64,000 nt of DNA, from assembly GCA_947462335.1 (NCBI GenBank), contig OX381717.1, positions 19,645,166-19,709,165 on the forward strand, in the 5' to 3' direction. Below the pieces are notes generated by a model. It was not told the origin of the DNA and ran no database searches. It saw only the letters and a program-made list of their open reading frames with translations. Positions 1 to 64,000 of the stretch are shown here, piece by piece. A program made the position numbers and the translations under genes. Numbering within the stretch: position 1 is the stretch's first letter; each line of letters starts with the position of its first letter. Source of the DNA: Harmothoe impar (taxonomy: Eukaryota > Annelida > Polychaeta > Phyllodocida > Polynoidae).

Positions 1-107
1 TCTTCGTACTCGCAGTACTATCCTTCTTCGGATCAGGCTTTTTAGGCTCGTCCTTTCCTGGTGGCTTCTTCCCAACACCAGTGTGTTTGGTAGCCTTGGT
101 ACTAGCC

Positions 108-503
108 TTAGTATCGGCCGACTTGGACCGATCTCGGGTAGCACCCTTCCCACCGCGCGTCCTCGGAATCACTCCCACTCCCCATAGACAGTTTACGGGC
201 AACCGTCTTCTGGAGGTTTGGTGATATACTAAGACTGCACATCCGGGAGGGACGCACAGTCGTCTCGGAGGGATCCGGCGCTACTTCGGTGTAGGCGATT
301 CCTCGCAGCATTCCGGAGTCCTCGCTGCCGTCGGGCGAAGGGGACTTTCGGATCAGGGACACGGCCGGATCTACACCTAGTTCCGCCAGCGTCTGGCTCA
401 ACTCATCACCACTTGGGCTCTGAGCATCCATAGGCTCCTCGGTGGTGGATGCCACCTCGGAGTGTCCGGTGAGTTCGGAGTGACGGAGCTGTTGCTCGGC
501 CAT
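108..503 (-). CDS. Unrecognised ORF, possibly the start of a retroelement gag or a host exon
   Basis: The minus-strand reading frame starts at an ATG at 503 and stops at 108. It encodes a Ser/Glu/Asp-rich, low-complexity protein with no domain I recognise. Below the stop, another frame of the same strand (roughly 1-120) reads as Lys/Pro-rich coding-like sequence, so a frameshift near 110-170 may separate two parts of one longer reading frame that leaves the window. The sequence upstream on the same strand (about 690-1080) could be an LTR or a promoter: it has an NRF1-like GCGCATGCGC site near 745. I cannot choose between a degraded retroelement gag and a host gene. Confidence 0.3.
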   Translation of the reverse strand: MAEQQLRHSELTGHSEVASTTEEPMDAQSPSGDELSQTLAELGVDPAVSLIRKSPSPDGSEDSGMLRGIAYTEVAPDPSETTVRPSRMCSLSISPNLQKTVARKLSMGSGSDSEDARWEGCYPRSVQVGRY

Positions 504-1086
504 CCTCACTACGGCAGTGTCTTTCGACGGGAGTTTGACGGGGAAACCACTAGTTCCCCGCCTCCCTCTTTGTCTCAGACGAACCAGGAAAGAGTACTCA
601 CTGCTTACAACTCTTTTACTGACTTTTCTCCTCTTCTAACCGTCCAAATCACCAACTTCCCCGCTGCCGACCAACACCGCTATTGACTGGGGCGAGCCCA
701 AAATCAATATGGCGGTTCCCTCGCTTTTGTTTTTAAAACAAAGCGCATGCGCAGCGTCTCGCGTGATTGGACGCGATCCCGTTACCCGGTGTGACCCAAT
801 TACTGTTTAATCAGGTCACGACCTTTCCCGCCCGCAGCTCGGGCTCGAGGGATCACACTGCTACGTAGGCGGCTCACAAAAGTCAAAACATACTTCGAAT
901 AAAGAGCTCATCAGGAGTATTAGTGGATATTTATGGGAAATCGAAGATTACCCCACCGGATTATCCGTCCACCACCCTCGGGGAACACTCTTACATTCTT
1001 TTCCTCTTGACTCTGAGCGCCCCTGTCGGTAACATACATATAACATATAGAACAACACAGGACACCACACTCGTTGTGTAAACAAG

Positions 1087-1347
1087 CTAGGTTACAGCCC
1101 CTCTAGCCACCAGCCTTGGGCTTCGCCGAACGGGTTTACCGTCCGCCTCTCGTAACCTGGCCGAAGGACACTCGTTCTTAACTAAAACTCCAGCCTTGAT
1201 TTTAGTTTTCCGTGCCCTTCTTCCTTCGCCTGCCGAGACTTTCTTTTTCACGGTCTTCCGGAGCTTCTTTCGTACCACTCTTTTAGGGGGATCCACTGAC
1301 ACCCCTTCCAAAGGTACAAATTTAGCCTCCGAATTTCCCTTCCCCAT
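1087..1347 (-). CDS. Small basic hypothetical ORF
   Basis: An 86-codon minus-strand frame with an ATG at 1347. The product is very rich in Lys and Arg (a KKLRKTVKKK stretch and a C-terminal RRSPRL motif), which would suit a nuclear or nucleic-acid-binding protein. No family is recognised. It lies upstream of the 108-503 frame on the same strand and may belong to the same decayed unit. Nothing in the sequence shows it is expressed. Confidence 0.2.
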   Translation of the reverse strand: MGKGNSEAKFVPLEGVSVDPPKRVVRKKLRKTVKKKVSAGEGRRARKTKIKAGVLVKNECPSARLREADGKPVRRSPRLVARGAVT

Positions 1348-2648
1348 CTAGGTTACCTAGTCAGCATTAATATGCACCGCAGCATTTTTGACAAAAGTAA
1401 TAGTAGCGTAATAAAGAAGTTAACAAAATCAGGTAGAATTCAAATTCTTTTTTTTTTATGAAAGGAAAACTTAACCTAGATATATTCGATGACTTCTTCT
1501 ACAGAGATGTGTTCAACCGTTTTTATACTCCTATATTTTAAGAATACATGGCATTGCTGCTTATCAATTGAAAGAGGTAAAACAAAACTGCCATACCAGA
1601 AAGAACTAAACTATAACACAACCTTTACGAGCACTAATCCAACTTTGATCAGTACAAACCCATTTATCATAGTTATAATTCTCATCTATTTCTCCACTGT
1701 TACTTTTGCGACTCACAGTGTGTGGTGAATTATACGCAAAAACGGCTTTGTATGTAAGCATTATTTAAATCTTTGTCAAGATGCATTAGTGCAAATGTAC
1801 ACATCTCCCTCTGATTGATTACTTACCACATCCCACTAATTCCACTTTGACTGTAGGATAGTTGGCTACTCCCGTAAGGACCTCTACTTTAAACACGCGG
1901 CCAATGATGGGATCGGCTAATTCATTTGTCACTATAGTACTCCAAGTAGGCCCTCCTATAGGATGCGATACGAATATCTGTGGTATAAAGGGTAGATATG
2001 GTGGTTCTTAGGTTTGAAAATAATATATTTATTTGGTGAATCACAGGTTAAAACCATACGTTATAGTGTTCACTTACATGGTGACAGTTTACTTGTGCGG
2101 TGTTTATTTACTTCCGTGGCTCACGTGACAATCGACAGTATGGCCAGAGCATGCAGTAGGCCAGAGGGTTATTTCACGCTGTCTGAGGGAATGGCCCTCC
2201 CATTACTTTGATAGAGAGTATGCAACAGGACATATATTTTGACATACCCTGGTAGTATTGTTCTCTTGGTAGGTGACATACTCTGAATCAGCTAGGCGGT
2301 AGTGAAGCTGGTAGGTATGTGGACCATTGTACGAACTTGAATATGCGCCTCCTTTCGTCAATATTTTGTACAAGCGGAAATTTACCCCTGTAGGAAATAA
2401 GTAGGTTACCACATTTTAACCTAAGTGTATGTATACCTTCTTTCTAATCTATGAGAATTATTCCGATTTTAATATGATAAAAAAAACACAGGCAAGTTAT
2501 AATTTGGGTTACAAATACAAATACCTCATGCATCTCATCCTGGCAAAAGAGTCCAAGTCAGCTGTCACCTGAGAGCAACCCTGAGAAGTAACTTGCAGTG
2601 CTACATTTACAGACTAGACAAAGACATGTCCTATAATGTTCTTATGGC

Positions 2649-2740
2649 CGTGTCTTATGAGTTTGTAACAATTGAAACGTTTTTGACCGGGTGTCGTCTT
2701 TGACCTGTGTCGTCTTTGACCAGTGTAGTCTTTGACCAGC
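2649..2740. repeat. Solo end of the GTCTTTGACC-array MITE family
   Basis: Contains the family terminus (GTGTCTTATGAG, then TTTGTAACAATTG) followed by three or four tandem copies of a roughly 17-bp motif built on GTCTTTGACC. The same end is present in inverted pairs at 19421-19723 and 41043-41525, and a related variant at 48267-49054. No matching opposite end was found nearby, so this looks like a truncated copy. Confidence 0.55.
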
Positions 2741-2835
2741 AAGTTTTAAAATGGCTGAAATGGGAGCTATGTACACACAAATGGGGGGAAAAGGTTAATG
2801 GATATTTTAACACTATATACTTCAAACTTCCCGGC

Positions 2836-2838
<3 letters not shown>

Positions 2839-2873
<35 letters not shown>
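2839..2873. repeat. (TA)n microsatellite
   Basis: A run of TA dinucleotides about 35 bp long, in the intron after exon 1 of copy A. Confidence 0.9.
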
Positions 2874-2876
<3 letters not shown>

Positions 2877-3035
2877 ATTGGTGTATTCTAACGTAATCTA
2901 TTACAAAGCCTGATACTTTTGAATTAATATGATAATTTGAATAAACACAATATAAACGGAGAGCTATCCAGACTAACCTCGCATTGCTCCAACTGTGATA
3001 AATAAGAAAGAGAGTGTTATCAGCAAAAATGCCAT

Positions 3036-5850
3036 GTTCTGGTACAGTTGCTGGTGGTTGTGTGTAGCCACCACTCACTGACTATGGACAGATAGCTGCC
3101 CAAGGTAGAACACAGCAGTAGCTATTTACATCTATTGATAATGTAAAGTAGCTTATATTATCCAACATCTAATGGTCTTGGTTAAATATCTCTATTTAAC
3201 AATCAATAACAAAAGCTGTTGTGGCTGTGCATCACTGTTGCTTCCCAGTACACTGTTAAGTGCTTTCACGTATTATCTAATTGACATGAATTCAATATTA
3301 TTGGGTTTGTGTCTGTTTTACATCAGATATTTATGACCATTAAGTGCATGTCCTCAAAGTTACAGAATTAGCTGCCTCCATCTTGCATTAGATATGAAAG
3401 ACTTAGAGATAATGCGGAATTTACCATGGCGTAAATACATCAGTGAACAGAGGTGGCCTGACCATTGTTGGACTGTTGGATAGATCCCAAACACTTCCAG
3501 TACCTCCCCAATTAGACACCTGCCACCTTGGTTGCCATAGTTTCCATACATAATAGCAAAGGACTAATGTGTTCAAACAAAGAGCGAATCAGCATGTGCG
3601 GCAGAACGCATAAGTGGCAGAAGTGTAGGCCTACTACATATATATATAGCGTCCGGATACATGAATACAATTCTGCCGAGTATTTAGATTTTGTATCCCA
3701 ACTAGGGTGATTGAAATTGGCCTACATCAATACTTAGCTGAAACCCTTAAATATGTACTTCTCTCTTCTGAAATGGGTATATAATTACTGTTACCAAGGG
3801 TCTAAATGTAATATAATGTAATAAGACACGTATACATAGCTTTGTTTGAGAAAACCCAACCATGGGCCACCATCTGGGAGATGATGCCACCTGTATGATA
3901 TCTGAAGCACTAATAGGACTGCTGTGTGTATGAATGGGAAAGAGCTATTGTGTCTGCAATGGGGATCATGTAAATACTACTCACTGGTGACACCTTGTGT
4001 GTAGTGAGAGAAGCATGTTAATTACCCTATTTTTGACTGATCAGTCAATAACAATTTTCCTATTAAACTGGGATTCCTGTATAGAAACATTGCACACAGA
4101 GATTTGATACTTTCACAGATGACTAACTCACCATTCCTATCCTCATGCTCAAACTGGAAAGGCTAATTACACCAGTGACACTGAAGTCAATCGTCCTTCG
4201 CAGTGCTTTTTACAGAGCCATCCTGTCATGGAACAATTTAAAACACACGTATACACTGATAGATAATGTGAATTCTTTTAAAATTTCAATCAAAAAGGAC
4301 TAACCTAACTGTTTTATGTAGTTATCCTTTTTCTAAAAATTTTACTCATAGTGTAATGAAATTATACTATCTCATCTCTCATCTCATCTCATGGTTATTA
4401 TAAAACTCCTGTTCGCTATACAATTGATTGAAAACAACCAAAGATACAAACTGTGACTAGAATACCAAGTGCACGTCATACTATATATTTTTAACATATC
4501 TGTACATAATGATATCATTTGGGGTCGCACTGGAGGGAAGACAATGCCAAAACTGGTTATTAATACATCTCATATTTACGATGTATTTTGAATGTATTAT
4601 TAGACCCAATAAAAACCTTAAAAAAACAACAAAAAAAACTGTTGGTATACCAACTCTTACTTAAACTTGCCAATTAAGATTTGCCACGTCTACAGACAAC
4701 TAGTGATTGAGCCCCATGACTTTGATAAAAGTACTTATGCTGGATAGAACTATGTGCTAATGCAAACAATGATTGAAATCTAACGTATCCCAACAAATGA
4801 TGGCTGGTTAAGAAACAGAAAACCAGATTGCACTATCAGAAACTGGTTAGGAAAAGAGCCCCAGGTAATGGCCTGGTAAACAGGCACAAGAACACTATCT
4901 CGCCTAAAAGTGATATATGAACAAGACAACAAATATCATTGATTTGATATGACTGTGTTTAATTGTTCTACATCCCATGACATCCTCGGAGGTGCGTTTA
5001 AATTACATCCATAATCCGGGTCCCTCTGCAAAACTCAAGGGTCGTTGCAAAGGTTAGCTTGCTTACCTTCCATTCTAGTCTTTCTTGACGTAATTGTATG
5101 TGCAGTATTTAGTAGAAAATGTTTTAACATTTTCCTGCTTGAAATATGAGAACTTGTGTGACTTTACTTTAGAACTCCACAAGATAAACTGTATATACAT
5201 ATAAAGAGAGTTAATACAGATTAAAATGAAACAGTGTATACCATACAGTTACTGAACTGATGATATGTATGTAGTCAGATGTGGTAGTAGACCAAGGGCA
5301 AACCAATGAGATGTATGCAACCCTAAATGAAGCACTGTAACATATACAGTGGTCACTCCTCGGAAGGGCATGGATGCAGCATTGAAGACACCCAAATAGG
5401 TTATGTTGGACTAGAATATTATTAAATATAGTAGAATCTGAGCAAAGCTCTTACAGTGATTTGTGACCCTGTAGGAACAGCCAACAATATTCACTGTGGG
5501 GGAGGTGATCCCCAGCCTGCATTGATAGGGCATCTTAGATAGTGGAAGTGTTATTATTGCTCCAACAGAGAATATAATATTCCCTTGATATCTAGTGACA
5601 GGTCAATGCTCAGAATTAAATCTAAAGGTCATAATCTATAAAGGCTGTAACCATATACATATTGTTTGGTGTAGAACCATGTTGGATGCCCTGTCCAATC
5701 ACACCGGGATTCTTCCTCCACACAGTGAATACAGGATCCAGGGCCATTTGTTCTACCAACTGACTGTAGAGGAGGCAAAACATAGCATTTGACTGCTAAA
5801 CACCCATCCAGACACTCATGTAATAGGGCCATGGAGGTTTGAGCCTGGGT
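3036..5850. other. Intergenic spacer between copies A and B
   Basis: AT-rich sequence with many stops in all frames and no gene that I can support, apart from the LINE 3' fragment at 4184-4303 and its simple-repeat tail. Confidence 0.6.
4184..4303 (+). pseudogene. LINE reverse-transcriptase ORF2, C-terminal fragment
   Basis: A 39-residue frame ending in TAA reads like the extreme C terminus of non-LTR retrotransposon ORF2 proteins, with a central SWNNL motif followed by a short Lys-rich tail. Downstream lie a (ATCTC)n-like stretch (about 4372-4392) and A-rich sequence near 4610-4640, consistent with a 5'-truncated LINE insertion and its 3' tail. Assignment rests on motif style only. Confidence 0.4.
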
Positions 5851-8039
5851 TTAGACTACATTAATATCACATAGCTGCAGAGGACAGGGTGGGTTACCGC
5901 CAACATACATGCCCTCACATTGTCCCAGGGGACAGGTGCAGTGAAACACCTGCACAATCAGCTCTGACTCCGTAGAATTCCCCGAGAGATGACATTTACC
6001 AAAGTGGCCGATCATTGTTCTAAATGGTTGTGTCAGTTTGACCATTGGGTACAGATCCTTTGGGTTGTAGGCTGGACAAGACGGGTCTCGTTTAGTTTTG
6101 ATCGTCACCGTCACATTTACTTTCACAATGACAGCTAATGGGATGAAGAGAATAACAGGTTGATATTCTTCTATAGTCACACATGTAGTGGCATCATTGT
6201 CATTGACCTCAACAGCTTCTCTCGAGTGACGTTCTTTTGCTTGTTTTATCACTGCCACATTTGGACCAGGGTCACAATCTGAAATAAAACATTTGCACCG
6301 TTAACTGTGCCTGGGCTGTGACCCAATATTGCCATGCCCTGGTTTAAAATCTGAAATCAATGATATACACCTGAAGTTAACAACAACATGTTGTCCAAAG
6401 TTTTATTTCCATTTCCATTAACTTTGTCATCATGATGCACCAACACAGTGCCCCAGAGTAAGTTAGTAGCATCGTATCGGTGCATCATGCAGATCCTTTA
6501 GTGTTGCATCATTTTGGCAAAACTATCATTGTGTAATAAAGTGCTATACTTGTCTGAAAGGGTTAAATGTAATGAGCTTGAGTTAAACATATCTATTCTT
6601 TAAAATCAGAGCCAAAATTCAGTTTTGATGAGATAGAAAACCTCTTCTAGAGAATGTATTAATTCAGACACCGTCGCAAGTTTTTCTTTTCTCCCAGTTA
6701 AACACAAACTTGTACCTCCATCAAATACTTAAATATTTAAGCTAGTGAGAGAGCTTTTTCAGAATGCGTGTGTATTAACTGTCTTGAATCTACATGCATG
6801 GCAAAACCTGCTCACAGTTAGTTTTATGTATTACATGTTCATATCTGAAAGAAGATTTCTTAAACGTGAGTAGTATAGTATGTATCGGAACGGGACTATA
6901 GTTAAGTACTGTTTATTACTCAATCGATATGCAGCCAATCAGAGGCCGCCATTTGGTCACGTGACCCGTTGCCATGGTAACGTGACCTACTTAGGGCTCT
7001 CAGCCAATCAGAAGCCAGCATTCTGGGTGACCTACTGACCTACTTAGAAGCTCTCAGCCAATCAGAGGCCGGCATTCTGGTAACCATGGTAACGTGACCT
7101 ACTTACGTCACGTGACCTACTTAGGCTCAGCCAATCAGAAGCCGGCATTCTGGTTACTAGGGTAACATGACCTACTTAGGGTTTTGTTTGTAAACAACAC
7201 CACGTGGCTCTCTTGTTTGTAAACAACACCACGTGACACGTGACTGTTTGTAAACAAACAACTTATATATAGAAAATAAACACAACAAGTTCCATGTTAT
7301 GTTAAAATTATATTTTCAAAAAAAAGCACATCTGTTACAGCGTCTATGTGTAACTACGCGCGTTCTCATTCAAACACTATAACACTATCATACCGTAGCA
7401 GCAGCAGGTAGGACTGGAAGAAAAGCAAGCGCACGAGCAGAAGCGACGACACCATTTGCACCATCCGGCCGTCGCGTTGGTAGCCCTACTACTCGTCGCG
7501 CGTTCAACTGGAGGTTTAAGAGTGACAAATGACGATTCTTTGTCGACGCGACTGCTAACATCAGCAGCATCAGCAGCATCGGCAGCATCGGCAGCAGCAT
7601 CGGCAGCAGCGGCAGCAGCCTCGGCAGCAGCGGTAGCAGCAGCAGCAGCAGCGGTAGCAGCAGTAGCGTGAGCATTAGCAACAACAGCAGCAGCGACAGT
7701 AGCAAGGGCGGCAGAGCGGGCACTAGCAGCGTTATCAGCGGCGACATCGGCAGCCGCAACAGCATCAGCAGCAGCAGCGTCGGCATCGGTGGCATGAGTA
7801 GCTGCATCGGCGGCAGCAACAGCAGCAGTCACAGCCGCAGCGGCAACAACAACAACGTCATCACAACCAGCGTCACTAACAGCCGCAGTAAATGCAGCAG
7901 TAGCACGCTGAGCAGCACTAGCAGCAGCAGTAGCAGAGGCTACAGCATCAGCTTCACATTCGCGCGCCGCTTCGTCATTCCGCTTCATGTCACGGTAGCA
8001 ACTTTCCATCATGGGGATCTGCAAATTGAGGCGCGGTGC

Positions 8040-8090
<51 letters not shown>

Positions 8091-11000
8091 CAGTAGTAGT
8101 AGTAGTAGTAGCGTGAACGATGATGACGATGCCGAATACGGTTTCACTCCCCCTTATATACCCTTACTCCCCCCTTTTTTTTCAAGCCACCGGCCAGCTG
8201 CCCCCTCACGGCAGGTCTTTAGATCAGCCTTAAGTCGCTTACTACGCGGCTCATCATCCCTCTAATCGCATTTTCCAGCCGCCGGCCGGCTGACTGCTGA
8301 CGACAGGAGAGGGTGATTTGTTTTTCTTTAGATTTAAGCCGCTTACCACACGCGCACCCTCTAGTCACAGACAGAGTGACAGAAAGGGAGGGGGTCGCTT
8401 TGTTCACGCTACCTGTAGTTGTTTTTCTATACACACGCTGAGCCCATGACCCGCTAATCCTTTATACAGGTAACACGCGTTCAACTAATTACTCTATTGT
8501 ATGACAGTCGGTACACGGATTTAATTTTAAACCACCTTCCCATCTGGATCCATGTCTGGCGGGGTGGAAGGATCCAGCTGAAAAGCGTGATTAGGGCTTT
8601 TGTTTCTCTTATGATAGCAGCAGGTCAGCATGCGACAGCTGAAAATGTCAGACTCGCCGCTCCTATAAAAGACTGAGATGCGTCTCTCTTTCCACACACC
8701 CTTCTACCATCGCCGCCGACACCGCCACCGCCGGCCAGCCGACCGCCGCCACCGCCTGCAGTCACCGCCATCACGCCAGCAGGGAATTTCGAGCTGAGTC
8801 TGCTTATTGCTTATTTTTTTTCTTTGAGCTTTTTGTTTTTTAAAATTTTTATTTTCACTCAGTCTTTTTTGTTTCGGAGGAAAGAAATATGGCGCTGCAG
8901 AGGGCGCGAGTTTCTTAAAGACGGTCGCGCGAACAAAGTGCCCTCCTCAACTGCCCGGCTATTTTTTTATCTCAAAGGAGAGAGCGTCACGTAGTTGAGG
9001 TTCACTCATCTCTTGAAGCGTACCGAATTCTCGAGAAATGCAAAGCTGAGCGCCATCGTCGTTATACAAAAGCGGAAAAGGAAAACGTAGCGACATGGCC
9101 GAGAGCCGTCTTCTCAGAACAGTATTTACTCTACCATTGCATAACAGCCGCTCTCAGCGCCCCCACTCGTTGGGCGTTTCATGAAAAGAAAGAGCGCCGC
9201 TACTCTCCTCACCCTGCCTCCTCTTATAAAGTGAGAATAAGTGCTATGAAACGATTCGACAAGCCGATCAGTTTCTTGGGAGCGACTGCAGCTCCCACTC
9301 GGTGGGCGCGCGTTGTGGCCGACGTGAGCACGGTCTCTAAACGTTTCGACGTCGTCACTTGTTATCCCGCATATTGCAACGCAGCCGAATTGAAGAAGAT
9401 AGGGACGCACTATTTTAAACCATACGCTCCAATATGTATTTGTCACCGCCGCGCTCACACGCCTTATTGCTTTTTCGAGACGATCGTATCACAACACAGA
9501 AATAGAAAAAAAAGCGGCAAAGCGACGAGCTTTGCCTAAATGATCAAAAAAAAAAAAAAAAAAAAAAAATTAATCTCCTCCTCCTCCTCCTCCTCCTCCT
9601 CCTCCTCCTCCTCCTCCTCTCCCTCTTCTTTTTTAAAAAAAAAATAAATATTTGTATCAGACTCCTCTGGAGTCTGATACAAAACATTTATGACTATTGA
9701 GTGAAAATAGAATTTTATCGCAAAAAAAAAAAGAAAAAAAAAGACACTTCTGCCGCCGCTACTGTGACACCGGCCGGAATCAATAAAAAGGTCGGCGGAC
9801 TTTTCTCCACAACCATTCACTACCGACCATTCGAGTGAGAAACACAGCAGACAGTCAGACACACAACCGCTCTCTCACGCGTGCTGAAAAAAAAAAAAAA
9901 AAAAATGTCGAGCAGTAGAAGCAAACTTTTCACAGAAATTCATTTCGACGCTCGACTACAAGGACCCTTTAGTTGTATCATCAGCGGTCCGTCGGGTTGT
10001 GGAAAATCGCGCTTGGTGGATCAATTTCTGAGCGACGTGAACAATTTGGTCACGCCGCCGGTGGAAAAGACTTTTTACCATTACGGCGAGTGGCAACCTC
10101 TGTTTGAAAAAATGCAAAATCAGTACGGTGTGGAATTCAGAGAAGGTCTTCCTAGCAAAGAGACTATAGCGGGAGACGTGGAAGTAGCAGAAGACGCCTT
10201 ACGACCCCACACTCTACTGATATTGGACGATCTGATGAGCAGTTCCAATCAGCAAGTGGTAGCCGACATCTTTACTAAATACTCGCATCACTGGAACGTG
10301 AGCGTCATATACATCACTCAGAACCTATTCCAGAAATCACCCGACTTTCGAACTATGAGTCTGAACGCTCACTACATGATCGTTTTCAAGAACCCGCGCG
10401 ACATGGGGCAAATAGCTAGTCTGTCTCGCCAGGTGTTTCCGTCCAACGCGGCGGCCCTCTCTAGTATATTTACCCATGAACTCAAGCGGCCTCACTCATA
10501 CCTCCTTCTGGACTTCAAGCAGTCAACACCTGACGATCTGAGAATACGCTCCTCTTTGACGTCCATACACTCTCAGCTAGTGTTCGTACCGCTAGACAAA
10601 AAAAAGAACAAGAGAAAGCAGTAGCAAAAATGTCTTCTCATCTACTCGAAAGACACTTTGGTACTCTCAAGCACTTAGCTAAGTGCTCGCCAAAGGACTG
10701 CTCGCATCTAATAGACTCTGGAAGCGACGATCTGATCGCAGCGTTGAGTGAGATCTGTCACAATTTACTGGTAGGGAACATCCCGCTCAGCGACAAACAA
10801 CTGGACAAGCTTCGAGAATCGGCTGACGTGTTGAGGGAGGTCGGCAAAAAATCTACGCCCATCAAAAAAAAGAGACGCGTCTTGGTACAAGAGGGAGGTT
10901 TCCTCATTCCGGCTCTCATAGGGATGGCCTTACCGCTTATAAAGAGCATTCTCCGTATATGAGACACCTCATTCGACACCTACTCGCCGACAGCACCACC

Positions 11001-14000
11001 ACCACTACCGCCACCACCAGCGTCATTGCCACCGTCGTCCCCATGACGGACTCAGAGCAGCAACAACACTACAAACGCTTAGCGCTCGTGGATCCTGAGA
11101 CGCTCTACAAATCATCACGAGCAGGTCTACTTCATCATGTGCCCGCTGCTGCTACTACTAGCGCTGCTACTACTGCAGTCGCTGCTGCTAGTACTTCTAC
11201 TGCTCCAAACCTTCCTCCTCTTCCTGATGAGCGCACTGAAAAGAACGAGAGTTCCGCTCCTGCCACCGCCGCCCGCCTACCTGCCGACATGGCCTATTAC
11301 CACAAGCAGGCAGAACAGTCCCTTCATCCCGACGCGGCCTTGCACCAGGTGCTACAGTTTATCTACAGGGACTTGGACTTAGTGTTGAACGATCCCACTT
11401 TGGAATCGCGCGAGAAAATGTTGAAATACCGAAGGTTGTTGAATAGATTGCAATTTTTTCTCGCGAATCCCCACAACAGCAACATCTCTTCGTCCTACTC
11501 TTCTTCGCCCCCGGCTCACCTCCGTCAGTCTGCTGAAGAGGCCAGCGCGTCCCTACTTGAGCGGTTGGCGAACCAAGTTCCCAAGAGGAATCGCACCCGG
11601 ACCGTGGCGCTGTACAAACAATTGGAGAAATCCGGTGTGATCAAGTGGAACGAGGACGGTGCGGTGCGCGAGATGTCGGGTCGGAGAATACCACCTGAGC
11701 ATCGCATCAACATAGTGGACTTACTGAACGACGCCGCCAGGTTCAGGAAGACGGCGCCCAGACCGGCGGGCTACTCTCCGTTCACGAAAGCGCTGTGCGA
11801 AGCAGTTCCCACAGACTCCTTGATCGGAAACCATCTGTATAAAGCGAGCGGACCTGGCCAAAGCTTAGACACACGGCTCGCTGACAGAGGTCGGAAACGA
11901 CCGAGCTTCCACTCGGAAGAAGGAGAAGCAGCAGCAGCAGCAGCAGTAGCAGCAGCAGACTCTTCTCTCCAGGTGGACGATCCATCCTCTGACGACGAGG
12001 AGGACAGTGAACTTTTCCAAACTCCGACTTCCTATAGGAGCGTGGCGAGTAAGAAAAGGAAAGGGCGCAACCGCCTAGCGGCGAGGTCGTCGTTCACGCC
12101 CTCAACAGGCCCACCATGGGCAAACCAGTGAAGAGACTGACCAAGAAGGAAAAAGAAAAGAAGCGCGTAGTAGCTAGATATACCGATGTCAAAGCGCCCT
12201 CCAGTTTCACTAGCGTGACTAAACTCCAGAAACATCATTTTCGCCACCTAAACCCGGCCGTCATCCGAGATGCTTTAGTGTCGCTGGACGCCTACACTAA
12301 ACATAAACCCATTCGGAGAAAATTCGCAAGGAACAAGACTATAACCGGCGCAATCGATCAGCAGTGGCAGATAGATCTGATGGACATGCAAGCTTTGGCG
12401 TCTCACAACGACCGCTTCCGGTACGTGGTGACGGCGATCGACGTTTTCTCTAGGTACGCGTGGGCCGTTCCCATTAAATCCAAGAGCGGCGCTGATGTCA
12501 CCGAGGCCTTCCGAGAGATGACAGGCACTGGTGAGAGACGATCGCGCACTGTTCAGACAGACAAGGGGAAAGAGTTTTTGAACAAGATCTTTCAAGATCA
12601 CTTGAAGAGCGAGGGCATAGAGTTCTTCACTGGCGAGAACGACGACATCAAAGCTAGTCTAGTGGAGCGCTTGAACCGCAGTCTGAAGGAGAAGCTGTGG
12701 CGTTATTTCACACACAAGCGCACGTATCGCTACGTAGACATACTGCACCATGTAGTGTCTTCTTACAATCGCACTCACCACAAGACGTTGAAAATGGCGC
12801 CGGCTCAAGTCAGCTCGGAAAACAGCGAAACAGTTTTCTACCGACAAGATCTCCCAACTAACAAACAAATCGACGAAATATGGAAAAAGAAGAAAAAAAC
12901 AATGACGTCCGCCGTCGACGTCATCGCTCCGGGTGACAGAGTGAGGATGTTGAGAACTAAAGGCGCCTTCGACAAAGGGTACGAGGGAAACTGGCGCGAG
13001 GAAGTGGTCGACGTTGCTAAGACGTTGGGAAGCAGAGGGTTCGAGCTGAAAGACGACAAGGGCGAGGAGATAAAAGGCGTCTTCTACCCGGAAGAGGTTC
13101 AGAAGGTGTACAAGAGTCGTTACGACAACAACTACCTGATAGACGAGGTGTTGCGCTGCAAGACCGTTGACGGTAAAGAGTTAGCTTTCGTACGTTGGTT
13201 AGGTTACGACGACAAGTTCAACGAGTGGATCCCCGTCAAAAAAATAACGTAGAAAAAAAAAAAAAAATGAACATCACTCTACCTAGCAACAGCTCTATGG
13301 AGTATTATCCTGACAACAGCTTGACGTCTTTCCGAACTCACTTCGACTCGCCGCTCCTTCTGCCCGAAGCGTACGAAGCGGCTCTGACTGAGATCATCCT
13401 CCCTACAGAATGGACTAACGTGCACGACGACGACTTGATCATCGTTGTTCCTCTGCGCACCAAGGGTTCGCTAGAGGAGGCGATCAACGTTTTAAAAGAA
13501 ACTAAATTCGCCGAAGGAAGAAAACCACAGGTAGACTGGAGGGGAATGAAAAACGCGAACGGTCTGAGCAAGCTGACGTTCAGCTCAAAATACCCGCTGA
13601 GCTGGAAGGAAGCGAGCTATGTAACGGTGGAAGAGATATCAGACACGTCAGAAGAGCAGCGATTGAAACCGGAAACAAAAAGGTTCAAGAGAGAGGTCGA
13701 CTTGAGACAGACGAATGCCGTATACAAGCAGTTCTTGTCCCCGGCGGTGAAGAAGAAGGCGATCAGCGATCAAGCAAGACAGATGATCGAAGAGATGGAG
13801 AAAGACATGGGAGTGCGCAGTTTCATGCCAAACATATTCCAGATACCTCCTATTTTCACCGGAAGCAACCACACCCTAGTCGAGCGCTTGAGTGAGACGA
13901 TGCGAGATGACAGACTAGAGGGCTCCAGCTTCTTGCTCAAACCGATGCGGATCTTATCGTACGACGCCAACACGAAACGCGTCACCATCAAACCGCCGAG

Positions 14001-17000
14001 ACACTGCGCTGTCCTGCTGACTCAGCATCTCGCATGCGTTCTAGGCTTCGGAGAGAAGACGTGTTTCGCGTCGCCGACTACCGGCGCCTACTCGATGGAT
14101 GTTTACGGGGACGTGCACTCTGTGTACATATACACCGACATGATCCAGGAGAGACGTGTGGGCGACATGCAAGTGCCGCTGTTGCGCTGCGTCGCGGTGG
14201 ACAGAGGCGGAAAGCGTCGAGGTAGCGTGCAAGCTATCAGTTTTCCCCATTTGGATTATTTCCCCTTGAAATCCAAGAGGTTTACCGAGGTCGGCATCTA
14301 TTTAAGAGACCGATCCGGTCATTCCATCCCATTCGGTAGAGGCGAGGTGACCGTGACACTTCATCTGAGACCTATTGAGCGCTGAAAGAGAGAAAAATGA
14401 TGCGTCAACGCATTCCGTACTTTCCACCCAGGCGCACCGTCGGCAGAGGGTACAGCGATTACTACAACGCGCAGCTGGGCAACGGCATCAACGTGTACAG
14501 CGGTCGCTCTTTCCAGAGCGGGCACGGTTTGGGCGGCGCTCTGTTAGGTCTGATGCGCTCGGCTACCCCGCTATTGAAGTCGGTGGGAAAAACGCTGCTC
14601 CGCGCCGGTGTGGGCGTAGCTAAAGATGTGCTGGCGGGTCGGACTTTAAAGAGCAGCGTGAAAGACCGAGGCGCAGGCGCTCTGAAGAGACTGGCGAGTA
14701 CGGCGTTCTCGGGAGGAAAGACGACTGTCGCGTCTAAGAAAGGGTCGAAACGTGGCCGGCATTCTCCTCAGACGGGCGGTGGCTCTTGCAAGAGACGTAG
14801 AGGGGATGTATTCGACCGGTAAGCGCCTAGGCGTTCAGGTATAAATAAAAAGACTGGAGGCGGCCGGCGTCAGTCTGTCGGCCGCGTGAAGAGAGAACAC
14901 AATGGCTTACGTACACGAGAGCAGTAACGAGTGCGCGCTCTCTGAGCTCGACCTGCACACCGTAGCGCCGACTCAGACTACTATCTTAAAGTCGTCTTTC
15001 CTGGGGATAGAAACAAAAAACTCTTTAGAGGATGGAGGTAACATAAATTTCACCATCAACAAGTCGCAAGAGTACACAGACCTGAACGAGAATTACCTTC
15101 ATCTGGAATGTCAAGTGCTGAAAGCGAACGGAGCGGCGATCGAGGACACCGACGCGGTAGCTCCGGTGAACAACTTGGCTCACTCGCTCTTCAAAGAGGT
15201 CCAAGTCTCCATCGGCGGTTTCAAAGTGTCTGGCAACACCGAGACCTACCCTTACCGAGCTTACTTGGAAGGGTTACTCAACTACAACAAAGACGTGAAG
15301 GACGGCGTCATGAGCGCCCAGGGGTGGCATGAAGATACGCCTGGTCAGTTTGACACGTTGACTGACGCGAATGCGGGGTACAAAGCGCGCAAGAAGCTAA
15401 TCTCCAACAAGCGCTTTTCGCTGATGGCGCGACTGCACTTTGACCTGGCTCATCAACCGAAGCTCATCGTTGGAGAGACAGAAATCAATCTCACTCTGAA
15501 ACAGGCGGCGCCCTCTTTCTATCTGATGTGCGCCGCTGACGGAGGCTACAGCTTGAAGATCTACAAGTCAAAGCTCTACGTGCGACGCGTGCTGGTGGCG
15601 GACGCTGTAGCGGAAACGCACGAGAGAGCGGTGATAGAACACGGGCCCTTCGACTACCCGGTGAACAGAGTGGAGGTGACGATGTACGCCATCCCTCAAG
15701 GTAACAGAGATCACAGCTACACGCACTCCAACACAGGCCAGCTTCCCAAGTCGATGATGATTTGCTTCCTGGACCACGACGCCTTCAACGGTAGCTACAC
15801 CAAGAACCCGTTCGAGATGAAGCATTACGACATCAGCTCGCTTCAAGTGATAGTGAACGATCAGAAAGTGCCGAACGACGCCTACGTGCCCGACTTTAAG
15901 ACCAAAGCGGCCGTGAGAGAGTACTTGGCGCTACACACGGAAACGGGGATGTACGAGGGCGCGCGCTCCTGCGGTATTTCATACGATCAATTCCTGAACG
16001 GTTACACGGTGTTCCCCCTCGACTTAACCCCAGACAGATCGCACGACGGGTGTCGCGTGAACCTTATAAGAGCGGGTCAGCTGAGGGTGGAAGTCAGTTT
16101 CCGCTCGGCGCTACAAGCGACAACAACGGTGCTACTCTACTTGGTGTACGACAACGTCGTCGAGCTGACCCGAGATCGACACCCCATCACCGACTACCAC
16201 ATGAACTGAAGACAAGACGGCGGTACTTGGCGTATCGTATGAACACGCTTGAAATAAGCAGAGTGTTGAAGGAAAACGTTCACACAAAACATCGTTTCCT
16301 GGGCGTTTTCTCTTGTGACACTATTCCGAAGCACCCTATCAAAGACACTTGTTTCGTGAGCAACACAGATCCGCAACATTTACCAGGTCAGCATTGGGTG
16401 GCGTTTTACGTGTCGAGCACGGGTGAAGTGTACTACTTTGATTCCTTCGGCTTACCGCCGCTGAGTGCGGAGTTCTTGTCTTTCGTGGAACGCTCTGCTC
16501 CGTTCAAGTGGCAAAGAAACTGCATTCAACTACAAGACACTTCTGCTGACACCTGTGGACCTCATTGCGTTCATTTCCTAATTGAAGCATGTCGAACAAG
16601 AAACCCCAAGAAGTGCGTCATGCGCATGAGCAAAATCCCAAAGCTGAGCGACCGGGCCGTGAGTCAGAAGCTATCGATGATGCTGTTGTGACGGGTTGTT
16701 GCGATGGCGGCCGTTTCATGGAGGCAAAGATTCTCTGCCTTGCCGAAATGGTGTTGGATTTATCCAAAGTCGTGCAATGTCTATTGGAGAGAAGTCGTCC
16801 GGGGTGTGGTGGTGCGAGTGACGGCGGCGTGAGACTTTGCGGCCTGTTGGGTTGCTGCAAATCGAAGAAGCAAGCTAAAAAAGCATAAACTTGTGTGTTT
16901 TTTCTGATTGAAATGAAAATAAAGAATAAAATGAAAAGAAAAGAAATTATCTTGTTGTGTTTTTATTTCTATATATAAGTTACATAACTTTTTTTTGTTT

Positions 17001-20000
17001 GTTTGTTTACAAACAGTCACGTGTCACGTGGTGTTGTTTACAAACAAGAGAGCCACGTGGTGTTGTTTACAAACAAACCCTAAGTAGGTCACGTTACCCT
17101 AGTTACCAGAATGCCGGCTTCTGATTGGCTGAGCCCAAGTAGGTCACGTGACGTAAGTAGGTCACATTACCATGGTTACCAGAATGCCGGCCTCTGATTG
17201 GCTGAGAGCTTCTAAGTAGGTCAGTAGGTCACCCAGAATGCTGGCTTCTGATTGGCTGAGAGCCCTAAGTAGGTCACGTTACCATGGCAACGGGTCACGT
17301 GACCAAATGGCGGCCTCTGATTGGCTGCATATCGATTGAGTAATAAACAGTACTTAACTATAGTCCCGTTCCGATACATACTATACTACTAACGTGTCAT
17401 GCAATCTGACATTATGATAACACATAGATGTGGTAACAATGCTCTTCAAGTAAAAAAGCTAAAACATAACTGCAACCCTCAAATGAATTTAAATGAATCA
17501 ATTTAGCCAGATCAATTACATACCGCATCCAACAAATTCCACTTTGATCATAGGGTTGTCGGCTGACCCTGTGAGGACCTCTATTTTGAATATGCGCCCG
17601 ATAATGGGATCTGCTAATTCATTGGTTACAAAAACGTTCACATCTGTCCCGCCCGGAAGATGTGACTCAAATATCTGTGGTTAAAAATCATGGTAGATAC
17701 TCACATTAAAGTTATCAAAAATAGAGTAAAGCTTTAGTTTTCACGGTTGCATGTTCAATCAACAAAATATTTTGGTTGGTTGATGTAGTAGGGCAATTGT
17801 GCAATGTAAAATACAATTGTCAAATTATATGTTTGACATTTGATTGCAAGAACAATAATATAGGTGTTATTGGTCTGAATAATGTCGATTGGGGGAATAT
17901 AAATAATACATGATAGCTGTTGATCTAATGATCTGTCACTTGATTTATAAATTACCCATAATTTGAAGAAAAGTTTTAATTTGTAAATTTTAATTCATTA
18001 AACCTCATAATACCTCTGGTCGCTTTCTGTTTATGAAATACTCGGGCAAGTGCAAAAACTTCTCTTTTAAAGCAGGCTATTAAAAAAGGAGTTGCAACAA
18101 TATTTGAGGGACATCACAAGTTCCACCTTTGGCAAAATAGTGTTTTTACTGGGCAAGTTACATACCGGGACCTGCCATGCCCTTTTATACACATTTTCTG
18201 TGTGAGGCTATGCATGGTAAATTAAGTATCATATTATATTTCTCATTGTTTTCTGGATGAAAGTAATTCCTTAGAAGTGCCTTGCTTTACTCATGCAATG
18301 ATGTGTATCAACCAACCCGTATGATATTGTTTTCCTTGTAGGTCACATACTCTGAATCTTCCGGGCGGTAGTGGAGGTGGAAGGTGTATGGACCATTAAT
18401 TGATATGCCATATACCCCTCCAAGCGTGACGATTTTGTATAAGCGGAAGTTCACACCTGTGAGAAATAAGTAGACTGTCAACCTGTGAAAGGTGGCTGAG
18501 TGTATAAACCCTGTAGGGTCGGCTTGATACAATAATGCAGTTCTGGTAAGTTAATTGCACTGGCTTCACTCATGCATCATCATGATGAAGGGTGGAATTT
18601 GAAGGGAATGTCATTAAATAGCAGGCCCGACAACGGGTACCTCTCAGTTCGTACCTCTACTACGGAGACTTTGGAAATCTAACTTTAAAATTAATACTTG
18701 GCTAAACGGACTGAATATGTTTCTGTCAGACCAAACTGGTCAAACTAGCCATATGGATGACCTCACAAGGTGTGTGCAATAGGAAGGTAGGATGTCAATA
18801 TCCATCATAGCCCCAAGGTGCGAATACATTATATAGACAAAGATCCATGAGTTTTTGTCAGTTGAAAGTGTGATTTCACAATTCTTATGTCTGCCGTTTT
18901 TAATAAGTAAGATAGCCTAACCAGTCTACAGACTTACTCAAATGCTCCTTTTCAAAATAAGTGTTCCTTTTGTAAAGGTGCAAGATTTGCTGCTTCTCCA
19001 ATAGCAGTCAGACCTGACCAAAAACTGGCACTCCAGCGCTTTAAAGGGCCATTCTCACCACTCACACTTAACCACATAGTAGAGTAGAACAGTACTAGAA
19101 CTAGGAGTGGGATACGCTCGGTGATCATGCCACTTAAAAGAGGAGGTTGGGGTTTAAACCAATTGTGCTGCTGTATGCAATCAAAAATAAACTGATCACT
19201 AAAGTACCCACCTATATCTATTTGCAGCCAGGAAGGTAAGGACGCCATCACCCATCCATAGGCTGGTCCTGTAAAGCGTGCTGCGGATGGTGGATTGCTC
19301 GCTATTCCCGATGTCATCCCTGTATAAGCTGAATCCGGTACGATAGTTGTACTTTCTAGACCTTTCCAACTCGTTGTACATCCATCAGCTGTGAGAGGTA
19401 ATGAAGGCCTTACAGACACAGGCTGTGTCTTATGAGATCGGGTCAATGTGAACATCTTTGACCGGGTGCGATCTTTGACCAGGGGCCATCTTTGACCGGC
19501 CACCAGAAAAAAAAGAATCTAAGAAAAGAAAAGTACTCTAATATGTAAGGGATGAAATAAAGAAAATGGTGGTGGTTATATCTCCATCTATGACCTTACC
19601 TACCATAGATAAATCATTCTCTGTTAGGAAGACAATGATGGCACCCAGTCAAAGGTGGTACCCGGTAAAATATGGCACCTAGTCAAAGACGTGCACATTG
19701 GCCCAATTTCATGAGACACAGCCCAGACCACCTCAGAACACACATTCACCAATTTCAAATGTTTCACAATGTGCTCTACTTCTAGTATATCCCAATTTCA
19801 ACTCGATGTTAGATTGAAAAGTCAAAATTCCTTCACATTTAATTGCTTTTGATTCAAAATCCCCAGACATGACAGACTAGCTTTTCAAACCTTAAAGCAA
19901 TTGTTTTCCATATCTAAAATTGACCTCAATGAGAATGAGATTAAATAAAGTAGGAAGCACATCAAGAATGGCCATAGGGAACATTTCACCAAATTCTAAA

Positions 20001-23000
20001 CAAGATTCAGTTTTGAGCTTTTTTCTTTTTTATCTGACCTTTTCATTTTAATTACCTAATCTACCAACTTACTTTCAATCCCGAAGCTGGTGACGCTGAG
20101 TGCCGGGTTAAACACCACTTTGGTTCCTGGTACCACGCGGGCATACATGGAAGCTGGTGTGGTGCGGAGCATCCAGGCGGAGGGACCTGAATGTAAGATG
20201 GTTAACACTGCATAAGTGTTGGCATTTGAGCAAATGTCCACAGTTGAAGCATCTATATGCCACTCAAAACCCTTGGAGTTTAACATGACATGTACTGAAC
20301 TTAAAAACTTCGCTTAAAGCCCAACTTTCATGCAGCATAAATATTAGTACATACAAACATTGTGATGGTAGGTCAACCCTGTAGAGGTAGCCGAGAATCC
20401 TAATGTGTTATCTATTTCGATGTCTTGATGTTGCATTATTGCAACCCTGGTTTAGAAAGACGGAGCTCTGCAAGACATTCCTATTCACTTAACACTGTGA
20501 CAGGGTTCTTGGCACTACTTTAGAGGTACAGAGCGCCAGTGTGCCGTCTCAAAAGGATGCAAGATAGTCTCAAAATTTGAGACTATCTTGCAACTTTCAG
20601 GCTAGATAGTCTTAAAACTGCGGGATGGTCTCAACATATTAAAGTTTTGTTAGTATCTTGCAACTCTCAGGCTAGATAGTTTCAAAATTGTGAGATAATC
20701 CTAAAAGCATGACAGATTAGATAGTCTCAAAACTGCTAGATAATAAAATTTTGAGACTATCTTGCAACCCTCAGGCTAGATAGTTTAAAAAAACAATAGT
20801 TTTGTTAGAATTTCACAACCATCAGGCTAGATAGTCTCAAAACTATTAAACATCCTCTAAATACCAGAGCTATGCTAGTATCTCACAACCTTAAGGCTAG
20901 ATAGTCTCACATCTATAGTATTCTGACACTTGCTCACAGTTTTGAGACTATCTTTCAAGCTTTGAGTCTATCTAACCTGAGGATTGCAAGACACTAACAA
21001 AACTATAGAATTTTGAGACTATCTTGCAATTTTGAGACTATCTAGCCTATGGGGTTGCAAGATACTCTCAAAATGTTGAGACTATCTAGCCTAACGTGTG
21101 TTTTGAGACTATCTTGCAATTTTGAGACTATCTAGCCTGGGGGTTAGAAGGTTGTTACAAAACCATACTATTTTGAGACTATCTTGCAATTTGAGACCAT
21201 CTAACCTAACAAGAGCTCCAACAGATCATGTGAGTTGGACAAATTTTGGCCTTTACAGCGGAAATCCGGGAGCTCGGTGAGAGACACTGTTATATACATA
21301 GTTTAACTGTCCTGACAGTTGAAAGTGAAGTGAGAATTGTGCCCATGAAGCCCTTTGCGTATATCTTGGCGTAGCCTTCATGGGGAGAGTACCCAAACTA
21401 TGTATTGCATCAACATCTCTCATGTTTTCATGCTATCCAGCAGTGGTGAAATTATTTCTCAATACCTAGGATTACTATTTTAAGATAGTAAGTAAGTAGC
21501 TACCATCTAAGTTTAGTTGACTACCCATTCTTCTATGGGAACTTCCCCGCTACCTCTGTAGATATATAATTAATCATTATTATAAAACATATACATAGAA
21601 TAATGCCAATATTGTGATTTGGCAGGTTTTTGCAGTTATGCAATATCAATTGTATTAATTTTACGGTGAAATCTCGTTATAAAGAGGACTGATATAAGAA
21701 AGGTTTGACCAACCAATAGGCCCCTCCTTATAATAAATGTCACTAGACTTTGAACTTGAAGATTTACCGTAAGCTATGGCTGCCCCGACGGTGTGAGCAG
21801 CAGTAGTTGCCTGTGAAAACGTCGCCACTGGTGTGACATCTGTAGAGGAGCTAAAAGCCACAAGTCGAACTGTGAAATATCAAAGTATAGTATGACACAG
21901 GTGTGATCAACACATATTCTATTCTGATTGATTGATTGGCTTATGAACCAACATGTGCAAAACACTAAATATAGGCCCAAAAACGTTCTTTTCCATTCCA
22001 AATATGGAATGTTTTCACCAAAGATGGAATCTTCTAACCTGGCCTATCATATTCTACATAAAAACAAGTTGTAAAGATAAGTTTTTACTATATTTTGGTC
22101 CTTTTTGATCCACAAATATCCACTGCTTCTTAAAGTAGTAGCACCAGTCAACATTTCTCAAGCTTTATTTTCAAATGGTTTGAGGAAATATCAAGTCTGG
22201 TAGGCCTAAGCACTGAGCCTTGTATTTCGCTAAAGGTGAATATCCAGCCCCCGTATTTCCTCAAACCTCCGTATTTCGCGAAAACTTCACTTCCGGTCCA
22301 GCATATGGATCACTCCGCCCACAGAGTGCCTCCCACAGAGCCAGGTCGAGATGGACAAGTGGTTAGCGCTCTCGCCCATATGCGGGCGATCCGGGTTCGA
22401 TTCCCGGACGCATCTGGAACGTTTCTAGCTTCTTTTTTTTCTATTTTTTTTTTAAACGTTCCAAATGAATAATTTTCGACTCGATAATCACTAAATCGTC
22501 TTTCTTCTTAACAAATTAATGTGTTTGAATCGAAAAGCAGGCCTAATTTGAGCAAAGAAAGACAATATTGACAATAAAAAATTGCGCAGGGGGCCAGACC
22601 GGATGTGAGTATCGAGCAAGGTGTCATGGCGGAGTCCGGACGTGTCTGGGGACAATGCAGGTTAATAAAATGCCTTTTTCTCCTTTAATATGTGACAAAT
22701 ACATTTAAAAAAAATACAGGATCAGTTTAAATCCTGTATACTTATTTAGATTTTATATCTTTCAGACTTTGGCCTAATCAATAATTATTCAAATAACTAT
22801 TATCATTGCAGTGTGATCCCTTTGTCTGACCAATATCATCCTTTTCCATATTTCATAAATTGGTTCATTAAATCAAAATTACCATTGATTCAAACATGTT
22901 TAACATCATTCTACTGTGATTAAAGTACGAACTCCTCAACAAAGCCACCTATATGAACCATTGTAGCATAGTATTATGTCAGTATGTATCATAAAAATGT

Positions 23001-23510
23001 CACATTATTGTGCATGAACACAGCTCTAGCAACTGCATTGCTGTATCATTACAATGAACGAAAATTTCTCAAAAGCACTTCTTTTATTTATTTTTTGCTG
23101 TCCACATAAAACATCGGGGGAGAGCCTTCTGGGCCAATATTGACAGTTGACAGTTTTTGAGAAATTCGTTAAAACGATGGAGAAAATGTGAAGAAAAAAA
23201 TAGATTTTTTTTCATGGGGAGCCTATTTGGCTAACGTTGACGGTTTTCGGGGTGGACAGCAATAGAGAAGAAAAAATCACTATTTTCAGAAATTGCTTGA
23301 ACGGCCCAGAAAAGTGGGAAAATAACATTCATATCAAATAAGGATTTTTTATTTGGTGAGCCTTGAAGGCCACCATACTACACAGGATATACATTTCAAC
23401 AAACCTCCTAATATAACGTAAGCATTACATCAAGTGATATGCTGTCACTTACCTTGCATAGCTCCCACTGTAACTAATACAGAATAAAGGCTTATCAATA
23501 AAAGTGCCAT
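5851..23510 (-). CDS. Secreted F5/8 type C (discoidin) domain protein, copy B, interrupted in intron 6 by element 1
   Basis: Seven exons can be read with consistent phases and AG/GT borders: 23453-23510, 21768-21869, 20073-20186, 19212-19388, 18317-18456, 17524-17674 and 5851-6278. Lengths are 58, 102, 114, 177, 140, 151 and 428 bp, totalling 1170 bp (389 residues). Exons 1-6 match copy C base for base in length. Exon 1 is a signal peptide (MALLLISLYS). Exons 2-3 encode an unassigned N-terminal region with AHTVGAAIAYG. Exons 4-6 make one F5/8C domain (IPDSAYTGM, WLQIDIG, GVNFRLYK, closing VEFVGCG), a fold that usually binds carbohydrate or lipid. Exon 7 is a Cys-rich C-terminal module with no recognised family. 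No membrane anchor is obvious, so secretion is inferred. Intron 6 (6279-17523) holds the whole 10.5-kb element 1 in the opposite orientation; without it the intron would be about 0.7 kb. Confidence 0.8.
6863..6868. repeat. Target-site duplication AACGTG, left of element 1
   Basis: The six bases directly before the left terminus are AACGTG, and the same six follow the right terminus (17391-17396). Six-bp duplications are typical of Polinton integrases. Confidence 0.9.
6869..7289 (+). repeat. Left terminal inverted repeat of element 1
   Basis: About 421 bp that pair with the reverse complement of 16951-17390. The first 95-100 bp match the ends of element 2 almost exactly. Inside are repeated modules made of CCAATCAG (NF-Y-type CCAAT boxes), GTCACGTGAC (E-boxes), GCATTCTGG and GTGACCTACTTAGG. 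The inner part has three copies of TGTTTGTAAACAA (forkhead-type palindrome) each followed by an E-box or near it. Confidence 0.92.
7377..8012 (-). CDS. Alanine-rich low-complexity ORF (coding strand uncertain)
   Basis: A minus-strand frame opens at the double ATG at 8012 (MMESCYRDMKRNDE) and runs through a long Ala/Asp/Thr-rich stretch encoded by GCN repeats to a Cys-rich tail, ending at 7377. No domain is recognised. The same DNA is open in other frames on both strands because it consists of trinucleotide repeats: (GCA/GCG)n at about 7560-7680 and (GTA)n at about 8046-8112. Minus-strand expression is favoured because a strong TATATAAGGGGG box points left at 8149-8160 and a regulatory block shared with element 2 lies behind it. 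The longer frame that reaches 8147 begins with GTG, so it is not a eukaryotic start. No AATAAA was seen after the stop. Confidence 0.35.
   Translation of the reverse strand: MMESCYRDMKRNDEAARECEADAVASATAAASAAQRATAAFTAAVSDAGCDDVVVVAAAAVTAAVAAADAATHATDADAAAADAVAAADVAADNAASARSAALATVAAAVVANAHATAATAAAAAATAAAEAAAAAADAAADAADAADAADVSSRVDKESSFVTLKPPVERATSSRATNATAGWCKWCRRFCSCACFSSSPTCCCYGMIVL
8149..8160 (-). promoter_or_regulatory. TATA box of the leftward unit of element 1
   Basis: Minus-strand TATATAAGGGGG. The same 11-base core TATATAAGGGG drives the leftward PC4-like gene of element 2 (58171-58181). The predicted start of transcription is near 8125-8130; the leader would be mostly (CTA)n with no ATG until 8012. 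Confidence 0.65.
8334..8584 (-). promoter_or_regulatory. Collinear regulatory block shared with element 2
   Basis: Read on the minus strand from 8584 to 8334, the block contains in order TTTTCAGCTGGATCC (8570-8584), a GCG-rich stretch ending in CTGTATAAAGGATTA (8455-8469), GTGTGTATA then ACTACAGG (about 8412-8435), CTGTCTGTGACTAGAGG (8358-8374) and GTGGTAAGCGGCTTAA (8334-8349). Element 2 has the same motifs, order, orientation and similar spacing on its plus strand at 58658-58889. A further related TTAAGTCGCTTA copy sits at about 8229-8241. Confidence 0.8.
8664..8671 (+). promoter_or_regulatory. TATA box of the rightward transcript
   Basis: TATAAAAG preceded by GCTCC, placed about 80 bp to the right of the shared regulatory block, so the block lies inside a divergent promoter. 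The predicted transcription start is near 8695. The next 60 bp are (CCGCCA)-rich, much like the leader of the element 2 death-domain gene. Confidence 0.55.
8672..9650 (+). other. Leader or unassigned region upstream of the ATPase, with one doubtful ORF
   Basis: No recognised gene. The longest ATG-started frame is 9246-9539 (97 codons, MKRFDKPISF, several Cys and His, basic tail). Its ATG lies only 21 bp after a TATAAAG at 9225, so that box cannot drive it; a long transcript from the 8664 box could. The rest has only very short ATG frames (for example 9094-9183, 29 codons). After 9540 come an A-tract and a (TCC)n run. Confidence 0.3.
9651..9683. repeat. Perfect 15-bp hairpin with a 3-nt loop
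   Basis: TTTGTATCAGACTCC, loop TCT, then its exact reverse complement. It sits between the doubtful 9246-9539 frame and the ATPase, in AT-rich sequence flanked by A-tracts. It could be an RNA stem that marks or stabilises a transcript end, or a DNA cruciform. Element 2 has a comparable 40-bp palindrome at 60321-60360. Confidence 0.8.
9905..10624 (+). CDS. A32-like genome-packaging ATPase (FtsK/HerA class)
   Basis: The 239-residue protein has a Walker A loop GPSGCGKS at residues 28-35, a Walker B strand LLILDDL at about 104-110, and a YITQNLF sensor-type motif at about 136-142. This arrangement is typical of the DNA-packaging ATPases of Polintons, virophages and poxviruses (A32). It would pump genome DNA into the capsid. 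The start is the ATG at 9905; an in-frame GTG at 9881 is not used in eukaryotes. About 20 A residues lie directly before the ATG. It is the first of eight closely packed plus-strand genes; the next starts 5 bp after its stop. A weak TATA-like AATAAAAAG lies at 9782-9790. Confidence 0.92.
   Translation: MSSSRSKLFTEIHFDARLQGPFSCIISGPSGCGKSRLVDQFLSDVNNLVTPPVEKTFYHYGEWQPLFEKMQNQYGVEFREGLPSKETIAGDVEVAEDALRPHTLLILDDLMSSSNQQVVADIFTKYSHHWNVSVIYITQNLFQKSPDFRTMSLNAHYMIVFKNPRDMGQIASLSRQVFPSNAAALSSIFTHELKRPHSYLLLDFKQSTPDDLRIRSSLTSIHSQLVFVPLDKKKNKRKQ
10630..10962 (+). CDS. Conserved small Polinton protein with hydrophobic C terminus (pX-like)
   Basis: The 110-residue protein has an N-terminal helical region containing SGSDDLIAALSEIC and GNIPLSDKQLDKL, a basic linker KKKRRVL, and a hydrophobic Gly-containing tail GGFLIPALIGMALPLIKS. 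The overall plan is that of a small protein often found beside the capsid genes of animal Polintons and adintoviruses, where the basic-plus-hydrophobic end recalls adenovirus core or membrane-active proteins. I recognise the family by this pattern; its role in the virion is inferred. The stop overlaps the next frame's ATG (ATGA at 10959-10962), as in termination-reinitiation. Confidence 0.75.
   Translation: MSSHLLERHFGTLKHLAKCSPKDCSHLIDSGSDDLIAALSEICHNLLVGNIPLSDKQLDKLRESADVLREVGKKSTPIKKKRRVLVQEGGFLIPALIGMALPLIKSILRI
10959..12131 (+). CDS. Conserved Polinton structural-cluster protein of unknown function
   Basis: Up to 390 residues from the ATG at 10959, which overlaps the preceding stop, or 362 residues from the ATG at 11043 (CCCCATGACG). 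The N terminus is Ala/Thr-rich. The middle has a helical block (about residues 125-170) and a conserved core with SGVIKWNEDG, INIVDLLNDAARFRK and DSLIGNHLY, a pattern seen in a protein commonly placed near the integrase and capsid genes in animal Polintons. The C terminus has a GCA-encoded Ala run, an acidic patch DDPSSDDEEDSE and basic segments that may be nuclear signals. The last 16 bp overlap the integrase start. Function unknown; a virion or scaffold role is only inferred from its place. Confidence 0.75.
   Translation: MRHLIRHLLADSTTTTTATTSVIATVVPMTDSEQQQHYKRLALVDPETLYKSSRAGLLHHVPAAATTSAATTAVAAASTSTAPNLPPLPDERTEKNESSAPATAARLPADMAYYHKQAEQSLHPDAALHQVLQFIYRDLDLVLNDPTLESREKMLKYRRLLNRLQFFLANPHNSNISSSYSSSPPAHLRQSAEEASASLLERLANQVPKRNRTRTVALYKQLEKSGVIKWNEDGAVREMSGRRIPPEHRINIVDLLNDAARFRKTAPRPAGYSPFTKALCEAVPTDSLIGNHLYKASGPGQSLDTRLADRGRKRPSFHSEEGEAAAAAAVAAADSSLQVDDPSSDDEEDSELFQTPTSYRSVASKKRKGRNRLAARSSFTPSTGPPWANQ
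12116..13252 (+). CDS. Retroviral-type DDE integrase with C-terminal chromodomain
   Basis: The 378-residue protein inserts element DNA into the host genome. The catalytic DDE triad is visible: D87 in WQIDLMDM, D149 in VQTDKGKEF and E184 in LVERLNRSLK. A variable middle domain follows, and the last 41 residues form a chromodomain (YLIDEVLR, FVRWLGYDD, NEWIPV), which in Polintons and chromoviruses can guide integration to marked chromatin. The ATG at 12116 has a strong Kozak context (CCACCATGGG). This is the only integrase in either element. Because element 2 has the same terminal sequence and a 6-bp duplication, this enzyme is the best candidate for inserting both. Confidence 0.95.
   Translation: MGKPVKRLTKKEKEKKRVVARYTDVKAPSSFTSVTKLQKHHFRHLNPAVIRDALVSLDAYTKHKPIRRKFARNKTITGAIDQQWQIDLMDMQALASHNDRFRYVVTAIDVFSRYAWAVPIKSKSGADVTEAFREMTGTGERRSRTVQTDKGKEFLNKIFQDHLKSEGIEFFTGENDDIKASLVERLNRSLKEKLWRYFTHKRTYRYVDILHHVVSSYNRTHHKTLKMAPAQVSSENSETVFYRQDLPTNKQIDEIWKKKKKTMTSAVDVIAPGDRVRMLRTKGAFDKGYEGNWREEVVDVAKTLGSRGFELKDDKGEEIKGVFYPEEVQKVYKSRYDNNYLIDEVLRCKTVDGKELAFVRWLGYDDKFNEWIPVKKIT
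13267..14385 (+). CDS. Penton-like minor capsid protein (single jelly roll)
   Basis: A 372-residue protein that starts MNITLPSNSSMEYYPDNSL. The early YYPDN motif followed by a strand-rich segment (LTEIILPTEW) is characteristic of Polinton minor capsid (penton) proteins, which occupy the vertices. The far C terminus (HLDYFPLKSKRF, then the FGRGEVTVTLHLRP end) also fits this family. The frame is open upstream to 13195, but the ATG at 13267 follows directly after 15 A residues and the preceding integrase ends at 13252, so it is chosen. The next gene starts 11 bp after its stop. Confidence 0.85.
   Translation: MNITLPSNSSMEYYPDNSLTSFRTHFDSPLLLPEAYEAALTEIILPTEWTNVHDDDLIIVVPLRTKGSLEEAINVLKETKFAEGRKPQVDWRGMKNANGLSKLTFSSKYPLSWKEASYVTVEEISDTSEEQRLKPETKRFKREVDLRQTNAVYKQFLSPAVKKKAISDQARQMIEEMEKDMGVRSFMPNIFQIPPIFTGSNHTLVERLSETMRDDRLEGSSFLLKPMRILSYDANTKRVTIKPPRHCAVLLTQHLACVLGFGEKTCFASPTTGAYSMDVYGDVHSVYIYTDMIQERRVGDMQVPLLRCVAVDRGGKRRGSVQAISFPHLDYFPLKSKRFTEVGIYLRDRSGHSIPFGRGEVTVTLHLRPIER
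14397..14822 (+). CDS. pVI-like membrane-active/minor capsid protein
   Basis: A 141-residue basic protein with an N-terminal Tyr/Gly segment (GYSDYYNAQLGNG), a glycine-rich stretch GLGGALLGLMRSATPLLKS, then an amphipathic region ending in AKDVLAGR, and a C-terminal nuclear-signal-like cluster (KRGRH, CKRRRGD). The pattern matches the small protein next to the major capsid gene in Polintons and adintoviruses, compared in the literature with adenovirus pVI or pX, which lies under the shell and can disrupt membranes. Function here is inferred from family and position. The start codon is preceded by GAGAGAAAA. Confidence 0.75.
   Translation: MMRQRIPYFPPRRTVGRGYSDYYNAQLGNGINVYSGRSFQSGHGLGGALLGLMRSATPLLKSVGKTLLRAGVGVAKDVLAGRTLKSSVKDRGAGALKRLASTAFSGGKTTVASKKGSKRGRHSPQTGGGSCKRRRGDVFDR
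14840..14877 (+). promoter_or_regulatory. TATA plus initiator of the major capsid gene
   Basis: TATAAATAAAAAG begins at 14840, and a TCAGTCTG initiator starts at 14870, putting the initiator A at 14872, about 32 bp downstream. This is the standard core-promoter spacing. It lies in the 79-bp gap before the capsid start codon at 14902 and suggests that the major capsid gene has its own transcript. Confidence 0.7.
14902..16209 (+). CDS. Major capsid protein (double jelly roll)
   Basis: A 435-residue protein with the family's conserved features: an N-terminal segment with GNINFTINKSQEYTDLNENY, LFKEVQVSIGG (typical of the first jelly roll), YPYRAYLEGLLNY, and a strand-rich C-terminal half ending in LLYLVYDNVVELTRDR. 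The length fits Polinton and adintovirus major capsid proteins, which form trimeric hexon-like capsomers. The ATG at 14902 lies 30 bp after the predicted transcription start. The protease gene follows after 29 bp. No frameshift or internal stop is seen, so the protein should be functional. Confidence 0.95.
   Translation: MAYVHESSNECALSELDLHTVAPTQTTILKSSFLGIETKNSLEDGGNINFTINKSQEYTDLNENYLHLECQVLKANGAAIEDTDAVAPVNNLAHSLFKEVQVSIGGFKVSGNTETYPYRAYLEGLLNYNKDVKDGVMSAQGWHEDTPGQFDTLTDANAGYKARKKLISNKRFSLMARLHFDLAHQPKLIVGETEINLTLKQAAPSFYLMCAADGGYSLKIYKSKLYVRRVLVADAVAETHERAVIEHGPFDYPVNRVEVTMYAIPQGNRDHSYTHSNTGQLPKSMMICFLDHDAFNGSYTKNPFEMKHYDISSLQVIVNDQKVPNDAYVPDFKTKAAVREYLALHTETGMYEGARSCGISYDQFLNGYTVFPLDLTPDRSHDGCRVNLIRAGQLRVEVSFRSALQATTTVLLYLVYDNVVELTRDRHPITDYHMN
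16239..16691 (+). CDS. Adenain-like cysteine protease (maturation protease)
   Basis: A 150-residue protein with the adenovirus-type (Ulp1-like, C5/C48) catalytic set: H52 in PGQHWVAFYV, D68 in VYYFDSFG, Q99 in QLQDTSADTCG and C106. The Gln-to-Cys spacing of seven matches adenain. It probably processes capsid or core precursors during maturation. The start at 16239 (MNTLEISRVL) follows the capsid stop by 29 bp; the frame is open upstream inside the capsid gene, but that part reads as a shadow. The length is slightly shorter than adenovirus protease. Confidence 0.9.
   Translation: MNTLEISRVLKENVHTKHRFLGVFSCDTIPKHPIKDTCFVSNTDPQHLPGQHWVAFYVSSTGEVYYFDSFGLPPLSAEFLSFVERSAPFKWQRNCIQLQDTSADTCGPHCVHFLIEACRTRNPKKCVMRMSKIPKLSDRAVSQKLSMMLL
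16589..16888 (+). CDS. Possible small Cys-rich ORF overlapping the protease end
   Basis: A 99-codon frame in a different register from the protease, with an ATG at 16589, extending 197 bp past the protease stop to just before the poly(A) signals. The second half has a helix-like segment (AKILCLAEMVLDLSKVVQCL) and a Cys/Lys-rich end (GLLGCCKSKKQAKKA). No family is recognised. It fills the only sizeable gap between the protease and the right TIR. It could be a real last gene of the cluster or simply an open frame; overlap with a catalytic gene means codon bias cannot decide by eye. Confidence 0.35.
   Translation: MSNKKPQEVRHAHEQNPKAERPGRESEAIDDAVVTGCCDGGRFMEAKILCLAEMVLDLSKVVQCLLERSRPGCGGASDGGVRLCGLLGCCKSKKQAKKA
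16918..16930 (+). terminator. Paired poly(A) signals of element 1 rightward genes
   Basis: AATAAA at 16918-16923 and again at 16925-16930, placed about 230 bp after the protease stop and just before the right TIR. They could serve as a common 3' end for the whole cluster. Confidence 0.7.
16951..17390 (-). repeat. Right terminal inverted repeat of element 1
   Basis: About 440 bp, the inverted copy of the left TIR with small indels (an extra TTTTTTT/GTTTGTTT stretch near 16985-17005). Same CCAAT, E-box and forkhead-type modules. Ends in CTATACTACT at 17390. Confidence 0.92.
17391..17396. repeat. Target-site duplication AACGTG, right of element 1
   Basis: Exact copy of 6863-6868, directly abutting the right terminus. 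Confidence 0.9.
19421..19723. mobile_element. MITE with arrays of a GACC-type motif in its inverted ends
   Basis: About 300 bp in intron 3 of copy B. The left end starts GGCTGTGTCTTATGAGA and is followed by three copies of ATCTTTGACC-type repeats; the right end is the inverted form (GTCAAAG repeats, then TTGGCCCAA and GAGACACAGCC). No coding capacity. Confidence 0.6.
20548..21208. repeat. Foldback repeat built from GAGACTATCT and AGATAGTCTC
   Basis: A roughly 660-bp tract in intron 2 of copy B with more than 15 copies of a 10-base motif. The left half mostly reads AGATAGTCTCAAAA, the right half mostly TTTTGAGACTATCT, so the two halves can fold on each other. Spacers such as GGCTAG or TTGCAA alternate. 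No coding capacity. Confidence 0.7.
22344..22450 (+). repeat. tRNA-derived SINE head or tRNA pseudogene
   Basis: Contains an RNA polymerase III box A-like TGGACAAGTGGTTAGCGCT and a consensus box B GGGTTCGATTCCC, a foldable anticodon-arm region (TCGCCC/GGGCGA) and a T-run terminator at about 22433. The acceptor stem pairs poorly and the anticodon loop is not seven bases, so a functional tRNA is unlikely. Confidence 0.6.
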
Positions 23511-24302
23511 GTCTTGTAGCTATTATATGCAGACTGTGTCTGTGTGCTGGGCCACCTTCCACTACCACAGTCTTACGGTACAGCTAAGGAGTTATGGGTG
23601 CCAGCCGAGGGGACCGGCAGATGCTGCACGAGATTGCTGACCCTGTTGCTCAACCAAAAGTGATGGAGAAAAATGTCGAGATTAACCACCGCAATCTATT
23701 CTGTATCTTGGACAAAAGTATCTAGGTAAGTGTTTGTCAGTTACTAAGGTATCTGGAGCAAGGTGAAGGTCAGATAAAATATTGTTTGGCTATGGAATTG
23801 GATCGTCTACCTGCAAAACATCATCAGTTATTCAACTGCCAAAAGAACTGCTAAGTGCTATGGGATAAAGTAACTGTTAAGTGATGTTATTTTGTTAAAT
23901 GCCTGTGTTGTTGACTAAATGGCTCTGTCTGAATTTAATAATTGATGTGTTTTGTTGAGCAGAAATACATCAATCATCAAAGCCTTTGTCGCTAAAAGAT
24001 GACATTTGTCTTCATGATGCACCGATGCAGCCCCAAGCGAGTAAGTTGCCGATGCTGCATTGGTGCATAATTCCTGGCCTTTTGTTAGTTGCTGGATCCA
24101 GTAAGATTGGCATGATACATGAATGCATTATACATGAATGCAGGCATGATACATTCATGCATCATGTTGATCAAGGGAATGATGCATTATGCCATCCTTC
24201 AGGGTTTAGGACAGGGTGTCTCAAGGCATCATTTACATTTGTCTTGTCTCTTACGCCCTCATTACTGGGAGTCTATTGAATCTAAAGATGCGTGATGCGG
24301 TA

Positions 24303-24565
24303 CCAAAGTCATGCGTGATGCAGCACTACAGTCATGCAGATGCAGCACTACAATCATGCGTGATGCAGCACTACAATCATGCAGATGCAGCACTACAATC
24401 ATGCAGATGCAGCACTACAATCATGCAGATGCAGCACTACAATCATGCAGATGCAGCACTACAATCATGCAGATGCAGCACTACAATCATGCGTGATGCA
24501 GCACTACAATCATGCAGATGCAGTGCTACAATCATGCGTGATGCTGTACTACAATCATGCGTCTT
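24303..24565. repeat. Minisatellite with a 22-24 bp unit
   Basis: About 11 units of the form GATGCAGCACTACAATCATG plus CA or CGT. Open frames across it are repeat artefacts. Confidence 0.9.
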
Positions 24566-26666
24566 AAAGGCCCAGTGCCCCTATATATAGCGCTGAGTAC
24601 CTGTCCCGACTCGACTCCGACTGCCGCTGGAGGGGTACCGAGACCTGCGGGTTTAACGATAAAGGCCACTGTGCATTGAAGGGTTAAATCCCTACGAACT
24701 GATGCATATGGCAGCCCTATGTATGGGTTATATTTATAAAAATTGAATAATGACAATCAGATTTTAGATTTTGTCTTTCAAATTTCTCATTGAAATATAT
24801 ATTATGCACAAACATAAACTTGACCACTGCATAGCTAAAAAAGTATTTCATGAGTTTTAGATACATTTCAGACGCCCCTTTATTCTTCGAGCCTCAACAT
24901 GCAGGTCATTCAAGGCAAATTCTTCCTCTATAGCTATTGTTCACAGTAAAAAAAAAAAAAATCAATTATCTCATGAGTAAATATTTTAAGACATCTAATA
25001 ATCAATGTACCTAACAAATGAATTAATATAGATGCAGCTTGGAGAATAAAAAAAAGTTTTGAAAATTAGTGAAATATAATGAAATAAATAATACTTATAA
25101 TCTAATGCTAGGGAGATATGCAGTCAATGATAATTTTAAAAAAAAGGCAATGGGAGGTGTCCTTGAAATTCTGGGATAAAAGTCTTCATTTAGCTTGTGG
25201 TCGCTAGAAAGAGTCTAGCGTTTAAATGCTCTTACAAGGTAATTACCACCAAAAGGTCTGATGCATAATATAAGTTGTTATAAGACCGGGGGAACGGAGA
25301 ACAACGCATTTCACAACTCATTGTATACCGCATACAGCTAGTGGTATAAATAAGTTATAGGGCTTGTACAGAGGCACTTCGTCAACAATACAGGTATAAG
25401 GCTCCCTTCACTGTATTATCCTATAAGTAGAGCGTATACATATAACAGACAGCTAATGGACAGGTCCTGTTGTGGAATAAACAAAGTTGTTTTCTCCAAC
25501 TAATCAATAAAGTAATTAGATGTGGTATGGTGTTTGTCACAGATTTTGATAATGAGCATGGTGTGAGGGAGATGGCTAGCAACGGTTGTTAGTAATAGGA
25601 CTCGGGAAAACATCTAGAAAGTGACTTATCAAGAAACACTCATATCTATCGTCAAGCAGTGTGAATCGAACGTGCCAAAAATGCAGCAAAATTAACTTTA
25701 TAACGAATATGATGTCTCAAGGTTTTATGTCACTAGCATTACCACAGAGATTTTGAGAATATATTATTTTATTACGATTTTAATTTCTATTGAAGCGCTC
25801 CGCTTTCAGGATTACAAAACTGTTTTAATTGTGTATCTAGCGTATCTAGAGCCAAGGGAATTGACAATTATTCATCGAAAAAATAGGGAATCTATTGGAG
25901 AAAATGTCCATTGGATAAGCACCATTACATGGACCTCTGACCATTCAAAAGGTATAACTTTATCATAAATGTATCCAAACATATATATGCCCTTATATTC
26001 TGATTCCATCTATGTGGATACATTTCACCTTTTTTATCATCAATAAATGTTATTTTTCAGTGGGATAATTTTGTTTAGTATTTGCTATAATATGTCTTTT
26101 ATAGAAATTAAGTGTCATGTAGGGTGCAAACCTTTAAAAAATCCATAGCAGCTGCCATATAGGTCATCCTTATTGCCATAATTGGATGCACTAACCACAG
26201 GAGTACGTTTTTAGACCTATCATTTGTGTCTCGATTAAAGTTGATTAGAAGCAAAGATATGCACCCTTCAAAATTTGTGTTCGAGTTATGGAGGTCATGT
26301 TGAATATATTACAAAATGACTGCCAAATGTTTAATTTTGAATGATATGCTTGGATTCCCTGACTATAGAAATATAATATTAAACCTTTTATTTCCATCTT
26401 TCCCCAAGGCCAGTCATGAATTCTTTTGCACAGTATACTGTCCCCACAACACCTTCATTTACATTTAGTGAAGTGGATAATCGCCCCGATGAAAAACTGT
26501 CCCCGAAATAAATCGTGTACGCTGGCTGTCTCCTGAAATACGTAGGATTTTTTCAGGCGACATCACCTCCTGACCTTTTTAATCGAGACTAGAGATATAC
26601 ACAGTGAGACGGATATAGTGTGTCTGGTAAGTAGTGCATAGGATGATTGATGATTAAAATCTAGAT

Positions 26667-27290
26667 CTGTGGGGTGTTTCACAAGGGGAAAATATATACA
26701 ATTCATTTTACATGCTTTCTAAGACCAACTTAATCTCACCTAATGTTAATCTTGTCTTGGTGTTTCACAAGTTTCAATTGTATCTATGGTCATATACTTA
26801 GATACAATTGAAGATGATAATGCGGCTTGTGAAACATCAACTTAAGACTAAAATTTGGTAAAAGTAAGTCACCCTTAAAAACCATGTAGCATTAATCTTA
26901 ATTGTATGATAATCACACAGGATCAACAGAAGTGTTGTTTTAATGTGTATAGCCAGTTTATTTTCATCCTGAATAAACTGATATTTGCAGGGATTCTTAT
27001 GTGTAGTATGACACATATATCGCATGAAAAAACGTAAAGAAATATGTAAGGAAAATATTTGCGGGCATCGTATGAGATCCACGCTAATATGCATTGTGAA
27101 ACACTTATACATTAGTTGTATCTAGATTGTAGGCTAAACACCCTGACTTAACATCTTGGTTGTAGACCTTTGTGAAACACTTTTTATTATAAGCAGTATA
27201 CGGTCTTAGTGGTTATATACAATTAACACCTCCTATAGAAACACTTATTCTACAATTAATTGTATGTTCCCCTTGCGAAACACCCCACAG
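26667..27290. mobile_element. MITE-like element with CTGTGGGGTGTTTCACAAGG ends
   Basis: The left end CTGTGGGGTGTTTCACAAGG is matched by the inverted right end CCTTGCGAAACACCCCACAG with one mismatch. The interior has further inverted TTTCACAAG/CTTGTGAAAC pairs (about 26761-26836). No coding capacity. Confidence 0.7.
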
Positions 27291-28720
27291 GACTTAAATA
27301 TGTCACAGTGACCTGGTTGTTAACAGCCTATGCATTTGTCAAACAACTTGTTTATTCCCATTTAACAATAGATAGGGCGTAATAGCGGTTGCAGTTAAAA
27401 ACTAGGATTTATAGTGTGTCAGTATAGCATTCATTCAATAAATCTATTCCATCCTTAACTTCAGGTATCAAATCGTGAAGTTATTTTCTTATTATTGATA
27501 AGGCATCCATAAAAAATCCACTTTTAAGTGCTGTGCATATATGTGCCTCTACATGGGGTAAAATTCGACACGTGCGACACGGCGACACGGCCCTTTAAAA
27601 AATCGACACGGGCGACATGGCACTTTTAAAAATCGACGGACACAGACATCTTTATAAGACCCCAGTATATTCTATATATATATTTATAAATCGACACACG
27701 ACATAGACCTTTTTGCTAAAAATCGACACGGCGACACGGCCAAAAATGGGAGTACCCATGAAGAGGCACATATATTCACAGCAGAGCTTGGAGCATACCT
27801 ATCAAATAACCCCATTTACGTTATTCTGAATGACATAATTGGATTCCCCTATCTCAGAGACCTGTACACTTTAGACCTTTTATTTCTGTCTCTAAGTTGA
27901 TAAGAAACAGATATTGCCTTAGAATAACCATGGAAGATTTACCAGCAATAAAATAAAGAAATTGAATTGAATTGAATTATTGGGGGCTCATGTGTCCCAG
28001 ATAAAGATAAAAGTTTCTCTCACTGGTTGACCCTGGGCGTTTATTCACATTTAAGGGGATTGAAGTTCTCCCTGATTGGCTACAAATCTCAAAACTGTCC
28101 CCAAATTTCATCGTCTCCACTAATTATCTCCTGATTTGTGTGATAATATGTATGCATTACACGGGGCCAGAATATGCCTCTGCCCTCGTATCAGGACAAG
28201 CAGCCTTATTCAGGACAAGTATAGAGTGAGACACATGTATACAGTCTGTAAATAGGACAGTCGACACTTGTATACCTTTTATCTAGCTCCTCCTTCAACA
28301 TAAGGACCTCAACATGTCACATTGACCTAGTCAGCCTATACATTCACAAAAGGGCCCGTTTTATTCCCCCATTCCTCAGTGGTTGGAGCATCCTAACGGT
28401 CGTGGTTGATAAGTAGGATCTATACTTTGTGAGTATAACATTTCTATTTCAATCTTACCATGTTTTACATTGACAAGGCATTCTTTTAAAGGGTAGGATC
28501 TCTATGAGTAGAGCATGTAGTTCATAACTCTGCCACTAAACTGTGCTACTCAAATTCCAGATCGATTTTTACTTCACAAATTTTACACCAGAGGGCAAAA
28601 GTATGTGACCCAGCTGATCTTGACCCCAATCCAAGTGACCCTTCAGATGTGGCTGTAAACAAGGCCTCATACCCACCAAATGCCTGCTAGTAGACTGAGT
28701 GTGCTAACAGCCTTCAGACA

Positions 28721-29217
28721 TACACTGTAAAAAGTGTTTCTAATTTAAACACATAAATTTACCCAAACACATTAAAGTTTAACACTTTCACTGAATCTCA
28801 GCATTTAAGCACTTTCTTCTGTCAGCAGGTACAGGGATATGGCTGCTGGTGATGGGTGGGCCTACAAAAGTGAAACAATAGTGGGCAAGGCCAGTTTGGC
28901 TGGCTCACTGGAATATTCTGGACAGCACTATCTACTCATTATTGTTGACATTATCTAAATTACCATGGATGTTAAACAACGGTATAGATACTGTATTTGA
29001 CTAAGAAGAGCCAGTATATGGGGAAGAGCCTGTAGAAGGAGTAGAAGAATAATACCAGTGGGCTAGCCAAACTGCCCTCGCCCACCATTTTTCACTGTTG
29101 CAGCTCACCCATCACTGGCGGCCATATTCCTGCACATGTTTACAGAAAAAAAAGATTTTGCTATCAATATGTTTCAGTGAAAGTGTTTAAATTATATACA
29201 CATTTTTTTACAGTGTA
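28721..29217. mobile_element. MITE-like element with TACACTGTAAAAA ends
   Basis: Left TACACTGTAAAAAGTGTTT and right TTTTTTTACAGTGTA are inverted, with longer imperfect pairing inside (TTTCACTGAA / TTTCAGTGAAAG and GGCCAGTTTGGCTGG / CTAGCCAAACTGCC). Confidence 0.6.
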
Positions 29218-30706
29218 TGGGTGAAGGGTGCAGTGAGCAGTGGGACCAGGTGATCATGCTGTCCTGGCCAGGTGACTTTAGTAGGGGGACCATGAGTCAG
29301 GCTTTGCTTGGAATTAGATAGTCTATAAAAGAATGATAAAACTATGGCACCCTCTTAGATTTTATGATTACATATTGGCTTCTAGGTATACACATTGTGC
29401 AATGGTATCATTGTGTATAGATGTTCCTTTTTTACCCAAAATAGTAGCATGTGGCCTATTCAAGGGGGAGTATACCGTTTTCTGTGGGCACACTGATGGC
29501 AGTCAGTACACTGGTGGGTATCACTAGTACTCAATACTATACCACTGGCAGAGTGCAACTGCTGGTCACACCAGTGCAACTTGTCTAGACCAGAGGACTG
29601 CTGGAAAGGAACAACAAGCAAACTATTTGTTGGTTGCCTGAGCCTTTGTACATGGGGTACTGGTGCTGGGGAATACAGGCTCACAGGGCTAGGATATACC
29701 TGCATGTGGTGGATTCTGTTTGGGGGATTCTAAATATAACTGGAGTGTTATATAAACTCAACAACCCTGCCAGAGAATTTTACGATTTAGGTTGAGTTTG
29801 CTGGCCCTTTTAAAAGGCGTGCATCCATCAATTTCATACTACTCAATTGTGAGTAAAATATACGCGCGGGTATACCCAAGGTGGGGGCAAACGCTGTTAA
29901 AAGGACAAATAGTGAGGGAATTATGAACTAGCGTATGAACTGGTGTTGATATGCCTTGATAACCTCTGCGCCCAAACCAAGGTCGTCCATGACTCCCTGG
30001 GATGCAAATAGACTTTCTTCTAGCATAACTGCTATTTGACAAGCTGCTCATAAACAGTGTGGACGTATTTACCAATACTGTGATCTTATTATATTTTGCG
30101 CTGTGAAATTATATTGTCCTATAAAAATAGATTCTTGCGAATTTTACCGGAAATAAATTCCATGAATTTTTGTTCCACATGAATATTTGACAAAAAAAGT
30201 GGCCAAACGCATGTATGCAAAGCCCCTTTTTTCACCATATTCGCGAAAATCAATACCTGTGAAAATATATTTACATTCCTTTTTCCAAAAATCAATAGAG
30301 GATATCACCATAGTGCATCCTGATGAGGAGTTCAAGATGCATGCCATGACATAGTTACCAACTGCCATCAGCTCATACCCGGGGGGGGCACATAGTTTTT
30401 GGGCAAAACTTTCACCAAAATCCTGCTCTAGAACGAAAATAATATTTTCAGGTTGGCAATAATTTTGGACTCTTCCTTTAGCTATGACAGTCAACTGCGA
30501 TGTGCCAGTCATAGAATTTCAACTTGAATGGATTTGGTGAGACAAAGCCACCACTGAATTTGTTTCTATGAATTGAATATAAGTATGCACACAGTCAGTT
30601 TTTTTGACTTCCTATATCACCACATGAAGTTGACCCTTTTCTTACTTCCAGCTTCAACAACCTTGACCGAGTGACCGCGAGTGACCGCGACACCTATTCA
30701 GACAAC

Positions 30707-32263
30707 ATGTTAGCGTGGAGAAGTTTTTCAGTAGCATTGTACCTTGTTATCAGTGCAGGCTTACACACCACTCACAGTGCCAAAGTTCTCCTTATGCCTT
30801 TTAACCATAAGAGTGACGTCATATACTTCACCAAATTGGGAAGTGCCCTTGTAGAGGACGGACATGAGGTCTGGATATTGACAATGACAAAGTTTGATAC
30901 GGTGGTTGAAAACAGTGGGATCATACCTCTGTTTTTCGATGTGTCAAATGAAGCAGATTTTGCCATTTATATGGGTAAATTCTTCACAGAGTCCCCTGGG
31001 CGGTCTTTAACCTATGAATTTATCACTGAAACTATGTCTATACATGGGAAGTTCTGTGATGAGGTTATGACCAATGCTTCACTCATTGAGAAGATAAAAC
31101 ATGAGCAGTTTGATTTGGCTGCTGTCGATGGATCGTTTCAATACATTTGCATGTACATGATTCCATATAAACTTGACATTCCCTTCATTACTCTCCAGTG
31201 CTTTCAGTTCACATCCTGGGTGGCTGGAGTTACAGGGCTGCCATCGATTGAGCCTGAACTTTTGACCCTTCTCTCAAATAAGATGGATTTCTGGCAGAGG
31301 TTGCAAAATCTAAATGCTTGGATCACATCATACAACAATCCGGGTTCCGTACATTTCAGTGAGTCTCACATGATGAAATATGCTGGGAATAAACCAAAAA
31401 TCACCTTTTCCGAAGTCATGAAGAAATCTGAAATGTTCCTTTTAAATATTGAAATTATGTGCTTGGACTATCCTCGTGTGTCTGCCCCAAACTACAAGTT
31501 CCTTGGTGCATCTTCAGCGTCTCCCCCTCAACCTCTACCGGCTGACCTTGAAGAGTTTGTAAGTAAGGCAGAACATGGCATTGTTGTTATGAGTCTAGGA
31601 ACCCATAAAGCTCTCCATCTGAGATGGCTTGTAATTGGAGAGAAAGTGATGAAGGCTCTGGGTCAGCTGCAACAAAGGGCAATTGTACAATATGACCTTG
31701 ATGATAAACCTCAAGATGTACCCGATAACGTTCTCCTTCAGAAATGGCTGCCACAGAATGATCTTTTAGGTCATGAAAAGACGAAACTTTTTATCACTCA
31801 TGGAGGTAATAATGGGCAAAATGAGGCAGTTTACCATGGGGTACCTTCCCTGGTTATTCCTATGACGATTGATCAGCCCTACTCTGCTGAGAGGGTGGAG
31901 AGGCATGGATACGGGAAACACGTCAAGGATAGGAATACAGTCACCTCAGATGAGCTGTACTATATGATGACTGAGGTTATTTACAATGAGACTTACTCAC
32001 AGAACATCAAGAAGTGTTCTGCTATTGTCCGCAGCATGCCTTCTGCCTCAGAGAAGTTTGTCTTCTGGGTGAACCACATCCTGCAGTTTGGAGGTGCTCA
32101 TCTCAGACCCCCAAGTTTGGACATGCCGCTGTACCAGGTGCTCATGTTGGACATTATGGCCTTCTTTGTAGTGTCAGGTCTTGCCATAGTTTATTCTCGC
32201 CTGTTTATAGTGTATTTGTTCTACATCTATTTTGTAAGAGGCAAGAAGGAGAAAATGAATTAA
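30707..32263 (+). CDS. UDP-glucuronosyltransferase-like glycosyltransferase, single coding exon
   Basis: A 518-residue protein. UGTs move a sugar from a UDP-sugar onto small lipophilic acceptors in the endoplasmic reticulum. Visible features: an N-terminal signal peptide (residues 1-24), an N-terminal acceptor domain with a candidate catalytic His34 in PFNHKSD, and the UGT signature at about 347-390 (WLPQNDLLGH, FITHGGNNGQNEAVYHGVP, IDQ). The C-terminal membrane segment at about 478-510 is followed by a basic tail RGKKEKMN, fitting ER retention. The ATG at 30707 is the first in frame; an upstream GTG at 30671 is not used. Length matches the animal family. An acceptor-like CTTACTTCCAG lies at about 30641-30651, so a 5' non-coding exon is possible. 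The signature has small departures (THGGNNG rather than THGGSNG). Confidence 0.85.
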   Translation: MLAWRSFSVALYLVISAGLHTTHSAKVLLMPFNHKSDVIYFTKLGSALVEDGHEVWILTMTKFDTVVENSGIIPLFFDVSNEADFAIYMGKFFTESPGRSLTYEFITETMSIHGKFCDEVMTNASLIEKIKHEQFDLAAVDGSFQYICMYMIPYKLDIPFITLQCFQFTSWVAGVTGLPSIEPELLTLLSNKMDFWQRLQNLNAWITSYNNPGSVHFSESHMMKYAGNKPKITFSEVMKKSEMFLLNIEIMCLDYPRVSAPNYKFLGASSASPPQPLPADLEEFVSKAEHGIVVMSLGTHKALHLRWLVIGEKVMKALGQLQQRAIVQYDLDDKPQDVPDNVLLQKWLPQNDLLGHEKTKLFITHGGNNGQNEAVYHGVPSLVIPMTIDQPYSAERVERHGYGKHVKDRNTVTSDELYYMMTEVIYNETYSQNIKKCSAIVRSMPSASEKFVFWVNHILQFGGAHLRPPSLDMPLYQVLMLDIMAFFVVSGLAIVYSRLFIVYLFYIYFVRGKKEKMN

Positions 32264-33067
32264 GTTTTCATGAGTGCTTCTACCGTATCATTTTTATTGA
32301 ACAAAACCTTGGACTGATGCCCCCTAACTGAGAGCTTCCTGACAAAATGCTTGCTAAGAGGGTAAATCCACTTATGTAAATCAACCAGATCGGATGAACC
32401 TTCATGGATGAATCTTGTCCTATCCGACAGATTCACATTAGTGGATCCACCCTTCAAATGTGAATCCCCCCATTTATATTATTTGATATCATACCATTTC
32501 CTGCATTTTCCCTGACATGAATCCTCTAGCTTGGTTGTCATTAATTTGTCCGTATAATGTCAGCAAAAAACAAAACTTTGCTTAATGTTAATGCTGAATG
32601 AGTTGTATGGTGATACTTCTTCGATGTACGCTACATGCTAATGTACGACCCTGGAAATGGGCTGATGCAAGAAAAAAAAAATTGTTTTCATTTCAGATTT
32701 AAAAAAAAAAGCAGGCTGATATGTACTGCCACATGCTAAATTGTTTGGACATATTTTTCAACAAGAGGTTTTTTGGAGTGCTTTTAAACGTGTTTTATGA
32801 AGTTTTCTTCAAAGGGGTTGGAAATCATTTAAATAGTGCCTCTGGTCAACAAGAGATGTTATTCTATCACTCTTTCTATTGCACACTTTATGACACAATG
32901 ATATCTTGCCAATAAAAGGTGACTGATGGACCTATGATTTATTTATTTTTTTTCCATATTTCTATGAGACTCTCGTGTATATCATATATTATACTTTACT
33001 CTAATCATATTCACTTTTCTGCACGTTGATGTGCATTATTTTATCTGCAATCCGTGGATACAAAACC

Positions 33068-33175
33068 CCCAGTGGGCACAAAATACTGATAACTGTTGAA
33101 CTAACGTTGAATAAACATTGAACCAATATTGGCAACCATTAACCAATGTTGATCCGATGCTGTTTGCCCACTTGG
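33068..33175. repeat. Short dispersed repeat with CCCAGTGGGCACA end, copy 1
   Basis: Begins CCCAGTGGGCACAAAAT, contains tandem AACGTTGAA/ACATTGAA-type blocks and ends in an inverted GTTTGCCCACTTGG. A second copy is at 42513-42621. Confidence 0.65.
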
Positions 33176-33482
33176 ACATTGTTCTTTAACTTTTTAGATA
33201 TGTTTGGTTCTTTTGAGATTGCATGCAAAGCTAAGATGCATTCACAATTACCTTTGAATATATGTTAGTCAGGTGAATATGTAACTGAGATGGCAGCATT
33301 CGAAAATTGAAGGAAACATTCTTCTTAAACAATTATTGGCATGCTAGGACATTTTAGTGCCGTTCAAGGCTTCGAAAGAAACTTTTTTGAAAATGGCGTT
33401 AGCACAATTTTGAGGTTTCCTGACTCATACTGACACAAGGGATCATAGTTCAATAGAATCCTCCAGGAGGGGTTAACAGGAT

Positions 33483-35630
33483 TTAGAGTATAATAACATC
33501 ACATAGCTGCAGAGTACAGGGTGGGTTGCCTCTGAGGTACATCCCCTCACACACCCCTAGGGCACAGGTGCAGTCAAACACCTCACTACTCAGCTCTAAC
33601 TCTTCAGAACTCTCCATAAGTTGACACTTATCAAAGGAACCGTTCATCGACATCATTCTGTATGGTGGAGTCAGTTTGACCATGGGGTAAAGCTCCTGTG
33701 CGTCATATAGAGGACAAGATGAGTCACGTTTAGTTATAATGGTCACTGTCACAGTGTCCTTCACAATCACAGGTACCGGAATAAAGAGAATGATCGATTG
33801 ATTTTCTAGTAGAGTCACACATGTAGTTGTGTCATTGTCACTGACTTCGCTGACTTTTGTCAAGTGAGGTTTTCCTGCTCGTCTCATTATTGCCACATCT
33901 GGCCCAGGTTCACAATCTGAAACGTAACATAGCAACCTGTATTTATTTCATAGATGTTCCATCAAGGACTGCATGATGCCCAATGTATCATGTTAATTTG
34001 TATTCAAGAGACACTAACAATGTTGCCATTTTGCGTTGTTTAAACTAACGGGTTAAACAGTTTCAAGCTGGAAGAGAACATGGGCCTTTTCACAGTCTTT
34101 ATCACTCACCCAAGTGAAACATAATCTAGCCAAAATGATTGACATATTCCACACACTATTTACTATTTCTGCATGCATGTTAAGCTATATTGTAAGGCAT
34201 TAACACTGCATAATTATGTGTATTTAAGCAAATTTAAGATGCCTTAAAAGAAAAGACCAGCCTACTGTCATGTGGTGTCATATAAGAAGTGTAAATGTAG
34301 ATGAGCTGCATTCCAACATACAAACTGTCAGAGTATGCACTAGTAGTATTTAAACATGAAATAAAGGTGGACAACAGTGAGGTCACAAGAGAACAGAAAT
34401 GTACTAGACACGCTCAGCCCATCTCTATTGATTGGTCTAGACACCACTGTAATGACTCCTTGATTGGTTGGTCGGTAATCTACATCACTTTTAGCCTGCC
34501 TTGATGGCCAATTAAGGGCCACTCATAGGTCAATCATAGGACTGTCTATTTGCAGGCGAGTTTGTGCCATATATGTTTGTCTGTTTGAAACCTTTTTTTG
34601 TGGCCTTCATGATAACGTTTTGCATGAAATGAAAAGAAAAATGGGTTTATAACTATTTTATTTAGACAATGAATAAGTCCATAATCGTACATCGACTGTC
34701 TGGTAGACTATTCATGGCAGTAGAATGCAGTGTATATGTATAGGATTTGTATGGCTGGACTCATTTCTGTTCTCTTATGACGTCACTGTTGTCCTCCTTT
34801 ATTTCATGTTTAAATACTACTAGTGCATACTTTTAAAGTTTGCCCTCAAAATATTGCTTTTCAATACCAATACTACAGATAGAAGGTGACAAGGAATTTG
34901 GCTGGTCTTTTCTTCTAAAGGCACACTTGAAGAGGCTTTAAGTTTATTAATACCATGTAAATGTCCCAGAAAGGTCATAATAGCAATTAAATGGCTTTGA
35001 GGGTCATCTACCCGAGGTAAATGTACTTAAAATGTTTCTTGAAGCATTTTTCAATTCACTCAAATGCAAACAATCATGCAGTGTAATCAATACATTGGTG
35101 GGTTGTGATACAAGGAAGCAATAAATTCTACATACCACAACCAGTTAACTCCAGCTTGAAACAAGGATAGAGGGATGCTGCGGTGAGTACCTCTACTTTA
35201 AAAAAACGTCCAATGACAGGATGTTCTAGCTGAAGTGGCACAATGGTACTCCACGCTGGCCCACCGGGGGGGTGGGATATAAATATCTGGTAGAATAGAG
35301 GAAGGCTAAAATGTGAAAAACATTGAGAACAGCTAAAAAGCCGTAGAGCTCAACATCAATGTGCCTGACTACTGATAGTTGATAGGAGAGACTATTTGTT
35401 AGAAACTATTTGCCTGGGATCCATATTTATGGATTTGGGGGGGGGGGGGGGCAACTAGTTGCCTCCTATCTTTTGCGGGCTAGCAATTAGTTGCTAGCAA
35501 TAAGTTGCCAGCAGCTAGTTGCCTCGTGTAACTCGACCTATTATAGAGTGTGCACTGCACTTTGGAAGTTTGGCAACTTCGGCCCGGATTTACACAACAG
35601 TGACATACCTAGTCAGTATTTTTTTTGGCT

Positions 35631-35697
<67 letters not shown>

Positions 35698-38600
35698 CCT
35701 ACCCGGGTGGCATTGTTCTCGCTGTAAGTGACATACTCTGTAGCAGCAAGCCGGTAATGTAGCTGGAAGGTGTGAGGACCGTTGTACTGCGATTGATAAG
35801 CCGCTCCTCTTGATAAGATCATGTGCAAACGAAAGTTCACACCTGATTGTTGTATGAAGAAACAGGTTATTTAGTTACAGGTTCAAATTAAAGAAAGGAC
35901 ATTTCTTTAACGTTAGACATGTGTAGTACACCAGCTTATGGTATGGCATTGTTTTTTTGGGGTAGAGTGTTGGCAACATAGCTAATTATGATCTAGAAAT
36001 GATGAGGATTAATAATTTTGATGTTGCCAATTTTTCCTAGCATGCCTAGGGGGTGTAATTGGCCAAAATCCAAGATGGCAACCAGATCTTCAAAAATCAA
36101 TCAATCATAGCAAGAATAGTGATTCTAGGTGTCATTTGGTTTTACCTACCTCCCCCCCCTAAATCTACCCTAGGGAATCCATTGGTATTATTGGTTTGTT
36201 GTAAGGACACATGGTTGCCTAGCAACAGCCACTATTATTGCATATTTCCTTAGCAACTGAGATTTATCCACTCCCAACGCTATTTTAAAGTATGCCTCCT
36301 CCACTAAAAAAAACCCTTAGGAATGAATTGGTGTTATTGGCTTGTTGCTAGGACAAATGCCTTTATATTGTATATTTCTTTAGCAACCAAAGTTTATCCA
36401 CTCCCATTGTTATTCTAAAGTCTGGCAATCACCTATTAAAACCTACAGTAAGAACTATAGGCCTAACATCAAGGCAGAGTATAAGGTATGCCCACCTCCC
36501 TTGAGGAATACATTGGTGTTTCTAATTATTGCTAGGACATCTGCTTGCCTTACAACATTGACTCCTATTGTGCATTTCCCTAGCAACTTAAGTTTATCCA
36601 TTCCCAAAGCTATTTGAAGTATACCTCTCCCCATGAATTGACCCTGAGGATTGCATTAGTGCTTTTGGTGTGTTGTTTCAGTATTTTCTTGAAGTATAAT
36701 TCTAATAATCTATATTCAAAAGGGATGTATCACAATTACGGGCATCCCTATAACGTGTGAGTTAACTCCTTAACTACTGGCCTCTAAAAACTAATTTGGC
36801 CCTTAACCACTGGTCCTATGCCATGAACATATGATATTGACATACATGTGCTGCCCTGGGCTAGTGGCTAAGGAGTGAAATATGTTGTATTGAATTTGGA
36901 ATTTTCGATTCTCGGTACTTTAGATGCTGCCTGCTGCCCAGTGGCAGCAGCGGCCATAAAAGGTTTAACTTGGCTTTGCATAGCTACAAAATTAAGAAAG
37001 AAAGTACAGAAAACTTTAGAAAACATTTCCCATTTATGTAGCTTATACATGAAATCATAAAATAGTCCTCGCTAGACATATCTGGAAATACAAGTGGATT
37101 TATAGTTAATTTTGAACATTTGACTTTTAAAGTGTTAGGCTAAACCATTTCAGGGTGATATCAGTATTTGATGGTCCATGGCTCGAGGTCATGGGCCATG
37201 ATTCAATGCAGCAGTTTACGAGTCGAGTTCTAGGTAAGTTTGTAACCCAAGTACCAAAAGAAAATGGAAAAATTTGACCTACGGACATAATTTTAAGAGC
37301 ATGTAACCTTCAACACACCTCTTGCCTCATTGGATCCTCCACTGCATAAACATTGGCCTTTTAGCATTGCTTGAACTGCTTAAGGTTACCCTTCAAACCC
37401 CCAGCGCCTTTACATAGCCCTTTATATAGGGCTGAGCGCCTGTCCTGGCTCCACTCCAACTGTTGCCAGAGGGGTACCAAGCTTTGGGCTTTTAACTGGC
37501 TTTAATTACACGAAATGTCTCTTAAAACTTTAAGCCGCTAAAGCGGTGAATTTAAGAAAAAAAAAGTGTGTGTGAATGCCAACGCTCATGCAGTGCTCCC
37601 ACTGGCTTTGAATATACATCATGTGCTCCGTGAAGTATTTACCTAAATCTATTTGCACCCAGGCAGGCATGCTCCTCATCACCCAGCCACTGAGTGGTGC
37701 CGTGAAACGTACAAATGCAGGCGGCATGGCTGAGGATTGGGATGGCATCCCTGTAAATGCCGAGTCGGGTATGATGGTTTTACTCGCTAGACCTTTCCTA
37801 CGTATGCTGCAGTCTGTTACTGTATGGAGAAATACAGGTTGTACAGACATTTAAGGCCAAAAAAAAGGTTTGTTTCAGGTCACCCGACCGACCCGATCCA
37901 AACAGGGCCGACCTACGTTTTTTTAATGCAATTTTGAATTTTGTATTTTTACCCTTTTTGGTCAATTTTCGGGTCTTCGGAGCGGCTGGCCTGTACTTTT
38001 ATGTTTTAAAAAATAAAGTTTAAAAAAAATCCGACCTACCGACCCGACATTTTCTTGCCATGTTAACTGAAACAAACCTTCTTTTTTTTTTGGCCCAATT
38101 ATACATACTGTATTCTACCTCATAAGTGCCCTGAGCGCCATGTTGCTACTCAATGTAAAGTAATTTAGAGACGGTATGATGCATATGAATACAGGACTAA
38201 GTTGTCCAGGGCTGCATTCATGCATCATGCATACATTGATATTCTTTATGTTCCGGACCGTAGTCAATTGAGGCTAACAACTTAGTCACTCGTGGTTAAC
38301 CTGACTAGTTATATTGGCCCGCTATATGCCCAACCACGGTTAGTTGATACTGGCCAATGCACCTTTGTCTTTTCATTTCTATGAGTATAAGGCATACTGT
38401 AAACGTAGATATTTTTGCATGTATTAATTTTCATAACAATTTCGTGTGTATTTAAATTCACAATTTTTGGATTTTTCATTTCTGTGAAAATTGCTAAAAT
38501 ATGTCTTAACCATTTCTAAATATCACCCATTCATTTCTAGTTATGCATGATTAAAGCCCTTTCACTGCACCCTTAAGCACTACTGCAACCAGGTGTGGCG

Positions 38601-41600
38601 CATTAAACCATCATGCCATCCTTAAATGGTTAATTCATTTCTGTACCTTCTAGGCTGAAGACGGTGACGCTGAGTGAAGGGACAAACACTTGTTTGAATC
38701 CTGGTGTGACGCGCGCATACATGTTATATGCTCCTGTGTATAGCAGCCAGGTGGACCGTCCTGGTGAGGGATCAAAGCAAAAAAGAGAAAAGAAACAGTG
38801 TCAAAATGGAGTCCAGGTTAATCGCCTCCAGAATGTCTAATGGAGTCTAGGTGACTCCCTGGTCGATCTAACAGAGTCACCTGGGGGAGTCACATAGTTC
38901 TCTGACTCACCTAAGGCAGCCAAATAAAGGGCGTCATTCTGAAGGCAACCTGGACTCCCTTTTGATGCTGTTTTTTTCTCTGTGCACACAAAGATAACAC
39001 ACACACATCCTTGCACACATTCAGTTTCTATGCCGTAATTTCTAGCAAACAAACCGCAGCTAGTTCTTTAGGCAGATCGCCAGTGTGTCTTATAGAAGCA
39101 GGAGAAGGTCAGGGTGCAGCTTATATACCCGAGTTTTTAGATGTATGATACAGCATTAAAGTCACCATACTCGGACCTCCTGTTATTGGCCAGTAACAGC
39201 TCAGAAAGAGGGTCACATGAGGGTCATGGGATTTTACAGTTTATTACTTTGAAAATACAAGATTCACCATGCTTAAGTATAGGAACGGCCGTATTCTATG
39301 CCCCCCATGGAATACAATGTGGCTATATTGAATGGGCTAAGAAAAAAGCCTTCCCTTCATTAAATGGCTTCGAATAAAAAAATAAATGCAAATGCCAACT
39401 ACATTGATAACTCTCTGACATATTTCACTCGTGGGGGTTGTGGCATATCCAACTTAGCCTGCGACTTCATGGGATGTGGCTCCAGCCCCAACTCGTGAAA
39501 TACGGCAGAGATGGTATCAATGGGCACTGGCATTTGTTCTTATTCTACCTATTGACCATAACTGGCCTATAAGATCCAATCTGAGAAAAAAATGGAGGGT
39601 ATGATTATCCATGGAATAGTTAGAAAGGGATGTATGGTCTCAGCACACATCCTGGATGAACTTTAAGCAGATTACATTTTGAATTTTGAATCCCAATCAT
39701 GAGATACACTTCATGAGTATAAGATGAAATACAACCCCGGGGAGTAATTCACCGGTGCTCCTTTGGTGCATAATGCCGACCCTTTGTAAATGTCTCAACC
39801 CTGCAGGGTTGGCATGATGCTTGAATGCAACACTGGTGAGTTACTCGCCAGGGCTGCATACAGGCATCATGACCACCAAGGGCATGATGCATTAATGCAT
39901 TATGCTGTACTTAAAGCTTTAAGTAACCTCCTTTCTGCAGTTTAGTACCTAAACCTTCATCGGCTGTACGGGTTATTATAATTATAATAAATATATTTGA
40001 CTCATGGTTATAAATACAGAAAAATGTCAATCAAGATATCATTTATATTTTTGTAGCAATATGCTGATAAACATTTGATGAACGTTTTGATTTTAACCTT
40101 ACCATAAGCTATAGCTGCCCCTATGGTGTGGGATGCAGTTGTTGTCCGTGAGAATGTTGCCACTGGTCTATCATCAGTAGAGGAGGTAAAAGCCGCAAGT
40201 CCAGCTATGGAATGAAAAATTATATCACGATATTTTCCAGCTCATAGGTGTGGACAGTATTTGTCAAAGTAAAAGTACTATAGACCAATGCAGCAAGAAT
40301 GGTTATATGTGTGTATTTTCCTGGCACAGTCCAGAAATATCCCAAACTTTATGAACAACTTTTCGTAGAAATCACCCTTTCTTGCTGCATTGGTCTATAG
40401 ATGCAGTACATTATTTTACAGACTACTCTAAACTTTATTTAGGTCGTATGTCTTTATAGGTTTTGCCTTATTAATAATAGGACCAGGTAATAACATAATT
40501 TGTTCTTGATATTTCCTGAGAAGGAAAGGATCCTACACACACTTGGATTGCGTGGGAGGAGGGGAACCTTTTTAGCGTTATTGGAACATGAATATAAAAA
40601 ATTAATCATTGGGAAAACAAGCTATCATATGGAAGTGCACCCTGAGCACAAATGCGATTAATACCTCGATCTTATTGTACTTACAAATAACTCAGAAATA
40701 AAAGATAAATGTTTGTAAAAAAAAGAAAAAGATTTACGATCATTAAATTGTAGCCCCTTTGTCTGTGTTTTTCGATATTTCAAAAACCATATTTAACACA
40801 TTTGGAAATATGATTTGAAAAAAATATGTTGCATATGATTTCTATTGTGATCTAAGTCAGATGAAAGTCAGAACGCATGCATACAAGCACACCTAAATAA
40901 AACCCCTTTTAACACTGTGTCCCAATACACTTTACATACATGTGTTTTTGTAATGTATGCCTGGTCTCATGAAAACAAATGGAATTAACCTAAAAGAAAG
41001 AACCTTAGAGTATGATGTTATTCTAATAGGCATACAATAGAAGGTCAGTCTCATGACTTTGTAATAATTGGATCATCTTTGACGGGGTGACACCTTTGAC
41101 CGTGTGACATCTTTGACCGGGTGACGTCTTTGACCGGGAAACTTTTTTACAGAATAAATTAGACCTGTATAGTAAGAAATGGGTGGAAAAAGTCAAAGGA
41201 TATTGTCACAATATATGAAATGAAATTGATTAAAAAAATGTATATTTATAGGTAGCCCCTTTTCCATGCAACATAGCATAATGTTATAGTTTTTCCTCTG
41301 CCCGGTCAAAGACTTCACTTTCTATGTTATGTGGAATTTGAAGAGCTACACTGTTCAAAGTGTTGTGCAATAATTATCCACATATCTTTACAAATAGTAG
41401 AGATATGGGAAACAATTAAAAAATTAAAAAGGACCTTTTCTTGCCTCCTGGTCAAAGACGTCACCAGGTCAAAGACGTCACCCGGTCAAAGACGATCCAA
41501 TTGTTACAAAGTCTGAGACTGAGCCAGTAATAAATCAAAGACACTGAGACAGCGTAGGCCGAATATATATTCATGATGTGAGAACAATGCAAAGGCCATA

Positions 41601-41744
41601 TACACTGGGCAGAAGATGGGACACATTTGAAACAAACCTCCTATTATAATTTAGGATTCTATCAAGGCATATGTGTCCGGACTCACCTTGCAAAGCTCCA
41701 ACTGTGACTAATAAAAAAGAGAGAGTTATTAGTAAAAGCTCCAT
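33483..41744 (-). CDS. Secreted F5/8 type C (discoidin) domain protein, copy C (complete)
   Basis: Seven exons with AG/GT borders: 41687-41744, 40103-40204, 38647-38760, 37643-37819, 35703-35842, 35136-35286 and 33483-33916, totalling 1176 bp (391 residues). Exon 1 is a signal peptide (MELLLITLSFLLVTVGALQ). Exons 2-3 give an unassigned region. Exons 4-6 encode one F5/8C domain with IPDSAFTGM, GWVMRSMPAWVQIDLG, GVNFRLHMIL and the closing LELTGCG. Exon 7 encodes a Cys-rich end (CTCALGVCEGMY, NPPCTLQLC) with no family I know. Exon lengths equal those of copy B except exon 7, which is 6 bp longer. Exons 2-4 are symmetrical (phase 1-1). Secretion is inferred from the signal peptide. Ligand unknown. 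Confidence 0.8.
34243..34925. mobile_element. Foldback/MITE element with long inverted arms
   Basis: Arms of about 160-170 bp pair across 680 bp: CCTTAAAAGAAAAGACCAGCC on the left against GGCTGGTCTTTTCTTCTAAAGG on the right, and GCACTAGTAGTATTTAAACATG against CATGTTTAAATACTACTAGTGC. It lies in intron 6 of copy C, the same intron that holds element 1 in copy B. Confidence 0.75.
35634..35694. repeat. (TA)n microsatellite
   Basis: About 60 bp of TA repeats directly beside the donor of exon 5 of copy C; the copy A microsatellite also lies in an intron of its family. Confidence 0.9.
36182..36670. repeat. Degenerate tandem repeat of about 145-180 bp with GTTGCCTAGCAAC
   Basis: Three to four diverged units, each with TTGGTRTTATTGG, GTTGCTAGGACA and CCTTAGCAAC. 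One unit carries the perfect palindrome GTTGCCTAGCAAC (36213-36225), which resembles an RFX X-box. A related array is at 62470-62800. Confidence 0.6.
37855..38095. mobile_element. MITE with GGCC(A)nGGTTTGTTTCAG ends
   Basis: About 240 bp in intron 3 of copy C; ends GGCC-A-run-GGTTTGTTTCAG and CTGAAACAAACC-T-run-GGCC are inverted. No coding capacity. Confidence 0.75.
40279..40399. mobile_element. Short inverted-repeat element
   Basis: TATAGACCAATGCAGCAAGAA on the left pairs with TTCTTGCTGCATTGGTCTATA on the right, about 120 bp in total; one arm-like copy also appears near 45463. Confidence 0.7.
41043..41525. mobile_element. MITE with tandem GTCTTTGACCGGGTGAC arrays in its ends
   Basis: About 480 bp in intron 1 of copy C. 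Left end GGTCAGTCTCATGACTTTGTA followed by four GTCTTTGACC-type units; right end is three inverted units then TTACAAAGTCTGAGACTGAGCC. No coding capacity. Confidence 0.75.
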
Positions 41745-42512
41745 GTCTTGTGGCTGTTATATGAACCTGTGTAGGTACTATTTACTTCTGTAATGTGCCA
41801 GTGTTAAAGCTATGTGGACTTCAATCAGAAAAACATCATTGGTTATTTACATCCATTGTATCTGTTAAGTGCTAATATCATTGAATATACATGTTGCTGA
41901 CTAAATGGTTCTGTGTGACTTGAATAATACATGTGTTTCTGTTAGCAGCAATATGTTAACGTAAGGGACAGAGTGTTGGCACGAGTTACCATGCGGCCAT
42001 ATTATACTCCTTGTTAACCACAGGCTTCAATTGGCCACTTATTCGAGAGTTACCTAGTAGCTATAAGTAATAGGATAAAGGCTTGCAGGACATGAGCCTA
42101 CAATAGTGTTTTGACGACAAAGGCCATGGCGCATAAAAGGGTCAAGATGGGTCACAGCCATTGCATCCTTCTGTGCATATAGCTTATAATGGTCAGAATA
42201 ATGCCATTTTTGATAGGCTCATGCTCCGCTCATTTCTCTACACCCAAATAAATTTCTTGACAATTTTGAGTGAAATGGAGCTTTTTAGAGCACTTTTATA
42301 TTTTGATGTAATAATTATATGTATTTTTGGCATTTTCTAACATTCTTCAGGAGCTTTCATTTATGAAGTAATAAATGGCATTTTAGAGAGCACCAAAGTG
42401 AACAAATTTCTTTAATATATCCAATGCTACATGGTGAGATAATCTGATATGCAGATTGTTGGGAATTTACCTATAATGCAATACTTCAAAGATTAATTTG
42501 ATATAGTCCATT

Positions 42513-42621
42513 CCCAGTGGGCACAAAATTCAGTCCAACGTTGAATCAACATTGTATCAACATTGTATCAACATTGGCAACAATTTATCAATGTTGATTC
42601 AATGTTCTGTGCTCACTAGGT
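42513..42621. repeat. Short dispersed repeat with CCCAGTGGGCACA end, copy 2
   Basis: Same layout as 33068-33175, with tandem CAACATTGTAT blocks and a closing TGTGCTCACTAGG. Confidence 0.65.
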
Positions 42622-44121
42622 TATGCATTCCTTTTTTTTAAAAGGGCAAATACCCTCAAATTATGCATGACACCCCATATTAGAATTAATCTTATTCATC
42701 AGAAAATGATTAAATCAATCTGTTGGGAAAGTTTTACGAAAAATCTGATCACTTTTACTACTATTTTTCTTTGATTATGTAAGGAAATAAAAACAATTTA
42801 TTCCATTTTTTCACCAAAATATGACGTTTTCCCTCAGATTGCAGGTAGATAAATTCCCCCCACCAGCTCTGTAAATTATATAGGGCTGAGTATCAGGCTC
42901 CACGCCCACTGTTGCTGTGGGGGTACTGATATTTGGGCCTTTAAGTGCTCTTGTAAGAGAACAACAGAGGTGCATGCATAATTGAGGTGGGTATAATGTA
43001 AAGGTAATGGGCTTCCAGGTTTGACAAAGCTTTGTATATAGCCAATATTTCTATAGTGGGATCACGCTTATAAAGCCACACTGGCAATCTATAGTTTGGG
43101 AGAGTTAGTCAGGACGGACTATCCTAGGTTTGTAATATGTGTGTAAGTCACAATGACAAAGTTAAATTCAAAAATGACTGAGGGGTCAGTCACTAGTGGC
43201 TAACCTAGGTTCATCATTGGTGTGTACCTTAGTTGTTGTATTTGTATACCACTAGTTAGTGCCATCTGTAAAAAACTATGATGACAACTCAGAGGTTCCC
43301 CCTGGAAATTAAAAGACTTACCTAGGTTGATCTTATAGGGAAAACGGGAAATCAAATATCCTGTGATAAATTTACACAAAGACACTAAGGTAGACATGTT
43401 ATGTAATAGATATGACCTACAACTTTTATAACTGTTACAGAAATACCTGGAATCAACCACCGCCCAGAGGAGCTTGGCCTCCTTTTTTCATATACCAAAA
43501 TGTGGGGGGGCGAAAGACCAGGTCAACTGGCACCGGTTAACTAGTGTACTCTTCCTCTGTGAAGTGGGGCATACACCACCTTCACACACCGGCGGCGCTG
43601 CGATCGTTTATGGGTTACAAAACGGTACCAGTAGTGAGGCTAGTACAGATACCCTACGCCGGGAACAAGCTGCAGTAGCTGACGCAACTTTTGTCAGTTT
43701 CACGGCGTCTTCCCGAGGCTACTGCTGCGACCTTTGAATCGAGCATCTTAAAAAGACACTGGATCTAACTTTGGGATACAATAATAGTAAGATATTTGCT
43801 GAATATTGAGGCATATTGATGGGTTAGCTCGACATTTACTGTAAGTTTTTGTTACAAATTAATATTTTAACAGAAACGGACTTCTATCGGGGCGATAGGG
43901 CCCCCTTTATCCCCCATCTCAAATTTGGGGCTGATTATCTTGTGTCAATCAGCAGAATGCGGCTAGAAACTACTGATTATGTCAAGAACTAACATTAATC
44001 TACCTGCCCATAGTCCAATTAGGGTTGGGGAGCCATAGATAATTTGTTTAGGGCCCAGAAAGTTCGCTCACAATGCTAAAGTATAGGCGTTTGCGTTTTC
44101 TAGAGCAGTGGCCTCGTTCTG

Positions 44122-44340
44122 ATGGCCGCTTCAAATTGTAAAGGTGCGCGATTTCACTATTCAAAAAAACAAAATGGCGAGTTTGTGAAAGTAGTGTATA
44201 GAAGAAGCCCCCTTTATGGTGGGATTGAACTGTGGAATAATATGGATGATTCCTGTCTGTTAGCCAAGTCAAGAGAAATCTTTAGAACTAAGGCTAGAAC
44301 CAAACTATTGGAGCTCTATTTGTTAAAGCTGAAACAGTAG
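44122..44340 (+). pseudogene. Possible LINE ORF2 C-terminal fragment
   Basis: A 72-codon frame whose product contains SPLYGGIELWNNMDDSC followed by a basic helix (SREIFRTKARTKLLELY). This resembles the end of many non-LTR retrotransposon ORF2 proteins, where a G-I-x-L/I-WN motif precedes a short helical tail. Isolated and without the upstream reverse transcriptase. Confidence 0.4.
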
Positions 44341-47300
44341 AAGCTTAATTATAATTAACTGATGTACCTTTGATGGCAGTCCCTTATGAGCTAAATTAGG
44401 AAGCTCTGTTGGTTGACGCCACCAATCTAGTGATGAACTTCTTTCATAATTAATTATTTGATTTTCTATATACGTGAATTTACATTCCTCTACTTTATGC
44501 ACTGATGCAAAATTACTTAACTATCGAGGCCGGGTATAATGGTCTCCTGTTAACCTGTATGTTAATAGTTTGATGAAAATTATATTGTGAGCCCTTTACT
44601 GGTGAGACTGTAAAATGAACATCATATTTCATTCATGCTTATTACATCCAGACATGACATCTCATTTTTGAATCATGTACTGTATTTTGAACATCACTCG
44701 GTGAATAAAATACTTTATAAATTAAACATGCACCGAGGCCTGGTTAAGGATGACCGTGAGCCTAGCATATATTATATTCGATGTAATAAGCGCCCTTTTT
44801 GGCCCATTTTTAGACTAGAACAAAATGCTAAAATTTCCTGATTTTGGATTCAATTAAACTCTTACATACTTAAAACGCCATGAAAATAATAATACATGGG
44901 CGCCATCGCCCTATCTGCCATGTAATCAAATGCTGCCTTCTGATTGGTCTAAAGCAGCAAAAATTGTAACACACGTAGGGGTGGTACAGGGCGCTTTGTT
45001 CATTATCCCTCCACAGGATCGTACCAGGTACATTAGGTCGTGTAATAAGACCAAATACGTGGTGTGGTTCTATTATAAATGTTGCATACAAAGCGCCCTC
45101 GTCCACAGATGCTATCCTATAGATAACTCGTCTTGTGTAGGAAGACCTATGGTATCCACATACTCTATGTACTCTACTTCATCTTGGTCCATGTTCCAGG
45201 TAGCACATATGCCATTATGACGCAACTTAGCAGCAATACTAGTATTATAAACGTCACTGTCTGGATGCAGTATGTGTTCATTATTCTGTGATCAAATAAG
45301 GTTCGGCTGTACACTTTCTCAACGGGGGGAGGGGTTGGCTAAAAATGTCCACACCTCCCTGAAAGATTTGACTAGCCCCTGGCTGTAATTAATAAATGAA
45401 CCATCCCTAAGCAGCCAGAGAATGATGAGGGCTGACCTATTTACATTTAGTGAGAGGGGCCATAGACCAATGCAGAAAGAAAGGGTGACCGTTCAGAAAA
45501 GTTGTTAAAATATTTTCAAAGCGTGACTGACTAATACATAAATATATATCCTCAAAATTGTCTATTCTAATAAACACTATTTGAAACGTCATAATTGCTC
45601 GTAGTGGTATTGGATAATGTGTGTTGATTTATCCAATTGTTTCTTTTGAGTCTGATCCAATAATGTGTTCGTAGAGTGAACGCCTTAGCTATAGTGATTT
45701 AAATCCTGCAGAGAGCACTCTCCAAGCCTAGACCATGTTTCGTTCAAACATACCTCTGCCTGGACGCCGCCATGGTTAGTGTCCTGGGGTAAAACATACA
45801 TGTGTTATGTACTTGTCATGACAACTTACCCATTGAACCTAGCGAATCCAGGTAGAGTGTATTTTGAGAACAGATTTTGTGCAGAGAGTCCATCTAGACA
45901 ACACTCCTCTGCTGCAGAATGGGATCTGCCTTGACTGGTGCTGCCACCTAGCGGTTCTACAGCTTCCCAAGCTGCAGCAGTGTAGTCACATTTAACCCTT
46001 TTGCCTTTGTCAGCATGAATAACAGATAAAATTCTGACCCTACAGGGTTGATATTCTTGTATAATCCAAGGGAAAATCAGCCTTATGCACCCCTTGCATA
46101 AGGCTGATTCTCGTGGAGGGTCACATTATGGTCACGAAATTGGCTGATAAAACATTGGTGAATTTTGACCTGAAAAGTAGTGTTGAGCCAACATGTCGTC
46201 CTCTACTAAAGGGTTAACGGAATGGTCCACATGCTGCTGTTAGGAAGGCTATGTGGCACTTAACTTATGTAGATTAGGAGAAAGGTACAATACCACGAGA
46301 TTACAGAAACATTTTTGTTTGTTTTTTATTTATTTTCCTAAATCGGCAGCTTAAATCAGAGATCCATATATAGATTTCTCATGTGGCACCATCTAACAAC
46401 GTAACAGCGTTATTTTTTTCTTTTCTTTAGTTTGAGAACACTAACTATTTATAATGCTGAAACAGTGAATGCTGAAACATTAAATGATCTCATCCAGCTC
46501 GGAGATATCGCTTTCCTGTCATCCATGCAAAGTTATTGGATTTTTAAACGTATTAAATTCTATAATTTCTAACAATTTCTTTATTCATAAAACACTGATG
46601 AAAAATCTCTGCTATGTTTATAATCTCAACGCTTTTCAGAAATAAATTTTGATATAATTCTATCCAACACCGTAACAAGTTTTAATAACTGTAATACTAC
46701 ATATCAGGAACGTTAGAGTCGCCCTCCCTCCTTTTCAAACGTTTTTAGACTTCTATAATAACCTATTAATGACATAGTAATGCGATGATATATAATAATT
46801 TAACTATACAAATACCATTATGATTATATACAAAAGAATATTTGTAAAGTACACATTTCATCTTCGATTCTAATTTCAGATTCTGTACCTCCAGTGGCAC
46901 CCTCTGGTGTGTATCAACTGTATTAACACCACTCTCCAAGCAGAATCTTGCATGCAATTCAGATGGGGATCATCTCTGCTTGGAGAGAAGGTATGACGCC
47001 CACAAAGAATTGTGAAGATGACAATGTCAGCAATATGTAAGCTGTGTGCTTTATTTACAAACCATAAAGTCTATTTGTGTTTCATGTCTCAACTTACAGT
47101 TAGCGGAACTTAAGATCACACCCACATTGTGGTGTACCGAGTTGAATCTAAGATATCTCTACAAACAGAACTCAAGAATGACACAAGTTAGAAACGTGTG
47201 TATTTCCCAGGAAAAGGACGAGCTGTTTACACAAGATAGACACAGAAGATTCTCAAGAATAGTGAAACCTCTTAGTGACATGTTCAATGGTTGTTGGTTG

Positions 47301-48266
47301 GTTGGTTGGTATTCGTTTATTTATCCTGCATGTACATAGAGCCAGGCCCTGTTTCTGACATGCAGCTCATGTGCATATTTATCCGGATGGTGTTCATAAT
47401 AAATATACAATAATGTCCTTATGGGATAGTTAAATGTCTTTACATAGAATATAACATACAATAAATAAATATAATCATATTTATCCAGCTCACCACAAAT
47501 GGTGTGGTGTACTTCCCCAGTTTTACTTATGCACATAACCAGGAATTCCACAAGTAGAATGAAGATGTGTATTTCACTACAAGAAATGAAAGGGAATATG
47601 ACATGAGAAAATTTAAGAAAAAAAGGGAAAAAAACAACATTCCAGAAATATTCTGAAATTCTTGGGTTATGACATGAGAATGGTTTAAATTCTGTTCGAG
47701 ATTTTGTTTGCGGGGGTTTCTTGTATCTCTTTATATAAGTGTTCTTCTCTGCTTGCCCCCTTTCAGGTTCATGGCGTTCCCCTCACACCAACTTAATAGA
47801 AAACATGAGAAAGCACAGGCCTTAGACACACTTAACCCTTTAACGACGGCGGCACCGGCTCCCTCCGTGAAATTGTTCAAAATGCCTTATCATTATCTGT
47901 ATTGACAAGTTAATACATAGCTCATCTCCAGGACCAGACTTCTAACTCGTTGTTCAACCAGTTCCTACCTGATTAAGCCATACAAAGACAAGATAATTGT
48001 TGATAATATGCTGACAACCCGCTGTCAAGGGATCCTATTTGAACAATGGCGCCGATAAACAAGAAGCCGGACATGGTCAACCGGCGCATGCGCAGTACAG
48101 TGTTATCCCGGTAAAAGGTTCCGGTGAGGGTCTCCCGCCAATCCGAGATTATACCCATGAAAATGTATATTTCTGGCTACAAAATTTCTGGTATACCTTA
48201 TGAGGACTCGACACCCTCATGCTTTATAGGCCAACAGACAGTCTCAATGTGAAGAAAGTCATATAA

Positions 48267-49054
48267 GGCTGTGTCTCCCCAACTTGGGCCAATGTTTTTG
48301 TCTATGACCGGGTGCCATCTATGACTGGGTGCCGTCTATGACCGAGTGTCATCTATGACTGGCTAAATAAAAATGTTGTTTTTTTTGTTTTTTTTTATAC
48401 TGTGATATGTTAGGGGATCAAAAAAGTTTATGGAAATACTGTTCTGGAAAAAATAAGACAATTCACCTATAGGCATGGGCCGCAACTGACGCTATTTATA
48501 GCATTCCCGTGACCCAGTTATTATATAGTAGAAGGGTCCGTCAGTAGGCACTCTACACTGGTGACCTGTGTATGGTTCTCTGTTATATTTTACTCCCCCA
48601 CTGTGCTGTGGCTATGGAGGACAGTCTCGCAGCAAAGTTGGTGCAAGGCAGAGGGGGGACTTTGTTAAAAAATGCTGTATAATTAGTTGTATATTTATTG
48701 GTGTATTCTGGATACCATGAATACTATTTATTATGCCTAATGATTATTATGTGACCTTTAAAGGAATTTAAATGCATGTATTTTCGCCACAATCCAATGC
48801 TCAAAGCAGATGGGGGACTTCTAGTGACGGACCCTTATTCTATAACACCCACCCAACCACTGCTTGGCGATGTAGGTTCATGCCCTTGCCTATAGGGGCC
48901 TGTACATAGAGGTTTCCTTGCTACCCGGTCATAGATGGTGCCCGATCATAGATGGCACCCAGTCATAGATGGCACCCAATCATAGATGGCACCCAATCAT
49001 AGACAGCACCCGGTCATAGATGAAAACATTGGCCCAAGTTGGTGAGACACAGCC
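48267..49054. mobile_element. MITE with tandem GTCTATGACCGGGTGCC arrays in its ends
   Basis: About 790 bp. Left end GGCTGTGTCTCCCCAACTTG then four TCTATGACC-type units; right end has six inverted units, then TTGGCCCAAGTTGGTGAGAC and ACAGCC. Same family as 19421-19723 and 41043-41525 with a shifted motif (CTATGACC for CTTTGACC). Confidence 0.8.
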
Positions 49055-51545
49055 ATATGGTGTCAGCATCGTGCATAACCGCAGCCCTGGCAAGCACTAT
49101 ATCGCCCTTAAAGGGTTGAGTTAAAAATAGCCTACCGAGCCAGCTTTGCATACACATGTAACATGAAACTCATCGTAGTTATATTTGTTTCTGGATGAGG
49201 AGGAGCTCACGATGAGAGGAGAGAGGTTTATGACGTCTTTGGATCATGACTCGTGATCCATTTGCAGAAATATACACAAAGGGGACCCAGGGAAATCCAG
49301 ATAGTTTTTCCAGGGAGGTACATGAAACATACCTCTTAGTTAAATTCTCAGAGCATTCTCAATTTAGCACTCCACTATTGGCTGCGTTAAGAAAAGTGTG
49401 CATACGAAGTGAATCCTGGGAGAAACATCAGTATCAGCACTGTAAATAGTGAAAGAAAAAATACGGCCTTTTATATTGTAAACTAACCATTGTTCTACCC
49501 ATGACAGCAATCACCGTCGTATATATACTGTAGATCCACAGTGTATCATGCTGTGCAGCTACACTAATTGTGACAGTGTGCTGTCCATAAAGCCGAAACC
49601 TGTTTCTTTTCTTCAATAGTCCTTGTCAAAATTCCTGAGAATCTGACGTGTCTCTCCTGCATAATGCAATATGTTGTCGATGACTAGTGAAATGTGCTCA
49701 AAGATTACAAAGCATACAGTTTGGCCCTTAGTTTTTGGTGCAGACCTGTAATTCTCTTTAAAATTACCTTCCTATGGAGCCGGATGGCCCTCAGGAATGT
49801 ATAGAGAAAATTCTAGAAAAATATGTTTTATGTACATAGCCATGTTATATGTCATGTATTTGCGAAGATCATCTGATAAAAAAAAACTATCATCAAACTC
49901 AAATGTCATTTAAAACAGAAAATCACTGCAATTGTGGTTAGGTCTTGAGATAAGTAAACAAGAGATACTTCCGAGTTTCTCTTTAGGAAAAGCGATAACA
50001 ATTTATTGGGGACCTACAGTTTTAGGTGCGGACCCACAGATTTCTGAAGCTACGGGCCCGGGTGGCCCATGGCTGAGAAAGTGAGTGTCTACCCCTGGAC
50101 TTTTCTTAAGAGCTACACAAAACATTTATGTTCGTTTGTAAGTCTGATTGGCCCCCAGTATTGCTAATAAACTACCCTGCACTGCTATGGTCCACCATAG
50201 TAGCTCTTTGATGGTTAATAGGTTAAAACGTTGTTAGAACATTGTTGGTGGATGATACAGCATCATTTCTGTTGATACATTATGACAATAGATACCCCTA
50301 AACCCTAGAACATCATGGTTAACAGGTTAAGTAATTAAGCAGCAGTTAGGATATCTATCGGCTTAACCCTTTAAGAACTGCTTTGTGCTTTAATGTGATA
50401 TGTCCCTCCTGACCAGGGCTGGATTCCTGCATTATGTCGATTCTGCGCACCATGGGTAAATGCATACATCATGCCCACCAGATGGTAGAGTATCAACCCC
50501 ATAGGGACAGCATTATATGCCCCCTTCCCCTTTTGAACTATATATATATAGTAACGCCAAGCTCTTTTGCAAAAAAGAGGCGTGAATTTTTATTGTGGTC
50601 GTACTTTTTTTCGCTGGGTATATATTTTCGCTATATTCACGGAAATGAAAAATCCGCGAAAATATAAGTACTTTCACAGTATGCCTATCCCATCCCTCAA
50701 GAGGGGTCATACTTTTTAACGGCCACCCTTAGGAGGGGTTGGAATTTTACCGCCCCCCCCCCTTAAAACCCTGTAGCTAATAAATGAACAGTCCCTAAGG
50801 GTGTAACACATTAAAGCCATGTGCAGCGCGTAAAGGGTTAGCCCTGATAGAGCCCTGACTGGTAGATCCGACAGTGAGGTGTGTTTTGTGGATCAGGGAA
50901 TGTTATGTCTAAGTGCACAGGTGCCGTATGGAGTCAGGATTAGAGAGCGGTCATTTTTTAACAATTATGGGGCGCAGGTCGGTGAATATTACTGCAAGTG
51001 ACTCAAAATCTTTTTTTGGTCCCCCCGAGATGAGAAAGGTGGGAATGTTTTCTGTCCTCCCCTCCAGGCCTTTGAAATTGTGCATATCGTCCCCCTCCCC
51101 TTTCCTCATCGGGCCCAATTCTTTTGCTCCTCCCCCACCAAGAAAATTCACACACACACCCCTGTTGTTAGAAAATGGCCACTCCCTTAGGCCTCCTCCT
51201 GTACATCACAGTACCGACCCCCATATTACTGTAAGCCTTCTTAGACAGGCGTACACACAAGCTCAGTCCACACTGAAGTTCTGTCTCAAATAGACTAACA
51301 GGAACTACGATTGTGTGAAAGAATTTCGCGAATTGCTAGAGAATGATGCTTAAACGAAAAGAATTTTGTGGGTAATCTGCCTGTTCAAGTCAATGACTTC
51401 TTTGAATGGTTAGTGCAATCTTTATCCACTCGTAGATTTTCTTTTAGTTGTATTTTTGTCTTTGACCAGATTATTGATTGTTTCACAACCTTAGGATACA
51501 AAGTCTTCAAATGCAATACAAAACAACAATCTGCTCAAAGAATGA

Positions 51546-51551
51546 TGCCTT
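51546..51551. repeat. Target-site duplication TGCCTT, left of element 2
   Basis: TGCCTT directly precedes the left terminus; the same six bases follow the right terminus (61244-61249). Confidence 0.9.
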
Positions 51552-52009
51552 AGTAGTATAGTATGTATCGGAACGGGACTATAGTTAAGTACTGTTTATT
51601 ACTCAATCGACATGCAGCCAATCAGAGGCCTCCATTTGGTCACGTGACCGGAAGTGACCTACTTAGGGGATTAGTGGTGACGTCACGTGACCTAGTTAGC
51701 CAATCAGAGGCCTCCATTTGGTCACGTGACCGGAAGTGACCTACTTAGGGGATTAGCGGTGCATTCTGGGTAACCCTGCAGCCAATCAGAGGCCTCCATT
51801 GGGTGACCGGAAGTGACCTACTTAGGGGATGGTGCATTCTGGGTAACCTACTGACCTACTTAGGGGACCGGAAGTGACGTCATATGACCTAATTTAGGAT
51901 CACGTGATCGGAAGTGACCTGATGAGTCACGTGACCGGAAGTGACGTCACACGACTTAATGGCCAATCGGAAGCGACCTGATTGATCACGTGACCGGAAG
52001 AAGAAGAAG
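51552..52009 (+). repeat. Left terminal inverted repeat of element 2
   Basis: About 458 bp that pair with 60791-61243. The outer end equals that of element 1. Inside are three near-tandem modules with GCCAATCAGAGGCCTCCATT, GTCACGTGACC, CCGGAAGTGACCTACTTAGG and GATTAGYGGTG, then more ETS-like CCGGAAGTGA and CRE-like TGACGTCA sites. CCGGAAGTGA is absent from the element 1 TIR. The right copy differs by an expanded (TTC)n tract. Confidence 0.92.
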
Positions 52010-52200
52010 TTTTTTTTTGTTTAGGATCCCGTGACTGGAAGCGACGTCGTCACATGAGTGACGCTTTAAGAGACTGCGCGACTTACTAGTAAAAGAAGCC
52101 GTATGATAATAAAAACACAACAATATTTTCTTTTAATTTTTTTTTATTTTTTTTTTCAATCTTGATAAACACTCTATTTTTGAAAAGATGCACACGCTTA

Positions 52201-52206
52201 TTTATT
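52201..52206 (-). terminator. Poly(A) signal downstream of PolB
   Basis: AATAAA on the minus strand 61 bp past the PolB stop, in an A/T-rich stretch next to the left TIR. Confidence 0.6.
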
Positions 52207-52266
52207 TTTTTTTTTTTTCATATCTCTAAAGGACTCGTTGTCACACCGTCAGAATGCACGCGACGC

Positions 52267-55200
52267 TTATAATACAAGTAGCGCACGCCGTCTTTCTCTA
52301 TGGTGTAGGTGACCATTTTGTTTCGCACCACTTTTGAAATTTCTATTTACAGCAATGAGAGTTTTTCGTTGGCGAAGAACATCCAAGAAGGCGTCTGGTT
52401 CCTGGGGGTTTTGTTTCTTCTGTACGCCTTTTGCACTCCATTTTTTGGATTTTCTTTCACCGGTGTCGCTGACTCGATCGTAGCAAATGTAAGTCTTAGG
52501 GTTGAGACTTAGGATCCCGTCACCTTCCCACTCCGCTTTCATGAGCCCCGAAGTTCTCAGATCGTGAAGGTACCGTCTCTCACAACATCCGCCGGGCGGC
52601 GCACACCATTCTCGCACTCTTTCCGTTTTTGTCTTCACGAAAAGCTCTAAGTGCTCGTCGCACACCGCTGTCGGAAGCCACTTTCGTTTCTCTCTGAAGT
52701 ACGTCTCTCTCAGGCGAGGTTTCACTAGGTCATCCAACGTGGCACCGCTGAGAGCCATGTAAAGACTGTCGGTGTCCATTTGACAAAGGGCATAATCGCG
52801 CCGATCGACGAATCTATCCAAGAAGTCGTATGTGAACTCTAACATTTTCAACTTCGCGTACTGGTATACCATGAACCCTATCTGAATAGGGAGGTTGTTC
52901 TTGACCGTTTTCGGTTGTAGTTCGACTTCAAACAGATCGGAAGTCAACTCGGACGCCTTTTTGAAGCGCCACGAATTGGCCAATAGTTCGAACTTCCGAC
53001 TGTCAGTGTATCTCACCGCCGTGTGTTTTTCTTTGTTGCAGATTGTCTTACCGTACGTAGCGTTTCCCATTAACTTGTAACAGTCTGACAGAATTTTCTC
53101 GTTCTCGTTCACGTCGCCACGTCTTCGCGCCGCCGTCACTTCGTCCGCGAAACCGGCAAAGGAGCGTTTAGGTAGGTATTCTACCACCAGCTGCACTTTG
53201 GTGACTATCAAACCGTGCTCTAAATACCACTTGAGAAGCGGCGTTCCCAAGAGAATATTTTTTCCGTGGTAACTCCCTATCAGACATCTCTGAGGCGTGC
53301 TCAACAGCTTTTCTTCCTGCGCAAAGTCTGACATGTGAGGGCCTATGTCCGATTTTGAAACGGTCGCGTTCTTGAAAACGGGGGTCATTTCTTCGAAGTA
53401 CTCTCGTAGGTGAGGCGGCGTAGTGATGTCCACTTGAACTAAACCGAACATTTTCTCCTCTTTCACAGCGGAAAGGATGTCGCTCTCGCTCATCGCGTTT
53501 CGAGACACTTTCAAAGCGTCAACCTTCCAGCGTTGTTGGGAGGCCTTGACCCGCTCATCTCGACGCTTCATCTCTCGCCATTCGCACTCCCACACGACGA
53601 CCAGCTTGTAACCTAACGCTTTCAAGTAAGCGCTTACTCTGGTCGTTCTGTCGCGTCTCTCCTCTCTCAGTGAAGCGCACTGATATCGGTGCGACGGTAT
53701 GCACTCGTGAGCGTGGAACCAACACCCGTGAAACTGGAAAACCGTATTAGAGGCCGCGTGAAATCCGTCCACGCGAATTCTCCGACAGCCTACCGCCATC
53801 TCGCCGCCGTTCAGAGCGTGGCGCAGTTTCACGTCGCGGTCGTGCTCTACGAAGCGTAACCACTCCAAAGCGCTGTGAGAGTTTCTTTGCCTGATTTCGG
53901 GCTTGAACTCGGTCTCGGGCCGTCTCACCGCGTAATAGCCCGTGCAGTGCGCTTCGCTCATGCAGCGCAAGTACAGAGAGTTAGCGTCTAGTCCTAGGAT
54001 GTGTTGGCACGGTCTCGCTTCTTCGCCGTACTTGTGCTCCCTTATCCGCGTGGTGCCCTTCTCGTGAAATCTATGGAAGATGATGGAAGGACCGCCGACT
54101 AGATTCTCTTTGATCAGAGCGTGGAGGACGGCGTCGAACTGGGGAAACGTTGTGAACGCGTCTTCTAGGTTTTGGAAGAGGAAGCGTAAAGTCAAACCGG
54201 CGAGAGAAACTCCGTCTTTCAACATGTCGATGCCGCGATCTTGGAAAAATTTAGCGTGATTTTTCAGAGCTTCTATGAAAGGTTTCACGTCTTTGTTGTT
54301 GTAGTGGATCAAGTAGTCTTCCATAGTTTGCATCTTCTCGTCGGACCAAACTTTCTGACATGCGGCGTAGTCGGATTCGGACATTTTGACGCCCGTCAGC
54401 TCGCTGTCGAAAGCCGATCTCGGCGGCAGCGTTCTGTTTGCCAGTTTCCTGGTAGACGTCATCCATTCGTAAGGAAAGTGACCTTTCTCTTCGTTCCTGG
54501 TGAAAGCTCGCAAATAGGTCGCGTAGTTGTAACCGGGTGCCAAATAGTTGACTACGTCCAAGAAAACCGTGTGCTGTGTGTAAACCGCCAAGTATTGATT
54601 GCTTCTCTTTATGACGCTGAATTCTTGGTTTCTTCGGTCTCCGGAGGCGAAGAACGAGTGAAGGCGTATTTTGATCAGGTTCAAGTCGTAACGCCCCGAG
54701 TTGAAGCCCACCACTGGAGCTTGACGGATGTATCTCAGAAGACGCTTCTTCAGTTGAACTAACGGGTGTCTGGTCTGAGCCGCAGCGAAGCCGCCTGGAG
54801 AAGGGGTGGTGAACGTCGCCTCCTCCAGCAGGAGAGCTTCACCTATCGCCGCATCTAACTTCGCTAACGTCGGTCGGTAAAGTTCTAGCACAGCTTCCCC
54901 GATCGCTTTGGCGTTCTCGTTTATGTGATTTAAAACTCGGTCCAACAAGGGGTCGGAATCTGCGTCGGACGCTCTGACGAAGCAGACGGGCCCCTCCCAC
55001 CCCGGAAAGTCGGATGCGACGCTAGCCGACAAAGGGACGTGATCCCACAGCAGGGACACGTGCTCCGTCGACGGTTCTTTGCACGGTCTGAAGAAAGCCT
55101 CGAAATCGAAGGCGATCTTGTAAGGGTAGATTCCGGAATGTCCGTCGGGGGGAAAAATGGAGAAGTCTGCTAGCGCTTCGAAAATCGTTCTCGAATTTTG

Positions 55201-56346
55201 GTAGATGCCACCTACGTAGCGCAACTTGACTTGTCGGCAAGAGGAAAGCTGGTTCCTGTGTCTCTTCAGCAAGAACTCGGTGGTGAACGCCGCCTTACAC
55301 TTGCAACATTCGTATATGCCCGCGTACGCGTTGAAGTCCGTGACGAGAGAGACGTGCAAACCGCCTTTCGCCGTCAGGTGTAGGTTGACTTTACCTCGGG
55401 CGGCCACAGTTCTGGAAGGCGGTCTGATCAGAGTAACGCGTCTTCTCAACTTCCGCCCCGGCACTTGACGCGACGCGGTGTAAACCGCTATTTGTACGTC
55501 AAACAAGTTCTCTAACGCGGGTAAGTCGCGGATGTTCAGACCCGGAAAGGATTCAGGTGTGGCAGCGGGACAGAACTGACGTAACAAATCTGAAGCGCGC
55601 TTGCTGGTGTTGTATAAGTGAAAGGAAATGCAGCGGAAGATGCAGAGGTTGTCCTTGTTGGGAAAATCTAACACGCCGCTTCTCTTTCCAACTCGACCGG
55701 CCTGAGTGATCCTACCGCCTATGGGGAATTCCCCCGGTCCCATGTAAACGCAGATGTTCAAATTGGTAGGAAAAAGAACGTGCCACTTGGTGTCAGCGTC
55801 GCAAAGTTTCCGTACCTCCTCGCAAGCGACGGTGTTTTGCATCTTTGAGAGGAGCTCTTCCAAAGTTTCTGAATTAGTTACAGTAGGGAGCGGTTGTATG
55901 AGAGTTGCGTTGTTCTGGGAGGCGTGGAAGTAGCGCAGTTTGCTCTTGTCTTCTCTGTGTTGTAACAGTAAGCCTACCGAGAAACCCACTTTGTATCTGA
56001 ATCTTTGTGTCAAGTGAATGCGACGCATAGTATCTACAGCGTCACTCAACTCGCCGGTTGGTAGCCTGAAGTTTGTTACACTCACGCGAGTCCCGTGCAT
56101 CCTGACGCCCGTTTGTATCGCAGGCCAATTCGCCGTGAACGTTTCCTCCCCGTTCGGTACAGCACATATGCGCGGAGGGAGGGTCACCCCGTCCAGAGAT
56201 TCGCGTCGACAAGCGCTCTTTCGGCAATCCCCTTCGCCGCATAGAGGGCAAAACTTAGCTACTACTCTACAATTTTCTACGTGTCTCTCGTGGTTGTACG
56301 CTCTTTTAAACATTTTGAAACACTTTTCGCATACGTACTGTGTCAT
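52267..56346 (-). CDS. Protein-primed family B DNA polymerase (PolB)
   Basis: About 1359 residues; the element's replicative polymerase. Start is the ATG at 56346; an in-frame GTG at 56358 is not used, and AAAAAAAAC lies directly before the ATG. Visible (numbered from the GTG frame): an N-terminal Cys/His zinc-finger segment (about 10-50); an NLCIFRCISFHL / HVSLV block common in Polinton polymerases; a CxxC-H finger at about 351-374; exonuclease motifs FDFEAFF (418-420), GFNSGRYDLN (553-558) and YNNKD (686-690); polymerase motif A LDANSLY (791), a Vsr-like endonuclease insertion DGFHAASNTVFQFHGCWFH (from 864) with VVWECEW; motif B KLMGNATYG (1095-1103); motif C DTDS (1195-1198); and PKTY (1287-1290). 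All key residues are present, so activity is expected. This is the only polymerase in either element. Confidence 0.95.
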   Translation of the reverse strand: MTQYVCEKCFKMFKRAYNHERHVENCRVVAKFCPLCGEGDCRKSACRRESLDGVTLPPRICAVPNGEETFTANWPAIQTGVRMHGTRVSVTNFRLPTGELSDAVDTMRRIHLTQRFRYKVGFSVGLLLQHREDKSKLRYFHASQNNATLIQPLPTVTNSETLEELLSKMQNTVACEEVRKLCDADTKWHVLFPTNLNICVYMGPGEFPIGGRITQAGRVGKRSGVLDFPNKDNLCIFRCISFHLYNTSKRASDLLRQFCPAATPESFPGLNIRDLPALENLFDVQIAVYTASRQVPGRKLRRRVTLIRPPSRTVAARGKVNLHLTAKGGLHVSLVTDFNAYAGIYECCKCKAAFTTEFLLKRHRNQLSSCRQVKLRYVGGIYQNSRTIFEALADFSIFPPDGHSGIYPYKIAFDFEAFFRPCKEPSTEHVSLLWDHVPLSASVASDFPGWEGPVCFVRASDADSDPLLDRVLNHINENAKAIGEAVLELYRPTLAKLDAAIGEALLLEEATFTTPSPGGFAAAQTRHPLVQLKKRLLRYIRQAPVVGFNSGRYDLNLIKIRLHSFFASGDRRNQEFSVIKRSNQYLAVYTQHTVFLDVVNYLAPGYNYATYLRAFTRNEEKGHFPYEWMTSTRKLANRTLPPRSAFDSELTGVKMSESDYAACQKVWSDEKMQTMEDYLIHYNNKDVKPFIEALKNHAKFFQDRGIDMLKDGVSLAGLTLRFLFQNLEDAFTTFPQFDAVLHALIKENLVGGPSIIFHRFHEKGTTRIREHKYGEEARPCQHILGLDANSLYLRCMSEAHCTGYYAVRRPETEFKPEIRQRNSHSALEWLRFVEHDRDVKLRHALNGGEMAVGCRRIRVDGFHAASNTVFQFHGCWFHAHECIPSHRYQCASLREERRDRTTRVSAYLKALGYKLVVVWECEWREMKRRDERVKASQQRWKVDALKVSRNAMSESDILSAVKEEKMFGLVQVDITTPPHLREYFEEMTPVFKNATVSKSDIGPHMSDFAQEEKLLSTPQRCLIGSYHGKNILLGTPLLKWYLEHGLIVTKVQLVVEYLPKRSFAGFADEVTAARRRGDVNENEKILSDCYKLMGNATYGKTICNKEKHTAVRYTDSRKFELLANSWRFKKASELTSDLFEVELQPKTVKNNLPIQIGFMVYQYAKLKMLEFTYDFLDRFVDRRDYALCQMDTDSLYMALSGATLDDLVKPRLRETYFREKRKWLPTAVCDEHLELFVKTKTERVREWCAPPGGCCERRYLHDLRTSGLMKAEWEGDGILSLNPKTYICYDRVSDTGERKSKKWSAKGVQKKQNPQEPDAFLDVLRQRKTLIAVNRNFKSGAKQNGHLHHRERRRALLVL

Positions 56347-56550
56347 GTTTTTTTTCACTCGGTTACCAACTACTTAGCCGTCTAACTATCTATCTATCTA
56401 TCTAGCCATCTATCAATCTGTCGTCTATGTAACTATCTTTTCTGTCTGCTGTCTGTGTATCCGTCTGTCTGTCTGTCTGTCTGTCTGTCTCATACAGCGT
56501 ACGTCAAACGCTGTGTGTGTGTGTGTGCGCGCGTGAGCGTTGAGCGTCTC
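56347..56550. repeat. Spacer between PolB and the PC4-like gene with microsatellites
   Basis: About 200 bp with (CTAT)n near 56385-56404, (GTCT)n near 56461-56490 and (TG)n near 56512-56526. No TATA box was seen for PolB on the minus strand, so PolB may be read from the upstream gene's transcript. Confidence 0.6.
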
Positions 56551-58113
56551 TCATTCCGAATCTATGCCGAGATATTTCAGAATGATCTCTGTTTTGTCAT
56601 CCAACTCTTTGAGCGCTCTGGCGGACAGCGTCACCCCCTGCTGTGTGGGTTTTTTGTCAGGACCTTCGTACTTGCGCACGTGGACGAGGTTCTTACCGCT
56701 GTAGTAGCTCACAGCTGCGTACACTTCGCCCGCCTCATCCAGCACTGCGAACCAGGGGGTGTGATTAGGTTTTCCTTGCGCGGCCGCTGTGTCGCGTATG
56801 CGCACCACTGCGCGGATATCGGCGATGCGTGCTATGAGCTCGCGCAGCGCGTCGGCCGTGAAGTGCACTCGCTTGCTTCTGGTCAGAGACGCCTCTTTCA
56901 CCTGGCCGTCTTTTGTGTAGCGCGGCCTCCTAGACAGTCTAGCCACGTCCTCCCAGATCTCCAGCGTCAAAGCTCCGTCTAAGCAGAACTCTAACCCGAG
57001 TGTTTTCTCTGCTTCTTCTCGTCCATCTCCTTCTTTTTCTTGTATTTTTCTCTTCTTAGTGGGCCTTGTTGTTCTGGAACTCACCTTAGAACGTTTCACA
57101 CCCGCAGGATGAGTAACACCATCAGCGTGAGCTGAATCAGCAGCAGAACCGATAGCAGGAGCAGCGTCAGCGCTGGTGGTATCGGAGGTCTCGTTGTTGG
57201 AACAGCGCAGCCACACGCCGTCCGTGCTGTGTGTAGCGGTAGAAGATGAAGCGCCGCCGCCGCCCTCGTAAGGTGGCGGTGAGGGCAGTCGCCACGGACC
57301 GGACGGGGGGGCGCTAGCAGTGGAGGAAGTGAGGTCGAAAGGTCGAAGAGGGAAGCCGAAAAACGTACCGCTCACCCCTTGCCCTTCGGGTTCTTCGTAC
57401 GCCTCGTCGTCAGCGTCGTTCTCTGTCTCACCCTGTTGCTGCTCCTCCTCCTCCTCTTCTTCTCGGTTCAGGGGCTGAGTGTCCGAATAGCTGTAACTCT
57501 CAGCGCGAGCGGCGTCGAGGGCGTCCGTCGATGTAGTGGTGGAGGAGAGGGGCTGTGCAACGTGCGGCAGGTCATCAAAGTCATCAACAGTAGTGGGGAG
57601 GTAAAAACCCGGTTGCCAGTACTGCGCTGTGCCAGGAGCGTTGTCGTCAGTAGTAGTAGCAGTAGCAGCAAGTGCAGCAGAAGCAGCCGCAGCAGGCGCA
57701 GCCGCAGCCTCAGCAGGCGCAGCCGTAGCAAGCGCAGCAGTAGCAGGCGCAGCAGCAGCAGCAGCAGCAGCAGCAGCGGCAGGCGGGACGGCGGTAGCAG
57801 CGGCAGCGCGCTTAGCAGCAACGTGTACCGTCGCGAGTGTAACAACGTCGCTAGCACGACGACTGCTACCAGTAGTACTACTAGTACTACTACCACTACT
57901 ACTACTACTGCTACTACTAGTGCTACTGCTACTACTACTACTACTACTACTACTACTGCCGCGAGCGCTCGCTACAGCAGGAGGGTGATAAGACCAACCG
58001 GCTGCGGCGGTAGTCTCATGTTCAGTAGCAAGAGCAGGCACTGACGCTAAACGAACGCTGTTCCGCGTAGTCTTCTTGTTCTTGAACGCCGCTAGCTGTT
58101 GTCTTTTGCTCAT
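56551..58113 (-). CDS. Ala/Ser-rich protein with two PC4-like ssDNA-binding domains
   Basis: A 520-residue protein from the ATG at 58113 (CACCACCATGA, good Kozak). The N-terminal half is low complexity: a Ser run from (AGT)n, a long Ala run from (GCN)n and an acidic Glu/Gln patch. A basic nuclear-signal-like cluster (RPTKKRKIQEKEG) precedes the C-terminal 149 residues, which hold two similar modules. The second (about 459-516) has SYYSGKNLVHVRKYEGPD and GVTLSARALKEL, matching the PC4/Sub1 pattern of a curved sheet plus helix; the first (about 374-433) has LEIWEDVARL and RVHFTADALRELI. PC4-type domains bind single-stranded DNA and act in transcription or replication. The neighbouring PolB makes an ssDNA-binding replication role plausible. 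Family assignment is by eye. Confidence 0.65.
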   Translation of the reverse strand: MSKRQQLAAFKNKKTTRNSVRLASVPALATEHETTAAAGWSYHPPAVASARGSSSSSSSSSSSSTSSSSSSSSGSSTSSTTGSSRRASDVVTLATVHVAAKRAAAATAVPPAAAAAAAAAAAPATAALATAAPAEAAAAPAAAASAALAATATTTDDNAPGTAQYWQPGFYLPTTVDDFDDLPHVAQPLSSTTTSTDALDAARAESYSYSDTQPLNREEEEEEEQQQGETENDADDEAYEEPEGQGVSGTFFGFPLRPFDLTSSTASAPPSGPWRLPSPPPYEGGGGASSSTATHSTDGVWLRCSNNETSDTTSADAAPAIGSAADSAHADGVTHPAGVKRSKVSSRTTRPTKKRKIQEKEGDGREEAEKTLGLEFCLDGALTLEIWEDVARLSRRPRYTKDGQVKEASLTRSKRVHFTADALRELIARIADIRAVVRIRDTAAAQGKPNHTPWFAVLDEAGEVYAAVSYYSGKNLVHVRKYEGPDKKPTQQGVTLSARALKELDDKTEIILKYLGIDSE

Positions 58114-58170
58114 GGTGGTGACTGTAGAGAGCAGCAAAAAAGAATGAGTGAGTGAATGGAAGTTTCCAAG

Positions 58171-58181
58171 CCCCTTATATA
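58171..58181 (-). promoter_or_regulatory. TATA box of the PC4-like gene
   Basis: Minus-strand TATATAAGGGG, 58 bp upstream of the start codon, giving a short leader of about 35-40 nt. The same 11 bases occur in element 1 at 8150-8160. Confidence 0.75.
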
Positions 58182-58218
58182 CGCCTTCTCGCTTCTAGAG
58201 CTAAGCTACTTACCGACC

Positions 58219-58798
58219 CTGTTCAGCTGCCGCCGGCTGGCCGGCGGCCATTCACAAAGAGAAACAAAAAGACATAAGGCATGACGTTTTCAGCTGGATC
58301 CCTTTCCCCCCCCCCTCTTTTGAGAGATCGACTGTGATGATGAGCTAAGCCGCTTACCACCCTGTTCAGCAATTCAACGCGCATTAGCTGTATAAAGGGT
58401 TAAGCGGTTGCTGCCTGCCGTCGACTGACCGGCGGCGGCCATTCACAAAGACATAAGGTATGACGTTTTCAGCTGGATCCCTTTTTGAGGGATCCACTGT
58501 GGTGAGCTAAGCCGCTTACCACCCTGTTCAGCCATTCAGCGCGCGTTAGCTGTATAAAGGATTAACGGTAACGGTGATGAGCTTACAGTGTGTATACAAA
58601 AAAAAACTGCCGTCGACTGACCGGCGGCGGCCATTCACAAAGACATAAGGTATGACGTTTTCAGCTGGATCCCTTTTTGAGGGATCCACTGTGGTGAGCT
58701 AAGCCGCTTACCACCCTGTTCAGCCATTCAGCGCGCGTTAGCTGTATAAAGGATTAACGGTAACGGTGATGAGCTTACAGTGTGTATACAAAAAAAAA
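58219..58798 (+). repeat. Three tandem promoter-like repeats of about 192 bp
   Basis: Copies at 58415-58606 and 58607-58798 are practically identical with a period of 192 bp; an older copy lies at 58219-58414 with small changes. Each contains GACCGGCGGCGGCC, TTTTCAGCTGGATCC, GCTAAGCCGCTTACCACC, CTGTATAAAGG and, in the two younger ones, CAGTGTGTATAC. Confidence 0.9.
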
Positions 58799-58889
58799 CT
58801 ACAGGAGGCGTGTGGCGTGAAGCAGGACCCCCCTAAGACGAACGTGTCTGTCTGTGAGTAGAGGCGTGTGCATGTGGTGAGCGACTTAA
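58658..58889 (+). promoter_or_regulatory. Collinear regulatory block shared with element 1
   Basis: In order: TTTTCAGCTGGATCC (58658-58672), CTGTATAAAGGATTA (58742-58756), CAGTGTGTATAC and ACTACAGG (about 58779-58804), CTGTCTGTGAGTAGAGG (58848-58864) and GTGGTGAGCGACTTAA (58874-58889). The matching block of element 1 lies at 8334-8584 in reverse. It stands upstream of the rightward death-domain gene. Confidence 0.8.
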
Positions 58890-59264
58890 GTGTAAGACAA
58901 AAATCGCCACCTCCTGCCGTGGTGAGTAGACCGGGCCGGCCAGGCGGGCGGGCGGCCGGCTAGTTCAATAGGGAGGGGTGACAGCTGCCTAAGGCTGTGC
59001 ATGAAAAAAAATCCGATTTTCACCTGACCTCTGACGTTTGTTACAATGAATGTCAGAGGGAGGGAGACGTCCTCGGGTAGGGGGTAGGAGGTATTAAGGC
59101 TATGAGTGAGGAAAAAACACCGTTTTCAGCTGGTCTCCACGGATAGCGATGCCACACCCCCTCGTCATCTAAGCTCTTAAGGAGCGGAGCGGCTGAAAAA
59201 GCGTCATGCGGACAGGGTGCTAGACAGCTGGAGCGCTGTTGGAAATGGGATTAAACTCCCTCTG
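58890..59264 (+). other. Promoter-proximal region of the death-domain gene
   Basis: No gene. GC-rich stretches with GCCGGCC-type palindromes (about 58933-58960) and a further TTTTCAGCTGG motif at about 59114. Confidence 0.5.
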
Positions 59265-59273
59265 TATAAAAAG
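59265..59273 (+). promoter_or_regulatory. TATA box of the death-domain gene
   Basis: TATAAAAAG preceded by CTCTG. The predicted start near 59295 leaves a leader of about 120 nt, mostly (CCACCG)-type repeats, before the ATG at 59419. Confidence 0.65.
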
Positions 59274-59356
59274 CTCTCATTTCTGTTGGAAAAAAAACAT
59301 ATCACCTCTGACCCCAGTAACGGCTACTACCACCACCACCGCCACCACCACCACCG

Positions 59357-59387
<31 letters not shown>

Positions 59388-59418
59388 TGCCGCCGCCGCC
59401 AAGACGAGACGAGACGAG

Positions 59419-60168
59419 ATGGCTCAAGCTATTCCACTTTCAAGCTCGCCTTCACCGCCTGGTGCGCCTGAAAATAAGTTAATGCGGCTTGACGACGTGA
59501 GACGCGGCGCGAGGCAGCAGACCGATGATGGGGAGACCCGACAGGTAGGACAGCGGCGGTTAGCCTATAGCGACGCCTTGCTTCGTCAACTAGGTAAAGA
59601 GTTGAGCGGCTGTTGGAGAGAGTTGGGCAGTAGCTTAAAAGTCAGCGCCGCCCGTATGGATGCTCTAGTAGAGCGCAGTGTCAAGACACCGGAGGAGCTG
59701 TGTACGGCGATGTTCCGAGTGTGGTGGGGTGAAACCCCGCATCGTCATAGATGGGGCGAGCTCGGTCGCGTCTTCACCCGCATAAGACGCATGGAACTGT
59801 TGGCTCAGTGGATGGCCCTTCTCCACAGACAGGGGTTGGATTTCGAAAACCCCGACTCGCGCGCGATGCACAAGCACTTGGGCACCCTCGGCAGACGTCT
59901 GGGTAGCAGGTGGAAAGAGGTGGGGGACCATTTAAAATTGTCGCCTGAGAGGTTAGATAAGATCGCTGAAGAATGCGAATACGGAGGAAGTCCCGCTGAG
60001 TGGGCCTTCCGAGTGTTGAAAATGTGGCAAGATGAAGCTGACGGCGCCGGCGGTACGCCTTTTGAACTCCTTCGAGTGTTGACTGAGGACATGGGAAAGT
60101 TTGGCCTCGGCATCGCGATATTACTTGACTTTATCAAGCAAGAAACAACGAGAACGACGGACATGTGA
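59419..60168 (+). CDS. Tandem death-domain protein
   Basis: A 249-residue protein made almost wholly of two death-fold repeats. Repeat 1 (about 52-132) has LLRQLGKELSGCWRELGSSL, KVSAARMDALVE and CTAMFRVWW. Repeat 2 (about 152-238) has HLGTLGRRLGSRWKEVGDHL, KLSPERLDKIAEE, AFRVLKMWQDE and FELLRVLTEDMGKFGL. The spacing of the conserved Trp, hydrophobic helices and the RVLxxW segment agrees with death domains of FADD, MyD88 or ankyrin-type proteins. No enzyme domain, membrane segment or signal peptide is seen. The ATG at 59419 (GAGATGG) is chosen because the TATA box at 59265 lies upstream of it but downstream of the earlier in-frame ATG at 59245. A likely job is to bind host death-domain adaptors and alter apoptosis or innate signalling; this is inference. 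Confidence 0.8.
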   Translation: MAQAIPLSSSPSPPGAPENKLMRLDDVRRGARQQTDDGETRQVGQRRLAYSDALLRQLGKELSGCWRELGSSLKVSAARMDALVERSVKTPEELCTAMFRVWWGETPHRHRWGELGRVFTRIRRMELLAQWMALLHRQGLDFENPDSRAMHKHLGTLGRRLGSRWKEVGDHLKLSPERLDKIAEECEYGGSPAEWAFRVLKMWQDEADGAGGTPFELLRVLTEDMGKFGLGIAILLDFIKQETTRTTDM

Positions 60169-60320
60169 ATTGTTGTGTTTTATTTTCATACGTCTTCTTT
60201 ATTAGTAAGTAAAAAAAAAAATATCATAACAATTAAGACGCGCGATCTCTTAAAGTGTCACTTCCTCCAGTCGCAGCTGATCGCCTCATCGCAGCACGTG
60301 ATAAACAAAAAAAAAACGAA

Positions 60321-60360
60321 GAGACGCGCTTCTTCCTCTCGAGAGGAAGAAGCGTGTCTC
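60321..60360. repeat. 40-bp near-perfect palindrome
   Basis: GAGACGCGCTTCTTCCTCTC followed at once by GAGAGGAAGAAGCGTGTCTC; the halves pair over 20 bp with a single mismatch (a G-U pair in RNA). It lies about 150 bp past the death-domain stop and could be an RNA stem at a transcript end. Confidence 0.85.
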
Positions 60361-60417
60361 TCGATTGAAATCTTTTTCTTTTCTTTTTTTCTTAAAAGAG
60401 ACAAACGCCCCTTAGAG

Positions 60418-60558
60418 TGCTCCCCCACCCCCCTAGAGTGCCCCCCTCCCCCCTCCCCCCCTCCCCCCCACCACTCGCCCCATGCATCCTAAAAGCGCCC
60501 CCCTCCCCATGCATCTTAAAAGAGCCCCCCTCCCCCCCTCTCCTCCCCTCCCCCCCTT
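60418..60558. repeat. C-rich tract able to form G-quadruplexes on the other strand
   Basis: About 140 bp with many runs of four to seven C, interrupted by repeated TAGAGTGC and GCATC(C/T)TAAAAG phrases. On the minus strand this reads as dense G-runs. Confidence 0.8.
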
Positions 60559-60618
60559 ATACACTCTAAAGAACGCTTCTACCTAGTTCAATAAGTCACT
60601 TCCAGTCGCTCGTAAAAC

Positions 60619-60624
60619 AATAAA
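60619..60624 (+). terminator. Poly(A) signal downstream of the death-domain gene
   Basis: AATAAA about 450 bp after the stop codon, the first clear signal on the plus strand before the right TIR. Confidence 0.5.
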
Positions 60625-60788
60625 AAATGAAAAAAAATGAAAAAAAAACTTATATCGTAGTGTTTTTTATTAGTTTACCGAAAAAAAATAAGAGACTCGC
60701 CTCCTCCTCCAAAAAAAAAAAAGATATCACATTTTAAAGCCCGTGACCCCTTAAAGACGCTCATCTCTTCATTAAGTCGCGTGACGTC

Positions 60789-60790
<2 letters not shown>

Positions 60791-60819
<29 letters not shown>

Positions 60820-61243
60820 CTTCTTCTTCTTCTTCCGGTCACGTGATCAATCAGGTCACTTCCGGTCACGTGATCCTCAATGAGGTCACTTCCGGTTGGC
60901 CATTAGGTCATGTGACGTCACTTCCGGTCCCCTAAGTAGGTCAGTAGGTTACCCAGAATGCACCATCCCCTAAGTAGGTCACTTCCGGTCACCCAATGGA
61001 GGCCTCTGATTGGCTTCAGGGTTACCCAGAATGCACCGCTAATCCCCTAAGTAGGTCACTTCCGGTCACGTGACCAAATGGAGGCCTCTGATTGGCTAAC
61101 TAGGTCACGTGACGTCACCACTAATCCCCTAAGTAGGTCACTTCCGGTCACGTGACCAAATGGAGGCCTCTGATTGGCTGCATGTCGATTGAGTAATAAA
61201 CAGTACTTAACTATAGTCCCGTTCCGATACATACTATACTACT
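60791..61243 (-). repeat. Right terminal inverted repeat of element 2
   Basis: About 453 bp inverted against the left TIR, starting in a (TTC)n tract (60791-60835) and ending CTATACTACT at 61243. Confidence 0.92.
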
Positions 61244-61249
61244 TGCCTT
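61244..61249. repeat. Target-site duplication TGCCTT, right of element 2
   Basis: Exact copy of 51546-51551, abutting the right terminus. Confidence 0.9.
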
Positions 61250-64000
61250 CATTCAGAATTTGATCTGTACCCCGCCTAGAACATTTTCTTTTCATATAGG
61301 CCTAATTTTTCTCTAAAAGCAGGTGCTCGGCTCATGCGTGAGGTTAACCAAAAAAAGCAATTTTAAAAGGACGGAAATAACACAAATGTAATGATCAAAA
61401 TCTATGTCTTTATGAGCCACTTGCATATGTATCCATTTCACGTTGACGATGTATTTTCAATTCACAACAAAATCGATTAAAATAACTTCCCAATCTATAT
61501 GAAAGAGGGTTGTCATGGTGCTGAAATGAGATACACTGACACCTCAAACACCTCGGAAATCTTGTTTTGGCTTATAGGTGGAGATTTCTAAAGTGTCAAA
61601 ATAATTTTATATAGGCAGAATTTGTCTTAAAGGCGCAGATCTTCATACTCCTCCAGCTACAGTCGGAGTCGAGTCGGGACAGGCACTCAGCCCTATATAT
61701 ATATAGAAGGGCGCTAGGGGTTTAAATCTCTTTAGTTCTGCGTTTACGATACTCTGCTGCAGAATGCTAGAATAAAGCAAATAGTTCAACAAAGGATTTC
61801 AGTCAGTTGAATGATTGCTTTATAATGGTATTCGGCCATGTTCACCAAAAAGTAAAAGAACAAAAAAAATACAATATGTATTAACCAAACATCAGGATGT
61901 ATTAACAGTACATATTCATTTTTAAGACCACAATTACAGCAGTTCTGTGAGAAAATTTAATATAAATCAAGTACTATCAATAGATAAAAGACCTACAAAA
62001 ATGTCATATTACCAATTCAGCAAACCAACATACACATAAATGTACATTTTAAACATGTATTGCACGCTTAAATTGTGTCTCTAAACATTTACAAAGTAGT
62101 TATACAGGGATTTTTAAAGTTCCTGTATAGTGACCACCACAGCACCACAAATAATACCGTCAACATCAACATAATAGCATCTGACTAGCACAATAGTCAG
62201 GCAGAGAACCCCCCAAAAATCAAAGTGCCCGATATAGTTTTTTTCGCTCTTGATTCTGAAAGATATGGTATCAGGCAACTTGTATCAGCTCAGTGGGGTG
62301 TTCCCACTGTTGAGCAATTTTAACTATTCATGGTTGCTTAGCAACCAGTGAAATGCAACATTAATTGCTTAGTTACATCCATTTATGTTCTCCATAGAGT
62401 ATTTTTAGCTTTCCCTACCCCCCTAAATAGGCCTCAGGGAAACCAATGATGTAATCATTCTGTTGCTATGGTAAGTGGTTGCCTAGCAACAGCAGTTTTT
62501 TAATGAAATTCCTTAGCAACCTATATAAATATCAACAATGGAAAGGTTCTAACCTTACCTACCCCCCCTATATTGACACCAGGCATTCTGATGATATTAT
62601 CATTGTGTTGCTAGGGTGAGTGGTTGCCTAGCAACAGCAATTTTATAATGAAATTCCTTAGCAACCTATGTAAATATCAACCATGGAAAGGTTCTAACCT
62701 TACCTACCCCTCCTATATTGACACCAGGCATTCTGCTGATATTATCATCGTGTTGCTAGGGTGAGTGGTTGCCTAGCAACAACAGTTTTATAATGACAAT
62801 TTTACTGGATTATATCACTATTTCTTGGTTTGTATTCTTGAGGTTTTTCGGCTTTTTCTTAGAGGATGGCATGTAAACATGGTCTTTGTTCGTTGATATG
62901 AATCAGAAAACTGTAGTATGTTCCCTGCTTAACTTGAGAATAACACCAAATTGTTAACCAGTGCACTTCTTTGGAAAAGCACAAACGGTATACACAAAAT
63001 AGACACGGATGGCTCAAGGGAATAGAAAACGTTCCTAGCGACATGTCCAATGGTGATGGGAATACGACACAAGTTAATCTCTTGTGTATTTATTGGGAAA
63101 AACTATTTTTGTTCCAGAACCCTTCCCTAATGTGATATCACATCACCTGTATAAAACCCATCCACCCGCTAATGACTGCTCTGTGGTCAATCATTGCCAG
63201 TTCCTACTGTCTTCATTGTATAGATGTAATTAAGTAATAAAATAGTATGATATCATCCATGGTGCAAATGGAATTTCCATTGCCCATTATACTATGTATT
63301 GGTATATAATACTACTTATTATAAAGTATATTCATGCATATCTGCCAACTGTGCCTGGTCAATCCATTATACCTGTTGCTGCCATACTCCCATTCTATGC
63401 CTAGACATCTTCATATGGGCCCAGGTGGCAGAACGGCCAGCCGAACCTGGTGAATAAATATGTAATTCGTACAATTTGCCCAAATAAAACCTTATCAAAA
63501 AAAAAAAAATTCTTGTAGGCATCACGAATCATGACACAAGAACTGCACCAGTTCCACTAGACATCTTGTTTTCTGGGGATGGGGTGGGGAGGAGGGGGGG
63601 GGGGGGGTGGCGATAGAATGCAGGTCCAAGCGTGAGGTGGGTGACCTAAAGAAAAGGAAAAAAACGCTCTCTCCATTTCATAGCTTTAGTGATATCCTAA
63701 GAGACAATTAGACTGGCAATGGCCTAAAATGCTTAAACATCCGGAAAAGACAGCAGAGAGACCGTAGATGAAACAGAGTCTGGCATCAGTCTAATGAACA
63801 CGGAACAGCCCTGGATAGTTTATCAACCCTCTAAGGTCAGCTTAGCACATTCATGCATTATTGCCTAGGTCATCATGATGCATAAATGCGGCCCTACAGT
63901 GTAACTCGCCAGGGCTCTGTTCAAGCTGGGACTGTATTGATGATTCTAATGACACTTGCAATCTTTTGTCGTCTTTAAATGTTACTAGGGACATTGACTC
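61250..64000. other. Intergenic region right of element 2
   Basis: No gene that I can support. It holds the X-box-like repeats (62470-62800), a dispersed GGAGTCGAGTCGGGACAGG-type repeat near 61655-61715 (inverted relative to the copy near 24590), a poly(G) run near 63593-63607 and a CATGATGCAT-type dispersed repeat near 63850-63920. Confidence 0.55.
62470..62800. repeat. Tandem repeat of about 145 bp with GTTGCCTAGCAAC
   Basis: Three copies of the 13-base palindrome GTTGCCTAGCAAC at 62479-62491, 62623-62635 and 62768-62780, each followed by CCTTAGCAAC or an equivalent and separated by near-identical sequence. Confidence 0.8.

Follow-up and report, generated by a model that had tools for sequence, protein, structure and literature searches.

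A probable bipartite Polinton in a polychaete genome: complementary capsid/integrase and polymerase elements with shared ends

This study analyzed a window of 64,000 nucleotides from the genome of the polychaete Harmothoe impar, in which two mobile elements, designated E1 and E2, are separately inserted (Table 1). The window contains no N, and the coordinates and sizes given in an earlier note, together with the separate 6-bp duplication (TSD) flanking each element, were reproduced. The inverted arms of E1 comprise 321 nt at 98% identity and 82 nt at 99%, and the inner part of its left repeat consists of CCAAT, CACGTG, and GACCTACTTAG repeats; those of E2 comprise 342 nt at 99%. The earlier note had described the outer 95-100 bp of the two elements as nearly identical, and comparison of E1 with E2 revealed 98% identity over the outer 98 bp.

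Table 1. Features of the two elements, with positions in the window
Feature	Position	Strand	Remarks
E1 capsid/integrase element	6869..17390	+	10,522 bp; TSD AACGTG on each flank
E1 left TSD AACGTG	6863..6868	.	
E1 left inverted repeat	6869..7261	+	begins AGTAGT; outer 98 bp common with E2
E1 packaging ATPase, Adeno_IVa2/Pox_A32 type, 239 aa	9905..10624	+	Pfam E 1.3e-5
E1 390-aa ORF, likely virion or core protein	10959..12131	+	no family match; suggested by position
E1 RVE integrase, D87 D149 E184	12116..13252	+	Pfam rve 3.2e-12
E1 372-aa ORF, likely penton/minor capsid protein	13267..14385	+	position only
E1 141-aa basic ORF, possible pVI-like protein	14397..14822	+	position only, no family match
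E1 major capsid protein, double jelly-roll, 435 aa	14902..16209	+	AlphaFold2 and Foldseek
E1 adenain-type maturation protease, 150 aa	16239..16691	+	Peptidase_C5 E 1.4e-4
E1 right inverted repeat	16999..17390	-	
E1 right TSD AACGTG	17391..17396	.	
E2 polymerase element	51552..61243	-	9,692 bp; TSD TGCCTT on each flank
E2 left TSD TGCCTT	51546..51551	.	
E2 left inverted repeat	51552..51893	+	outer 98 bp common with E1
E2 family B DNA polymerase (PolB), 1359 aa	52267..56346	-	Pfam DNA_pol_B_2 E 3.5e-7; homologues
E2 520-aa protein, C-terminal PC4-like domain	56551..58113	-	Pfam PC4 E 1.2e-4
E2 307-aa protein, two Death-domain stretches	59245..60168	+	Pfam Death E 1.9e-7
E2 right inverted repeat	60902..61243	-	
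E2 right TSD TGCCTT	61244..61249	.	

Among the E1 genes named earlier, the ATPase, integrase, major capsid protein (MCP), and protease were borne out by Pfam or AlphaFold2, whereas the penton and pVI-like labels found no family match. The capsid gene gave no match in the Pfam search. Its AlphaFold2 model (pLDDT 86) matched the mavirus MCP (6g44; Foldseek E 2.1e-16, TM 0.57/0.50) and also PBCV-1, and the 435-aa protein is, on this predicted fold, a double-jelly-roll MCP. The 372-aa ORF had no family match, and its structure model, predicted without an alignment, was unusable (pLDDT 31). A C-terminal chromodomain, an adintovirus feature, was weak in the integrase (Pfam Chromo E 0.0021; 18.4 bits, below the 25.1 cut-off). 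Queries of PHROGs and of PDB sequences with the capsid alignment, the remaining E1 ORFs, and the E2 Death protein were uninformative. E1 yielded no polymerase gene.

The PolB, PC4-like, and Death genes of E2 all had Pfam matches, with the PC4 match (21.9 bits) falling under the cut-off of 25. PolB carries what we take to be the motifs of an exonuclease and a polymerase, together with a Cys/His pair of OTU-like type; the motif scan placed the Cys- and His-bearing motifs, which may mark an N-terminal OTU-like domain such as adintoviruses have, from residues 232 and 331. Both elements had been called complete, and the ends and duplications agree with this; however, the last ~36 PolB codons of the window copy lie in a different frame from those of the other 29 fetched copies. 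The complementarity of the two gene sets was confirmed by the Pfam matches and the capsid model.

Polintons are described as one-piece elements. The pair resembles Polintons/Mavericks (Eupolintoviridae; adintoviruses) in its PolB and RVE integrase, in its A32/FtsK-type ATPase, adenain-type protease, and double-jelly-roll capsid, which are present on E1 only, and in its ~400-bp inverted repeats, 6-bp duplications, and AGTAGT...ACTACT ends. It differs in that the integrase is present on E1 and absent from E2 and PolB is absent from E1, so that genes carried there by the same element are here divided over 10.5 and 9.7 kb. According to the available text of PMC8097293, vertebrate Mavericks also end in AGTAGT...ACTACT and measure 12.7-24.6 kb; the accessible part of PMC4028283 gives 15-20 kb for Polintons. 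E1 and E2 each fall short of the 12.7-24.6-kb range, and their sum fits it, as the earlier remark that the two add up to a normal single-Polinton size had implied.

Words from the elements were counted in the 1.51-Gb host genome. The terminus word, allowing up to three mismatches, occurred 6,989 + 6,992 = 13,981 times; a reversed-pattern control gave 0 matches, and a chance origin of the terminus matches is therefore excluded. The termini counted amount to the ends of about 7,000 elements. There were 2,482 occurrences of the PolB word and 1,555 of the capsid word, an inequality that we counted against the bipartite reading proposed below. These word counts run to thousands, whereas the available text of PMC8097293 reports at most 38 intact Mavericks per vertebrate genome and a few hundred with decayed copies included.

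Individual copies were then read from scored candidates (34 of 9,340 for PolB and 97 of 2,815 for the capsid). All 30 fetched E2 loci, including the window copy, reach the same left terminus beside PolB. All nine right ends that were read belong to E2, and eight of them have their own 6-bp TSD, revealing precise insertions of ~9.7 kb. Eight of ten E1 copies taken from the 97 listed capsid matches have both ends and their own 6-bp TSD, at 10,323-10,530 bp; a clean direct TSD is missing in 2/10 E1 and 1/9 E2 copies. PolB is open through its first 1,339 codons at 30/30 loci in a score-ranked listing that favors intact copies, and the capsid frames are open in the 97 scored matches, where the listing has the same bias. 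The earlier note had proposed that integration and replication operate in trans. Since E2 lacks an integrase yet has been inserted repeatedly with its own duplications, integration in trans was upheld; the same logic applies to the replication of E1, which lacks a polymerase.

A sample independent of gene content was drawn from the first 100 exact ends in C1:1-6.2 Mb. It yielded 39 paired-end elements, 24 at 9.09-9.88 kb and 13 at 10.38-10.54 kb, the two main size classes thus holding 37/39 pairs, with one element each at 6.96 and 15.93 kb. Fourteen of the 20 exact PolB words in this sample lay inside pairs (6.96-9.75 kb) and six outside; none lay in the thirteen 10.4-kb pairs, one of which was read inside. 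Among the places listed on C1 (14 for the capsid, 100 for PolB), the closest two of different kind lay 56 kb apart. No element with both the PolB and the integrase/capsid sets was found among the copies examined, many of which were counted by their ends rather than read internally; a joint element may have escaped these samples. The expectation that elements with this terminus would fall into two coding size classes and never form a joint element thus held for these copies, but the family is not of two kinds only. E3 (15.9 kb) and E4 (~9.4 kb; one type occurring in two orientations) carry the same ends as E1 and E2, and no viral genes were found in them. E3 had been considered as a joint element and was rejected when, on reading, none of the ten window proteins used as queries matched it. 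E3 and E4 appear to ride on the E1/E2 machinery as satellites and may be non-autonomous (MITE-like) derivatives, for which no full-length parent was found in the samples examined. Because E3 and E4 have the shared ends too, possession of these ends is not in itself proof of a genome in two segments.

These findings make it probable that E1 and E2, which are separately inserted, high in copy number, complementary, and near-identical over their 98-bp ends, constitute one bipartite Polinton whose parts supply each other in trans. The pair has two genome parts, complementary genes, and shared termini, as in a bipartite virus. In the predicted cycle, protein-primed copying by the E2 polymerase would begin at the common ends of E1 and E2. 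These ends would also be cleaved by the E1 integrase, which would insert either linear molecule into host DNA with a 6-bp duplication; the shared end would serve as a common recognition site for both enzymes. The ATPase, capsid protein, and protease of E1 are predicted to package either element, and E3 and E4 would be carried as satellites by the E1/E2 machinery. The pair itself would have arisen by the splitting of a one-piece Polinton.

Public homologues were also compared. The nearest integrase (P0161) was 99% identical (longest carrier contig 10,510 bp) and the nearest PolB (P0041) 100% identical (9,882 bp), and a PolB relative at 69% (P0043) had a longest carrier contig of 9,859 bp, which is E2-sized. 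Identity ladders ran parallel (integrase 94/81-76/71%, MCP 95/81-79/73-72%, PolB 77/69%). PolB and integrase matches coincided in carrier contig size at 17,632 bp (P0044/P0170), 16,628 bp (P0046/P0169), and 12,657 bp (P0076/P0173), paired by size rather than by reading; their PolBs were ~52-55% and their integrases 54-55% identical to those of the window, and the PolBs grouped with the window PolB (SH-aLRT 99). Considering PolB contigs of 9-50 kb, 0.03 such coincidences would be expected by chance, and with all sizes under 50 kb at least three coincidences arose by chance in 23 of 2,000 trials. PolB and capsid matches among the public homologues did not coincide in carrier contig size, and neither the capsid and PolB proteins nor the corresponding alignments retrieved relatives when viral contigs were scanned. 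Judged by equal contig size, relatives at ~55% identity thus appear to hold the integrase together with PolB on a single contig of 12.7-17.6 kb, whereas E1 and E2 are divided. Because these relatives seem to be one-piece for PolB and integrase, the split was likely derived from a one-piece Polinton.

The same relatives could also be taken to indicate that a complete Polinton of ~17 kb, bearing these ends, drove E1 and E2 in trans as its non-autonomous deletion derivatives and is today rare or extinct in the host or missing from the assembly. E3 and E4 would then be further derivatives, and a segmented virus would never have existed. Same-ended passengers with no identified viral gene do exist, as this reading would have it. 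We nevertheless consider it unlikely: the copies examined include no joint element, the complementary gene sets are open in many young copies even if the listings favor intact ones, and the E2-sized contig of the 69% PolB relative and the parallel ladders argue against it. Alternatively, E1 might be copied by other polymerases with no need of E2, and E2 might be an independent self-replicating linear element that gained E1 ends by recombination and hitch-hikes on the E1 integrase. Although PolB words outnumber capsid words and E2 bears PC4-like and Death-domain genes of its own, the lack of a detectable polymerase gene on E1 and the occurrence of close integrase and PolB kin on the same three contig sizes, which favors a single parent over two unrelated elements, render this relationship quite improbable. 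An assembly or annotation artefact, for which nothing was found to speak, can be dismissed, given that most of the copies read at both ends have their own flank and duplication, that the ends number in thousands, and that the window is free of N.

The bipartite Polinton may go further and be a true segmented integrating dsDNA virus, in which replication, integration, and packaging act in trans through one terminus and a cloud of size-matched E4 satellites is carried in its particles, all of these jointly accounting for several percent of the host genome; we advance this only tentatively. Transpovirons and virophages are small DNAs that rely on the functions of a helper, which is a giant virus. 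As far as the available text of PMC8363768 and PMC11071296 goes, bidnaviruses and Vesanto virus divide their DNA genomes into segments and, like E2, encode a PolB of Polinton/adintovirus type on such segments; they combine ssDNA with a parvovirus-type capsid. In contrast, E1 retains the Polinton capsid and integrase. To our knowledge, neither bidnaviruses nor Vesanto virus are a family inserted by an integrase. Among the titles and abstract openings listed in a literature search, with few subscription papers in reach, none reports a split Polinton.

In the accessible part of PMC7805220, several groups of eukaryotic DNA viruses are considered to descend from Polintons. If the bipartite reading is true, a split Polinton would represent a mobile dsDNA virus with a segmented genome, intermediate between Polintons and those segmented viruses that carry PolB, bidnaviruses among them. 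It would also provide a natural trans-complementation test, in which the shared 98-bp end would define polymerase and integrase recognition, and the ends of ~7,000 elements show the extent to which such a family, passengers included, can be amplified.

The window, which contains no N, carries two sharply bounded elements 34 kb apart, E1 with the capsid and integrase genes and E2 with the polymerase gene. An earlier note had described each as flanked by its own 6-bp target site duplication and the two as nearly identical in their outer 95-100 bp. Both descriptions were confirmed, with 98% identity between E1 and E2 over the outer 98 bp. Inward of this stretch, the ends of both elements have in common a CCAAT box, CACGTG, and GACCTACTTAG, arranged differently. 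The inverted arms were approximately 400 bp in E1 (321 nt at 98% plus 82 nt at 99%) and 342 bp in E2 (99%). The first bases of the ends, AGTAGT, match one of the two end motifs given for vertebrate Mavericks in the available portion of PMC8097293. The GC content, in 1-kb steps, was approximately 44-58% within the elements and mostly 34-44% in the rest of the window, except for its first kb (55%).

Features of the window, with an Ala-rich ORF of E3
Feature	Position	Strand	Length	Remarks
E1	6869-17390	+	10,522 bp	AACGTG on both sides
E2	51552-61243	-	9,692 bp	TGCCTT on both sides
UDP-glucuronosyl/glucosyltransferase gene	30707-32263	+	518 aa	single ORF between E1 and E2; Pfam UDPGT 5e-66
Tandem repeat	62402-62796		145-bp unit	just outside E2; diverged copy at 36138
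Ala-rich repetitive ORF of E1	7377-8012	-		
Ala-rich repetitive ORF of E3	L076:641-2041	-		

The gene contents of the two elements were complementary. E1 encodes a packaging ATPase, an RVE integrase retaining the catalytic residues D87, D149, and E184, an adenain-type protease, and a protein of 435 aa that, as modelled with AlphaFold2 (pLDDT 86), resembles the mavirus and PBCV-1 capsid proteins. These four assignments agree with the earlier note. Three further ORFs of E1 (390, 372, and 141 aa) had no family match, those taken in the note as penton and pVI-like genes among them; by position alone, the 372-aa ORF is likely the penton gene. E2 encodes, as proposed, a PolB with its catalytic motifs, a PC4-like protein, and a Death-domain protein. 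E2 is complete in having both ends and the duplication, but its last approximately 36 PolB codons are frame-shifted relative to the other 29 fetched copies. The Ala-rich ORFs of E1 and E3 are possibly mere repeat-born frames.

Both elements recur many times in the assembly containing the window (1.51 Gb, 736 contigs). A 43-base terminus word, with up to three mismatches allowed, gave 6,989 forward and 6,992 reverse matches, and its reversed control gave none; the PolB and capsid words occurred 2,482 and 1,555 times, all of these figures being word counts rather than tallies of whole elements. A capsid search, in which the best 97 of 2,815 candidates were scored, revealed open frames in all 97. 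Ten E1 copies were picked from nine contigs and their ends and flanks were read; eight had both E1 ends and their own 6-bp duplications (10,323-10,530 bp). The copy on C14 lacked the left end at the expected place, and that on C21 (L062/L063, C21:30845061-30855564) had mutually reverse complementary 8-bp flanks without a direct duplication.

A PolB protein search, with the best 34 of 9,340 candidates scored, placed the same terminus beside PolB in every one of the 30 loci fetched, including that of the window. The far end, read for nine loci, was the E2 right end in every case; eight copies had their own identical 6-bp duplication and the ninth had none. Few sites differed within the PolB gene among the fetched copies, and many E2 insertions therefore look young; because ranking was by protein score, the sampled copies represent the youngest tail. 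Two copies (L026 and L027, C2:110003026 and C2:110009341) lie head to tail approximately 6.3 kb apart with an identical junction adjoining the terminus. They may represent a tandem or concatemer-like insertion. Two further elements (L088/L089 and L092/L093) possibly belong to an older E2 lineage: that at C1:785032 has a PolB approximately 89% alike at the DNA level, the match changing frame, and that at C1:2884121 has E2-type repeats.

Element sizes were read from the first 100 exact ends among the matches listed, spanning C1:1-6.2 Mb, of which 22 stayed single and the others formed 39 plus/minus pairs; ends with mismatches, which could be partners of the single ones, lie outside this sample. 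Pair lengths were 9.09-9.88 kb (24 pairs), 10.38-10.54 kb (13), 6.96 kb (one, a truncated E2 flanked by CGCATG as its own duplication), and 15.93 kb (one). The exact PolB word lay inside 14 of the 39 pairs and in none of the 13 in the 10.4-kb class, one of which held a capsid match among the matches listed; 6 of the region's 20 exact PolB words fell outside paired ends. Probes detected PolB in two further pairs (one approximately 89% alike, DNA) and E2-type repeats in a third, and other pairs contained E4 (five), E4-like elements (two), and E3 (one). For 12 pairs of the 10.4-kb class and one 9.28-kb pair, the tally covers the ends only. The proposed two main size classes were present with no pair of 16.5-22 kb in this sample, but alongside the E3 and E4 types.

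E3 and E4 share the ends and carry no viral gene that we found. Each end of E4 (approximately 9.4 kb) bears the 43-base word without mismatch; two oppositely oriented copies, each read for 5.6 kb, were 99.9% alike over 2,650 bp, contained no ORF longer than 104 aa in the stretches read, and gave against the ten window proteins a sole weak, Death-like match (E 7e-4). E3 (15.9 kb, duplication AATGCA) contains 1.13-kb tandem repeats, the Ala-rich ORF, and a 117-aa ORF, with no match to the ten proteins. Insertion therefore does not require an element to have its own integrase, as is directly evident from E3 and, in the case of E4, from the ends and the copies; this supports action in trans; equally, shared ends are therefore no proof of a segmented genome.

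The main rival explanation is that a full-length parent, which has since become rare or disappeared, drove both E1 and E2, the two being derivatives. No relatives were found in viral contigs. In the protein database, the longest contigs with the nearest integrase (99%) and PolB (100%) were 10,510 and 9,882 bp; judged by these sizes, the two are on separate, element-sized contigs. Integrase and PolB relatives at approximately 55% identity had three contig sizes in common (12,657, 16,628, and 17,632 bp). Size-jitter controls predicted 0.03 matches for PolB contigs of 9-50 kb (three reached in 0 of 5,000 trials) and 0.47 for all contigs below 50 kb (23 of 2,000). These equal sizes point to one-piece relatives carrying PolB and integrase. 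PolB and capsid hits (120 and 37) had no contig of equal size; integrase and capsid hits had two (3,628 and 4,673 bp). The PolB tree unites the window's group with the three relatives (SH-aLRT 99); in that of the integrases, these three make up a single group neighbouring the window's, at an unresolved fork. The trees and shared contig sizes therefore suggest that one common set of one-piece relatives lies close to both halves.

The earlier note had interpreted E1 and E2 as a two-segment Polinton with integration, packaging, and replication in trans. For this reading stand the complementarity of the genes, the ends that the two elements share and that number in the thousands, and repeated precise insertion of both elements; against it, E3 and E4 carry the same ends. 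In the titles and abstract openings listed by our literature search, no prior report of a split Polinton was found; the nearest precedent in the available portions of PMC8363768 and PMC11071296 is the segmented PolB viruses, namely bidnaviruses and Vesanto virus. In a segmented Polinton, the polymerase of E2 would start at the shared end and the integrase of E1 would join DNA there, and each half would therefore need the other. Counted at two ends and approximately 10 kb per element, the terminus matches would correspond to some 7,000 elements and to roughly 4-5% of the Harmothoe impar genome.
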